Source: Cytophagales bacterium (lineage in GTDB: Bacteria > Bacteroidota > Bacteroidia > Cytophagales > Spirosomataceae). From it: a stretch of 43,767 bases of DNA. Of this stretch, positions 1-43,767 are shown piece by piece. The translations under genes were made by a program, and so were the position numbers. Numbering within the stretch: position 1 is the first letter of the stretch; each line of letters begins with the position of its first letter. The notes under the pieces were generated by a model. The model ran no database searches. It was not told the origin of the DNA and saw only the letters and a list, made by a program, of their open reading frames with translations. Location: the NCBI GenBank assembly GCA_004292855.1, contig RDXN01000080.1, forward strand, positions 1 through 43,767, given 5' to 3'.

Positions 1-1
1 C

Positions 2-79
2 GATGCTCATGGGTCGGGGGTGAAGAAATGGGCATTTCAACACTACGACCCTTTTGTCATTCTACCAAATCTAACCTAA
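2..79 (+). CDS. C-terminal end of an unidentified protein (partial)
   Basis: An open frame runs from the left edge of the window to a TAA at 77-79 and encodes the last 25 residues of a protein. The peptide is rich in His, Lys and aromatics (HGSGVKKW, then QHYDPF). No family can be named from this fragment. It points in the same direction as the next two small genes and would belong to the same possible element to the left of tRNA-Leu. It could be chance open frame, since nothing upstream is visible. Confidence 0.4.
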   Translation, partial: DAHGSGVKKWAFQHYDPFVILPNLT

Positions 80-150
80 AGTACTGCTCGGACTATTGAA
101 TATCAGCACATTAAAATATTTCAAAGGCATAAAATTAATGTCTCTTTTTC

Positions 151-181
151 TTGTGTATATTATGCACAACACCTATCTTTA
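151..181 (+). promoter_or_regulatory. Putative Bacteroidota-type promoter
   Basis: TTG at 151-153 and TATCTTTA at 174-181 resemble the -33/-7 pattern (TTG, TAnnTTTG) with a 20-nt spacer. The last base of the -7 box deviates. Transcription would start about 30 nt before the ATG at 217. Confidence 0.35.
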
Positions 182-216
182 TAGAGTAATTCAATCATCA
201 GATAACAAAACGGAAT

Positions 217-615
217 ATGAAAACTTTCAGCCAATTTCCCTGCAACGGGCAACCTGCTTACACTCAGTTGATGAAATACCTCACGTTGGTACGTGATTAT
301 AATGCTGATGCTATTGGCAAAGTAGGGACAATAGATATTGTGACGGACACCTACAAGGAGTTCTACAACTATTTAAACGAACTTGTACCCCGTGAACAAT
401 GGATGCCTTTTCTGTTAACTTACTGTAAAGACCTGTGCAAGCAGTTGGGCAGAAAGGAGGTAGAGGTTGACATAGCTCTACGCACAGTCGAATTTGCCGT
501 AATTGCCCAAAGAGTACATGAAGGGCGATTGGTTGGCGGCTGGTGGGGCTATGAAGGAGCCAGTGGTAAAGGAAGGAATACGGCTCTACGGATGGATAAA
601 GGTCAGCAAGGATAG
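217..615 (+). CDS. Hypothetical protein, 132 aa
   Basis: I do not recognise this family. The ATG at 217 follows a promoter-like sequence at 151-181, and the frame ends in TAG at 613-615. The protein is soluble, with no signal peptide or membrane segment. The first 100 residues look helical with many aromatics (a stretch ending near EQWMPFLL). The last 30 residues are Gly-rich and basic (GGWWGYEG, then SGKGRN), which suggests a disordered tail. It sits upstream of a small helix-turn-helix-like gene and, further on, the 3' side of tRNA-Leu, so a role in an integrated element is possible. That is inference from position only. Confidence 0.55.
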   Translation: MKTFSQFPCNGQPAYTQLMKYLTLVRDYNADAIGKVGTIDIVTDTYKEFYNYLNELVPREQWMPFLLTYCKDLCKQLGRKEVEVDIALRTVEFAVIAQRVHEGRLVGGWWGYEGASGKGRNTALRMDKGQQG

Positions 616-646
616 ACCTATCGGATAAAGTTTGGATTCAAAAATC

Positions 647-669
647 AGGGTGGGCAGATTGCCTACCCT
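647..669. terminator. Stem-loop between two small genes
   Basis: Two 10-nt arms, AGGGTGGGCA and TGCCTACCCT, pair with one G-T wobble around a 3-nt loop and are followed by a short pyrimidine stretch. It lies after the stop at 615 and before the ATG at 695. It could be a weak terminator or processing site, and it argues that coding of the next gene starts at 695 rather than at the upstream TTG. Confidence 0.45.
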
Positions 670-694
670 TTCACTATTTAATCAAGCCTTGAAA

Positions 695-913
695 ATGAAT
701 GCCCCCCCAAATAGTGTTAAAATTTTCCTACAAGATGGAGTGGTACTCGATACCCTGGAATGGCTGACGATAAAACGTTACGCAGACCGTTACGGCCTAA
801 AGATGAATACAGTAACGAACTGGATCAGCCGAGGTATAATCCCCGTTGATTGTGTTGTGACAATTCATGAGCTAAACGACATGAGGTTGATAAAAAACCA
901 GCCTTACAGGTGA
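695..913 (+). CDS. Small helix-turn-helix-like protein, 72 aa (excisionase-like?)
   Basis: The C-terminal half reads like a MerR/excisionase-type winged helix-turn-helix: a 'TIKRYADRYGL' first helix, a 'NTVTNWISRG' recognition helix, then a short hydrophobic wing. This is the usual plan of phage and integrative-element excisionases and of small regulators that choose a site by one HTH. I chose ATG 695. An in-frame TTG at 632 would add 21 residues, but a stem-loop at 647-669 occupies that stretch. The gene is followed by a strong terminator at 948-978. The nearby tRNA-Leu 3' end fits an excisionase at an element edge, but no integrase is in the window, so the role is unproven. Confidence 0.55.
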   Translation: MNAPPNSVKIFLQDGVVLDTLEWLTIKRYADRYGLKMNTVTNWISRGIIPVDCVVTIHELNDMRLIKNQPYR

Positions 914-947
914 AATATACTTCGTGTATGTTCTTGTGAAAGTTAGA

Positions 948-978
948 AGGCCCGACGTCTTTGATGTCGGGCCTTTTT
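948..978 (+). terminator. Rho-independent terminator
   Basis: A 9-bp perfect GC-rich stem, AGGCCCGAC with GTCGGGCCT, around a 9-nt loop is followed by TTTTTG. It closes the small-gene cluster 35 nt after the stop at 913. Confidence 0.85.
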
Positions 979-1080
979 GTGTAGCTCACAATGCACTAGA
1001 TCGTATTCACGATAAGGACATTTTACGGGACGAATTAGCGCATTTAAACGGATGTTGTACCTAGCGTTGTACCTGACAAC

Positions 1081-1114
1081 AAAAAAGCCTGTCAGAAACA
1101 AGATCTAACAGGCT
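1081..1114 (-). terminator. Terminator of tRNA-Leu
   Basis: On the minus strand AGCCTGT and ACAGGCT form a 7-bp stem followed by a run of six T. It lies 20 nt past the 3' end of tRNA-Leu. Confidence 0.75.
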
Positions 1115-1133
1115 GATTGTTAACTACTTAGAG

Positions 1134-1215
1134 TGACCACGGGGAGACTCGAACTCCCATGCCTTGCAGCACCACCCCCTCAAGATGGCGTGTCTACCAG
1201 TTTCACCACGTGGCC
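1134..1215 (-). tRNA. tRNA-Leu (anticodon GAG)
   Basis: The acceptor arms GGCCACG and CGTGGTC pair with one G-U. The anticodon stem CCATC/GGTGG encloses the loop TTGAGGG, giving anticodon GAG, which reads CUC and CUU. The T arm carries the canonical GTTCGAG. There is a long variable region, as expected for a class II leucine tRNA. The discriminator base is A, and CCA is not encoded. A near-perfect promoter lies just upstream (1233-1263) and a terminator downstream. The 3' side faces a possible integrated element. Confidence 0.95.
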
Positions 1216-1232
1216 ATTTAATTGAATCGGGT

Positions 1233-1263
1233 GCAAAGGTACGTATTTGGGTTTCTCGTGCAA
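1233..1263 (-). promoter_or_regulatory. Promoter of tRNA-Leu
   Basis: On the minus strand TTG (1261-1263), a 19-nt spacer and TACCTTTGC (1233-1241) match the Bacteroidota -33/-7 consensus TTG/TAnnTTTG exactly. Transcription would begin about 12 nt before the mature tRNA 5' end. Confidence 0.75.
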
Positions 1264-1368
1264 GTAGTTTCGCACAAAGTTTTTCAAAAAAAACTGGATA
1301 GAATAACCCGAAAACAGGCAAAAATTCGTACTTTTATCCTTCTAATTCAACTTAATACGCAGGCAATT

Positions 1369-1788
1369 ATGGCACTGGAAATAGTCGGAAAACTCATAAA
1401 AATTCTACCCGAGGTGTCGGGACAAAGTCAAAAAGGAGCCTGGAGCAAACAAGAATTTGTTCTGGAAACCCTTGAAGCTCAATACCCCAAGAAAGTGTGC
1501 CTAACTGCCTGGGGTGATAAAGTAGCTGACCTGAAGAGCTTTAACCTCGACGATACAATCAAGGCAACGTTCAGTGCGGAATCACGCGAGTATAACGAAC
1601 GTTGGTACACCGAACTCCGTGCGTTTCGCATCGAAGCTGGTGAAGGTGGCGGTGGAGGGGCTGCTCCAGCTTACTCCCGTCCGGCTCCCCAACAATCGTC
1701 TGCACCGGCAGCCCAAACGCGTTCAGCTTCGTCGCCCATGCCGTTTAGCTCCTCGTTTGATGAAGAGACGAACGACTTGCCGTTCTAA
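1369..1788 (+). CDS. DUF3127 domain protein (OB-fold-like), 139 aa
   Basis: The N-terminal 85 residues match the DUF3127 family of Bacteroidota: IVGKLIKILPEVSG, then a KQEFVLET strand, a CLTAWGDK strand, and a final aromatic strand near YTELRAFRI. The family is small and predicted to have a single-strand-DNA-binding-like OB fold. Its cellular role is not established. Residues about 90-125 are a Gly/Ala/Pro/Gln/Ser linker. The protein ends in an acidic tip, DEETNDLPF, very like the C-terminal peptide of single-strand DNA-binding protein. ATG 1369 is chosen because the domain begins there; an upstream in-frame start at 1222 overlaps the tRNA promoter. The gene is monocistronic and converges on the next one. 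Confidence 0.85.
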   Translation: MALEIVGKLIKILPEVSGQSQKGAWSKQEFVLETLEAQYPKKVCLTAWGDKVADLKSFNLDDTIKATFSAESREYNERWYTELRAFRIEAGEGGGGGAAPAYSRPAPQQSSAPAAQTRSASSPMPFSSSFDEETNDLPF

Positions 1789-1814
1789 TAAGTCTTATTG
1801 ATTCGTTTGTAGCC

Positions 1815-1845
1815 GTGCGCAGTGTTATTAATTAACATTGCGCAC
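1815..1845. terminator. Bidirectional hairpin between convergent genes
   Basis: Two 13-nt arms (1815-1827 and 1833-1845, starting GTGCGCA and ending TGCGCAC) pair with one G-T wobble around a 5-nt loop. It lies between the stop at 1788 and the stop of the minus-strand gene at 1847. No long T run follows on either side. Confidence 0.6.
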
Positions 1846-1846
1846 T

Positions 1847-2986
1847 TCACTTATAATAGCCCCATACCTCACGCGCCATACTAATTGGCTTCTTGACTTC
1901 GATAGAGACAATTAACTCGTCTAAAAGAGTACGTCCCTCCAGCCGCGATTCGTCAAGCTTATTGATCGGCTGATACACTTTACCGCGATCTTTCTGGTTT
2001 GCAAATGTAAACGCTACTGGTAATACGTAACGCCCAGCGTACTCTGGCCTAAGTTGAACGTATTTTTTCATGCCTTGTAGCACACTTAAATCGAAATTAT
2101 AGCCCACATTACTCGGGCTTAGCAGTTCAACATGTTGTATCTGTCCAGTAGAGGATACCTCGAAACCAACATACACTCTGGCGTATAGCTGATTGAGCCA
2201 ACCCTGGCTCGGGTACAATATAGTTTCGTGCAAGAATTGTGTAAAAACTGGCTCCACGCTCAATGCTGGCTTGGTCTTGCGATCCTCAACGACCAACTCG
2301 TCGAAATAAGTTAGAACCCGAGTCACTTCCTCTAAGGATAACTTTTCGACTTTGATAAAATCATTGATTTGCTCGGCATGCTCGAACAACACACGGACAA
2401 GCGAGCGTTTGGTTGGCTCAATAAATTCGGGCCGGGCGTCACCCTTCCGTATTAGATAAACTTCTTTTTGAGCATAATAACCGGCGAACTCACCCACTTT
2501 GTTGTAGCCGTTCGAAACCTGCGTGTCCGTTCTGAGCACCTTTCGCGAGGTGCGTTGCAATTGAGTGGGGCCGTCATGTGCGATGGTTGCGTAGAGATGA
2601 CTTTTCTCACCCATAAATCCAATTGGCTGTTTATAGTAGCGAAGGCCTTTAATTTCAAACGTATAGGGCGCAATATGATTCGCCGTTAAATCGCCATTTA
2701 ACCGACACAGCAGGTCGTTACTCACCATGTCGAATGCCAATTCGCAGGCAAGCTCCTGACTGCCGGGGTCCATCTGAATGGTGCCTTTCTCCCAGATTGG
2801 ATAACTCAGGTAGCGAGTACCCGCGAGACGATATTGCCGGTTTGTGTTGCTCGAATTGTCGTAACTGTCGCAGGTGGTGACTACCTGACCATTGGCCTCA
2901 ACAGAAACGGTACAACGGTCTGTTGGTGATTGTGCGGATGCTATTCGATAAGAACATACGATAAGCGTTAGGATATAGCGATTCAT
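1847..2986 (-). CDS. Secreted protein with TonB C-terminal-like domain, 379 aa
   Basis: The protein starts with a signal peptide (ILTLIVCSYRIASAQ, cleavage likely after ASA). The N-terminal 200 residues have no family I recognise; they include repeated short strands and may resemble MORN-type repeats only loosely. Residues about 260-330 look like the energy-transducer TonB C-terminal domain: 'LYARVYVGFEVSSTGQI', then 'VELLSPSNVGYNFD' and 'PVAFTF'. In Bacteroidota this domain is common in periplasmic proteins unrelated to iron transport. A good promoter lies at 3051-3079, leaving a 58-nt leader. The gene converges with the DUF3127 gene. Function unknown. Confidence 0.75.
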   Translation of the reverse strand: MNRYILTLIVCSYRIASAQSPTDRCTVSVEANGQVVTTCDSYDNSSNTNRQYRLAGTRYLSYPIWEKGTIQMDPGSQELACELAFDMVSNDLLCRLNGDLTANHIAPYTFEIKGLRYYKQPIGFMGEKSHLYATIAHDGPTQLQRTSRKVLRTDTQVSNGYNKVGEFAGYYAQKEVYLIRKGDARPEFIEPTKRSLVRVLFEHAEQINDFIKVEKLSLEEVTRVLTYFDELVVEDRKTKPALSVEPVFTQFLHETILYPSQGWLNQLYARVYVGFEVSSTGQIQHVELLSPSNVGYNFDLSVLQGMKKYVQLRPEYAGRYVLPVAFTFANQKDRGKVYQPINKLDESRLEGRTLLDELIVSIEVKKPISMAREVWGYYK

Positions 2987-3050
2987 ATCTGTTTTCGGTT
3001 GACTGTTGGATGGGAGACCGCAAAAATGCGGGAGCGAAACTCTCAGTAAA

Positions 3051-3079
3051 CAAAACTATAATAAATTCGAATTGTACAA
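3051..3079 (-). promoter_or_regulatory. Promoter of the TonB-domain gene with palindrome at -33
   Basis: On the minus strand TTG (3077-3079), an 18-nt spacer and TAGTTTTG (3051-3058) match the Bacteroidota consensus. The -33 element sits inside a perfect 12-nt palindrome, AATTGTACAATT (3070-3081), which could be an operator. Confidence 0.65.
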
Positions 3080-3103
3080 TTTTTGTGTATGTACGTAGCA
3101 ACG

Positions 3104-3130
3104 AAAAAAGCCTCGACACTGTCGGGGCTT
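3104..3130 (-). terminator. Terminator of the tRNA-Lys genes
   Basis: Reading the minus strand, AGCCCCGACA and TGTCGAGGCT pair with one G-U around a short loop and are followed by six T, 12 nt past the tRNA. Confidence 0.8.
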
Positions 3131-3141
3131 CTTATTCTTTG

Positions 3142-3214
3142 TGATCCGGCTGGGATTCGAACCCAGGACCCATACATTAAAAGTGTATTGCTCTACCAGC
3201 TGAGCTACCAGATC
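3142..3214 (-). tRNA. tRNA-Lys (anticodon TTT), copy 1
   Basis: A 73-nt cloverleaf: acceptor arms GATCTGG/CCGGATC, D arm with AGCTCAG...GGTAGAGCA, anticodon TTT in loop CTTTTAA, and T arm with GTTCGAATC. CCA is not encoded. It is identical to the copy at 3311-3383, and both are probably made from one transcript starting near 3430, with the terminator at 3104-3130. Confidence 0.96.
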
Positions 3215-3217
3215 GAA

Positions 3218-3304
3218 CAGATGGCAGTGAGCAATGAACAGCCAACAGTAAATGAAAACTAGAATCAGTATTGCTGTTGGCTGTTCACTGATCGCTGCTA
3301 TCTG
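3218..3304. repeat. Imperfect long hairpin between the tRNA-Lys copies
   Basis: A 34-nt arm (3218-3251) pairs with 3271-3304: 29 of 34 positions are Watson-Crick and three more are G-T wobbles. The core word TGAACAGCCAACAG is exact. Within the tRNA transcript it would fold into a stem separating the two tRNAs. It belongs to the class of word-rich hairpins seen at gene ends in this window. Confidence 0.8.
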
Positions 3305-3310
3305 TCTTTG

Positions 3311-3383
3311 TGATCCGGCTGGGATTCGAACCCAGGACCCATACATTAAAAGTGTATTGCTCTACCAGCTGAGCTACCAGATC
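3311..3383 (-). tRNA. tRNA-Lys (anticodon TTT), copy 2
   Basis: Base-for-base identical to the tRNA-Lys at 3142-3214, with anticodon TTT and no encoded CCA. A promoter at 3437-3468 precedes it. Tandem identical copies suggest a recent duplication or conversion. Confidence 0.96.
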
Positions 3384-3386
3384 GAC

Positions 3387-3395
3387 TATTTTTGC
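3387..3395 (+). promoter_or_regulatory. -7 element for the TPR/SH3 gene
   Basis: TATTTTTGC matches TAnnTTTG exactly, just outside the 5' end of tRNA-Lys copy 2. No TTG lies at 17-23 nt spacing. Transcription would start near 3401, consistent with a coding start at 3445 or 3463. Confidence 0.45.
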
Positions 3396-3436
3396 ACGTA
3401 TGTCAGCGGTTTTAAGCCGCTTTCCAAAATCGTGGT

Positions 3437-3468
3437 GCAAAAGTATGTCTCTTTTTGATTCAATGCAA
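3437..3468 (-). promoter_or_regulatory. Promoter of the tRNA-Lys pair
   Basis: On the minus strand TTG (3466-3468), a 20-nt spacer and TACTTTTGC (3437-3445) match the consensus. It lies over the start codon region of the opposite-strand TPR/SH3 gene, so the two transcripts overlap for about 30 nt. Confidence 0.65.
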
Positions 3469-4188
3469 GCCCTCGTTCTTAAAAAAAGCCTATTTATCGG
3501 TTTTTTTCTAGGTAGTATGGCTCTAACCGGACGGGCCGCTGTCGACCTAAAACGGGCCGATTCGCTCTTTGCAAAAGGGCGTCTCGACGATGCCGCGCTG
3601 CTCTATGAGGTGGCAATGGCTGAGGGTCAGATGGCTACCGATCCGGTACTGCTTAAAATGGCTTATATCGCCGAGCGCAACGGCGACCCGGCTCGGTTGC
3701 TTTACTTTTTACAAGTATTTTTTGAGCGACACCCGCAGGAAACCGTGCTGCGCAAAATGAATGAAGTGGCTCGGAGCAACAATTTGATCGGCTACGAAAC
3801 CGACGACCTTAATTATTTCTACCTGTTCTACAAACAGTATGGCATCTACCTGTTGCTGTTTCTGCTCGGACTGGGCGTTTATGTATTTGGGGTTCTTGTA
3901 CTAAAGATGACCCGCAAAGAGCCGTCTCCCGTTCGCCATAAATTGGTCGTGTTGGGGTATTTGTTCACGCTGTTGTTATTCGTAAACCTCCCCGAAGGCT
4001 ATCAATCCGGTATCACAAGCCGCGACCGGGTGTTACTCCGGCAGGGGCCATCGGCAGCCTCTCCCGTAACCGAAATCATAGGTCGTGGCCACAAGGTCAA
4101 TATTCTGGGTAGTGAAGACATATGGCTCCGCATCTTTTGGAACGATCAACTCTACTACATCCGAAAAGATCAGGTTTGGGTGATTTAA
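3445..4188 (+). CDS. TPR and SH3-like domain membrane protein, 247 aa (BatE-like)
   Basis: The order is: an N-terminal hydrophobic signal/anchor, a short TPR-like helical region ('ADSLFAKGRLDDAALLYEVA', then 'LKMAYIAERNGDPARLLYFL'), two membrane helices (IYLLLFLLGLGVYVFGVLVL and LVVLGYLFTLLLFVNL), and a C-terminal bacterial SH3-like domain ('RDRVLLRQGPSAASPVTEII', then 'IWLRIFWND'). This TPR-TM-SH3 plan resembles BatE of the Bacteroides aerotolerance (bat) loci, but no other bat gene is adjacent. An ATG at 3400 is excluded by the promoter position; 3463 is an alternative start. The stop codon lies inside the perfect palindrome at 4187-4251. Confidence 0.75.
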   Translation: MSLFDSMQALVLKKSLFIGFFLGSMALTGRAAVDLKRADSLFAKGRLDDAALLYEVAMAEGQMATDPVLLKMAYIAERNGDPARLLYFLQVFFERHPQETVLRKMNEVARSNNLIGYETDDLNYFYLFYKQYGIYLLLFLLGLGVYVFGVLVLKMTRKEPSPVRHKLVVLGYLFTLLLFVNLPEGYQSGITSRDRVLLRQGPSAASPVTEIIGRGHKVNILGSEDIWLRIFWNDQLYYIRKDQVWVI

Positions 4189-4251
4189 AAATGCATAATG
4201 CATAATGATGAATGCGTATTACGCATTCATCATTATGCATTATGCATTTTT
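4187..4251. repeat. Perfect 65-nt palindrome spanning two stop codons
   Basis: Arms 4187-4218 and 4220-4251 are exact reverse complements (32 of 32) around one central base. They are built from repeats of the word ATGCATAATG. The palindrome contains the stop codon of the plus gene ending at 4188 and encodes the last residues (MHNA) plus stop of the minus gene ending at 4233. The outer ends give U-runs on both strands, so it can terminate both transcripts. Confidence 0.95.
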
Positions 4252-5054
4252 AACGGTGAATCTTTCTCTTTCGCCAGCGTATTGTACACGAGCCGGTCGG
4301 TGAGGCCGGGGAAGAGCTTGTTGAGGAAAACGGTGAGCTTGCCCTGCGTGGTTAGAATGAGTTCGCGTTTGCGTTTTTTGACTGCTTTTACAATGTGGTC
4401 GGCGCATTCCTCGGCGGTCATCATGTTCGTCTCGTCACGGACGCTCTCGCCTGCTTCGTTGCCACCTGCGTCCAGAGCTGCCACCCGAATGTTTGATGTT
4501 GTAAAACCCGGACAGGCCGTGAGCACGTGTACGCCCGAATGGAGCAGTTCCGTGCGTAAGGCTTCCAGAAAACCGTTCATGGCAAACTTAGAGGCCGAGT
4601 ACCCCGCCCGGACCGGAAGCCCGCGATACCCGGCAATGGACGAGATGCCGACAATGGACCCTTTGGTTTTCAGAATATGGGACAGGGCGTAACGCGTGGC
4701 ATACACGGTCCCCATAAAGTTAACGTCCATCACCTTGCGAAACACAGCCGGATCAGCCTCGGCTACCATCGAGCGCATCGTAATTCCCGCGTTGTTGATG
4801 AGTATATCGAGCCGACCATATTGAGCAACTGTCTGTTCGACAAGCTGTTGCATGTCGCTCTCAATGCTGACATCAGCACGAAGGGCCAAATTTGGAATAC
4901 CGGCCTGGGTGAGTTCCTGACTGACGGCGGTGAGGGCCTCGACTTTGCGGGCACAGATAACGATGGTGGCTCCTTCGCGGCCAAAAGCGAACGCTAGTGC
5001 CCGCCCAATTCCCGACGATGCGCCGGTGATAACGACTACTTTTTGCTGAAACAT
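4233..5054 (-). CDS. Short-chain dehydrogenase/reductase (SDR), 273 aa
   Basis: A classical SDR: the NAD(P)-binding TGASSGIG is at residues 10-17, NNAG at 87-90, the catalytic Ser near 139, and the YSASK motif gives Tyr152 and Lys156. A basic residue follows the first glycine motif and an Arg appears at the end of the second strand (ICAR), which favours NADP(H). The C-terminal 40 residues are Lys-rich with a hydrophobic stretch, as in membrane-associated DHRS7/11beta-HSD-like members. Substrate unknown. An in-frame ATG at 5072 would add six residues. The start is 27 nt after the stop of the CHU_C gene, so co-transcription is likely. The last four residues are supplied by the palindrome at 4187-4251. 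Confidence 0.9.
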   Translation of the reverse strand: MFQQKVVVITGASSGIGRALAFAFGREGATIVICARKVEALTAVSQELTQAGIPNLALRADVSIESDMQQLVEQTVAQYGRLDILINNAGITMRSMVAEADPAVFRKVMDVNFMGTVYATRYALSHILKTKGSIVGISSIAGYRGLPVRAGYSASKFAMNGFLEALRTELLHSGVHVLTACPGFTTSNIRVAALDAGGNEAGESVRDETNMMTAEECADHIVKAVKKRKRELILTTQGKLTVFLNKLFPGLTDRLVYNTLAKEKDSPLKMHNA

Positions 5055-5080
5055 ACCCGCAAAAGTAGTCATTTGCCGCG

Positions 5081-7342
5081 CTACTCCCGATACAACGTTA
5101 CGGTGCCTTTCCACTGCTGCCGGGTGTAGCGGATGAGGTAATAATACACCCCCGATACGTCGGCCCCGCCCGACCAACGAAATTTTCGGTCGGTGGAGCG
5201 GAACACCTGCTTGCCCCAGCGGTTCAGGACTTCCACGTAGGCAAATTGCTCGGTGCAATTGTCGACGGGGAGGTCGGTAACGGACCAATAATCGTTGATG
5301 CCGTCGTTGTTGGGCGTGAACACGTTCGGAATGCGCAGGTTAGCGTCGATTTCGGGGTTGCGGAGCCGGACAGTTACCGAGGTGGTGTCGGTGTGTCTTG
5401 GCTGACAACTGCGGTCGTCGGCAACAAAATCGAGCACAAACGTCGCTTCGGATTTGCCGTCGAGGAGGTCGCAGGTGGGTCGCCATACTAAGCCTGACCG
5501 GAGCGTGGGCGAGCCAAACCGATTTTGCCACACGATGCCGTAACTGCCAAATGAGAAGCCGCGTCCTGCACCCGTGAGCCGGATGGAGTCGCGTTCGGGG
5601 TCGTTGCCCAGCACGTCGAAGCGGATGGTTGAGCCGGTGGTGTCGGCGGGGTTGAGAATCAAATCAATGGTTGGGCGGGGTAGGGTGGTGGCAATGGTCG
5701 GTGGCTGACTTGGTAGGCCCACTGCCGAGAGGTTTACCGTGACGGTGTCGCGGAGGGTTTGATTACAGCGCACTTTCGTGACCACAAAATCGACCAGGTA
5801 ATTGGCCCGCGTGGCCTGCGCACAGGCCGGACGCCAGACAAACGGCTGCGTGATGCGTCCCGTGCCCGATGCCGCCGAAAAGCTCATGTTGGCCGACGCC
5901 AGCGTGAAGCCCCGCCCAATGGCCTGCACAGACACCACGTCGTTGTCGAGATCAAGGCCAACGGCATTGAACGACAGCGATGTGCCGACCGTAATACGGC
6001 CTGTGTTTTGGGGGAGTGTCGTGCTAACGCGAGGCCTGTTGACCGCAGCCGTGACGATGTTCAACTGTACCAGCAAGGTATCGGTGAGTCCCTGCGGACA
6101 ACTTTCGTCGGTGGCCCTGATGGCAAGTGTAACCCGTCCCGATAGACCGTTCGTGAGGCAGCGACCAAAACAAAACTCCGCCTTCACGGTGTCGGTGGCG
6201 GTACGAGTAGTTACGATGTTGGGTGTGAGCGAGTAGCCGGGCAGGGTGCCGCTGGCGTTGGTGATCGTGATGCGCTGATTCGGGTTAGGGTCAGTCAGGT
6301 AAAGTGTGAAACAATTCTGATCTTTCTCGTTGATAGTCAGAACAGTACCACGTCTGTAATACTCTTTCGCCCCTTCGGTTTTCATGAGCAACCGGGGTGG
6401 GTCGTTGCGGGGACAGTCGATCACTTGCAACTGAAAATCCCGCTGAACCACACCAATTCGCACAGCGGGCCGTCCGGGTGTCCGGCGGTATTCTTCTACC
6501 TTCACCTCAAACACATACAACCCCGGCGTACTGGCCCGAACGCTGAGCAATCCCGTTCGGGCGTTCACTCGCAAGGGTTGGGGGCCTGGAATCATGTTGT
6601 TGACCGAAAAACCTGGTGCCCAGTTAATAGGCGGGTAAGGGCCACTCCGTACGGCATCGTTTGTGCTGGGATTTGGAACGCTGGCCGTGCTGTAGCCGTT
6701 CTGGGGCGTTGCCAGCGAATACACCAGGCTGTCGCCGTCGGCATCTTTAGCACTAAAATCGAAGGTAAAAGGCGTATTTACGCAGATATAGTCGCCCTTA
6801 GCGATACCAAATGAGGGCGTCGAGTTCGCAAAGGGGCGGTTTCCTTGCCAAGGAGGGGCAAATTCGAGATAAAACGTGGAGCCAGCCCCTCCCGGATTAA
6901 CAATATTGGAAATGGTGCCATTTCGGCAACAACGTTCCCAAACCATATAATATCCCTCCGAGTCGTTCAGGTAGCTGGGCAGCGACACATCAACGCTGTA
7001 GCGTAGCAGGCGTGTTCGGAGCGAACCAATGGCACAGGACGAGTTGGTGTAGTTAATCAGGCCATCGCTCACGAGGGGTAAAGTCACGCGAGCTTCGTAA
7101 AGATTATCGCGCTTTCTGAACAGATAGATCGTCACTTGCGCATCGGCGGCAGCCCGGTTGCCGTTGATGTCGTCGAAGTACATGTTCATGTTGATGCGGT
7201 GCGAAAAGGCACTGGTAGTACCGAGGTATTGTAGTTCCAGTTCGCCCCCAACGATGTGGGTGGCCTGCGCGGGCGTTAAGCCAACAAGAGCAAGCAGAAG
7301 AAAAAGTAGCTTATAAAACGTGTGTCCGTAAAAAGTCTGCAT
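5081..7342 (-). CDS. Secreted gliding-motility-type protein with CHU_C (type B T9SS) signal, 753 aa
   Basis: A signal peptide (LLFLLLALVGLTPAQA) is followed by THIVGGE, the usual first motif of a common Bacteroidota secreted family. The body is a series of Ig/cadherin-like beta domains with paired cysteines and D-rich repeats ('DADGDSLVYSL', 'DLDNDVVSVQAIGRGF', 'DPERDSIRLTGAGRGF'); the last two mark a domain repeated at about 440-545 and 550-660. Residues about 665-753 are the gliding-motility C-terminal domain (CHU_C): NVFTPNNDGIND, then 'VLNRWGKQVF', then 'GVYYYLIRYT'. That domain targets proteins to type IX secretion in a type B manner, leaving them outside the cell. The role of this particular protein is not known. 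It is probably transcribed with the SDR gene. Confidence 0.9.
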   Translation of the reverse strand: MQTFYGHTFYKLLFLLLALVGLTPAQATHIVGGELELQYLGTTSAFSHRINMNMYFDDINGNRAAADAQVTIYLFRKRDNLYEARVTLPLVSDGLINYTNSSCAIGSLRTRLLRYSVDVSLPSYLNDSEGYYMVWERCCRNGTISNIVNPGGAGSTFYLEFAPPWQGNRPFANSTPSFGIAKGDYICVNTPFTFDFSAKDADGDSLVYSLATPQNGYSTASVPNPSTNDAVRSGPYPPINWAPGFSVNNMIPGPQPLRVNARTGLLSVRASTPGLYVFEVKVEEYRRTPGRPAVRIGVVQRDFQLQVIDCPRNDPPRLLMKTEGAKEYYRRGTVLTINEKDQNCFTLYLTDPNPNQRITITNASGTLPGYSLTPNIVTTRTATDTVKAEFCFGRCLTNGLSGRVTLAIRATDESCPQGLTDTLLVQLNIVTAAVNRPRVSTTLPQNTGRITVGTSLSFNAVGLDLDNDVVSVQAIGRGFTLASANMSFSAASGTGRITQPFVWRPACAQATRANYLVDFVVTKVRCNQTLRDTVTVNLSAVGLPSQPPTIATTLPRPTIDLILNPADTTGSTIRFDVLGNDPERDSIRLTGAGRGFSFGSYGIVWQNRFGSPTLRSGLVWRPTCDLLDGKSEATFVLDFVADDRSCQPRHTDTTSVTVRLRNPEIDANLRIPNVFTPNNDGINDYWSVTDLPVDNCTEQFAYVEVLNRWGKQVFRSTDRKFRWSGGADVSGVYYYLIRYTRQQWKGTVTLYRE

Positions 7343-7409
7343 GGGTTAACGGCTTCCAGGCTGCACAGAGTCGAATTTGACCCTTAAATTAGCGATTTAT
7401 TTAGCGATT

Positions 7410-8858
7410 ATGCGAAGAAAGAGTCATAAAGCACCGCAACGGTTGGAACGCGTTCGGATTGATGCGGTTGCTGCCGAGGGAAAATGTTTAGTGCGGACGC
7501 CCGAAGGGGTAATTTTTGTGGAAGCAGGGCCGGGGCATCCGGCAGTTGCCCCCGGCGATGTGGTCGATCTACGCATTGTGAATGTGAAAAAACAATACCG
7601 GGAGGCCGTTGCCGAACGTATCCACGAGTTCTCGTCGGTGCGGGCCGAGCCGTTTTGTGAGCACTTCGGCACCTGCGGGGGCTGCAAATGGCAACATATC
7701 CAATACCCCGAACAATTGGGTTTCAAGCATCAGCAGGTGGTTGATCATCTTACGCGCATTGGTAAGGTGGCGTTGCATCAGATTCGGCCTATTATGCCCG
7801 CCGAAGTGCGTCAGTATTACCGAAATAAGCTGGAATACACCATTGCCGATGGTCGCTGGATGACCACTGCGGAGGTGCAGTCCGACGAACGGATTGATCA
7901 GCGTGTGGTCGGTTTTCACGTGCCACGCCGGTTCGATAAAGTGCTGCCCATCCGGCATTGTTACCTCCAGCCCGACCCGTCGAACGCCATCCGGCTCGCC
8001 GTAGCCGACTATATGTTTGCCCACAACCTCGCGGCCTACAACCTCAAAACCCACGTGGGCTATCTGCGTACGCTCATCATCCGTACCGCCGAGTCGACCG
8101 GGCAAACGATGGTGACCCTGCAAGTAGCCCAAAATAACCCCGACCGACTCGCCCACCTGCTCGACTACCTGCTCGAACAGTTTCCGCCCATTACGTCATT
8201 AAACTACATCATCAATACCAAAAAGAACGACACCTACGGCGATCTGGAGGTGGTGAATTATGCCGGAACGCCCTACATCGAAGAGCGCATGGACGACGGA
8301 AGCGGGCAGCCCCTCACGTTTCGGGTGGCTACGAAATCGTTCTACCAGACCAACGCGGGGCAGGCCTTCAACCTCTACAAAGTGGCGCGTGAGTGGGCAG
8401 GCCTGACGGGCAATGAACTCGTGTATGACCTCTACACCGGCACCGGGACCATTGCGCTGTTTGTGGCTCGACAAGCCCGACAAGTAGTTGGCCTTGAGTA
8501 TGTTGAGGATGCCGTGAAAGACGCCCGCGTCAACGCCGAGGTAAATGATATTGCTAACGCCAGCTTCCACGCGGGCGACATGAAGGCCCTGCTCACCGAC
8601 GCCTTTATGGACCAGCACGGCCACCCCGACGTGGTCATCACCGACCCCCCCCGCGCCGGTATGGACGAGGCCGTGACGCGCCAACTGCTGAAAGCCGCTC
8701 CGCAACGTATTGTGTATGTGAGTTGCAACACGGCCACGCAGGCTCGCGACCTCAGCATTCTCGACGAAGCCTACGAGGTGGCCAACGTGCAACCGGTCGA
8801 CATGTTTCCTCATACTCACCATGTAGAGAATGTAGTGTTATTGACAAAAAGAGCATAA
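7410..8858 (+). CDS. rlmD: 23S rRNA (uracil-C5)-methyltransferase, RlmD/RumA family, 482 aa
   Basis: A TRAM-like beta domain (about 12-70) precedes a 4Fe-4S site: Cys83, Cys89, Cys92 and Cys184. The SAM-binding loop is DLYTGTGTIAL (340-350). DPPRAGMD (412-419) and the nucleophile Cys439 in VSCNTAT complete the active site. The family methylates U1939 (RlmD) or related uracils in 23S rRNA using SAM. Bacteroidota often have one or two homologues, so RlmD versus RlmC-like specificity cannot be settled by eye. ATG 7410 is chosen; a TTG at 7377 is in frame. The gene is divergent from the CHU_C gene across 67 nt. Confidence 0.93.
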   Translation: MRRKSHKAPQRLERVRIDAVAAEGKCLVRTPEGVIFVEAGPGHPAVAPGDVVDLRIVNVKKQYREAVAERIHEFSSVRAEPFCEHFGTCGGCKWQHIQYPEQLGFKHQQVVDHLTRIGKVALHQIRPIMPAEVRQYYRNKLEYTIADGRWMTTAEVQSDERIDQRVVGFHVPRRFDKVLPIRHCYLQPDPSNAIRLAVADYMFAHNLAAYNLKTHVGYLRTLIIRTAESTGQTMVTLQVAQNNPDRLAHLLDYLLEQFPPITSLNYIINTKKNDTYGDLEVVNYAGTPYIEERMDDGSGQPLTFRVATKSFYQTNAGQAFNLYKVAREWAGLTGNELVYDLYTGTGTIALFVARQARQVVGLEYVEDAVKDARVNAEVNDIANASFHAGDMKALLTDAFMDQHGHPDVVITDPPRAGMDEAVTRQLLKAAPQRIVYVSCNTATQARDLSILDEAYEVANVQPVDMFPHTHHVENVVLLTKRA

Positions 8859-8885
8859 ATTGCGCTTTTTCATTCACTACAAAAT

Positions 8886-9761
8886 ATGCAGCTAAAACTT
8901 ACGTATCTACCTTTTAGTAAGGGGTTTTCCCTGCTTGTTCTATTTTTTCTGAGTGCCTGTTACCTGCCTGTCATGGGGCAATCGACCGGGCCGCCATCAA
9001 CATCGGCGACTGGTTGGCTCCGGCTCAACGGTAATGTGGGCGTCAATACCTCGGACCCCAAAGCCCGTTTGCAGGTGGCCGATGGCGACGTGTATGTTGA
9101 TAAGATTGGTTCGGGAGTGATTTTACGCGCTCCAAACGGGGGCTGCTGGCGCGTCACGGTCGACAACAGTGGTAATCTGGTCCGCACGGCTATCCTGTGC
9201 CCCGGTGCCTATCAGGTGTCATTCCAACCCGGACCCGCCGATGGGCAGGATGGCTACACAAGCACGTTTAACCAAAATACCCGTGGCGACGGTTTAGGCA
9301 TGGCTATTAGCTCCTGGACAACCAACGGAGGTACACCCGTATTGTATCAGGGGTATTTTCGGTTCGACCTCTCGGCTATTCCGGCAACGGCCCGCATCGA
9401 CAGCGCGTTTCTAAGCTTGACGTATTATGAAGGGTGGTTTGCCGATTCTAACGTAGGAAACAACCCAACGTACGTTCAGCGTGTAACAAGCCCCTGGGAT
9501 CAGGCCACGTTGACCTATACCAACCGGCCCGGTACTACTGCGGTTGGGCAAATTTCGGTGCCCGCAGCCAGTGCTTACCCTACGGTGTATCAGAAACTGA
9601 ACATCACCTCGCTGGTAGCGACTCCGGCCACCAACTACGGTTTCTCGATCCGGCAACAGGACGAAACGCCTGCGCCACCCTACCGGGGGTTGCTATTTGC
9701 TACCAGCGAAAACCCAACGCCTTCGTATCGACCCAGATTGATCGTGTATTATAGCTTGTAG
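8886..9761 (+). CDS. Secreted DNRLRE-domain protein, 291 aa
   Basis: A signal peptide (FSLLVLFFLSACYLPVMGQ) is followed by a short beta region (GNVGVNTSDPKARLQV) like that found in Bacteroidota proteins with tail-fibre-type repeats. Residues about 110-291 form a DNRLRE domain: 'DGYTSTFNQNTRGDG', then 'GYFRFDLSAIPATARIDSAFL', then 'VTSPWDQATLTYTNRP' and the closing 'YRPRLIVYY'. DNRLRE domains occur in extracellular polysaccharide-related and surface proteins. No T9SS tail is evident. It starts 27 nt after rlmD and may share its transcript. The stop codon borders the long palindrome at 9761-9869. Confidence 0.85.
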   Translation: MQLKLTYLPFSKGFSLLVLFFLSACYLPVMGQSTGPPSTSATGWLRLNGNVGVNTSDPKARLQVADGDVYVDKIGSGVILRAPNGGCWRVTVDNSGNLVRTAILCPGAYQVSFQPGPADGQDGYTSTFNQNTRGDGLGMAISSWTTNGGTPVLYQGYFRFDLSAIPATARIDSAFLSLTYYEGWFADSNVGNNPTYVQRVTSPWDQATLTYTNRPGTTAVGQISVPAASAYPTVYQKLNITSLVATPATNYGFSIRQQDETPAPPYRGLLFATSENPTPSYRPRLIVYYSL

Positions 9762-9869
9762 GGATAAAGGAGGAAAGGGAGGAGGGGGAAGAAAGGGATC
9801 GCTAACGCACGTTTTGCTTTCGCGTCAGCCATCCCTTTCTTCCCCCTCCTCCCTTTCCTCCTTTATCCC
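9761..9869. repeat. Long inverted repeat filling a convergent gene junction
   Basis: Arms 9761-9799 and 9831-9869 are exact reverse complements (39 of 39), purine-only on the left (words like AGGAAAGGGAGG) and pyrimidine-only on the right. An inner, imperfect extension pairs GCTAACGC with GCGTCAGC. The repeat runs from the last base of the DNRLRE stop codon to 1 nt before the dnaB stop codon. It can act as a terminator both ways. Confidence 0.95.
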
Positions 9870-9870
9870 C

Positions 9871-12552
9871 TTAAAACGGTGTTGCCTGATTGGGGTCGGC
9901 GTTGCCGAAGTTAGACAGATCGTTGGCGCGGCTGCGAACGGTGCCGCCGGTGGGTGGGAGGGGCGGCATGGCATTGGGGCCTGTTGGCGGCTGGTTACTT
10001 CCACCCGAACCGTCGAAACTGCTCAAGCCCGTTACGTTTGTGGGGAAGCCCGTGGGAGAGGGAACAGCTTCAAAATACGAATCCAGATCGCAGAACTTGG
10101 TGAAGCGGCTCACGAACCGTAACTGAATGGTATCGAGCGAGCCAGAACGGTTTTTTGCCACGATTACCTCACCAATGCCTGCTGTTGAATTACCGGCTTC
10201 GTCCTGCGTAATGTTGTAATATTCAGGACGATAGAGAAACATAACCATGTCGGCATCCTGCTCGATAGATCCCGATTCACGAAGGTCGGAAAGCTGTGGT
10301 TTCTTGTCGCCCCCCCGCGTTTCAACGGCCCGGCTCAACTGCGAGAGAGCAATAACAGGCACGTTCAACTCCTTGGCGAGGTTCTTCAACGCTCGTGAGA
10401 TCGAGGCAATTTCCTGTTCGCGGTTGGCCCCTTTGCTGTTGTCGCCCTGCATGAGCTGGAGGTAGTCGATCACCACCATCTGAATATCGTGTTGCGCTTT
10501 CAGACGACGGCACTTAGCCCGAAGTTCCAGAATCGACAGGGCCGGGGTGTCGTCAATGTAAATCGGGGCTTCGGTCAGGCGTTGAATTTTGTGGTGCAAC
10601 TGCGTCCACTCGTGCGGGGCAAGCGTCCCTTTTTTGATCTTCTCACTGTCGATCTCAGCCTCTGCCGAGATCAAACGATTCACCAACTGCACCGCCGACA
10701 TCTCCAACGAGAAAATCGCCACGGGTTGCCCAAAGTCGACAGCCGCGTTGCGCAAGGCCGAAACCACAAAAGCGGTGTTGTGAGTCACGGTCATGTCTTC
10801 GAGCAGGAACAGGTGGTTCCCGTCGATAGTAAACCCGTAATAATCATCAACCTGATCGTACTCGACCTGAATCCCCGTCACGCGCCAATCAGCGCGTGCC
10901 CGAAGCGGCCTTGCTTTCTTCCGTTCGATGCGCACAGGGATTGAGTCCAGATTACCGAAAATTCGTAGCCGGTAAACTGTTGACACATAGGCACGGGATG
11001 CTATCGTAGCCTGTTTTTCTTTAAGCGAACAACGAAAACCAAGCGTGTCGCAGAGGTATTTAAGTTGTTCGGCTAACGCTTTGTTCTTCTGCACGATCTC
11101 GTAACAGTTGAACGCTTCCTGATAATGCCCGTCGCTGTCGATTAGCCCTGCCAGAAGTTTCAAGCGGTTTTCGCCTGAATTGATGAGATAGGCGTTAGGG
11201 ATATGCTTATTTTCAATGACCGACAGGCCGCGCAACTGCTCTTGAACATTGAACACTTCAGGACGATTGCCGTATTGGGCACCCCCTCGCTTACCAGACG
11301 TAATGGCGTAGTTAGCTGTTCGATTGGCTTGCTGATACGTCGTCATTTGCAAACCCAGCGAGTCGGCGTAGGTTTGCAAATAGTCAACCACTTCGGTATC
11401 AACATTAGTGATACGTGAACTGTATGAATGCCCATCACCAAGCCATAATCCAACAAAATAGGGATCGAGGGGAACCGCTTTTTCAGGAAACTGAACGGCG
11501 ACTTTATAACCTTTGAAATTCGTCTTGAATTTATCGGACTTGGCTACATAGTCACGAATCGGAATGTTCAGAACTTCACCTTTTGAGCGCGTGCCTTCGT
11601 TACGCGACCGTCTCAAGGACAAAATATGGCTCTCATTGACGCGGTAACTGATGCCCTTGTTTTGATGCACCCAATACATGCGCTCGCGTCCTCGCGCCAG
11701 GCTTAACACACGCCGGGGCGTTGAGTCGTCACCCATAAGCAAATCGCCCTCGCGTACATCTTCCACGTTGCGGAGCGATCCATCAAACATGACAACCTTC
11801 GTGCCTTTACCGAGACATTTTCCCATTGCCGGACGAGCCGCCAGAATGGTTAGTTCGGTCGGTTGCCAACCCGACGTGAGTCGGTCCAATGCACTGAAGC
11901 CCGAGGGGATGCCTGTGAGACCGTCTTTGTTGTTTTTCTTGACTTCTAACTCCCTCAGAGCCTGCCCCACAATGGTGTTCATGTCGGCATAGTTCTTTCG
12001 GATGTTCGATTCGGAAATCCGAAACAGCGACTGTTCGGTATGGTCGAGGAGTTGAAAAACGTCGGTAGTGTCTTCATAAGCATCGCGCAACACCGTTGAG
12101 GCCATCGTGATCATGGCCCGCTTGAGGGCGTGCTCGGTAACGACCCGCGAGTGGTATTCGATGTTGGCCGCCGAGTTTACCTTCACTGTCAGGTCGGCCA
12201 CATAGCTGCCGCCCCCCACAAACTCCAGTTCGCCCGATTTACGCAGTTGCTGCGTAACGGTAAGCAGGTCAATGGGTTCGGAGTTCTGAAACAGGGTCAG
12301 GATAGCGTTGTAGATCCGCTGATGAGCCTCTTTATAGAAACTTTCAGGCTTCAAAATGTCGATCACAGCCGACAGGGCATCTTTTTCGATCATGAGCGCG
12401 CCCAACACGGCCATTTCGAGGTCGGTGGCCTGCGGAGGTAGCTTGCCGAGTCCGGTATCGAGCCGATCTAACCATTGATTGCCTGACTGTGAGCGAGTTC
12501 CGCCGATGCCGGGCGTTTTGCGCAGGTGTTGGTTGGGTCGAGAATTTTCCAT
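9871..12552 (-). CDS. dnaB: Replicative DNA helicase DnaB with an in-frame intein, 893 aa
   Basis: The extein (about 546 aa) is a normal DnaB: an N-terminal helical domain (DLEMAVLGALMIEKDAL), a linker, then the RecA-like ATPase. The P-loop ARPAMGK|TAFV is split after Gly-Lys by a 347-residue intein (residues 246-592), whose excision would restore GKT. Later motifs are intact: FSLEMS, VVIDYLQLM (Walker B), ALSQLSRAVETR and RESGSIEQDADM. The second known DnaB intein site, before SIEQDAD, is empty. The C-terminus is a Gly/Pro-rich tail of about 60 residues. ATG 12552 is chosen; a GTG at 12561 is in frame. DnaB unwinds the chromosome at replication forks, so splicing should be essential unless another dnaB exists. 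Confidence 0.95.
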   Translation of the reverse strand: MENSRPNQHLRKTPGIGGTRSQSGNQWLDRLDTGLGKLPPQATDLEMAVLGALMIEKDALSAVIDILKPESFYKEAHQRIYNAILTLFQNSEPIDLLTVTQQLRKSGELEFVGGGSYVADLTVKVNSAANIEYHSRVVTEHALKRAMITMASTVLRDAYEDTTDVFQLLDHTEQSLFRISESNIRKNYADMNTIVGQALRELEVKKNNKDGLTGIPSGFSALDRLTSGWQPTELTILAARPAMGKCLGKGTKVVMFDGSLRNVEDVREGDLLMGDDSTPRRVLSLARGRERMYWVHQNKGISYRVNESHILSLRRSRNEGTRSKGEVLNIPIRDYVAKSDKFKTNFKGYKVAVQFPEKAVPLDPYFVGLWLGDGHSYSSRITNVDTEVVDYLQTYADSLGLQMTTYQQANRTANYAITSGKRGGAQYGNRPEVFNVQEQLRGLSVIENKHIPNAYLINSGENRLKLLAGLIDSDGHYQEAFNCYEIVQKNKALAEQLKYLCDTLGFRCSLKEKQATIASRAYVSTVYRLRIFGNLDSIPVRIERKKARPLRARADWRVTGIQVEYDQVDDYYGFTIDGNHLFLLEDMTVTHNTAFVVSALRNAAVDFGQPVAIFSLEMSAVQLVNRLISAEAEIDSEKIKKGTLAPHEWTQLHHKIQRLTEAPIYIDDTPALSILELRAKCRRLKAQHDIQMVVIDYLQLMQGDNSKGANREQEIASISRALKNLAKELNVPVIALSQLSRAVETRGGDKKPQLSDLRESGSIEQDADMVMFLYRPEYYNITQDEAGNSTAGIGEVIVAKNRSGSLDTIQLRFVSRFTKFCDLDSYFEAVPSPTGFPTNVTGLSSFDGSGGSNQPPTGPNAMPPLPPTGGTVRSRANDLSNFGNADPNQATPF
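10777..11817 (-). mobile_element. DnaB intein with LAGLIDADG homing endonuclease
   Basis: The intein starts with Cys (CLGKGTKVV, block A) and ends with block G, TVTHN, followed by Thr of the extein. Block B carries the His of VNESHILSL. Two endonuclease helices are present, FVGLWLGDG and LAGLIDSDG, and block F (YRLRIFGN) precedes the C-terminal splicing motif. All residues for splicing (Cys1, block B His, penultimate His, terminal Asn, Cys/Ser/Thr+1) are there, and both endonuclease acidic residues are intact, so it looks active for splicing and possibly homing. The insertion site is the lysine-threonine junction of the P-loop, the most conserved point of the gene. Confidence 0.95.
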
Positions 12553-12560
12553 GATCACCA

Positions 12561-12592
12561 CAATGTTACGGAATCTTTACCCAAAAAGGCAA
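12561..12592 (-). promoter_or_regulatory. Possible dnaB promoter
   Basis: On the minus strand TTG (12590-12592), a 21-nt spacer and TAACATTG (12561-12568), one base off the -7 consensus. Transcription would start almost at the ATG at 12552, giving a near-leaderless mRNA. Confidence 0.3.
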
Positions 12593-12782
12593 CCTATAGC
12601 TAGGCTACGGACCGGCAGGTGGCCATTTGCTGTTTAGCTAACTGATTGGAAATAAATAGACTGTTGAATGAAGAGCTGACATTAAAAAAAGCTATACCCT
12701 GAAAAAGCCTATTTACCCTCTTAGTCTGTAACTTTTGTATAGTTAAATGAATACTTCTTGTTTAATCTAGTTTTAAAACGGG

Positions 12783-12798
12783 TTGGCACATCTTTTGT
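12783..12798 (+). promoter_or_regulatory. Possible sigma-54-like promoter
   Basis: TTGGCACATCTTTTGT has the -24 box TTGGCAC and TTG at the -12 position with correct spacing, but GT replaces the usual GC at -12. It lies 65 nt before the metalloprotease ATG, in the 310-nt divergent gap 12553-12862. The rest of that gap holds AT-rich sequence (12620-12780) and nothing else I can name. Confidence 0.35.
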
Positions 12799-12862
12799 GA
12801 ATCCTATGATAGTCGCATCATTAGTTACATGAATCGGTCTGTTTCTCTCTTATTTTTTCTTC

Positions 12863-15418
12863 ATGGTTTTTTTCTACCAGAGATCATTTTGGGCTACTTT
12901 ATTATTCCTGCTGATTGGTGTGCAGCTTTGCATGGCCCAGGAACAGGAACGATGTGTATTTAACGCCCCCGACGATCAGGTATTGGTGCAACAACGGGCA
13001 CGTTTATTGCGGATCAAAACAAGACTCGCAAATGCAAGCGCAACCGTGCCAACTACCTATATACCCATTCGGGTACACATCGTTCGGAACAGCGATGGAA
13101 CAGGGGGAGTCGACTGGACAACGTTGCCCGCTATCATCAGCCGACTCAACGTGCGTTACGCCCCTATGGGCATTGCCTTTTTCCTGCGCGGCACCACACC
13201 TCACTACATTAACAGCACACTACTGGCCGATTTTGACGTCGATGAAGAGGACGACCTTTGCACAGGTAATGACGTAGCCGATGCAGTCAATTTATACCTG
13301 ATTCAACGCATCACGTACACCGGTATACCCGTAGCCGGGTATGCCTACTACCCGGATACGGATGCGACCACCAACCGGATTTTTTGCGTGTCGAGTTTGC
13401 TGCTCACCGCCGTTACGCTGCAACACGAGGTAGGTCACTATTTCAACCTTAGCCACACGTTTCAGGACAACGACGACCCCGATGTGAGTCGGCGCGAGCT
13501 GGTAACCCGTGGGGCAGGAGCTAACTGCTCAACCACCGGCGATCACATTTGTGATACCCCCGCCGACCCCTACGGACTGGCCGGTAGCAGCTATTCCAAC
13601 TGTGTATATGCCGGTACTGCCGTTGATAACAACGGTGCCCCCTTCTCGCCCTTGCTCGACAACATTATGTCGTACTACGGAGCCTGTCGACAAAATTTTA
13701 CAACTGGTCAGTACGACTGGATGAGTAACGGTGTTCTGCTTCGGCTCGATGCTACAAACGACTATTCGCTAACGGCACCGGGCCTAGTAAACGCACGACC
13801 GTCTATTGTGCAACTGACCACATCGAGTACGGGTGTTCAACTGACGTTCCAGTACAGCGCGTCGGATCAGGCGGGTTTTTTCATCGAACGAGCTACCGAC
13901 CCCAATGGGCCATTTGTGGGTATTGGGGGCGTTGGTCCTACAGAAACCACCTTCATCGACCCGTCGCCCGTTCGACAGGCGCGGAATTATTACCGGATTC
14001 GGGTGGCTAACTCCTCGCAGGCGTTCAGCGACGTTTGGCACGTCGACATTGGCGTTCTCTACTGCGTGCCGACCTATTCGGCCTCGGCCGCTTCGACACC
14101 CGCTCAAATCGCCGATTTTAGGATTAGTGGAACCACACTGGCCAACAGTTCGGCCCCATTTCCAACCGAGCGATACAGCGACTACACCGCAACTCCGCAC
14201 CTGCTAGCGGCAGGGCAGCTATACGGGTTTTTGGTGAACACGGCCCCTAATGGGGTAGGTGCTTTTGCCTCTCAACACCTAAAAATCTGGCTAGACGTGA
14301 ACCGGGATGGCACGTTTGCTAACAACGAAATTCTGTATCAAACTACAGCAGGAAGCCCGTACAATATGAGTTTGCTGGGGACCTTGACAATCCCGGCTTC
14401 GCTGTCGGGGCAGACCGGCACGTTCCGGTTGCGGGTTCGTACGCAGTATGCCGCCGATGGATTGGTCAGTAGCCCCTGTGACCTTTATCGCTACGGCGAA
14501 ACCGAAGATTATAGCATACGCGTAACGCCACTGGTTTGTCCCCCTCTTAATGTGACCGTTCTCACAACGGCGGTCTCCTGTACCGGAACCAACGACGGGG
14601 CCGTTCGACTGCAAGCCACGGCAGGAACGTCGCCGTTTGCGTATCGGCTGGGTGCGACGAGTAATCAGTCGGGTTTGTTTACGAGCTTAACCGCTCAAAA
14701 TTACTCGTTTACGGTCACGGATGCCGAAGGTTGTTCGGCCGTTTCGACGGTGAGCGTACCCACAACGAGTTGTGCAGCGACAGTGCAAATGCGGCTTATC
14801 CTGGAAGGTATTTATGACTCGGCAACCGGGCTAATGACCACTGGTTTGCGTTCGGCAAGTTTGCTGCCGAATAGTCAACCGTTTACTGTTGCGCCCTGGT
14901 CGTATACAGGTACTGAGCAGGCCACTACGTTACCATCTAACGTATCGGCCTGGCTGCTGCTGATGTGGCGAAACGCACTTGGTACGATTGTTGCTAAACA
15001 GGCTGTATTGGTTCGTAACGATGGTTTCCTGCTTTTGCCCGATGGAAGTTCACAAATCATGATTCCTACATCGACGTCGGCGTTGTACGCATCGTTTCAT
15101 CATCCGGCCCACCTGGCGGTCATAACCAGTTCGACAATTGGAGCCGGGCAATTGATCGATTTGACCAGCAGTTTGACCGTAGTGAGTGGGGCGCAGAGTA
15201 TGAAAGCAGTGGGAGGAGGACGATACGGACTTTATGCAGGTGACTTCGATTGTAATGGCATTATTAACAACCTGGATTTCAACCGTTGGAAAACCAACGG
15301 ACCAACCGTAAACCAATACAAAGGCGTCGACTGCGATGGCAATGGGGTCGTTAATAACCTTGATGTCAACCTTTGGATACGAAACCGCTCTGTGTTGGGC
15401 GTGCCGCTTCCGTATTAA
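12863..15418 (+). CDS. Secreted M43-type metalloprotease with GEVED, SprB-like and dockerin-like domains, 851 aa
   Basis: After a signal peptide (LLFLLIGVQLCMAQ), residues about 65-290 form a pappalysin-like (M43) zinc protease: HEVGHYFNLSH at 188-198 supplies three zinc ligands and the catalytic Glu, and NIMSYYG (267-273) is the Met-turn. A fibronectin-like domain follows (about 305-400), then a GEVED domain (about 410-553, ending GETEDYSIRV) and one SprB-type repeat (about 562-630, 'VSCTGTNDGAVRL'). The last 60 residues hold two calcium-loop repeats, DFDCNGIINNLDFNRW and DCDGNGVVNNLDVNLW, like a dockerin. No CHU_C or type A tail is evident. The next gene, 33 nt on, encodes a cohesin-like protein. 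Confidence 0.88.
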   Translation: MVFFYQRSFWATLLFLLIGVQLCMAQEQERCVFNAPDDQVLVQQRARLLRIKTRLANASATVPTTYIPIRVHIVRNSDGTGGVDWTTLPAIISRLNVRYAPMGIAFFLRGTTPHYINSTLLADFDVDEEDDLCTGNDVADAVNLYLIQRITYTGIPVAGYAYYPDTDATTNRIFCVSSLLLTAVTLQHEVGHYFNLSHTFQDNDDPDVSRRELVTRGAGANCSTTGDHICDTPADPYGLAGSSYSNCVYAGTAVDNNGAPFSPLLDNIMSYYGACRQNFTTGQYDWMSNGVLLRLDATNDYSLTAPGLVNARPSIVQLTTSSTGVQLTFQYSASDQAGFFIERATDPNGPFVGIGGVGPTETTFIDPSPVRQARNYYRIRVANSSQAFSDVWHVDIGVLYCVPTYSASAASTPAQIADFRISGTTLANSSAPFPTERYSDYTATPHLLAAGQLYGFLVNTAPNGVGAFASQHLKIWLDVNRDGTFANNEILYQTTAGSPYNMSLLGTLTIPASLSGQTGTFRLRVRTQYAADGLVSSPCDLYRYGETEDYSIRVTPLVCPPLNVTVLTTAVSCTGTNDGAVRLQATAGTSPFAYRLGATSNQSGLFTSLTAQNYSFTVTDAEGCSAVSTVSVPTTSCAATVQMRLILEGIYDSATGLMTTGLRSASLLPNSQPFTVAPWSYTGTEQATTLPSNVSAWLLLMWRNALGTIVAKQAVLVRNDGFLLLPDGSSQIMIPTSTSALYASFHHPAHLAVITSSTIGAGQLIDLTSSLTVVSGAQSMKAVGGGRYGLYAGDFDCNGIINNLDFNRWKTNGPTVNQYKGVDCDGNGVVNNLDVNLWIRNRSVLGVPLPY

Positions 15419-15451
15419 ACGGCCGCTAATTTTTAGAATATTCTTTTTGCT

Positions 15452-16093
15452 ATGAAAAATATGTTTTTTCGGCTCCGGTGTTGTCTTGCCCTGTTGATTT
15501 TCTTCTGGATATGTTTGCAACTGACTAGTCAGGCTCAAACGGCCAATTTGCGGCTTTCGGGAGGAGCCATTTGTGTGGGTTCGCCTACTCAGTACACGGC
15601 TACCATTCAAATTCGGGCCGCCGATGCCACCACGTTCGCCATTGGCACGTCGTCTGTTTACCTTACGTACAATCCGAGTGCCCTAACGGCAGTGAGTTAT
15701 AGCAGCGTTAATTTCTCACCTGCCAACCTGTGTATTGGTGGACTAGCTACGCCTTGGGATGCGCATCAGGTATATCTGCTGGCCCCCGGTGTTGTGAACC
15801 TGACCATGACGCTAAACGTGAACACGGCGAGCTGTCCGCCTATAACAAATGCACAGTGGGTTGACGTAGGAACGGTTACGTTCCACATATCAAATCCGGC
15901 TCTGGACCCCAATATTCAATTCAGCATACCCAACACGAACTTCAACAGTGTACCGGCCAACGACGGGGTCGTGCCGATCAACAAAGGAACCTTCACAGGT
16001 ATTGCGGGGGCAGGTTTACTGAACTGTTTTGGTGGAGTTGTAGTTTGCCCACCCCCCAAATGCCTAACCGTTGGGGTTACCCGCATCCGGTAG
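15452..16093 (+). CDS. Secreted cohesin-like beta-sandwich protein, 213 aa
   Basis: A signal peptide (CLALLIFFWICLQLTSQAQ) precedes one domain of about 150 residues with the strand order of cohesin/Ig-like modules: 'YTATIQIRAADATTFAIG', then 'SVYLTYNPSALTAVSY', and the late strand 'VDVGTVTFHI'. In cohesins the 'F-x-L-x-Y-D-P' strand and a final 'G-x-I/V-x-F' strand are typical. The C-terminus (about 180-213) has two Cys and ends shortly after PPPKCL; it carries no known sorting domain. It lies 33 nt downstream of the dockerin-tailed protease in the same direction. Cohesin identity is inference from pattern; another adhesin-type Ig fold is possible. Confidence 0.65.
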   Translation: MKNMFFRLRCCLALLIFFWICLQLTSQAQTANLRLSGGAICVGSPTQYTATIQIRAADATTFAIGTSSVYLTYNPSALTAVSYSSVNFSPANLCIGGLATPWDAHQVYLLAPGVVNLTMTLNVNTASCPPITNAQWVDVGTVTFHISNPALDPNIQFSIPNTNFNSVPANDGVVPINKGTFTGIAGAGLLNCFGGVVVCPPPKCLTVGVTRIR

Positions 16094-16097
16094 GGGG

Positions 16098-16337
16098 TTA
16101 GTTACTGTGGCCGCCTTTGGTGCCGCCCGTAGAACCCCCCGCGCTACTACCCCCTTTCGATTTTTTGGAGCTTTTGTGCGAGGTGCTGCTGCCACCCGTG
16201 CCGGTGCTACCGTGGCCTGTGCCGTTATCGCCACCGCCAGCTTTCTGGTCTTTGTACGATTCTTCGACTTTTTCTACTGCTGTTTTTGCCATGACGTTGA
16301 GTGGTTTGTTTGGCAATTCAACACGCTGGACGAACAC
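16098..16337 (-). CDS. Small Gly/Ser/Lys-rich protein, 79 aa
   Basis: The first 35 residues read as a normal peptide (VQRVELPNKPLNV, then AKTAVEKVEESYKDQ) and the rest is low complexity: Gly, Ser, Thr, Lys and His in short repeats (GTGHGSTGTGG, KSSKKSKGG). No family recognised. Two starts are possible, 16337 and 16292. The first lies 6 nt after the stop of the EEP-family gene, which suggests translation in the same operon. The tail is probably disordered and basic, so binding to nucleic acid or the cell envelope is possible. It converges on the cohesin-like gene with a 4-nt gap and no hairpin. Confidence 0.55.
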   Translation of the reverse strand: MFVQRVELPNKPLNVMAKTAVEKVEESYKDQKAGGGDNGTGHGSTGTGGSSTSHKSSKKSKGGSSAGGSTGGTKGGHSN

Positions 16338-16343
16338 ACTGTT

Positions 16344-17282
16344 TTATCGGTAGACTAAATCTACGCAAATGGCCCGATGATCGGAGCCGGGCGTGTTCAG
16401 CGTTCTAAAGGCAAGTGTCTGAAAGCCAACGTTAGTCAACGCGTGATCGATGGGAATAAAGGCTAATGGAAAAAATCGGGGCCATGTGGGCATATAGCCA
16501 AACCGCTCCCGACACGGGGACAGAAGATTTCGGCCCCTGAAAATGTCCCGGAAGACAGGCGAAAACGGACTGACATTGAAATCTCCAATTAACACCGCAG
16601 GGTGCTCTATTTCGGCTGTTTTTTGGGCCACGAAAGCGAGTTGACGATTTCGCTGCTCAAACCACGAGGGCAACAGGGGCGTTCGCGGATGCACCGTAAT
16701 GAGCGACATCGTTCGGCCTCGCACGGTACTCGTGAGTGCGATAACCCGGTGCGACCGACGGGCCGCCGAGTCGACGGTGAAGGGTGTTTTGCTGCCCACC
16801 AAAATGTAACACGGTCCTTTGGCCCACACGCTATCCTGATACGGGTACGCCCGCCGAAGCCCCGCCACCGCCCGAACGCCCGCTGGCGTCATCTCCTGCA
16901 ACACAAAAAAATCGGGGTTGAGATGACGAATCGTATCGATAATGGGGCGGTAATCCGAGCGGGTGTAGAGTACGTTAGCGTGGAACACGCGCAGATCGGC
17001 GTTGCGTTGTTCCGGCGGTGCGCCAAGTGGATTAAACGCATCGAAGTAGACCCGATTGGCGCAAGTAACACACACCAGAACCGCATACACAGTGCGTATA
17101 AAGTGCTTCTGGATGATCCAGTAAACGGCCAATAAGGCACCCAAAAGCCCAATTTGCATAGGGAAATGGGTGGTTAACTCAAGAAGAAAAATTTCCCGGG
17201 CGAAGAAACTGTTAAGTAGAACTATCACGACCATCAACAACGTCGTGAAAGCCGGAAGGATGCGGACAATAAACCTAACCAT
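16344..17282 (-). CDS. Membrane-anchored endonuclease/exonuclease/phosphatase-family protein, 312 aa
   Basis: Three N-terminal membrane helices (about 5-90) are followed by an EEP (DNase I/sphingomyelinase-like) domain: 'LRVFHANVLY', 'LQEMTP' with the metal-binding Glu, 'IGDFNVSPFSPVF' with the Asp-Asn pair, 'IDHAL' and 'GSDHRAI' with the catalytic Asp-His. The residues needed for metal-dependent phosphodiester cleavage are present. Related Bacteroidota proteins are annotated as EEP-family proteins; the substrate (nucleic acid or a phospholipid head group) is not known. It lies 9 nt after bshB1 and 6 nt before the small basic protein, forming a three-gene operon. Confidence 0.88.
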   Translation of the reverse strand: MVRFIVRILPAFTTLLMVVIVLLNSFFAREIFLLELTTHFPMQIGLLGALLAVYWIIQKHFIRTVYAVLVCVTCANRVYFDAFNPLGAPPEQRNADLRVFHANVLYTRSDYRPIIDTIRHLNPDFFVLQEMTPAGVRAVAGLRRAYPYQDSVWAKGPCYILVGSKTPFTVDSAARRSHRVIALTSTVRGRTMSLITVHPRTPLLPSWFEQRNRQLAFVAQKTAEIEHPAVLIGDFNVSPFSPVFRDIFRGRNLLSPCRERFGYMPTWPRFFPLAFIPIDHALTNVGFQTLAFRTLNTPGSDHRAICVDLVYR

Positions 17283-17291
17283 ACCAATTAC

Positions 17292-18011
17292 TTACATCAA
17301 TCCAAACATGTCCTTTACGCCCAGCATACGTTGGCTGATGAATCCTTCGCCGTATTGAACCCCAATCATGTGGCCGTATTCCTGTGCCCGTGCCCGCATG
17401 AACTCGGCAAACTCCTGACTCGAAATATAACTGGCTGGTTCGGCACTGTTCGGGTCGAAAAACTGACTTTTGTAGGCCATAATCGACGCCCATTTACCCT
17501 CCCAATGGTCCGAAATATCGACCACAAACGAGGGGGTGAGCGAACGATCCTGAATAAAATGGTACACAAATTTGGGTCGCCACGCTTCCTGCTTCTGACC
17601 GTCGCGCTCCGTCTCGATCATGCGCAGACCGGCATAGAAACAAGCCTCAACCACCAACTGAGCGGCCCGTCCGTGGTCGGGGTGGCGGTCGTCGGGGGCG
17701 TTGGTCAGTACGATTTCGGGCCGAAAGTGCCGGATCACGGGGATCAAAGCGAGTTGGTGAGCCTCGTCGTTGCGGAAGAAACCATCGCGGAAACCCAAAT
17801 TTTCGCGTGGGGCGGCTAGCTTCAGAATTTGGGCCGCAGCGTTGGCCTCAGCGAGCCGGATTTCGGGGGTGCCTCGGGTGCCAAGTTCGCCACGGGTGAG
17901 ATCGGCCGCAGCCACGGTTTTACCTTGGGCAACAAGCGAGAGAAGGGTGCCGCCCGCGCTCATTTCGATGTCGTCGGGGTGGGCAGCTAGAGCGAGAACG
18001 TCAACTTTCAT
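17292..18011 (-). CDS. bshB1: Bacillithiol biosynthesis deacetylase BshB1, 239 aa
   Basis: A PIG-L/LmbE-type zinc deacetylase. AAHPDDIE near the N-terminus supplies His and Asp for zinc, and HPDHGRA the second His. The motifs 'GGTLLSLVAQGKTV', 'LTRGELGTRGTPEIRLAEA' and 'KSQFFDPNS' are those of BshB1, which removes acetate from GlcNAc-malate to give GlcN-malate, the second step of bacillithiol synthesis. Low-molecular-weight thiol of this type is known in Bacteroidota. ATG 18011 is chosen since MKVDVLALAAHPDD is the normal N-terminus. bshA and bshC are not in this window. A promoter is seen at 18050-18081, and the EEP gene follows closely. Confidence 0.92.
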   Translation of the reverse strand: MKVDVLALAAHPDDIEMSAGGTLLSLVAQGKTVAAADLTRGELGTRGTPEIRLAEANAAAQILKLAAPRENLGFRDGFFRNDEAHQLALIPVIRHFRPEIVLTNAPDDRHPDHGRAAQLVVEACFYAGLRMIETERDGQKQEAWRPKFVYHFIQDRSLTPSFVVDISDHWEGKWASIMAYKSQFFDPNSAEPASYISSQEFAEFMRARAQEYGHMIGVQYGEGFISQRMLGVKDMFGLM

Positions 18012-18049
18012 AGATTTGCAACACCGTTTGGAGGGCGGTTGTTCGGGCG

Positions 18050-18081
18050 GCAAAGTTGTCGATTCTTGCCGTAGAACCCAA
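18050..18081 (-). promoter_or_regulatory. Promoter of the bshB1 operon
   Basis: On the minus strand TTG (18079-18081), a 20-nt spacer and CAACTTTGC (18050-18058), one base off TAnnTTTGC. It interleaves with the divergent promoter at 18066-18096. Confidence 0.5.
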
Positions 18082-18096
18082 AAACCGTTACTTTAC
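18066..18096 (+). promoter_or_regulatory. Promoter of the CpcT-like gene
   Basis: TTG (18066-18068), a 20-nt spacer and TACTTTAC (18089-18096), close to TAnnTTTG. Transcription would start about 25 nt before the ATG at 18128. Confidence 0.4.
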
Positions 18097-18127
18097 ATCA
18101 TCAAATCCCACTTTTCTCGTTCATAGT

Positions 18128-18754
18128 ATGCGATTTATTCTCCTTCTCTTGCTCACTACCTCCTGCCTCGCCCAGAAACCTATGCAATCACGTGTGCTCG
18201 ATCAATACCTGGCGTACCTGACCGGCGATTTCGACAACCGGCAACAAGTAGCTGACGAACAACGCAATGGCACACAAACGCACCCGTTCGCTCAACACAT
18301 CACGCGCATCATCACCAACCGCGTGAAGGGCTTACCCGCCAACAACCGGGCCGTCTATGTGCTTGAAGAGAGCTATTACAAGTACCCGAATCAGGACACA
18401 CTTGTAAAACCCTATATTTTTCGGTTTGAAGAAACCGCCGGGGGGAATGTCCGTCTACAGTCGATAGCCATTCCCGAACGCATCGACAAAAAAACGTTTC
18501 GCAACAGCAATCCCAACTGGTCGTTGTTGGCCGACGAACTGAAGGAGTCGCCTTCGTTCAAACCCGCCGACTACAAGCGTACCGAGCGAGGGTTTTACCT
18601 GAAGGCAATCAACGACCTGCCCAATACTATGCGCTTTACCCTCGAGGAAACGGTTGGTGATGGTTTTCTGGACGTGATGGAGCTGCTCGAAAAAGAAGGC
18701 AAACGCCTGACTCCCTACAGCACTCCGTTGCTCTACAAACGAGTAAATAAGTGA
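18128..18754 (+). CDS. Secreted CpeT/CpcT-like protein, 208 aa
   Basis: A short signal peptide (FILLLLLTTSCLAQ) is followed by about 190 residues that resemble the CpeT/CpcT family: 'YLAYLTGDFDNRQQVADEQ' near the N-terminus, then 'YVLEESYYKYPNQ', 'KPYIFRFEE', and a C-terminal 'DLPNTMRFTLEETVGDGFLDVMEL'. In cyanobacteria this family attaches bilin to phycobiliproteins. Bacteroidota have no phycobilisomes, so a different, unknown role is expected; many non-photosynthetic homologues exist. The signal peptide has a Cys that could be a weak lipobox. The nitrilase-like gene follows after 24 nt, probably in the same transcript. Confidence 0.55.
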   Translation: MRFILLLLLTTSCLAQKPMQSRVLDQYLAYLTGDFDNRQQVADEQRNGTQTHPFAQHITRIITNRVKGLPANNRAVYVLEESYYKYPNQDTLVKPYIFRFEETAGGNVRLQSIAIPERIDKKTFRNSNPNWSLLADELKESPSFKPADYKRTERGFYLKAINDLPNTMRFTLEETVGDGFLDVMELLEKEGKRLTPYSTPLLYKRVNK

Positions 18755-18778
18755 ACGAGTGACGAACCAAGTAAACTC

Positions 18779-19792
18779 ATGTACAAAGCACTAGCCCTAC
18801 AAACTACCTGTAAAACAGTAAATTCCTGTACATCGCGCGACGAGAGCGAGCAACAAATGCTCCGGTCTATTGAGCGCATTGAAGCCCAAATCACGGCCTC
18901 CATCAACTTTGTGGGGCGCGAAACCATGCTGGTGGTGGTGCCCGAATATTTTTTGTCGGGCTTCCCGATGGGCGAGACGCTGGTGGAATGGCGCGACAAA
19001 GCCGCCCTTGAAATCGACGGACGCGTATACGAAGCTCTGGGCGCGATGGTGCAGCGGCTCCAAATCTATTTCTCCGGGAACGTCTACGAGCAGGACCCGC
19101 ACTTCCCCGACCTCTATTTTCAGACTAGTTTTATCATTGGCCCAAACGGGAACGTGCTGCTTCGTTACCGGCGACTGAACTCAATGTTCGCGCCCACCCC
19201 CCACGACGTTTGGGCGTATTATCTGGAAGCGTATGGCTACGATGCCGTGTTCCCGGTAGCGAAGACGAACATCGGTAACCTGGCCTGCATCGCATCGGAG
19301 GAGATTCTGTATCCCGAAATTGCCCGTTGCCTGGCCATGCGTGGGGCCGAGGTGTTTCTGCACTCGACCTCTGAGATTGGTAGCCCCTTGCTTACCCAAA
19401 AGAACGTGGCGAAACTGGCCCGCGCTACCGAAAATATGGGTTATGTGGTCTCTGCTAACTCGGCAGGTATGACGGGCATTTCTATTCCCGAAAACTCCAC
19501 CGATGGGGGATCTAAAGTGGTTGATTATAAAGGACTTATTCTGGCCGAAGCGGGTTACGGCGAGAGCATGGTTGCCAACGCCGACATTGACCTGAACGCC
19601 TTACGAACGTACCGCCAACGCCCTGCTATGGGCAATTTGCTAGCTCGCCAACGCTTTGAACTGTATGCCGAGAGCTATGCCAAACACAGCTTTTACCCGC
19701 CGAACACGCTCCTCGCCGAACCCGTTGACCGTTCGCATTTTGTTAAAACGCAACAGGCTGTGATTGATAAGTTGAAAAAGGAGGTGTTTTGA
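18779..19792 (+). CDS. Nitrilase-fold protein lacking the catalytic Cys and Lys, 337 aa
   Basis: The carbon-nitrogen hydrolase fold is clear: Glu56 in VVVPEYFLSG, 'IIGPNGNVLLRYRRLN', then 'NLACIASEEILYPEIARCLAMRGAEVFLHST' split as NLACIASEEILYPE and ARCLAMRGAEVF, and 'GYVVSANSAG'. The family triad is Glu-Lys-Cys. Aligned with aliphatic amidases and Nit proteins, the Lys position (after Tyr-Arg) is Arg132 and the nucleophile position (five before the aromatic-Pro-Glu) is Ser173. A Cys lies three residues earlier (170). It is therefore either a catalytically inactive homologue or uses altered chemistry. Length is near that of aliphatic amidases. It lies 24 nt after the CpcT-like gene. Confidence 0.85.
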   Translation: MYKALALQTTCKTVNSCTSRDESEQQMLRSIERIEAQITASINFVGRETMLVVVPEYFLSGFPMGETLVEWRDKAALEIDGRVYEALGAMVQRLQIYFSGNVYEQDPHFPDLYFQTSFIIGPNGNVLLRYRRLNSMFAPTPHDVWAYYLEAYGYDAVFPVAKTNIGNLACIASEEILYPEIARCLAMRGAEVFLHSTSEIGSPLLTQKNVAKLARATENMGYVVSANSAGMTGISIPENSTDGGSKVVDYKGLILAEAGYGESMVANADIDLNALRTYRQRPAMGNLLARQRFELYAESYAKHSFYPPNTLLAEPVDRSHFVKTQQAVIDKLKKEVF

Positions 19793-19801
19793 TCCTCCGT
19801 A

Positions 19802-20191
19802 TCATAGATTATTCGTGCTTTTCAAGGCCCAATAAACCAAAACGGGCTGGAAAAACAGGCGGGCAAACCGTTTGCGGTCGGTGTCTAAGCCGAACGCAGG
19901 TCGCCGTTCGGTGTACTGACTTATGTTGCCCGGAAAAACAGCCACAAAAAAGCCCGCAGCTACTTTGCCAACCGTTTCCTGGCGGGCTTCGTTGGTTAGA
20001 ATCAGTGCGCTACCCTGTGCAATTTCGGTCAGACCGGAGTAAACCACCGTGTCGTCTTTTGGCAGGGGGACCCAGTCGGGAACCTGTGCCCGGAAGGCTC
20101 TGCGGCTCACGGTCAGGTGACTCAATCCGGCCAATACCAAGTTGCCACCGAGTAAAATTCGGGCTATTTTTTTCGCTGTTTTCGCTTCCAT
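19802..20191 (-). CDS. DoxX-like membrane protein, 129 aa
   Basis: Four hydrophobic helices in a small protein with the DoxX-family pattern 'ARILLGGNLVLAGLSHLT', 'RAFRAQVPDWVPLPKD' and 'YSGLTEIAQGSALIL'. DoxX-like proteins are inner-membrane proteins of broad and mostly uncertain function, in some cases linked to redox or quinone metabolism. The gene is convergent with the nitrilase-like gene (9-nt gap) and divergent from the PAP2 gene. The gap 20192-20283 shows no clear promoter. Confidence 0.85.
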   Translation of the reverse strand: MEAKTAKKIARILLGGNLVLAGLSHLTVSRRAFRAQVPDWVPLPKDDTVVYSGLTEIAQGSALILTNEARQETVGKVAAGFFVAVFPGNISQYTERRPAFGLDTDRKRFARLFFQPVLVYWALKSTNNL

Positions 20192-20283
20192 ATCTGTCGA
20201 GTTTATAAACCAGAACGACGGGTTGGGGGAATTGTTAGAGAGACTGAGGTTTGAGCAGTGGTTTTCAATTTATCGTTGAGAGT

Positions 20284-21132
20284 ATGTACAGGATTTGTTT
20301 GCTTTGGTTATTCCCGTTGTGGCTTCATGCCCAGTCTGCGTCAACCAATTCTAATCGGGACAATCGCTGGCCCACTGACTCGGTCTACGAGTTGCGCACG
20401 GGGCGCGAGATCGGCCTGTTGGCTCTGGGGGGCGCGTTAAACGGTGGGGCCTACCTGATTGGCCGGGGCGTGATTCCGTTGGCATCAGTGGATATTGACC
20501 AACTTAATCCCGGCTCCATTAACGCCTTTGATCGCAGAGCTACCCGCAACTGGTCGCCCGGTGCGGCCCGGATCAGCGACTTTACCCTGCTGGGGACGGT
20601 GGCCGTGGTAGGGTTAACCGGCCTGCCCACGCTCCGGCAAAAGAAGTGGTTTACCGTGCCGCTTCTCTACGCCGAGACCATGTTGCTGACGGTGGGCTTA
20701 CAAGACATGGTAAAGGTTACGACCCTCCGAACCCGCCCGTTTGTGTACAACGCCGATGCCCCCCTCGCCGACAAACTGGACCCCGACGCCCGCCGTTCGT
20801 TTTTTTCTGGTCATGCTGCTGTTTCATTTGGGTCGGCGGTGTTTGCCTCCACGGTGTTTGGGCACTATTTCCCGGTTTCACGGCTGAAGCCGGTTGTCTG
20901 GGCGGGGTCGCTGGGGCTGGCCGGCACTACGGCTTATTTGCGCTACCGGGCCGGCAAGCACTACCCAACCGATTTGCTCGTGGGGGCGGCTGTGGGGTCT
21001 ACGCTCGGTTGGTTGGTGCCCCGGTTGCACCAACCCCGCCGGAAAGCGTCGGGCCTGCAAACGTGGCGTTGGGCGGCCGCGCCCTGGAGCAATGGAGTAG
21101 CGAGTGGGGTGCATGTTGAGGTTGTGTTGTAG
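20284..21132 (+). CDS. PAP2-superfamily phosphatase, 282 aa
   Basis: A signal peptide (ICLLWLFPLWLHAQ) and several membrane helices surround the PAP2 active site: KVTTLRTRPF (motif 1, K-x6-RP), FFSGHAAVSFG (motif 2, SGH) and 'YLRYRAGKHYPTDLLVGAAVG' as R-x5-H-x3-D (motif 3). Enzymes of this type remove phosphate from lipid phosphates such as phosphatidate, diacylglycerol pyrophosphate or undecaprenyl pyrophosphate at the membrane. The substrate cannot be told from sequence. ATG 20284 is chosen for the signal peptide; 20251 is upstream. A -7 element for the next genes lies just after its stop codon. Confidence 0.9.
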   Translation: MYRICLLWLFPLWLHAQSASTNSNRDNRWPTDSVYELRTGREIGLLALGGALNGGAYLIGRGVIPLASVDIDQLNPGSINAFDRRATRNWSPGAARISDFTLLGTVAVVGLTGLPTLRQKKWFTVPLLYAETMLLTVGLQDMVKVTTLRTRPFVYNADAPLADKLDPDARRSFFSGHAAVSFGSAVFASTVFGHYFPVSRLKPVVWAGSLGLAGTTAYLRYRAGKHYPTDLLVGAAVGSTLGWLVPRLHQPRRKASGLQTWRWAAAPWSNGVASGVHVEVVL

Positions 21133-21140
21133 TATCTTTG
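21133..21140 (+). promoter_or_regulatory. -7 element for hicBA-metF
   Basis: TATCTTTG, an exact TAnnTTTG match, immediately after the PAP2 stop codon at 21132. The nearest TTG (21116-21118) has only a 14-nt spacer. Transcription would start about 55 nt before hicB. Confidence 0.5.
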
Positions 21141-21201
21141 TAACGACTAGCTTTTACCTGAAAGAACTGAGTCAATTTTTGGGAAATAGACTACTTACTG
21201 T

Positions 21202-21441
21202 ATGATAACTGAATATATTCAGCAAGCCTTACGTAAGGCTCACTATGAGGTAGAAGAGGGGATGTTCTACGGAGAAATTCCGGGATTCGATGGCATTGTT
21301 GCTTATGGCGATACGCTTGAATCCTGCCGGGAGCAGCTCATTGAGGTGCTGGAGGGCTGGATTATTGTTGGTATTCGCCACGGTCATGCGTTGCCGGTGG
21401 TCGACGAAATTGATTTGAATCCGGTTGTAGAAGCTGCATAA
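21202..21441 (+). CDS. hicB: HicB-like antitoxin, 79 aa
   Basis: A short HicB-type protein: the partial RNase H-like fold reads 'YEVEEGMFYGEIPGFDGIVAYGDTLESCREQLIEVLEGW', quoted as its two halves EEGMFYGEIPGFDG and YGDTLESCREQLIEV. It has no C-terminal helix-turn-helix or ribbon-helix-helix DNA-binding part, so it probably does not repress its own promoter by itself. HicB neutralises the HicA RNase by direct binding. The stop at 21441 is 1 nt before the hicA ATG, the usual tight coupling. Antitoxin-first order. Confidence 0.85.
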   Translation: MITEYIQQALRKAHYEVEEGMFYGEIPGFDGIVAYGDTLESCREQLIEVLEGWIIVGIRHGHALPVVDEIDLNPVVEAA

Positions 21442-21442
21442 G

Positions 21443-21664
21443 ATGCCTCCACTTAGAGCGATCAGCCGTGCTGATCTTATCAAAATGTTGCGAAAAGCAG
21501 GTTTCGTTGGTCCAGAATCGGGAGGAAAACATCAGTTTATGATTCGTGGCTCGCAAAAATTAATAGTCCCTAATCCTCATCAGGGAGATATAACAGTGGG
21601 TTTGTTACATCGTCTGCTCAAGCAAGCGGGTATCAGCCAGGAAGAGTGGCATCAGCTATTTTAA
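21443..21664 (+). CDS. hicA: HicA-like toxin (mRNA interferase), 73 aa
   Basis: A double-stranded-RNA-binding-like fold with 'SRADLIKMLRKAGF' and the active-site His in 'GGKHQFMIRG', then 'IVPNPHQGDITVGLLHRLLKQAGIS', quoted as PNPHQGDI and LHRLLKQAGI. HicA cleaves mRNA in a ribosome-independent way. The metF ATG lies at 21666, 1 nt after the hicA stop, so hicBA and metF are read as one operon. The catalytic His and the basic surface are intact, so the toxin looks functional. Confidence 0.88.
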   Translation: MPPLRAISRADLIKMLRKAGFVGPESGGKHQFMIRGSQKLIVPNPHQGDITVGLLHRLLKQAGISQEEWHQLF

Positions 21665-21665
21665 C

Positions 21666-22625
21666 ATGACCAAGATCACAGACCATATCCGTAACGCCAA
21701 CGGAAAACCTATTTTTTCGATTGAAGTAATCCCCCCGATCAAGGGCGATAACCTCAAAAACCTGCTCGATAACATTGAGCCACTGATGGAGTTCAAGCCG
21801 CCGTTCATCGACGTGACGTACCACCGCGAGGAATACATGGAACGGCCCATGCCCGACGGTACCATTAAGAAGATCGTAACCCGAAAACGCCCTGGCACCG
21901 TGGGTATTTGCTCGGCCATTATGCACCGCTTTGGGGTTGACCCGGTGCCGCACGTGCTGTGTGGGGGCTTCTCGCGCGATGAAACCGAAGATTTTCTGAT
22001 CGACTTGCATTACCTCGGCATCGACAATGTGCTTGTGTTGCGGGGCGACCCGGCCAAGCCGTTCAACACCTTCAAAGCGAAAGAAAACGGCTACTCCTAC
22101 GCCAGCGAACTCGTTGAGCAGGTGGCAAATATGAACCGGGGGCAATACCTCCACGAGGAAGACGCCGAATTGGCTCCAAGTAATTTCTGTGTGGGTGTGG
22201 CGGCCTATCCCGAAAAACACTTTGAAGCCATTGACCACGACACGGATTTTGATTTCCTCAAACAAAAGATCGACAAGGGGGCCGATTATATCGTGACCCA
22301 GATGTTTTTCGACAACAGTAAGTTTTTCGACTTTGTGAAACGGTGCCGCGAACACGGCATCACCATCCCGATTATTCCGGGCCTGAAACCTCTCAGCACC
22401 CGCAAGCAACTTGAAATTCTGCCCCGTATTTTCCACCTGCACATGCCCGACGACCTCGTGAAGGCCGTGCAAGCCTGTGAAAACGACACACAAGCCCGGC
22501 AAGTGGGTATTGAGTGGGGAATCCAGCAATCGCGCGAGTTGATGGCCGCCGGGGCACCCGTTCTGCATTACTACACGATGGGCAAGGCTGATAACGTCGC
22601 GAAGATTGCGCAGGAGGTGTTTTGA
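21666..22625 (+). CDS. metF: Methylenetetrahydrofolate reductase, 319 aa
   Basis: A full-length MetF TIM barrel: 'FSIEVIPPIKGDNL' with the catalytic Glu at the first strand, 'IDVTYHREEY', 'LCGGFSRDETEDFLIDLHYLG' split here as GGFSRDETED and LIDLHYLG, 'NVLVLRGDP' for FAD, 'VGVAAYPEKH', 'KGADYIVTQMFFDN' and 'IIPGLKPL'. It reduces 5,10-methylene-THF to 5-methyl-THF with FAD and NADH, feeding methionine synthesis. The gene begins 1 nt after hicA. The next gene starts 44 nt downstream. Confidence 0.95.
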   Translation: MTKITDHIRNANGKPIFSIEVIPPIKGDNLKNLLDNIEPLMEFKPPFIDVTYHREEYMERPMPDGTIKKIVTRKRPGTVGICSAIMHRFGVDPVPHVLCGGFSRDETEDFLIDLHYLGIDNVLVLRGDPAKPFNTFKAKENGYSYASELVEQVANMNRGQYLHEEDAELAPSNFCVGVAAYPEKHFEAIDHDTDFDFLKQKIDKGADYIVTQMFFDNSKFFDFVKRCREHGITIPIIPGLKPLSTRKQLEILPRIFHLHMPDDLVKAVQACENDTQARQVGIEWGIQQSRELMAAGAPVLHYYTMGKADNVAKIAQEVF

Positions 22626-22669
22626 TTCTATCTTGTCCGCTGATTAATAAACCACAAACCAACAAACTC

Positions 22670-23104
22670 ATGTTTTGTAAAGCACTAGCTCCATTTACAG
22701 TTTTTCTGATTACGTTGGGCATTACGCAAGCGCAGGATATCCCTCAACCCACGCCCGATATGGCAACCGTTTTGTTTTACCGTCCTCCCCAGTTCGCCCG
22801 AGCGGCTGTTAATTTTACAATTCGAGCTAATGGTGAAGAACTTTGTCGACTAAGCAACAAGCGGTATTTTGTAGCTAAAGTGAAGCCGGGAAAAATCGAT
22901 TTTACATCGGTGGCTGGCGGTTTAAATATTCCCGATAAGGACGTTTTCACGCTGGAGTTAGAAGCAAACAAAGTTTATTACATTCAGGGTGATATAAAGA
23001 CGCGATTCATGACTGATAAACTTGTGTTTACCGAAGTGACTGAGTCGACAGCCAAGAAGAAACTTCCCGACATGAAGATGGATAATTGCATGAAGGAGCA
23101 GTAA
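22670..23104 (+). CDS. Secreted DUF2846-like protein, 144 aa
   Basis: A signal peptide (FTVFLITLGITQAQ) is followed by a domain like DUF2846: 'ATVLFYRPPQF', 'VNFTIRANGEELCRLSNKRYF', quoted as FTIRANGEELCRL, 'KVKPGKIDFTSV', 'LELEANKVYYIQG'. The pattern of small periplasmic beta proteins of this family (a 'R-P-x-F' start and 'L-E-x-N-K-x-Y-Y' end) fits. Function unknown. ATG 22670 is chosen since the upstream frame overlaps metF. Confidence 0.7.
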   Translation: MFCKALAPFTVFLITLGITQAQDIPQPTPDMATVLFYRPPQFARAAVNFTIRANGEELCRLSNKRYFVAKVKPGKIDFTSVAGGLNIPDKDVFTLELEANKVYYIQGDIKTRFMTDKLVFTEVTESTAKKKLPDMKMDNCMKEQ

Positions 23105-23132
23105 TGCGACTCCGTTAATGTTGATTTCTGAG

Positions 23133-24671
23133 ATGACTAAAAAACTGATTGCGGTAGTGATGCTAGGGATGGGTCTGGTCATTGACTCTGCGCAAGCCCA
23201 AACCCCCGCCGACACGGCCTACAGCCAGCCGTACCGGAATCAGGTGCATTTCTCACCCCGGAAAAACTGGACGAACGACCCCAACGGGCTGGTGTTTCAT
23301 GATGGCGAGTACCACCTGTTCTTTCAGCATAACCCCGAAGGAATCCGGTGGGGCCACATGACCTGGGGCCATGCCGTGAGCACCGACCTGATGCGTTGGA
23401 AAGAGTTAGCCCCGGCCATTACGGAAGATTCGGTCATGGCGTTTTCGGGGAGTGTCGTGGTCGATGAGCGGAACACAAGTGGGTTTGGGAAAGTCGGCCA
23501 AGTGCCTATGGTCGCTATTTACACGGGCCACCGCAAGGGTAATCAGAGCCAATTTTTGGCCTACAGTCTCGACAAGGGCCGCACCTGGACCAAATACGCG
23601 GGTAACCCCGTGGTCGACCGCAATCAACCCGATTTTCGTGACCCCAACGTGTTCTGGCACGCCCCAACGAGTCAGTGGATTATGTCGGTGGTGTTGCCCC
23701 AGGAGCAACGCGCCTTGTTTTATGGTTCACCGAACCTTAAAAGCTGGACCGAACTGGGTGATTTCTCCGTGCGCAACCCAAAACTGGGTATTTGGGAATG
23801 CCCCGCTCTGATGCCCGTACCCGTCGAAAGCGATACCACCGGGCAAACCCGTAAGTGGGTTATGCTGATGTCGGTTGGTAACGGTGCGGTAGCGGGAGGG
23901 TCGGGGATGCAGTATTTCGTGGGTGAGTTCGACGGTCGGCGGTTCGTACCGCAGGACACCGTTACGCGCTTTGTCGATTATGGAAAAGACTACTACGCGG
24001 CTATTCAGTTTAACCACCTCGACCGCCCCATTACGATTGGCTGGATGAACAACTGGCAATACGCCAACGATCTGCCTACCTCGCCATTTCGCGGGGCCAT
24101 GACCCTGCCCCGGCAGTTGAGCGTTCGGACCATGCCAACCGGATATGTGCTTGTGCAAACACTCCCCCGCGAGATGGAGGCCATCCGGGGCAACGAAACG
24201 CAACTACTCAACCTCAAAAAGTTTGACCTGAACAAGGATGCCAACGCGTTTGTGCGCGAGTCCGATGCCTACGAACTGACCATTCGTGCAGGCTGGGGCA
24301 ACTTCGGGGTTCGGTTGAAGACCGGGCCGAATAAAGAGACCGTGATTGGCTTCGACTCGACCCGCCGGGAGATTTACGTAGATCGCATGCGTTCGGGCAG
24401 GCTGACCGACAACGCCAAGTTTGCCGCCCGAACTGTAGCCCCGTACAGAGTTGGCAATACGGTTGTGCCAGCCGGAAAGAAGCCGTTATTGCCCTCAATC
24501 ACATTGCATGTGGTGGTCGACCGGGCCGCTGTTGAGGTGTTTGTGGATGGCCTCGAACCCGTTACGCTGACGAACCAGATTTTTCCGGGCAAGGCCCACC
24601 CAACACTCGACTTTTTTGGCCCGTCGATTCGGTCGGTCGAGGTATGTCAGTTAGATTCGGTCTGGAAATAA
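23133..24671 (+). CDS. Glycoside hydrolase family 32 (levanase/invertase-type), 512 aa
   Basis: A signal peptide (IAVVMLGMGLVIDSAQAQ) precedes the five-bladed GH32 propeller: WTNDPNG at 46-52 with nucleophile Asp49, FRDP (168-171) with the transition-state Asp170, and WECPAL (221-226) with acid/base Glu222. A C-terminal beta-sandwich (about 375-512) follows, ending 'TLTNQIFPGKAHPTLDFF'. GH32 enzymes release fructose from sucrose, inulin or levan. The exact substrate is not clear; the size and export signal fit an extracytoplasmic levanase or exo-inulinase. No SusC/SusD pair is adjacent, so it is not in a polysaccharide utilisation locus here. An ATG at 23118 is also possible. Confidence 0.93.
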   Translation: MTKKLIAVVMLGMGLVIDSAQAQTPADTAYSQPYRNQVHFSPRKNWTNDPNGLVFHDGEYHLFFQHNPEGIRWGHMTWGHAVSTDLMRWKELAPAITEDSVMAFSGSVVVDERNTSGFGKVGQVPMVAIYTGHRKGNQSQFLAYSLDKGRTWTKYAGNPVVDRNQPDFRDPNVFWHAPTSQWIMSVVLPQEQRALFYGSPNLKSWTELGDFSVRNPKLGIWECPALMPVPVESDTTGQTRKWVMLMSVGNGAVAGGSGMQYFVGEFDGRRFVPQDTVTRFVDYGKDYYAAIQFNHLDRPITIGWMNNWQYANDLPTSPFRGAMTLPRQLSVRTMPTGYVLVQTLPREMEAIRGNETQLLNLKKFDLNKDANAFVRESDAYELTIRAGWGNFGVRLKTGPNKETVIGFDSTRREIYVDRMRSGRLTDNAKFAARTVAPYRVGNTVVPAGKKPLLPSITLHVVVDRAAVEVFVDGLEPVTLTNQIFPGKAHPTLDFFGPSIRSVEVCQLDSVWK

Positions 24672-24696
24672 CTTAGCCTTTATAAAATCGTCAATC

Positions 24697-25131
24697 ATGA
24701 CAAGACTTCTGCTTACCCTCATTTTTCTTGCGTCGTTTTTCGCCGTGAAAGCGCAATCGGCCGATGAACAGGCTGTTTTGGCTGCCGAAAAGGCCCGCTT
24801 TGAGGCTACCGTCGCCAAAAATTACGACGCCATGAACGAACTTCTGGCCGACGATCTGGTATATACTCACTCCAGCGGGGTTGTCGATACCAAACAGGCT
24901 TATATCCAGTCGATTAAGGATGGCAAGGCTCAGTATAACAGTATTGACATAAAAGAGCAAAAGGCGCGTGTGTATGGCAAAACGGCGATAATTAATGGTA
25001 TAGTGTACGCCAAAATGGGGAGTACCGACGGGAAGGTGACCGAGCTTAAACTTCGTTATACCGACGCGTATGTAAAGAAAAAAGGCCGGTGGCAACTCGT
25101 CGCCTGGCAATCGTTGCGGTTGGCGCAGTGA
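24697..25131 (+). CDS. Secreted NTF2-like (DUF4440) protein, 144 aa
   Basis: A signal peptide (LLTLIFLASFFAVKAQ) precedes an NTF2-like fold of the DUF4440 type: 'AVLAAEKARFEATVAKNYDAMNELLADDLVYTHSSG' as ARFEATVAKNYDAMNELL and DDLVYTHSSG, then 'YIQSIKDGKAQYNSI' and 'DAYVKKKGRWQLVAWQS'. Such proteins often serve as small ligand-binding or enzyme modules. The function of this one is unknown. It lies 25 nt after the GH32 gene in the same direction. Confidence 0.85.
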   Translation: MTRLLLTLIFLASFFAVKAQSADEQAVLAAEKARFEATVAKNYDAMNELLADDLVYTHSSGVVDTKQAYIQSIKDGKAQYNSIDIKEQKARVYGKTAIINGIVYAKMGSTDGKVTELKLRYTDAYVKKKGRWQLVAWQSLRLAQ

Positions 25132-25167
25132 TAGAAGAAAATTGAAAAGACGAAAGACGCTTTCCGA

Positions 25168-25330
25168 AACCCCGGAGGGGTGACATGTCAATAGAAATTA
25201 GTGCTTCAAAGAGAATAAAAGCCCCATCGGGGCGTCATGTCCGAGAGGTAGCCCTTGAACATGACGCCCCGATGGGGCTTCTGTATACGTAAAATCCTGG
25301 TTTCTATTGACATGCCACCCCTCCGGGGTT
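25168..25330. repeat. Nested inverted repeat, REP-like (BIME-type)
   Basis: Two nested stem structures. The outer arms 25168-25197 and 25301-25330 are 30 nt with one mismatch and start with the small palindrome ACCCCGGAGGGGT. The inner arms 25220-25240 and 25259-25279 are 21 nt and exact and contain CCCCATCGGGG. The sequence resembles REP elements moved by RAYT-type transposases in Bacteroidota. It occupies the gap 25132-25643 before topA; the rest of that gap holds AT-rich sequence, a short open frame (25411-25620) that I do not trust, and the topA promoter. Confidence 0.85.
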
Positions 25331-25546
25331 AGTCATCAATTTTTTATATTCCACTCGTTCCATCTAATGGGCTGTTTATCTGTTAGTTAATGTTGGATAT
25401 TACATAAAGATTGTGGTGTAAAATCTACATTGGGTGGGTTGAATTATCACACGTTTACGCGACCCGCACCGAACGGATTAAGGGGGTAACTTGTTATTTC
25501 CTTGCAACACACCTACTAAAGAGTCCGTATGGAGGTTACGCTCATT

Positions 25547-25579
25547 TTGTAGCATTGTCTTGTTTTGACTCTATCTTTG
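25547..25579 (+). promoter_or_regulatory. topA: Promoter of topA
   Basis: TTG (25547-25549), a 22-nt spacer and TATCTTTG (25572-25579), an exact -7 match. The start of transcription would be about 58 nt before the ATG at 25644. Confidence 0.6.
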
Positions 25580-25643
25580 GCGCAGTGGAGCATTGGATTG
25601 TGGAGCGTGAAACAACCTGAAGAAATTTACTGAACACCAATTT

Positions 25644-28298
25644 ATGTCTAAGAACTTAGTCATTGTGGAGTCGCCTGCAAAGGCCAAAACCATCGAAGGT
25701 TACCTCGGCAAAGAGTTTACGGTTCGGTCGAGTTACGGCCACGTGCGCGACCTGCCTAAGGATGGGCTGGCGGTTGACGTTACCAATGGCTTTAAACCCG
25801 CATACGAAGTATCGCCCGATAAACGTCAGTTAGTCAACGAGTTAAAAAAGATGGCTAAGGAAGCCCAGGAGGTCTGGCTCGCTACCGACGACGACCGCGA
25901 GGGCGAGGCTATTTCGTGGCACCTGAAAGAAGCTCTTGGGCTTCGCGACAACACCAAGCGGATCGTTTTTCGGGAGATTACCAAGAACGCCATCCTGACC
26001 GCCATTGGTCAGCCGCGCACGATTGATATCGATCTGGTGAACGCCCAACAGGCCCGGCGCGTACTCGACCGGTTGGTGGGTTACGAACTGTCGCCGGTGT
26101 TGTGGCGCAAAATAAAAGGCGGCAGTACGGGCCTCTCGGCGGGGCGTGTGCAGTCGGTGGCGTTGCGGCTCGTGGTCGACCGGGAGCGCGAGATTGATGC
26201 GCACCAGTCGAAGTCGAGTTTTAAAGTAACGGCTCAGTTTGTGGTGGAAGGGGGGAAAATCCTGAACGCCGAACTGCCTAAGAACTTTGCTTCTGTCGAC
26301 GAAGCCCGTGGCTTTCTAGGTGCCTGTATCGGGGCAACGTTCACCATCAAGAATCTCGAAACCAAGCCCGCCAAAAAATCACCCGCTCCGCCGTTTACCA
26401 CCTCGACGCTGCAACAGGAAGCATCCCGCAAGATGAGTTACGCCGTCGACCGGACCATGAAACTGGCGCAGTCTCTGTACGAAGCCGGTAAGATTTCGTA
26501 CATGCGAACCGACTCAACTAGTCTGTCGGGCGAGGCAATTGGCAAGGCGACAGCCGAAATCGAAACCGAGTTTGGCCCGAACTACGTGCAAACACGGCAG
26601 TATAAGACGAAAAACGAGTCGGCGCAGGAAGCTCACGAAGCCATCCGGCCCACGAACTTCAACGACCGGGGAGCCGGGTCCAATAAAGACGAGAAACGCC
26701 TGTACGAACTGATCTGGAAACGGGCCATTGCCTCACAAATGGCCGATGCTCAACTGGAGCGTACCACGGCCACGATTCAGATTCGGTTTGGCAACGGAGC
26801 TGCCCCCGTTACAGTTCAGGCGCAATCATTGGATGACAGCCCGTTCGATATACCTGCGACATCGGCCAACACGGGTGCTGCGCGGCCGTACCCCAATGAA
26901 TTAATCGCTCAAGGTGAGGTAATCAAGTTCGACGGTTTTTTGCGGGTCTATTTGGAGTCGAAAGACGACGAGGACGAGGAAAGCAAAGGCATGTTGCCCC
27001 CCTTGAACATCGGTCAGGTGCTTGATTTGGGGCAGATGAAGGCCACCGAGAAATTCTCGCGTCCTCAACCCCGCTATGCCGAAGCCAGTTTGGTGAAGAA
27101 ACTCGAAGAAATGGGCATTGGTCGCCCGTCGACTTACGCGCCAACCATTTCAACAATCGTTAATCGGGGCTACGTGACAAAAGCCGACCGGGCCGGGCAG
27201 GAGCGTACCTTTCGTGAACTTACGCTTGCCCAAAATCAGGTATCGGAGAAAGCCGGGAAAGAAACGTTTGGCACCGAGAAAGCCAAGCTCTTCCCGACTA
27301 ACACGGGCATGGTGGTCAACGATTTTCTGGTCGAGTACTTCCCCGACATTGTCGATTTCAAGTTCACGGCCAACGTCGAAAAGGATTTTGATGAGATAGC
27401 AAGTGGTCGGCGCGACTGGCAAAAAATGCTCGAAGGGTTCTACGATCCCTTCCATAAGAATATCGAAGTCGTACAGGGTGCCGACGGGGTGTCGTTCAAA
27501 ACGGGCGCACGTGACTTAGGTATCGACCCCAAAACGGGCAAGAAAGTATCGGCCCGGCTCGGTCGTTATGGTGCTTACGTGCAGATTGGGGAGGCCACCG
27601 ACGAGGATAAGCCTCAGTTTGCGAACCTCCGCACCGATCAATTGATTGAGACGATCAGTTTGCAAGACGCGCTCGAACTGTTCTCGTTGCCACGCGAGGT
27701 GGGCTTTTTTGAAGATCAGCCCATGACCATCGGCATCGGAAAATTCGGGCCGTACGTCCGGCACGACGGCAAATATGTGTCGTTAGCCAAAGAAGACGAC
27801 CCCTACACGATGGGCGAAGAGCGGGCCGTTGAGCTAATTCAGCAGAAGCGGGCCGAAGCTGCAAGCGATACCATCGGTGAGTATGAGGGTAAGCCTATTT
27901 CGACTGGGAAAGGGCGGTTTGGACCCTATGTCAAGTACGAAGACAAATACATTTCGTTGCCCAAAGGCGAGCAGTTGGGGCAAGTGTCGGTTGAGCGGGC
28001 TATTGAGTTGATCGAGCAAAAGCGGCAGGCCGAAGCCAATAAATTCATCAAGGAGTTCCCGGAGAACCCAAATGTGAAGGTTGTCAACGGCATGTACGGC
28101 CCGTATTTAGCGGTAGGTAAGCGCAATGTCCGTATTCCGAAAGACACCGACGCGGCCTCACTGACCCTCGAACAATGCCTGGCCCTCGCTGGCGAACCCG
28201 ACGGAACTGAAAAGAAGGCTCCGGCCAAAAAAACGGCCGCCAAAGCACCTGCTAAAAAAGCGGCTCCGGCCAAGAAGGTAGTAGCGAAGAAAAAGTAA
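25644..28298 (+). CDS. topA: DNA topoisomerase I, 884 aa
   Basis: A type IA topoisomerase. The TOPRIM domain starts with VIVESPAKAKTI and has acidic DDDREGE (82-88). The catalytic Tyr286 lies in SYMRTDST. 'LSAGRVQSVALRL' and 'IGRPSTYAPTI' are also present. Instead of zinc ribbons, the C-terminus carries repeats of a TopA C-terminal type ('GRYGAYVQIGE', 'KFGPYVRHDGKYVSL', 'GRFGPYVKYEDKYISL', 'MYGPYLAVGKRNVRI') and a Lys/Ala/Pro tail of about 30 residues. It relaxes negative supercoils. The tail suits DNA contact. A promoter lies at 25547-25579, and a hairpin at 28332-28385 follows the stop. Confidence 0.96.
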   Translation: MSKNLVIVESPAKAKTIEGYLGKEFTVRSSYGHVRDLPKDGLAVDVTNGFKPAYEVSPDKRQLVNELKKMAKEAQEVWLATDDDREGEAISWHLKEALGLRDNTKRIVFREITKNAILTAIGQPRTIDIDLVNAQQARRVLDRLVGYELSPVLWRKIKGGSTGLSAGRVQSVALRLVVDREREIDAHQSKSSFKVTAQFVVEGGKILNAELPKNFASVDEARGFLGACIGATFTIKNLETKPAKKSPAPPFTTSTLQQEASRKMSYAVDRTMKLAQSLYEAGKISYMRTDSTSLSGEAIGKATAEIETEFGPNYVQTRQYKTKNESAQEAHEAIRPTNFNDRGAGSNKDEKRLYELIWKRAIASQMADAQLERTTATIQIRFGNGAAPVTVQAQSLDDSPFDIPATSANTGAARPYPNELIAQGEVIKFDGFLRVYLESKDDEDEESKGMLPPLNIGQVLDLGQMKATEKFSRPQPRYAEASLVKKLEEMGIGRPSTYAPTISTIVNRGYVTKADRAGQERTFRELTLAQNQVSEKAGKETFGTEKAKLFPTNTGMVVNDFLVEYFPDIVDFKFTANVEKDFDEIASGRRDWQKMLEGFYDPFHKNIEVVQGADGVSFKTGARDLGIDPKTGKKVSARLGRYGAYVQIGEATDEDKPQFANLRTDQLIETISLQDALELFSLPREVGFFEDQPMTIGIGKFGPYVRHDGKYVSLAKEDDPYTMGEERAVELIQQKRAEAASDTIGEYEGKPISTGKGRFGPYVKYEDKYISLPKGEQLGQVSVERAIELIEQKRQAEANKFIKEFPENPNVKVVNGMYGPYLAVGKRNVRIPKDTDAASLTLEQCLALAGEPDGTEKKAPAKKTAAKAPAKKAAPAKKVVAKKK

Positions 28299-28331
28299 GT
28301 TTCGGTTAATAGAACCGCACCGGCGGACCGG

Positions 28332-28385
28332 CAGATTATTATGATTTCTATGATCTTCACTGATCTTAAAAATCACAATAATCTG
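28332..28385. repeat. Imperfect hairpin after topA
   Basis: Arms 28332-28355 and 28362-28385 pair at 21 of 24 positions around a 6-nt loop (CAGATTATT with AATAATCTG at the base). AT-rich and word-like (TGATTT, TGATC). It could end topA transcription. It lies between two genes of the same direction. Confidence 0.7.
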
Positions 28386-28422
28386 CGTTCTATTTTTAAG
28401 CGAAAAATCGTATCTTACGCCT

Positions 28423-29115
28423 ATGGAAACGAAACCAAAAATAGTCGTTTTGACCGGCGCGGGCATCAGTGCCGAGAGCGGTTTAGCCACCTTCCGCGAC
28501 TCTGACGGACTCTGGGAAAACTTCAACGTCGAAGATGTTGCTACCATCACGGGTTGGCACAAGAACCCGGCCCTGGTACAGGATTTTTACAACAAACGGC
28601 GCAAACAAGCTTTGGCAGCCGAACCCAACGCAGGTCACAAAGCGTTGGTCGATCTGGAGCAGAAATACGACGTGACGATCATCACGCAGAATGTCGATAA
28701 CCTCCACGAAAAAGCCGGTTCGTCAAACGTGGTCCACCTGCACGGCGAATTGACCAAAATGCGGAGTTCGGGCGATCCGTCGCTGGTCTACGAAATGGAG
28801 AGCTACGAGATACAGATGGGCGATCTCTGTGAAAAAGGTCACCAACTCCGGCCCCACATCGTTTGGTTTGGTGAAGAGGTCCCCATGATGGAAGTTGCCT
28901 TCGACATCACGCAGGAGGCCGAGATTTTTATTGTTGTCGGCACCTCGCTCAACGTATATCCAGCAGCAGGCTTAGCCTATGCGGTGCCCCGTGGTGTGCC
29001 CATCTTCGTGGTTGACCCGCACACGCCCGACATGGGCACAACCCCCAACGTGACCTTTATTCAGGAACCCGCCACCACCGGTTTGGCGAAGTTGGTGGGG
29101 GAGTTGTTGTCTTAA
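28423..29115 (+). CDS. cobB: NAD-dependent deacylase, class III sirtuin lacking most zinc cysteines, 230 aa
   Basis: A complete sirtuin core: GAGIS (12-16), TFRD (23-26), QNVDNLH (89-95), catalytic His107 in HLHGEL and VVGTSLNVYPAAG. The pocket residues Tyr56 and Arg59 (FYNKRRK) are those of SIRT5/CobB class III enzymes, which remove succinyl and malonyl as well as acetyl groups. The four zinc-binding cysteines of E. coli CobB are not there: only Cys136 remains in the region between 112 and 150. This reduced form appears to be a Bacteroidota-type variant. It converges on the FAD dehydrogenase with a 4-nt overlap. Confidence 0.92.
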   Translation: METKPKIVVLTGAGISAESGLATFRDSDGLWENFNVEDVATITGWHKNPALVQDFYNKRRKQALAAEPNAGHKALVDLEQKYDVTIITQNVDNLHEKAGSSNVVHLHGELTKMRSSGDPSLVYEMESYEIQMGDLCEKGHQLRPHIVWFGEEVPMMEVAFDITQEAEIFIVVGTSLNVYPAAGLAYAVPRGVPIFVVDPHTPDMGTTPNVTFIQEPATTGLAKLVGELLS

Positions 29116-30761
29116 CTATTCTTTGCTGCTGCCCGGCCTGCCGTTCGACCTGAGAAGATGCACCCACCCAGAAACGTCCCCTCAAGCGAGCGGTAGCCGT
29201 GCATGCCGCCCCCGCCGAAACCGGCCACCTCACCAGCCGCATACAGTCCCGGAATAGGTTGGTCGGCCGCGTTCAGCACCTGTCCTGACAAGTTAGTTTT
29301 CAAGCCCCCCAGCGTTTTGCGGGTAATCACATGTAGCCGAACGGCTATGAGCGGCCCCATTGCCGGATCAAGAAGCTTGTGCGGCTTAGCCGTTCGAATG
29401 AGTTTGTCGCCCAAATACTTGCGTGCCCCCTCGATCAGTTTTATCTGCGAATCTTTGCCAAAGGCGTGGTTTAACTGCCGGTCGCGGGCCACAATCTGCC
29501 GTTCCAGAGCTGCGTAGTCGATCAGGTTTTCGCCGGTCAGGTTATTCATGCCCTTCACGAGGTCGGCGAGGTTGTCGCGTACAATAAAATCTTCACCGTT
29601 CTTCTTGAACGCTTCCACGGGGGGCGTGGCGTTTTTGCCCCCCACCCGGCCTAGTGTAGCCTTCCAGTCTTTGTTGGTTAGGTCGGGGTTTTGTTCGGAG
29701 CCGGAAAGGGCAAATTCTTTTTTCAGGATGGCCTGCGTCAGGATAAACCAGGTGTAATCGTGGCCCGTTTGCCGGATGTATTCGAGCGTGCCGAGCGTGT
29801 CGAAACCGGGGTAGAGCGGCACAGGCAACCGCTTGCCCGTCGCGTCGATCCAGAACGACGATGGCCCCGGCAGTACCCGAATGCCGTGACGCGCCCATAT
29901 CGGATTCCAGTTTTTGATGCCCTCGGTGTAGTGCCACATCCGGTCGGGGTTGATGATGTGCGCCCCGGCCTCCTGGGTGATGCCCAGCATACGCCCGTCG
30001 ACATGCTCCGGTACACCCGACAACATCGTTTTTGGCGGAGTGCCCAACCGGCTCGGCCAGCTTTGGCGGACTAACTCGTGATTGCCCCCAATCCCACCCG
30101 ACGTGACCACTACGGCCTGCGCCCGCAGGGCAAAATCGCCCACCACCGTAGGCGAGGTTTTCTCACCCCGAGCCGCGTTGCTGGGTTCCAGAATATCGCC
30201 ATGAACACCCTCGATGGTGCCGTTCGTTTGGATATAGCCATTGACCCGATGCCGGAACCGGAGCGAAATCAGGCCTTTTTCGACCGCCTGCCGAACGCGC
30301 CGTTCAAACGGTGCCACCACACCGGGGCCAGTGCCCCAGGTAATGTGGAAGCGGGGAACCGAGTTGCCGTGCCCGATGGCTCCGTAACCCCCACGCTCGG
30401 CCCAGCCAACCACCGGAAAAAACCGAACGCCCTGCTGATGCAGCCAAGACCGTTTTTCGCCCGCAGCAAACGCTACGTACGCTTCGGCCCACTTCCGGGG
30501 CCAATGATCTTCGGGCCGGTCGAAGCCCGCCGTGCCCATCCAGTCGTCCATAGCGAGGTCGTAGGAATCGCGAACACCCAACCGCCGTTGTTCTGGTGAG
30601 TCGACCAGAAACAGACCGCCAAACGACCAGAATGCCTGCCCACCTATGTTTTGCTCCGGCTCCTGATCAACCAAAATTACGCGTTTGCCCGCGTCGGCCA
30701 GTTCAGCAGCCGCCACTAAACCGGCTAATCCGGCCCCTACTACAATAACATCTGCATCCAT
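29112..30761 (-). CDS. FAD-binding dehydrogenase of the fumarate reductase/ketosteroid dehydrogenase type, 549 aa
   Basis: The N-terminal Rossmann motif is VVGAGLAGLVAAAELA with an acidic end of the second strand (DQEPEQ). The body has the FAD_binding_2 pattern: 'IGGQAFWSFGGLF', 'VVTSGGIGGNHELVRQSW' and the C-terminal 'KTLGGLKTNLSGQVL' with 'GLYAAGEVAGFGGGGMHGYR'. These enzymes reduce or dehydrogenate C=C bonds. Related proteins are called FAD-binding dehydrogenases or 3-ketosteroid dehydrogenase-like; the substrate is not evident. A promoter with a nearby palindrome is at 30824-30854. Confidence 0.9.
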   Translation of the reverse strand: MDADVIVVGAGLAGLVAAAELADAGKRVILVDQEPEQNIGGQAFWSFGGLFLVDSPEQRRLGVRDSYDLAMDDWMGTAGFDRPEDHWPRKWAEAYVAFAAGEKRSWLHQQGVRFFPVVGWAERGGYGAIGHGNSVPRFHITWGTGPGVVAPFERRVRQAVEKGLISLRFRHRVNGYIQTNGTIEGVHGDILEPSNAARGEKTSPTVVGDFALRAQAVVVTSGGIGGNHELVRQSWPSRLGTPPKTMLSGVPEHVDGRMLGITQEAGAHIINPDRMWHYTEGIKNWNPIWARHGIRVLPGPSSFWIDATGKRLPVPLYPGFDTLGTLEYIRQTGHDYTWFILTQAILKKEFALSGSEQNPDLTNKDWKATLGRVGGKNATPPVEAFKKNGEDFIVRDNLADLVKGMNNLTGENLIDYAALERQIVARDRQLNHAFGKDSQIKLIEGARKYLGDKLIRTAKPHKLLDPAMGPLIAVRLHVITRKTLGGLKTNLSGQVLNAADQPIPGLYAAGEVAGFGGGGMHGYRSLEGTFLGGCIFSGRTAGRAAAKNS

Positions 30762-30823
30762 TGGGGATTATTTTTTGTTCGTAATAACGAACCCTGAAGC
30801 CGTAGGTCTTGAATCCACGATTT

Positions 30824-30854
30824 CAAATCTACGGCTTTAATCCGAACAACTCAA
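30824..30854 (-). promoter_or_regulatory. Promoter of the FAD dehydrogenase within a stem-loop
   Basis: On the minus strand TTG (30852-30854), a 20-nt spacer and TAGATTTG (30824-30831). The -7 box lies in an inverted repeat (AAGCCGTAG at 30797-30805 with CTACGGCTT at 30829-30837), and a second stem GTTCGT/ACGAAC (30778-30793) is in the leader. The inverted repeat could be an operator or an RNA structure. Confidence 0.55.
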
Positions 30855-30857
30855 CGC

Positions 30858-31556
30858 ATGACAAACGATGCCCTTTGGGCTGCTCACCTGTGCCTGACCG
30901 AGGTCTATGGCACGCAGGATATTTATGGTCGCTACGACCCGATGCACGAATTGATTGCCACCATTCTATCGCATCGGACCACCCACGCCAACGAGGTAGC
31001 CGCTTACAAGGCTATGCGTGACCGCTTCCCAACCTGGGAGGACGTGCGCGATGCGCCACTTGATGAATTGACGGCCTGTATCGGCCCTGCCAATTACCCC
31101 GAAGTAAAAGCTCCGTGGATTAAGCAGGTATTAGCGGCTATTATTGCTGAACGGGGCGAAGCCAACATTGATTTTCTGGTCGAGATGTCCACCGAAGAGG
31201 CTATGAAATGGTTGACCAGCCTCCCCGGCGTGGGTCTGAAAACGGCTAGTTTGTTGTTGCTATTCTATTTCAAAAAGCCGGTGTTGCCCGTCGATACGCA
31301 CGTACATCGCGTTACGCAACGGGTAGGGGTGTTAGGGCCAAAAGTGAGTGCCGAACGGGCGCACAAACTATTACTGGAGCAATTGCCCTCAGACCCGGTG
31401 GTACTGTTCAACTTTCACAAGCATTTTTATTGGCACGGGCAGCGGGTTTGCACATGGTACTCCCCTAAATGCAGCGAATGCGCACTAGTTGCCCAGTGCG
31501 CATTCTATCAATCCAATGGAAACATGGTACTCAGCAGTACACCTAAAAAACGATGA
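30858..31556 (+). CDS. Endonuclease III-like DNA glycosylase, 232 aa
   Basis: A helix-hairpin-helix glycosylase: SLPGVGLKTAS with Lys128 of the beta-lyase type, catalytic Asp146 in PVDTHVHRV, and a [4Fe-4S] loop with Cys198, Cys205, Cys208 and Cys214 (C-x6-C-x2-C-x5-C). It removes damaged pyrimidines and cuts the strand. The usual LSAQATD of EndoIII is replaced by LSHRTTHANE, so it is a divergent Nth-like subgroup rather than the standard nth. Whether a standard nth exists elsewhere is not known. It is divergent from the FAD dehydrogenase and converges on the HhH genes with a 5-nt gap. Confidence 0.88.
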   Translation: MTNDALWAAHLCLTEVYGTQDIYGRYDPMHELIATILSHRTTHANEVAAYKAMRDRFPTWEDVRDAPLDELTACIGPANYPEVKAPWIKQVLAAIIAERGEANIDFLVEMSTEEAMKWLTSLPGVGLKTASLLLLFYFKKPVLPVDTHVHRVTQRVGVLGPKVSAERAHKLLLEQLPSDPVVLFNFHKHFYWHGQRVCTWYSPKCSECALVAQCAFYQSNGNMVLSSTPKKR

Positions 31557-31561
31557 TCGTG

Positions 31562-32263
31562 CTAAGCAGATTGGCCGTACTTTTTCTCAAAAAACACTTT
31601 TGACTGACCAACCCAGTTGTCGCGCTCGATGCGACCGGGGAAGAACTCGATAATCTCGTTGACCTTGTCGATGTCTTCTTTGGCGAAGTTCGACACCTGC
31701 CGAAACGTGTAGATGCCGAGGCTGTGAAGTTTACGCTCCAGGAACGGCCCTACCCCCACAATCTCTTTCAGATCGTCGGCTTCGGTGGCTGAAGCAATCC
31801 CAATCCGGTCGAAGTTTAACTCTTGAGCACGGGAGGCAATCCTTGACAGCACGGCCGCTTCAGACCCCTGCGCAACCGGTTGCGCGGGTGGCTCAGTGAG
31901 ATCGAGGATGGGCGAAACAATGACCGTTTCGACCGGGGGAACCGGAGGAACAACAACCGGAATTTCGTCAATAACGACGGTCGGCGTTGCCACAACGGGC
32001 ACAGCCACGGTTGCCGAAACAGGCGGGGCTACAACCGGAGCCGAAACAACGGGAGCCGGTGGAGCCGGAGCCACAACGGCTACTTTGGCCTGTCGGCAAT
32101 TGGCGAGGTCGCGCTCGCGGTCGGCAATGGCGGCCCGGAGCGAGTTGATACGCCCGTTCAGGATGAGCCGGGCAATGAACCAGCCGATAAATGCCGCTAA
32201 CGATAGCAGCAGCAGCATTTCGACGATGGCAACCGGGCGACTTAAAGGATCTAATCCAAACAT
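31562..32263 (-). CDS. Membrane-anchored helix-hairpin-helix protein, copy B, 233 aa
   Basis: One N-terminal membrane helix (VEMLLLLSLAAFIGWFIA), a coiled-coil-like stretch, a Pro/Val/Ala-rich linker of about 90 residues (APPAPVVSAPVVAPPV), then a C-terminal HhH-type domain of about 90 residues: 'LKEIVGVGPFLERKLHSLGI', 'YTFRQVSNFAKEDIDKVNEI', 'FPGRIERDNWV'. The C-terminal domain is nearly identical to that of the gene just upstream (32283-32780). ATG 32263 is chosen because both paralogues then start MF-x2-(D/N)PL. Such domains bind DNA or act as protein contacts; the role is unknown. Confidence 0.8.
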   Translation of the reverse strand: MFGLDPLSRPVAIVEMLLLLSLAAFIGWFIARLILNGRINSLRAAIADRERDLANCRQAKVAVVAPAPPAPVVSAPVVAPPVSATVAVPVVATPTVVIDEIPVVVPPVPPVETVIVSPILDLTEPPAQPVAQGSEAAVLSRIASRAQELNFDRIGIASATEADDLKEIVGVGPFLERKLHSLGIYTFRQVSNFAKEDIDKVNEIIEFFPGRIERDNWVGQSKVFFEKKYGQSA

Positions 32264-32282
32264 ATTTTTAATAGGTTTCAGG

Positions 32283-32780
32283 TTATTTTCTCTTGTCCAG
32301 GTCAGCAGCTTGTCCAACCCAGTTGTCGCGCTCGATTCGTCCGGGGAAAAACTCGATAATGTCGTTCACCTTATCAATGTCTTCCTTCGTAAAATTAGCC
32401 ACCTGCCGGAACGTGTAAATACCAATGGCGTGCAGTTTGCGCTCCAAAAATGGCCCAACACCCACAATATCCTTCAGGTCGTCGGCGTCGGTAGCGGTGG
32501 CCCGGCCAATCCGGTCGAAATTTACCTCGGTTGCCCGCGAACGAATACGGTTCAGAACCGCCGATTCGTCGGCACCACCCGCGCTGGCGAGGGGCACAAC
32601 GGGTGCCCGTTGGCAATCGTCAAGGTCGCGTTCGGTACTGGCCAGTTCGCCTTCGAGTTGGCCAATCAGGCCCTGCCGCGAGATATAGCCAATAATAAAG
32701 CCCAGGCCTCCGGCCACAATGGCCATAATCCAGTGGTGCAACGAGGCATCAGGCAGATTTAAGGGATTCCATTCAAACAT
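32283..32780 (-). CDS. Membrane-anchored helix-hairpin-helix protein, copy A, 165 aa
   Basis: An N-terminal membrane helix (WIMAIVAGGLGFIIGYIS), a short coiled-coil segment (LEGELASTERDLDDC) and the same C-terminal HhH domain as copy B: 'LKDIVGVGPFLERKLHAIGI', 'YTFRQVANFTKEDIDKVNDI', 'FPGRIERDNWVGQA'. Only a few of about 70 positions differ between the copies in this domain, whereas the linkers differ completely. The two genes are 19 nt apart and follow the ompA-type gene (22-nt gap), forming an operon from the promoter at 33850. Confidence 0.82.
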   Translation of the reverse strand: MFEWNPLNLPDASLHHWIMAIVAGGLGFIIGYISRQGLIGQLEGELASTERDLDDCQRAPVVPLASAGGADESAVLNRIRSRATEVNFDRIGRATATDADDLKDIVGVGPFLERKLHAIGIYTFRQVANFTKEDIDKVNDIIEFFPGRIERDNWVGQAADLDKRK

Positions 32781-32802
32781 GTCTCTGTGCGTTTATCGTC
32801 TA

Positions 32803-33777
32803 TTATTGAACCACTACCGTTACCCGCCGATTTGCCTTGCGCCCGCTGTCGGTGTCGTTCGATGCCTTCGGGTCGGCTTCGCCTTTACCGCTCGATTCGA
32901 CTTGTGACGACGATACCCCCTGCGATAACAATCGCTGTTTCACCGCATTAGCCCGCTTCTTGGACAGAGCCAGGTTCGTGTCGTCGGGACCCTGATTGTC
33001 CGTGTAGCCCGTCAAAACCAGATTCTTATCCTTGTTCTTGCGCAGGTACCCAATAGCCTCCTTGAAAAACTTTTTGGTTTCGTTCGTCCGAATATAATCC
33101 GACGAGCCGGAAGGAAAGTACAGATCAATTGGCTTGAACACCGACTCGAATTTTTCGGCCTTGGCCAGAGCTTCTTCGGTTACGGGGGCGGCTGTCGATA
33201 TGGCTGCTGCCGGAGTAGCCGATGCACTGTTTGCAATAGCCACAGCCGCCGAGTCGGGCTTGGGAGCGGCCGCTGTCATGGCACCGAACGAAGGTAATAC
33301 ACCCGCGTTCACAGAGTCACCTTTGGCATTAAACGTTAGGTCGCCCCGCTCAACGCCCGTTGTCAGGAGCGATGTTGCCGAAACACCGCGCTGTACCAAA
33401 AGGGCTTTGATGGCTTCGGCCCGCGCTACGCCCAGATTGGGAAACGAGGAGTCGTTTGTCTCCGAAGCCGTGTAATAGCCCGTAAGGGTTAATTGCCGGT
33501 CGGGGTTGTTTTGAAGATACGTGGCAATAGAGTCGAGAGGGGCGTCGAAGCCAGCTAAATTGGGTACAGCTCCCGATTTAGCGAAGTTGAACGAGCCGGG
33601 CAATCCGATACTAAACCGTGTGCCGTCGGTGAGCGACACGGCAGGGGCCTGAACCGACAGACCGGGAGCGGAGGCATCGTCGGCGCATAACTGCTTGATT
33701 TTGCAGACATGCCACCACGTCGAACCCGCCATCCAGACGACCAATAGGACGATCCAGGGGGTTTTGTTTGTAAACAT
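32803..33777 (-). CDS. OmpA-family protein with two OmpA-like domains, 324 aa
   Basis: A hydrophobic N-terminus (WIVLLVVWMAGSTWW) may be an anchor or signal. Residues about 70-150 form a degenerate OmpA-like domain ('LDSIATYLQNNPDRQLTLTGYY', quoted as IATYLQNNPDRQLTL, then 'NLGVARAEAIKALLVQRGV'). After an Ala/Ser linker, residues about 220-324 are a standard OmpA domain: 'LVLTGYTDNQGPDDTNLALS', 'KRANAVKQRLLSQGV', 'GRKANRRVTVVV' with the peptidoglycan-binding Asp/Arg. It would bind peptidoglycan in the periplasm. The two HhH genes follow in the same operon. Leader with a 5' stem-loop. Confidence 0.88.
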   Translation of the reverse strand: MFTNKTPWIVLLVVWMAGSTWWHVCKIKQLCADDASAPGLSVQAPAVSLTDGTRFSIGLPGSFNFAKSGAVPNLAGFDAPLDSIATYLQNNPDRQLTLTGYYTASETNDSSFPNLGVARAEAIKALLVQRGVSATSLLTTGVERGDLTFNAKGDSVNAGVLPSFGAMTAAAPKPDSAAVAIANSASATPAAAISTAAPVTEEALAKAEKFESVFKPIDLYFPSGSSDYIRTNETKKFFKEAIGYLRKNKDKNLVLTGYTDNQGPDDTNLALSKKRANAVKQRLLSQGVSSSQVESSGKGEADPKASNDTDSGRKANRRVTVVVQ

Positions 33778-33808
33778 AAAAAACGGGGGTTTGGGATACG
33801 TAACAGGT

Positions 33809-33842
33809 TTTTGGCACTAGTCAGACGAGTCAGTTGCCAAAA
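33809..33842 (-). promoter_or_regulatory. Stem-loop at the 5' end of the ompA-HhH transcript
   Basis: TTTTGGCA (33809-33816) and TGCCAAAA (33835-33842) pair perfectly, with partial pairing inside. The predicted transcription start is about 33843, so the hairpin would be the first thing in the RNA, as in 5' stabilising stems of outer-membrane-protein mRNAs. Confidence 0.45.
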
Positions 33843-33849
33843 GGTCATT

Positions 33850-33879
33850 CAAAAATAGGCGAATAGCTCATAAATGCAA
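33850..33879 (-). promoter_or_regulatory. Promoter of the ompA-HhH-HhH operon
   Basis: On the minus strand TTG (33877-33879), a 19-nt spacer and TATTTTTG (33850-33857), an exact consensus match. It leaves a leader of about 66 nt to the ATG at 33777. Confidence 0.7.
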
Positions 33880-33964
33880 GACTCATAATGATTTAGCCAG
33901 AAAAATGAAGGAAATGCACTTTGTTGTAGGTTCGTAAATATAGTAACTCTAAAAAATTAAATAC

Positions 33965-33995
33965 AAAAAAACCGCTGACGATTGCGCCAGCGGTT
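33965..33995 (-). terminator. Rho-independent terminator of the rho gene
   Basis: On the minus strand AACCGCTG and CAGCGGTT form an 8-bp stem followed by seven or more T. It lies 21 nt after the rho stop codon. Confidence 0.85.
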
Positions 33996-34015
33996 GTGTG
34001 TATTGAGCGTACTAA

Positions 34016-36232
34016 TTAGCGGTTCATTGAGATCAAAAACTCCTCGTTATTACGAGTACCTTTCATGCGGTCGAGCAGAAAATCCATTGATTCCATTGGG
34101 TTCATGTCGGACATGTGTTTCCGCAAAATCCAGACGCGTTGTAAAGTCTCTTTGTCGAGGAGCAGATCTTCCCGACGCGTGCTCGACGCTACGACGTCGA
34201 TGGCTGGATATATTCGTTTGTTTGACAGCTTACGGTCAAGTTGAACTTCCATGTTGCCGGTGCCTTTAAATTCCTCAAAGATCACCTCGTCCATTTTTGA
34301 GCCTGTGTCAATCAAAGCCGTCGCTATGATGGTTAGTGAACCGCCGTTTTCCACGTTACGGGCCGCCCCAAAGAACCGCTTAGGCTTGTGCAGCGCGTTG
34401 GCGTCGACACCACCCGACAAAATCTTGCCCGACGACGGCACCACTGTGTTGTAGGCCCGTGCTAAACGCGTGATCGAATCAAGCAAAATCACGACGTCGT
34501 GACCGCACTCGACCATCCGTTTGGCTTTTTCGAGCACCATGCTCGCCACTTTCACGTGCCGGTCGGCCTGCTCATCGAACGTTGACGAGATTACTTCGGC
34601 GTTCACGCTGCGAGCCATGTCAGTAACTTCCTCGGGTCGTTCGTCGATGAGCAAAATCAGCAAGTGAATTTCGGGGTGATTGCGTGTGATGGCGTTGGCT
34701 ATTTCCTTAAGCAACACTGTTTTACCCGTTTTGGGCTGGGCCACAATCATACCCCGTTGGCCCTTGCCGATGGGCGCGAACAGGTCCAACACCCGCGTCG
34801 AATACTGATCGGGGCGGTTGGTCAGTCTAATTTGCTCTTCGGGGAATAGGGGCGTAAGGTACTCAAACGGAATCCGGTCGCGAATCTCTTCGGTGGTTTT
34901 TCCGTTCACGGTTGTTACGCGCAACAGGGCAAAATATTTCTCGCCCTCTTTGGGTGGCCGAATGGCTCCTTTCACGGTATCGCCCGTTTTGAGGCCAAAC
35001 AGCTTGATCTGCGAGGGCGACACATAAATATCGTCGGGGCTAGCCAGATAATTATAGTCGGCTGAGCGCAGGAACCCGTAACCGCCGTCGGACATGATTT
35101 CCAGAACGCCTTCGTTCTCAATAATTCCGTCGAACTCGCGGATGTGTTGGTTATACTGGCGACGAATGCGGTTCTGATACTCCAGCGACTCACGCGAAGG
35201 CTGCGGAGCCTGCTCGTTTTTCTGCCCTTCGGCATCACCCGACTCGTCCGTAAGGGTGGGCGCATCGCTCGGCGCAGTAGCCTCCGTTCCGGTAGCATCG
35301 GTTTCGGCTTGTGCGGGTTGAACGGTTGTGTTGCCTTCTTCAACAACGGTTGGGGTCAAAAATTCCTCTTCCGACTCTGCCCGCATACTCATCGCTGACT
35401 CGTCGGGCATCCGTTGCCGACGCTCACGAAGGCCGCCCTCTCGTGGGCCGCCGGGGCGTTGCCCGTCGTTAGGGCGGTTGCGCCCTTCTCCATCCCGACC
35501 GGGACTGTTAAACCGGTTCTGACGTGAATCGTTCAGATTGGTTCCGCCCTCTCGTGGGCCTCCCTCTCGTGGGCCTCGCTCACGTGGATTTGCGTCACGT
35601 GGGCCAGCCTCACGCGGATTTGCATCGCGTGGTCCGCCAGTACGTTCGTCGCGACGAGCGAAGCGGTTAGTCGGATCATTGTTCCGGTCGTTCCGGTCGA
35701 AACGGGGGTTTTCGGGGCGTTGCCGCCCTTCGTTTCGTCCGACAGGTTCTGGGCGTGTTAGTTCGGCAGGAGGTATTATTTCGGCTGGCTGTGGCGTGGG
35801 TGCGTTGAGTGGCTCTTCGTCAGTTTTGGCAATCGGCTCGTTCTCGGGCGTGGGCGGAGGGGTATCAGTAGCCACCGGATCGCGCCGAACGCGCCCCCGT
35901 GTACGTGCGGCAACAGGAGCAGGTGATTCTTCGACTACAGGCGGTGCTGTTTCGGGAGTTGCAGCTACAGGCACTGGCTCAGGGGCGGGTGTGGTCTCAG
36001 TTTCAGGGGCAGGAGCCACCGCTTTCACCGGGCGACGACCCCGACGGGGAGCCTCAACGACCGCAACCTCGGCCATACCCTCTTCGGGCATAGGTTGGCG
36101 GGCCTGCTGGTCCAGAATCTTGTAAATCAGTTCACGTTTGAGGTACTTGTTGGCATCGGTAACACCAAACTGGTCGGCAATAGTCCGTAGCTCCGAGAGG
36201 AGCTTGTCATTCAATTCTTCAATATTGTACAT
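34016..36232 (-). CDS. rho: Transcription termination factor Rho with a 300-residue disordered insertion, 738 aa
   Basis: Residues 1-45 are the Rho_N helical domain ([18 protein letters not shown]). Residues about 46-350 are low complexity: Pro/Ala/Val/Glu-rich, then Arg/Gly/Asn/Asp-rich with near-exact tandem repeats ([15 protein letters not shown]) at 200-230. Residues 360-445 are the RNA-binding cold-shock-like domain ([15 protein letters not shown]). The hexameric ATPase follows, with Walker A at 497-505 (VAQPKTGKT), Walker B ([15 protein letters not shown]), the Q/R-loop segments and '[13 protein letters not shown]'. The insert is typical of Bacteroidota Rho. Rho unwinds RNA to end transcripts. 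It has its own intrinsic terminator and a long leader. Confidence 0.95.
35550..35650. repeat. Short tandem repeats within the rho disordered region
   Basis: Near-repeats of 15-18 nt (plus strand words such as CCCTCTCGTGGGCC and CTCACGTGGATTTGCGTC) encode the alternating GPRDANPRE and GPREGG units. They are prone to slippage, so length may vary between strains. Confidence 0.7.
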
Positions 36233-36455
36233 AATGGTTAGGTTAGTCAGTAACCTTGCGTTGCGAAAAGCGTGCGTTTGAGTTGGCCGAACGGCTTAGT
36301 TCCGGTAGATCGGACGTTGCGTTGATTCGCGCGTTCGAGTAAATGGATTGGTAATAAATAAGAAAATCGGTAAGCTGGTGTTTATGAAACGTCCCAAACA
36401 GGCTGTTGTATCGGGAACGAACGACGCATCGGGAGATGGTCGGAGATAAGACAGG
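36233..36455 (-). promoter_or_regulatory. Long 5' leader of rho
   Basis: The promoter at 36456 implies a leader of about 217 nt before the rho ATG at 36232. No convincing coding frame is seen in it, and it contains short GC-rich inverted words (for example TTCCGG and CCGGTA). A leader of this size fits autogenous control of rho, known in Escherichia coli. The rest of the gap (36490-36597) is the upstream region of the sugar porter gene, with no clear promoter box. Confidence 0.5.
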
Positions 36456-36487
36456 GCAAATGTAAGGACCGCACGTCTAATTGTCAA
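36456..36487 (-). promoter_or_regulatory. rho: Promoter of rho
   Basis: On the minus strand TTG (36485-36487), a 20-nt spacer and TACATTTGC (36456-36464), an exact -7 match. Confidence 0.65.
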
Positions 36488-36597
36488 TAGAACGCAACGG
36501 ACAGAAAAATGTTTCCTTCAATTCATAAAATTATAGCCCTGTTCTATTCTCATCCCCATCTTTCGTAGCTTGTGGTCTAAATTAACCCTTTTGACCA

Positions 36598-37956
36598 ATG
36601 AGTAAAACCGTACTCTTGTACTTTATTGCCGCCGTTGCTGCTACTGGCGGTCTTCTTTTTGGCTTCGACACGGGCGTTATCAACGTGGCGATGCCGTTCA
36701 TTAAACAAAAATGGAGCCTCTCCCCACAAGCTGAGAGCTGGATTGTTTCGGTCGTATTGATCGGTGGCATGGCAGGGGCCATCCTGAGTGGCCAACTGGC
36801 CGACCGCCTGGGTCGTAAGCGTATTAATGTGCTGGCCTCGTTGATTTTTGTGGTCGGCTCGTTGCTGACCGCCGTGGCCCCCTCGCCCGATTGGCTCGTT
36901 GCCGGACGGTTGTTGCTTGGGTTAGCCATTGGCATTGTTTCGTTTTCGGTGCCGCTCTACATCGCCGAAATTGCCCCAAGCCATATTCGGGGGCGGCTGG
37001 TTACGTTTTTTCAACTCGCCATAACCATTGGTATTTTGGTGTCGTATGTCTGTGGGTATGCCTTTGCCGACGCTGTTGAGGGGTGGCGATTGATGTTAGG
37101 GGCGGGCATTGCCCCCGCCATTTTGTTGCTGGCGGGCATGTTCTTCGTGCCCGAAAGTCCCCGTTGGCTCGTCAACAAGGGCCGCACCGACGAGGCCCTT
37201 GCCGTACTGAACCGTATCCACGAAACAGGAAATGCCCAGACCGAACTCGCCGACATAAGCCGGACCGTCCAACAGGAGAAAACCCGTAAAACCGATTGGC
37301 GCGAACTGTTTTCGAGCCGACTGCGCATTCCGCTGCTCATTGGCATCGGTATTTTCCTGATTCAGCAGTTTTCGGGTATCAACGCCGTGATTTACTACTC
37401 GACGCGGATTTTTCAACTGGCAGGCTTCGGTTCAGGAAATACGGCTATTATGGCCACCGTTGGAGTTGGGGTTATCAACACGTTGAGCACGCTGGTGGCC
37501 GTTCGATTTCTGGACCAATGGGGGCGCAAACCACTGCTCTACACCGGCCTGATTGGCACGGCGGTGTCGTTGGCGACGATTAGTTTCGCCTTTTATTTTA
37601 AGGATTCGCTGGGCGTCGACTTGCTGCGCATTCTGTCGGTGGGGGGTGTTTACGTATATATTTTCTTTTTCGCCATCAGCCTGGGGCCGTTGGGTTGGTT
37701 GCTCATTTCGGAAGTTTATCCGTTGCGTATCAGAGGTTTTGCCACCAGCCTAGGCAGTTTTTACCACTGGTTTTTCGATTTTTGGGTAAGCTTCACATTC
37801 CCCATTCTTGCCGCTACCTCACTTGGCACAAACGGGGGAATCTTTATGATCTACACAGCGGTGGTGCTGCTTGGCCTGCTTTTTGCCCGATACGTTGTGT
37901 TTGAAACGAAGGGACTCAGCCTCGAAGATATCGAAAAGAAGTGGGAGCGCCCGTAA
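36598..37956 (+). CDS. Sugar porter family MFS transporter, 452 aa
   Basis: Twelve membrane helices with sugar-porter signatures: 'GGLLFGFDTGVINVA' in helix 1, 'ADRLGRKRINVL' between helices 2 and 3, 'PESPRWL' after helix 6, 'QQFSGINAVIYYS' in helix 7, 'DQWGRKPLL' and 'FETKGLSLEDIE' at the end. It is a proton-linked or facilitative importer of a hexose or pentose; the exact sugar is not visible. Glycerate kinase follows after 9 nt, so the pair is probably one operon and the substrate could be linked to glycerate-producing sugar or sugar-acid metabolism. Confidence 0.93.
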   Translation: MSKTVLLYFIAAVAATGGLLFGFDTGVINVAMPFIKQKWSLSPQAESWIVSVVLIGGMAGAILSGQLADRLGRKRINVLASLIFVVGSLLTAVAPSPDWLVAGRLLLGLAIGIVSFSVPLYIAEIAPSHIRGRLVTFFQLAITIGILVSYVCGYAFADAVEGWRLMLGAGIAPAILLLAGMFFVPESPRWLVNKGRTDEALAVLNRIHETGNAQTELADISRTVQQEKTRKTDWRELFSSRLRIPLLIGIGIFLIQQFSGINAVIYYSTRIFQLAGFGSGNTAIMATVGVGVINTLSTLVAVRFLDQWGRKPLLYTGLIGTAVSLATISFAFYFKDSLGVDLLRILSVGGVYVYIFFFAISLGPLGWLLISEVYPLRIRGFATSLGSFYHWFFDFWVSFTFPILAATSLGTNGGIFMIYTAVVLLGLLFARYVVFETKGLSLEDIEKKWERP

Positions 37957-37965
37957 TTTTGGCTC

Positions 37966-39108
37966 ATGCGTATCCTGATTTCGCCCGACAAATTTAAAGG
38001 ATCACTGACAGCCCCGGAGGTTGCCGATGGCATGGCTGCGGCCCTCCGGGTTCGGTATCCCGATGCCGAATTGATCTGCAAGCCCGTTGCCGATGGGGGC
38101 GAAGGCACCGCCGAAGTGCTGACGACAGCCACCAACGGAACGCTACGGACAGTACAGGTACACGACCCATTGTTTCGACCCGTTGAGGCAACCTACGGCA
38201 TTTCGGGTGATGGGCAAACGGCCTTTGTCGAGATGGCACAGGCGTCGGGCCTGCACCTGGTGCCGCCCAAACAGCGCAATCCATTGGCCGCCAGCACATA
38301 CGGCACGGGCCAATTGATTCACGATGCGATTCGGCAGGGAGTAAGCGAGGTTGTCTTATGTGTGGGGGGCAGTGCCACAACCGATGCGGGCATTGGTATG
38401 GCAGCGGCCCTAGGCTACGAGTTTCTCGACCACCAGAACAATCCGTTGCCGCCTATTGGCAAGTCGATGAGTCAGGTGACCCGGATTCGGCGAACCGTGT
38501 TGATTCCCGATCTAGGGCGGGTGCGGTTCCGAGTTGCCTGCGATGTCGACAATCCGTTATTTGGTCCCAATGGAGCCGCCTACGTGTACGGTCCGCAAAA
38601 AGGCGCGACGCCCCGGCTGGTAAAAGAACTTGACAAAGGCTTGCGTACGATTGACGGTGTGTTGAAATACGATTTTGGTATTGAAGAAGCCGACATGCCC
38701 GGAGCCGGAGCCGCCGGAGGATTAGGCTATGGGGCGCGGGTTTTCCTGAAAGCAACGTTCGGACGTGGGTTCGATTTGGTTGCCCAAACGCTCAACCTGG
38801 AAGACGAAATCCGTCGGGCCGATCTGGTCATAACGGGCGAAGGGAGCCTGGATGAACAAACGTTGCAAGGTAAAGTAATAGCGGGCATTGCGCGGCTGGC
38901 GAAGGTCCATCAAACACCCGTTGCGGCATTTTGTGGTCGCTTATTGCTCAACCCCGACCAAATTCGGCAGTTGGGCCTGATCGACGCCCTGCCTATAACG
39001 CCCACCGGGATGGCCCTTGAGGAAGCCATCGAGCAGGCTCCGTTCCTACTCCGGGAGACCGTAGCAGCCTGGGCAGTTGGCTTGCCGGGGCGATTGGATA
39101 AGAATTAG
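37966..39108 (+). CDS. glxK: Glycerate kinase, 380 aa
   Basis: The GckA/GlxK class I fold: 'ISPDKFKGSLTAPEVADGM' at the N-terminus, 'KPVADGGEGTAEVL', 'GTGQLIHDAI', 'CVGGSATTDAGIGMAAALGY' as CVGGSATTDAGIGM, 'ACDVDNPLFGPNGAA', 'PGAGAAGGLGYG', and 'VITGEGSLDEQTLQGK'. It phosphorylates D-glycerate to 2- or 3-phosphoglycerate with ATP. Length is normal. It lies 9 nt after the sugar porter gene. Confidence 0.94.
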   Translation: MRILISPDKFKGSLTAPEVADGMAAALRVRYPDAELICKPVADGGEGTAEVLTTATNGTLRTVQVHDPLFRPVEATYGISGDGQTAFVEMAQASGLHLVPPKQRNPLAASTYGTGQLIHDAIRQGVSEVVLCVGGSATTDAGIGMAAALGYEFLDHQNNPLPPIGKSMSQVTRIRRTVLIPDLGRVRFRVACDVDNPLFGPNGAAYVYGPQKGATPRLVKELDKGLRTIDGVLKYDFGIEEADMPGAGAAGGLGYGARVFLKATFGRGFDLVAQTLNLEDEIRRADLVITGEGSLDEQTLQGKVIAGIARLAKVHQTPVAAFCGRLLLNPDQIRQLGLIDALPITPTGMALEEAIEQAPFLLRETVAAWAVGLPGRLDKN

Positions 39109-39184
39109 GACGGTTGTAAATCGGAATATAAACTATTGTCGTAAGGTAGGGTTGGTAGAAATTAAACAACTAACCAGCAAAAAT

Positions 39185-40060
39185 ATGCCTTACATTAAAA
39201 CTGGCGACAGCTACAACGACGAACCGATTAGCCTGTTTTACGAGGATAACGGACAGGGACAACCCGTTGTGTTTATCCACGGATGGCCGCTCGACCACCA
39301 AATGTGGGAGTACCAAATGACCGAATTGCCTCAGCAGGGCCTGCGTTGTATTGCCTACGACCGGCGGGGCTTCGGAAAATCGTCGAAACCTTATGAGGGA
39401 TACACGTACGATGCGTTCGCCGACGACTTGAAAGCCGTTCTGGACGATTTAAATTTACAAAACGTGACGCTTGTAGGCTTTTCGATGGGTGCTGGCGAGA
39501 TCGCCCGGTACATGAGCCGCCATAAGGGTGCCCGCGTGGCAAAAGTGGTTTTGGTGGCCGGGGTGACTCCCTTCCTGCTCAAAACAGCCGATAACCCCGA
39601 CGGTGTGGACCAATCGACGTTCGACGGCATGGTTGACAAAATCAAAACCGACCGGGCCGATTTTCTGCAAACCTTCGGCAAACAGTTTTACGGTGTCAAT
39701 CTGGTGAGTCATCCCGTTAGTCAGGCGCACCTCGATGGCGACTTTATGCGGGCCTATCTGGCCTCCCCCAAGGCCACCATCGACTGCGTCCGGGCATTTT
39801 CCGAAACCGATTTCCGTTCCGACGTGCAAAGTATTCAGGTGCCGACGCTCATCATTCACGGCGATTCGGACAAAACAGTGCCCATAGAATCGTCGGGGGA
39901 GTTAACGGCTAACCTGATGATGAGTGCCACGTATAAAATTTACGACGGTGCTCCGCATGGCCTGTTCTATACTGAACGCAAGATGCTTAACCGCGACCTC
40001 CTCGACTTTATACTGGAGCCGACCGTGGCAAGACAACCCGCAACAGCAACAACGTTTTAG
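39185..40060 (+). CDS. Alpha/beta hydrolase of the non-heme chloroperoxidase type, 291 aa
   Basis: The fold is shown by the oxyanion motif HGWP (32-35), 'YDRRGFGKSSKP', nucleophile Ser100 in GFSMGAGE, the acid Asp in 'IHGDSDKTVP' and the His in 'GAPHGLFY'. The 'GFSMG' elbow with 'RRGFGRS' is that of cofactor-free haloperoxidases and esterases. The natural substrate is unknown. ATG 39185 is chosen; an earlier start at 39077 overlaps glxK. Its stop borders the long repeat at 40061-40191. Confidence 0.88.
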   Translation: MPYIKTGDSYNDEPISLFYEDNGQGQPVVFIHGWPLDHQMWEYQMTELPQQGLRCIAYDRRGFGKSSKPYEGYTYDAFADDLKAVLDDLNLQNVTLVGFSMGAGEIARYMSRHKGARVAKVVLVAGVTPFLLKTADNPDGVDQSTFDGMVDKIKTDRADFLQTFGKQFYGVNLVSHPVSQAHLDGDFMRAYLASPKATIDCVRAFSETDFRSDVQSIQVPTLIIHGDSDKTVPIESSGELTANLMMSATYKIYDGAPHGLFYTERKMLNRDLLDFILEPTVARQPATATTF

Positions 40061-40191
40061 CAGAGAACAGAGAACAGTTTGCAGAGAACAGCCAACAGTA
40101 TAATTCATCGAAAGTTTACTGTTCTCTGCAAACTGTCCTCTGTTCTCTGCAAACTGTTCTCTGTTCTCTGCAAACTGTTCTCTGTTCTCTG
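40061..40191. repeat. Inverted repeat with tandem copies filling a convergent junction
   Basis: The left arm 40061-40091 pairs exactly (31 of 31) with 40161-40191. The right side contains about 3.4 tandem copies of a 21-nt unit (CTCTGTTCTCTGCAAACTGTT). The structure runs from 1 nt after one stop codon to 3 nt before the other. The word CTGTTCTCTG recurs throughout. It can terminate both genes. Confidence 0.93.
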
Positions 40192-40194
40192 TAA

Positions 40195-40635
40195 TTACGT
40201 TTCCACCACCTTTGTTTTCAGCCCTGCCCGGCTACCGTCGGCAGTGCGCCCGAGTAGATAGACGTCTATTTCGGTATCACCGACCCGGAACAGTTGCCGA
40301 ACGGTCAGATTCTCCTCAACTATTTTTTTGAGTTCGATAAAACGACTTGCCCGCTCTCTCTCTTCATCACCGTGCCAATCTTCCTGGCGTGTGGGCAGGT
40401 CCCAAAATTCATCTTCCGAGCCTTCTTCTACATAAACCGATGGGGGCAGCATGAGCCAATCCTCTATCTGACTGCCAGTTAGCGGGGCTTCTCCGTCGAG
40501 ATAACAGGTTACCCCTTCAATAGGCTCATCGGATTCGCTGGGGTACAACAAATCCTTCAACAGGGGGTCTATGCGTTGGGGCCATGCAGGAGGTGTTTGG
40601 TCGGGAGTGTTACTCTTGGGCATTTCGTTCGTCAT
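40195..40635 (-). CDS. NuiA-type nuclease inhibitor homologue, 146 aa
   Basis: The C-terminal half closely matches NuiA, the Anabaena inhibitor of the sugar-non-specific nuclease NucA: 'QEDWHGDEERERASRFIEL', 'VRQLFRVGDTEIDVYLLGRT' and the terminal 'AGLKTKVVET'. The acidic middle (EEGSEDEFWDL) and the N-terminal 'LLKDLLYPSESDEP' are also as in the family. NuiA binds the nuclease active site with acidic residues and its C-terminal Thr. No cytoplasmic NucA-type (beta-beta-alpha metal) nuclease is seen in the window. ATG 40635 is chosen; a TTG at 40650 is in frame. No signal peptide, so it acts in the cytoplasm. Confidence 0.82.
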   Translation of the reverse strand: MTNEMPKSNTPDQTPPAWPQRIDPLLKDLLYPSESDEPIEGVTCYLDGEAPLTGSQIEDWLMLPPSVYVEEGSEDEFWDLPTRQEDWHGDEERERASRFIELKKIVEENLTVRQLFRVGDTEIDVYLLGRTADGSRAGLKTKVVET

Positions 40636-40762
40636 AGTCGCTCTGATCAATTTGGGGCTAAATTACAACGGAGGTTGTATGCCATAGCTAAATTATAGTT
40701 ATTTTTCGGCCTGATTAATTAGTGCTCAATTGATCGTTTAACTCCTTTAATGTAATTCTACC

Positions 40763-41341
40763 ATGTTAGAAACTTTGATGAACCTTGTGCGTCAGCAATC
40801 GGGCGACGCCATCATCAACAACCCCGCCGTACCCAACGAACACAACGAAACGGCTATGCAGTCGGTAATGGAAGGTATCATGGGCGGTTTGCAACAGCAG
40901 GCGCAGGGCGGCAACGTCGGTGGATTGCTGCAAACCATCATGGGTCAGGGTGGCGGTGCCGCCAATATGCAAAACCCCATCATGGGCGGTATCATGAATA
41001 ATGTAGTGGGTAGCCTGATGGGCCGTTTGGGCGTATCGCAGGGTGTGGCCGGTGGCATTGCCAGTGCCGTTGTACCAATGGTATTGGACAAGTTCTTCAG
41101 TAAGGCGACTGATCCCAATGACTCAAGCGTCGATTTGGGCAGCATTATGGGTCAGGTGACTGGCAACCCACAGGCAGCCGGTGTCGATTGGATGGGCATG
41201 GCCTCAACCGCTATGGCCGATGGTAAACTCGACATGGGCGACATCATGCGCGTAGCCGGTGGTTTTATGGGCGGTGGTGGCGGTCAGCAACAGGGGGGCG
41301 GTGGCCTCGGTGGTATGCTCGGCGGCCTGTTCGGAAAATAG
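40763..41341 (+). CDS. DUF937-like Gly/Met-rich protein, 192 aa
   Basis: The protein starts 'ETLMNLVRQQSGDAIINNPAV' (quoted in part, LMNLVRQQSGDAII) and is built of helices rich in Gly, Met and Gln ('MEGIMGGLQQQAQGG', 'GSLMGRLGVSQGVAGGIASA'), like DUF937/YidB-type proteins. A segment 'MVLDKFFSKATDPND' follows, and the C-terminus is nearly pure Gly/Gln (GGGGGQQQGGGG). There is no signal peptide. Function unknown. A short palindrome TACAAC-GGAG-GTTGTA lies about 90 nt upstream, between it and the divergent NuiA-like gene. Confidence 0.75.
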   Translation: MLETLMNLVRQQSGDAIINNPAVPNEHNETAMQSVMEGIMGGLQQQAQGGNVGGLLQTIMGQGGGAANMQNPIMGGIMNNVVGSLMGRLGVSQGVAGGIASAVVPMVLDKFFSKATDPNDSSVDLGSIMGQVTGNPQAAGVDWMGMASTAMADGKLDMGDIMRVAGGFMGGGGGQQQGGGGLGGMLGGLFGK

Positions 41342-41360
41342 TAGACAGTAAGCAGTTTTC

Positions 41361-41427
41361 AGTAGGCAGTGTGCAGTAGGCAATAAGCAAAATAAAGATG
41401 CTAACTGCCTACTGCACACTGCCTACT
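41361..41427. repeat. Word-rich inverted repeat overlapping the menC 3' end
   Basis: Arms 41361-41389 and 41399-41427 pair at 27 of 29 positions. Each arm repeats the words CAGTAGGCA and CAGTGTGCA. The right arm encodes the last five residues and stop of menC. It lies between the DUF937-like gene and menC and may end both transcripts. Confidence 0.9.
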
Positions 41428-42506
41428 ATTTTTTCCAGCTTCCACTCGCCACCCACCTCATACGTCAATTGCCCACCGTTAATCAGGAGCGGGCTGTCGA
41501 AATTGTTGTAATAGAGTTGCCCTGTTCCAAGGCCTTGCGGAATCAGGTGGCGGTATTTAGCCGTGTACTGTGCAATGGCATTAAGGCCAACATTCGATTC
41601 CAGGGCCGATGTTACCCACCACCCAATATTGAGCCGATTAGCCAGTTCGATCCATTCGTCGGCGTGGCGCAACCCCCCCAACAGGGTTGGCTTAAGAACA
41701 ACAAACTGCGGTTGGATCTTCTTAAGCAGTTTAAACTTATCCACGTACTCCATATGCCCCACCAGCTCCTCATCGAGGGCAATCGGCAGGGGCGAATGCT
41801 GACACAAGTCGGCCATTAGTTCGTGCTGCCCCGCCCGAATCGGTTGCTCAATCGAATGGAGGTGCAAAGCGGCCAGGCGGGTAAGCTTTTGCATGGCCTC
41901 GGCAGGCGCGAAGGCACCGTTGGCATCGACCCTTAGGGTAATTTGTTCGGGGGTAAACCGCTCGCGCAGAGCCGTTAACAAATCAATCTCCTGCTCAAAA
42001 TCGAGCGCACCAATCTTCAATTTCAGCGTGGTGAAGCCTGCCGCGATTTTTTCTTCAATCTGCCGTTCCATAAACGCCCGGTCGCCCATCCAGATCAACC
42101 CGTTGATGGGCAGTTGACGGAGTCCCCGCGCAAAATCATTGTCGACAATCAGCCGTTTTCCTCCCGACAGGTAGTCTAGCATAGCGGTTTCAAAGCCAAA
42201 CAAAATGCTTGGGTACTCCTGTCCAATGAGTTGATTCAGTACGATTGGAACATTCCAGGAAAACAGTTGTAGATCGAGCGTATTAAAAAACTGGCATAGC
42301 TCGGCTAATCGCTCCTCAAAATCGGGTCGGTCGTCGTAGCTTAGACCTTTGAGTGGGCCACATTCGCCCAATCCTACCAGTTCGGGCGATTCGGTATCGT
42401 AAATACGAACGATATAAGAATCTTTTTCGGTTAATACGCCCCTCGACGTCCCGGCTTCAAATCGAAATTGAAGCGTATATTTCAGGTAGTCGGATACTAA
42501 GGCCAT
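41409..42506 (-). CDS. menC: o-Succinylbenzoate synthase, 365 aa
   Basis: An enolase-superfamily enzyme: the KxK pair Lys162/Lys164 (LKLKIG), Asp193 in RVDANGAF, Glu220 in SIEQP, Asp245 in ALDEEL and Lys272 in VLKPTLLGG. It converts SHCHC to o-succinylbenzoate in menaquinone synthesis, using Mg2+. The N-terminal capping domain begins 'YTLQFRFEAGTSRGVLTEKD' (quoted in part). Menaquinone is the usual quinone in Cytophagales. No other men gene is adjacent. The C-terminal residues after about 360 come from the repeat at 41361-41427. Divergent from lpxK. Confidence 0.9.
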   Translation of the reverse strand: MALVSDYLKYTLQFRFEAGTSRGVLTEKDSYIVRIYDTESPELVGLGECGPLKGLSYDDRPDFEERLAELCQFFNTLDLQLFSWNVPIVLNQLIGQEYPSILFGFETAMLDYLSGGKRLIVDNDFARGLRQLPINGLIWMGDRAFMERQIEEKIAAGFTTLKLKIGALDFEQEIDLLTALRERFTPEQITLRVDANGAFAPAEAMQKLTRLAALHLHSIEQPIRAGQHELMADLCQHSPLPIALDEELVGHMEYVDKFKLLKKIQPQFVVLKPTLLGGLRHADEWIELANRLNIGWWVTSALESNVGLNAIAQYTAKYRHLIPQGLGTGQLYYNNFDSPLLINGGQLTYEVGGEWKLEKIVGSVQ

Positions 42507-42554
42507 AGATACTGCGGGACGGTGTCAGGGGGTACTAGAAATGATTTCTGGTGG

Positions 42555-42562
42555 TACTTTTG
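42555..42562 (+). promoter_or_regulatory. -7 element of lpxK
   Basis: TACTTTTG, an exact TAnnTTTG match; no TTG at the right spacing. It places the transcript start near 42569 and so supports the ATG at 42605 rather than an in-frame GTG at 42551. Confidence 0.45.
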
Positions 42563-42604
42563 AACGCGAATAAAACAAAGAATTCTCAGATTTGTAACTC
42601 GTTA

Positions 42605-43675
42605 ATGGTGGTAACTTTTTTCCTTCGTCCGTTCAGTGCATTATATGGTCAAATACTGGTTTTTCGTAACTGGTTGTTTGATAGGCAACTGAAAACCGTT
42701 TACAGGCCAGAACAACGAACCATCAGCGTTGGTAACCTAACCGTTGGTGGGACTGGTAAAACACCAATGATTGAGTTTTTGGTCGGTAAGTTACTCAGTG
42801 GTTCACTGAATCTCTCTGCCAATCATCCCGAAACGCATTCCTTAGCGACCCTAAGCCGGGGCTATGGTCGCCAGACAAAAGGCTTCCGATTCGTTACGCC
42901 CGCCGACACGGCACAGACTGTTGGCGACGAACCGTTACAGATTTACCGCAAGTTTCGTAGCCGGATACTCGTTGCTGTTGCCGAACGCCGGGCGGTTGGT
43001 TTGAAGCAACTTTTAGGCCAATTTTCGCAAATTAGGGCGGTTTTGCTCGATGATGCCTTTCAGCATCGGGCCGTGCAACCCCATCTGAACATCCTGCTGA
43101 CCGACTACAACCGCCCCTTTTTTCGGGACCATCCGTTTCCGGAGGGTCGCCTTCGAGAGGGGCGGAACGGAGCCAAACGGGCCGACGTAATTGTGGTCAC
43201 GAAATGCCCTGCCGACCTGACGTTGACACAACAACAACTCTGTATAGACGCTATAAAGCCTTACAAAGATACAGGTACGCCTATCTTTTTTGCGTGTATT
43301 GAATATGCCTCTCCACAACCGTTCGGCGCATCGACTTACAACTTCACCAAACAGCAACCCGTGGTGCTTGTTTCGGGCCTGGCCAATGCCGACCCGCTCG
43401 AAGCCTACGTGGCCCAAACCTTTTCTCTCAACCGGCATTATCGCTTCAACGATCACTTCGCTTATTCACGCGCCACCGTGGATGAACTTCTGCGCGAACG
43501 ACCCGCCGGAGCCGCTCTGTTGACAACCGAAAAAGATTGGGTTAAGCTCGAACCCCTCTTCACGCCCGACGAGCGTGCTACGTTGCCCCTGTACTACCTG
43601 CCCATGACGATTCGTTTTTTGAACGACGAACGGGCATTTCTAGACCAGATTTGGGCGACGATACATCCTAACTGA
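42605..43675 (+). CDS. lpxK: Tetraacyldisaccharide 4'-kinase, 356 aa
   Basis: An N-terminal amphipathic region (FFLRPFSALYGQILVFRNWL) precedes the Walker A motif GNLTVGGTGKTP (43-54). The family motifs 'LSRGYGRQTKGF', 'VGDEPLQIY' and 'LLDDAFQHRAV' follow, then 'PEGRLREGRNGAKRADVIVVTK', quoted as EGRLREGRNGAKRAD. It phosphorylates the lipid A precursor disaccharide at the 4' position on the inner membrane. Length is normal. Two C-terminal motifs, 'RFNDHFAYSRA' and 'TTEKDWVKLE', are typical. Confidence 0.93.
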   Translation: MVVTFFLRPFSALYGQILVFRNWLFDRQLKTVYRPEQRTISVGNLTVGGTGKTPMIEFLVGKLLSGSLNLSANHPETHSLATLSRGYGRQTKGFRFVTPADTAQTVGDEPLQIYRKFRSRILVAVAERRAVGLKQLLGQFSQIRAVLLDDAFQHRAVQPHLNILLTDYNRPFFRDHPFPEGRLREGRNGAKRADVIVVTKCPADLTLTQQQLCIDAIKPYKDTGTPIFFACIEYASPQPFGASTYNFTKQQPVVLVSGLANADPLEAYVAQTFSLNRHYRFNDHFAYSRATVDELLRERPAGAALLTTEKDWVKLEPLFTPDERATLPLYYLPMTIRFLNDERAFLDQIWATIHPN

Positions 43676-43677
43676 TG

Positions 43678-43767
43678 TTACGCCAAGGTCATTTCTGGAT
43701 GTTGACTGAGTTGATTTTTGAGGACGGTCAGTTCGGCAAAAGCCGCTTGCATGGCTTTCAGGTACAA
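43678..43767 (-). CDS. C-terminal end of an unidentified protein (partial)
   Basis: The last 29 residues and stop (43678-43680) of a minus-strand gene that runs off the right edge. The peptide has an amphipathic helix look (QAAFAELTVLKNQLSQHPE). Too short to name. It converges on lpxK with a 2-nt gap and no hairpin. Confidence 0.6.
   Translation of the reverse strand: MYLKAMQAAFAELTVLKNQLSQHPEMTLA

What the first reader, a model, noticed from the sequence alone, without database searches (positions are those of the whole stretch)
1815..41427. Convergent gene ends are either fused or filled with long hairpins of unrelated sequence
Ten convergent junctions can be read. Five have gaps of 9 nt or less or overlap (16093/16098, 19792/19802, 29115/29112, 31556/31562, 43675/43678) and no hairpin. 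The five with gaps (1788/1847, 4188/4233, 9761/9871, 40060/40195, 41341/41409) each hold an inverted repeat that nearly fills the gap. The arms are 13, 32, 39, 31 and 29 nt. Except for the first, they are made of repeated short words, and the words differ at each site. This bimodal pattern suggests hairpins are made locally by a shared mechanism (such as strand-switching synthesis) and kept, rather than spread as one mobile repeat. I know of no named class that fits.
Basis: seen in the sequence. Interest (0 to 1): 0.75.

Follow-up and report, generated by a model that had tools for sequence, protein, structure and literature searches.

The report
Self-mirroring hairpins between convergent genes
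In this Rudanella-like bacterium, genes that point at each other either touch or are separated by little more than a long hairpin; the hairpin probably ends both transcripts, and its two arms appear to be rewritten together, often from a repeating seven-letter word, so a site can keep a hairpin while its sequence changes.

Summary
Four of the five gapped convergent junctions carry inverted repeats of 29-49 nt that fill the gap; the fifth is a weak 13-nt one. No hairpin of score >=16 arose in 20 resamples of the window; the window has seven. In 649 kb of the genome not chosen for such repeats, hairpins of score >=16 lie in 24 of 47 convergent gaps >=40 nt, 63 of 224 tandem and 10 of 76 divergent. 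Two congeners give 29/50 and 28/50 for convergent gaps, E. coli 1/19.

The reading is partly right. The hairpins are not one mobile repeat, nor all unrelated. Classes: ordinary terminator-like stems; stems of degenerate seven-letter words (three of the window's four); REPIN-like copied palindromes (266 half-site hits). In tandem gaps they lie near the upstream stop.

Local arm-to-arm copying is favoured: paired stem changes between two congeners are 28 against 7.9 expected, and a 16-nt insert in close inverted pairs has matching variable letters in 11 of 11 listed pairs.

Most likely these are gene-end barriers whose arms grow by slippage and are mirrored by template switching. Termination is untested. 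A Xanthomonas heptamer repeat is the closest published case: new variant of a known kind.

The parts
4185..4253 (.). Perfect 34-nt inverted repeat with a 1-nt spacer, built of AATGCAT-like 7-nt words, with A and T tracts at its feet; fills the 4188/4233 convergent gap and runs into both gene ends
9761..9869 (.). 48-nt inverted repeat (96%), purine-rich outer arms with a GCTAACGC/GCGTCAGC loop-side core; fills the 9761/9871 convergent gap
   Evidence: G001 and G002 share a related loop-side core but not the long outer arms
40051..40201 (.). 49-nt inverted repeat (88%) of CAGAGAA 7-nt words, about two 21-nt units in the left arm and three and a half in the right; fills the 40060/40195 convergent gap
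41361..41427 (.). 29-nt inverted repeat (93%) of CAGTAGG-like 7-nt words with A and T tracts outside it; fills the 41341/41409 convergent gap and covers the last codons of the minus-strand gene
1815..1845 (.). Weak 13-nt inverted repeat with one mismatch in the 1788/1847 convergent gap
   Evidence: read by eye; below the threshold
3217..3305 (.). 35-nt inverted repeat (86%) of CAG words between two tRNA-Lys genes: the same class away from a convergent junction
25168..25330 (.). Two nested palindromes in a tandem gap; the inner one (25219-25280) is a near copy of arms elsewhere in the genome
28315..28330 (-). Copy of the 16-nt element CGGTCCGXCGNNX'CGG, beside the tandem-gap hairpin 28331-28386

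Best explanation
The gapped convergent junctions hold gene-end hairpins that most likely stop, or protect the 3' ends of, both incoming transcripts (a bidirectional barrier), in a genome whose convergent gaps are trimmed to little more than that hairpin. The arms are renewed in place: an arm lengthens by slippage on a short word, usually of 7 nt, and template switching inside the hairpin copies the change to the other arm, so the two stay complementary while the sequence drifts or is replaced. Some sites were also taken by copied REPIN-like palindromes. Shown: location, excess over chance, 7-nt periodicity, paired changes, sequence turnover at orthologous sites. Inferred: the termination role, slippage, and template switching as the copying step.
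For: Hairpins of score >=16 in 24 of 47 convergent, 63 of 224 tandem and 10 of 76 divergent gaps of the unbiased sample; G001 29/50, 27/234, 1/60 and G002 28/50, 33/238, 3/67. Tandem hairpins lie nearer the upstream stop in 48 of 63, 23 of 28 and 27 of 33. Convergent gaps fold at z < -5 in 34 of 52, 22 of 38 and 25 of 48, against 2 of 21 in E. coli. Lag-7 noncoding arrays 16 (unbiased O sample), 23 and 21, with 0-2 at lags 4-6 and 9-13. Two-sided stem changes 28 against 7.9 expected, 0 of 2000 shuffles reaching it. The mirrored insert has the same variable letters in 11 of 11 close inverted pairs in the 76 listed of 240 hits (my reading of the list). Orthologous junctions hold hairpins of other sequence.
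Against: No RNA data. Only 4 of 34 convergent hairpins in this genome have an A-rich and a T-rich foot, 5 one, 25 neither, so most do not look like textbook intrinsic terminators. Alignable stems evolve slower (0.071 per site) than fourfold sites (0.27), so they are not hypermutable. Paired changes can also come from compensatory selection; 62 one-sided changes exist. Detection favours matching partners. Between this genome and G002 hairpin presence in convergent gaps is not associated. In G001 one close inverted pair of inserts is discordant, one concordant.
Confidence: 0.5

Rival explanations
1. Copied mobile palindromes (REPIN or MITE-like) of several families insert everywhere and survive mainly at gene 3' ends, where they do least harm; arm agreement is inherited from the source copy.
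For: 266 hits of one half-site, in the listed part largely as inverted pairs about 60 nt apart; 35 of 116 sampled hairpins are near copies; 8 Y1_Tnp genes in the genome; G001 junctions with an additional palindrome beside a conserved stem; insert variants tied to one host family at some sites.
Against: The window's four convergent hairpins have no near copy among the 116 sampled hairpins (best other-site match 0.33-0.66); word order differs from site to site while the partner arm agrees; 24 of 47 convergent gaps against 10 of 76 divergent is a strong positional preference.
Confidence: 0.25
2. Ordinary bidirectional intrinsic terminators, kept by selection with compensatory substitutions; their great length is a lineage habit and needs no copying mechanism.
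For: E. coli convergent gaps are also structured (15 of 21 at z < -3); many G001/G002 stems are alignable, slow and have A and T tracts.
Against: Stems of 34-49 nt with near-perfect pairing exceed what termination needs (general knowledge); only 1 of 19 E. coli convergent gaps has one of score >=16; 7-nt word arrays and mirrored inserts are not explained.
Confidence: 0.2
3. Assembly or sequencing artefact producing fold-back sequence.
For: The window's genome is a 108-contig draft; inverted repeats are difficult to assemble (general knowledge).
Against: Similar rates in G002, whose main contig is 6.33 Mb, and identical or nearly identical hairpins at many orthologous sites of G001 and G002; dependence on gene orientation.
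Confidence: 0.02

Closest known systems
GGGAATC heptamer repeats of Xanthomonas (PMC4692102; passages and section 10 read)
   Same: Degenerate 7-nt word arrays, mostly intergenic, nearer the end of the preceding gene (average 28 nt) than the next gene (160 nt); 70 and 75 cases of close inverted pairs; commoner between convergent (16%) than divergent (7-8%) genes; long ones not at the same genes in two species.
   Different: One G-rich word there, studied as quadruplex; here several word families, stop-to-stop filling of convergent gaps, and paired arm changes.
Template-switch-made and -repaired hairpins (PMC8794818; abstract and Discussion read)
   Same: Long perfect stems appearing and being corrected by copying one arm from the other.
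   Different: Shown there for RNA genes with reconstructed ancestors; here in bacterial gene-end spacers, by pairwise comparison only.
Intrinsic terminators and inverted repeats downstream of stop codons in E. coli (PMC6060812; passages read)
   Same: Inverted repeats concentrated just after stop codons and at gene ends, mostly parts of intrinsic terminators.
   Different: Those have repeat units from 8 bp; here stems of tens of bp, often without a T tract at the foot.
REP/REPIN elements and RAYTs (PMC3733652 passages read; PMC3116915 seen in search listings only)
   Same: Copied palindromes as inverted pairs, 3'-end location; Y1_Tnp genes in the genome.
   Different: The window's four convergent hairpins are not copies; no tag or transposase flank was tested.
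Long intergenic palindromes of Blochmannia (PMC3017870; passages read)
   Same: Palindromes of 62-136 bp, nearly all at least partly intergenic; selection for their presence suggested.
   Different: Few per genome (6-20); no word structure or convergent bias reported in the passages seen.
TAACTGA heptamer repeats of Beggiatoaceae, Cyanobacteria and some Bacteroidetes (PMC4679880; abstract and passages read)
   Same: 7-nt intergenic direct repeats, also found in Bacteroidetes.
   Different: Mostly upstream of start codons, with one inverted case in the main genome.

Membership tests
Bidirectional intrinsic terminator | strong hairpin just after the stop codons of both genes | tested here: met
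   four window junctions filled by the hairpin
Bidirectional intrinsic terminator | T tract at the 3' foot on both strands | tested here: inconclusive
   both feet in 4 of 34 (this genome), 6 of 28 and 6 of 28 (G001, G002); no chance control was run; in the window 4185-4253 and the sequence around 41335-41432 have such tracts by eye
Bidirectional intrinsic terminator | transcripts end there | not testable with these tools
   no RNA data
Heptamer word repeat with inverted partner (Xanthomonas type) | 7-nt period in the arms | tested here: met
   3 of the window's 4 convergent hairpins; 9761-9869 has no clear period
Heptamer word repeat with inverted partner (Xanthomonas type) | one genome-wide consensus word | tested here: not met
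   several words; so it is filed as like that type, not as that repeat
REPIN / REP with RAYT | near-identical copies elsewhere in the genome | tested here: not met
   for the window's four convergent hairpins: best other-site arm match 0.33-0.66 in the sampled genome; met for other hairpins, 266 hits of one half-site
REPIN / REP with RAYT | copies flanking a RAYT gene | not tested
   8 Y1_Tnp matches found, flanks not examined
Template-switch-made hairpin | changes mirrored in both arms above chance | tested here: met
   28 against 7.9 expected; insert pairs 11 of 11 concordant in a partial list
Template-switch-made hairpin | single-event footprint against a reconstructed ancestor | not tested
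   only pairwise comparisons were made

The most novel reading that the evidence does not exclude
Gene ends in this genus carry self-renewing hairpins: pausing of forks or head-on polymerases at the hairpin triggers slippage and strand-switching synthesis, so the structure is maintained by the mutation process itself, in a multi-word 7-nt vocabulary, while its sequence is rewritten; the barrier between convergent genes would be inherited as a shape rather than as a sequence.
Probability: 0.2. Interest if true: 0.8.

Novelty: new variant of a known kind. Interest (0 to 1): 0.5.

Why it matters
Long, nearly perfect stems at what would be hundreds of gene ends (extrapolated from a sample of about 13% of the genome) are hard to keep by selection base by base. 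If arm-to-arm copying keeps them, these junctions are a natural, countable assay of template switching in a bacterium, and a case where a gene-end structure can persist while its sequence does not. It would also mean that sequence comparison misses equivalent gene-end structures.

Tried and rejected
One repeat for all hairpins: rejected, several classes. A special mechanism for fused versus filled: not needed; gaps <10 nt have no room, and the three fused junctions matched in G002 are fused there too; trimming of gaps down to a needed hairpin would be enough (inference). Conservation of hairpin presence between this genome and G002 in convergent gaps: not seen (Fisher p = 1.0); tandem p = 0.047 on small numbers. 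Faster evolution of arms: not seen, alignable stems differ at 0.071 per site against 0.27 at fourfold sites; some unalignable cases are an additional palindrome beside a conserved stem. Edges placed at the stops beyond chance: in this genome 16 hairpins with both edges within 15 nt against 18.5 expected, since they fill the gaps; G001 9 against 4.7, G002 7 against 4.2. Lack of SbcD as cause: this genome and G001 have a match over the cut-off, G002 only a partial match under it. Rho is present in all three genomes, so Rho-dependent ends at fused junctions remain possible. Rfam gave only two tRNAs in the window.

Bias and dropped rows. Some stretches of this genome (contigs C34, C45, C62 and C1:180001-200000) were taken because one search had hits there; with them the counts are 35/60 convergent, 74/273 tandem, 12/102 divergent and 26 lag-7 arrays, without them and the window 24/47, 63/224, 10/76 and 16. 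One of the 20 stretches (G008) was likewise taken at a repeat hit and yields one of the 4 lag-7 arrays of the 19-genome pool. Contig C6 (L055) is all N; it is (where it adds a false array) and was left out. Lag-7 arrays in called genes: 6 in this genome, 0 and 0 in the congeners. One search counts both directions: 103 alignable, 14 replaced or unalignable, 35 without a hairpin in the other genome; one search counts each hairpin once and keeps 47 stems without indels from 89 junctions with a hairpin in either. One search used at most 70 tandem gaps per genome. One search lists 76 of the 240 matches of this genome and none of G003; the 11 pairs are read by eye from that list (4 of them confirmed). 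Genes were called by my own simple script, and counts differ by one or two between calls.
Full report
What is there. The window is contig 33 of an unnamed 6.25-Mb, 108-contig genome. The nearest named relatives of a window protein are loci at 81-82% identity, two titled Rudanella and one titled Flavobacterium sp. SUN052, then Fibrisoma, Arsenicibacter, Spirosoma and Fibrella, so it is a Spirosomataceae close to Rudanella. Seven hairpins of score >=16 exist in the window against none in 20 Markov resamples. Score is matches minus two per mismatch, ungapped.

Is it particular to convergent ends? I sampled this genome (O, 796 kb; and the window), G001 (591 kb) and G002 (600 kb) of the same genus. 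Part of the O sample was picked at repeat hits, so I give the 649 kb without it: hairpins of score >=16 in 24 of 47 convergent, 63 of 224 tandem and 10 of 76 divergent gaps >=40 nt. G001: 29/50, 27/234, 1/60. G002: 28/50, 33/238, 3/67. A pool of 19 other genomes of the family gives 9 of 33 convergent gaps, and Dyadobacter, Pontibacter and other more distant loci 1 of 9; 200 kb of E. coli K-12 gives 1 of 19. In O the convergent hairpin takes up a median of 0.88 of its gap (34 junctions; 0.79 of 24 in the unbiased part), in G001 and G002 0.48 and 0.60. 'Filled' is thus strongest in the window's own genome. In tandem gaps the hairpin is nearer the upstream stop in 48 of 63, 23 of 28 and 27 of 33. 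The feature belongs to gene 3' ends, and a convergent gap is two of them.

Ordinary and unusual parts. Convergent gaps of 30-250 nt fold at z < -3 against shuffles in 42 of 52 (O), 30 of 38 and 37 of 48, but also in 15 of 21 for E. coli; divergent gaps in 14 of 79, 1 of 30, 2 of 33, and 1 of 18. At z < -5 the convergent counts are 34, 22 and 25 against 2 of 21. A structured convergent gap is ordinary; the length and perfection of the stems are not.

Seven-letter words. Noncoding arrays repeating at lag 7 number 16 in the unbiased O sample, 23 in G001 and 21 in G002, with 0-2 at each of the lags 4-6 and 9-13 and 4-9 at lag 8; the 19-genome pool has 4 in 50 kb of noncoding DNA, one of them from a stretch picked at a hit, and E. 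coli none in 36 kb. Of lag-7 arrays, 15 of 23 (G001), 14 of 21 (G002) and 26 of 33 (O, including one false array from an all-N contig and the picked stretches) overlap an arm of a hairpin. The words recur: the CAGNNAA pattern has 54 hits in O with no control hit, and 1, 2 and 15 in the three congeners; a genome of another family has 15 hits but also 29 control hits. GACGTT words have 56 hits and no control hit.

Other classes. In O, 35 of 116 noncoding hairpins are near copies of arms elsewhere, 27 are period-7, 9 period-8 and 45 unique by my cut-offs. One copied half-site, GTCATYCCGANNNANGAGGRATC, has 266 hits and no control hit, in the listed part largely as inverted pairs about 60 nt apart. 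It looks like a REPIN; that name is by resemblance and from memory.

Do the arms copy each other? First, in period-7 hairpins of O the arm matches its own partner at a median of 0.87 and the nearest arm at any other site at 0.66; 7 of 27 match another site as well as the partner. Detection favours matching partners, so this alone is weak. Second, among 47 stems alignable without indels between G001 and G002, 28 pairs changed on both sides, 19 of them to another Watson-Crick pair, against 7.9 expected from random placement and a maximum of 15 in 2000 shuffles; 62 changed on one side. Compensatory selection would give this too. Third, a 16-nt element CGGTCCGXCGNNX'CGG has 240 hits in O and 3 in the control, and 29, 36 and 65 hits in the congeners. 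X and X' are complementary in 34 of 35 sampled copies of O, 18 of which lie in called genes. Where two copies lie close and inverted, the 11 pairs that I find among the 76 listed hits all have the same variable letters; four of these are in my sample, and there the insert lies at mirrored places of the two arms of a hairpin. G001 has one discordant and one concordant close pair. Two independent insertions with the same rare letters are unlikely; copying of one arm from the other, or formation of the second arm after the insertion, is simpler. Joint spread of host and insert is possible where a variant is tied to one host family.

Orthologous junctions. Between G001 and G002 (median protein identity 97%, fourfold-site divergence 0.27) 25 convergent junctions have a hairpin in both, 7 and 3 in one, and 15 in neither. 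By the count in both directions 47 convergent hairpins are alignable, 7 replaced or unalignable and 10 without a hairpin in the other. Between O and G002 thirteen convergent junctions could be matched: three fused in both and ten gapped in both; of the ten, three have hairpins in both, four only in O and three only in G002, without association. At the window's 40060/40195 junction three congener loci hold hairpins of other sequence, one again of CAG words; at 41341/41409 two do, and in the third I see by eye a terminator-like stem below my threshold. At 9761/9871 G001 and G002 share a related loop-side core while the long purine-rich outer arms are peculiar to O.

Mechanism. I think the hairpins act as gene-end barriers and that their arms are extended by slippage and equalised by template switching. 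Template switching that makes and repairs hairpin stems is published (PMC8794818, abstract and Discussion read). Heptamer arrays with inverted partners near gene 3' ends are published for Xanthomonas (PMC4692102, section 10 read). What is added here is the multi-word vocabulary, the filling of convergent gaps from stop to stop, and the paired arm changes. I found no paper on such hairpins in this family in the searches; that library holds open-access papers only.

Limits. No expression data, a home-made gene caller, about 13% of the genome, few orthologous junctions at the O-G002 distance, and only 4 of 34 O convergent hairpins with A and T tracts on both feet.

Noticed in passing
window 28315-28330 (minus strand); G000 genome-wide: A 16-nt element CGGTCCGXCGNNX'CGG with covarying X/X' (34 of 35 sampled copies), 240 hits in this genome against 3 control hits, often inside other palindromes; about half of the sampled copies lie in called genes.
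   Followed up: partly
window 3141-3383: Two tRNA-Lys (TTT) genes in tandem with a CAG-word hairpin between them.
   Followed up: no
window 9871-12561: DnaB helicase gene that appears to carry an intein with a homing endonuclease domain.
   Followed up: no
window 34016-36232: The minus-strand ORF of 738 aa holds the Rho RNA-binding domain: the transcription terminator Rho lies in the window itself.
   Followed up: no
window 4233-4253 and 41409-41427: The hairpin arm encodes the last codons of the minus-strand gene, so hairpin growth may have changed protein C-termini.
   Followed up: partly
window 25168-25330: One palindrome nested inside another in a tandem gap.
   Followed up: no
G000:C30, C26, C67, C108, C70, C101: Eight Y1_Tnp matches; their flanks were not compared with the 266-hit palindrome family.
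   Followed up: no
G002:C1:3061226-3061528: SbcD profile matches only partly and under its cut-off in G002, inside a 1944-aa open frame, unlike the other six genomes searched.
   Followed up: no
G026:C22:51500-51572: A genome of another family in the same order has long CAGCTAA heptamer arrays and many hits to the backward control pattern too, so heptamer arrays may be wider spread in the order.
   Followed up: no
L011: A locus titled Flavobacterium sp. SUN052 matches the window's gene and gene order like the Rudanella loci do; the title may be a misnomer.
   Followed up: no
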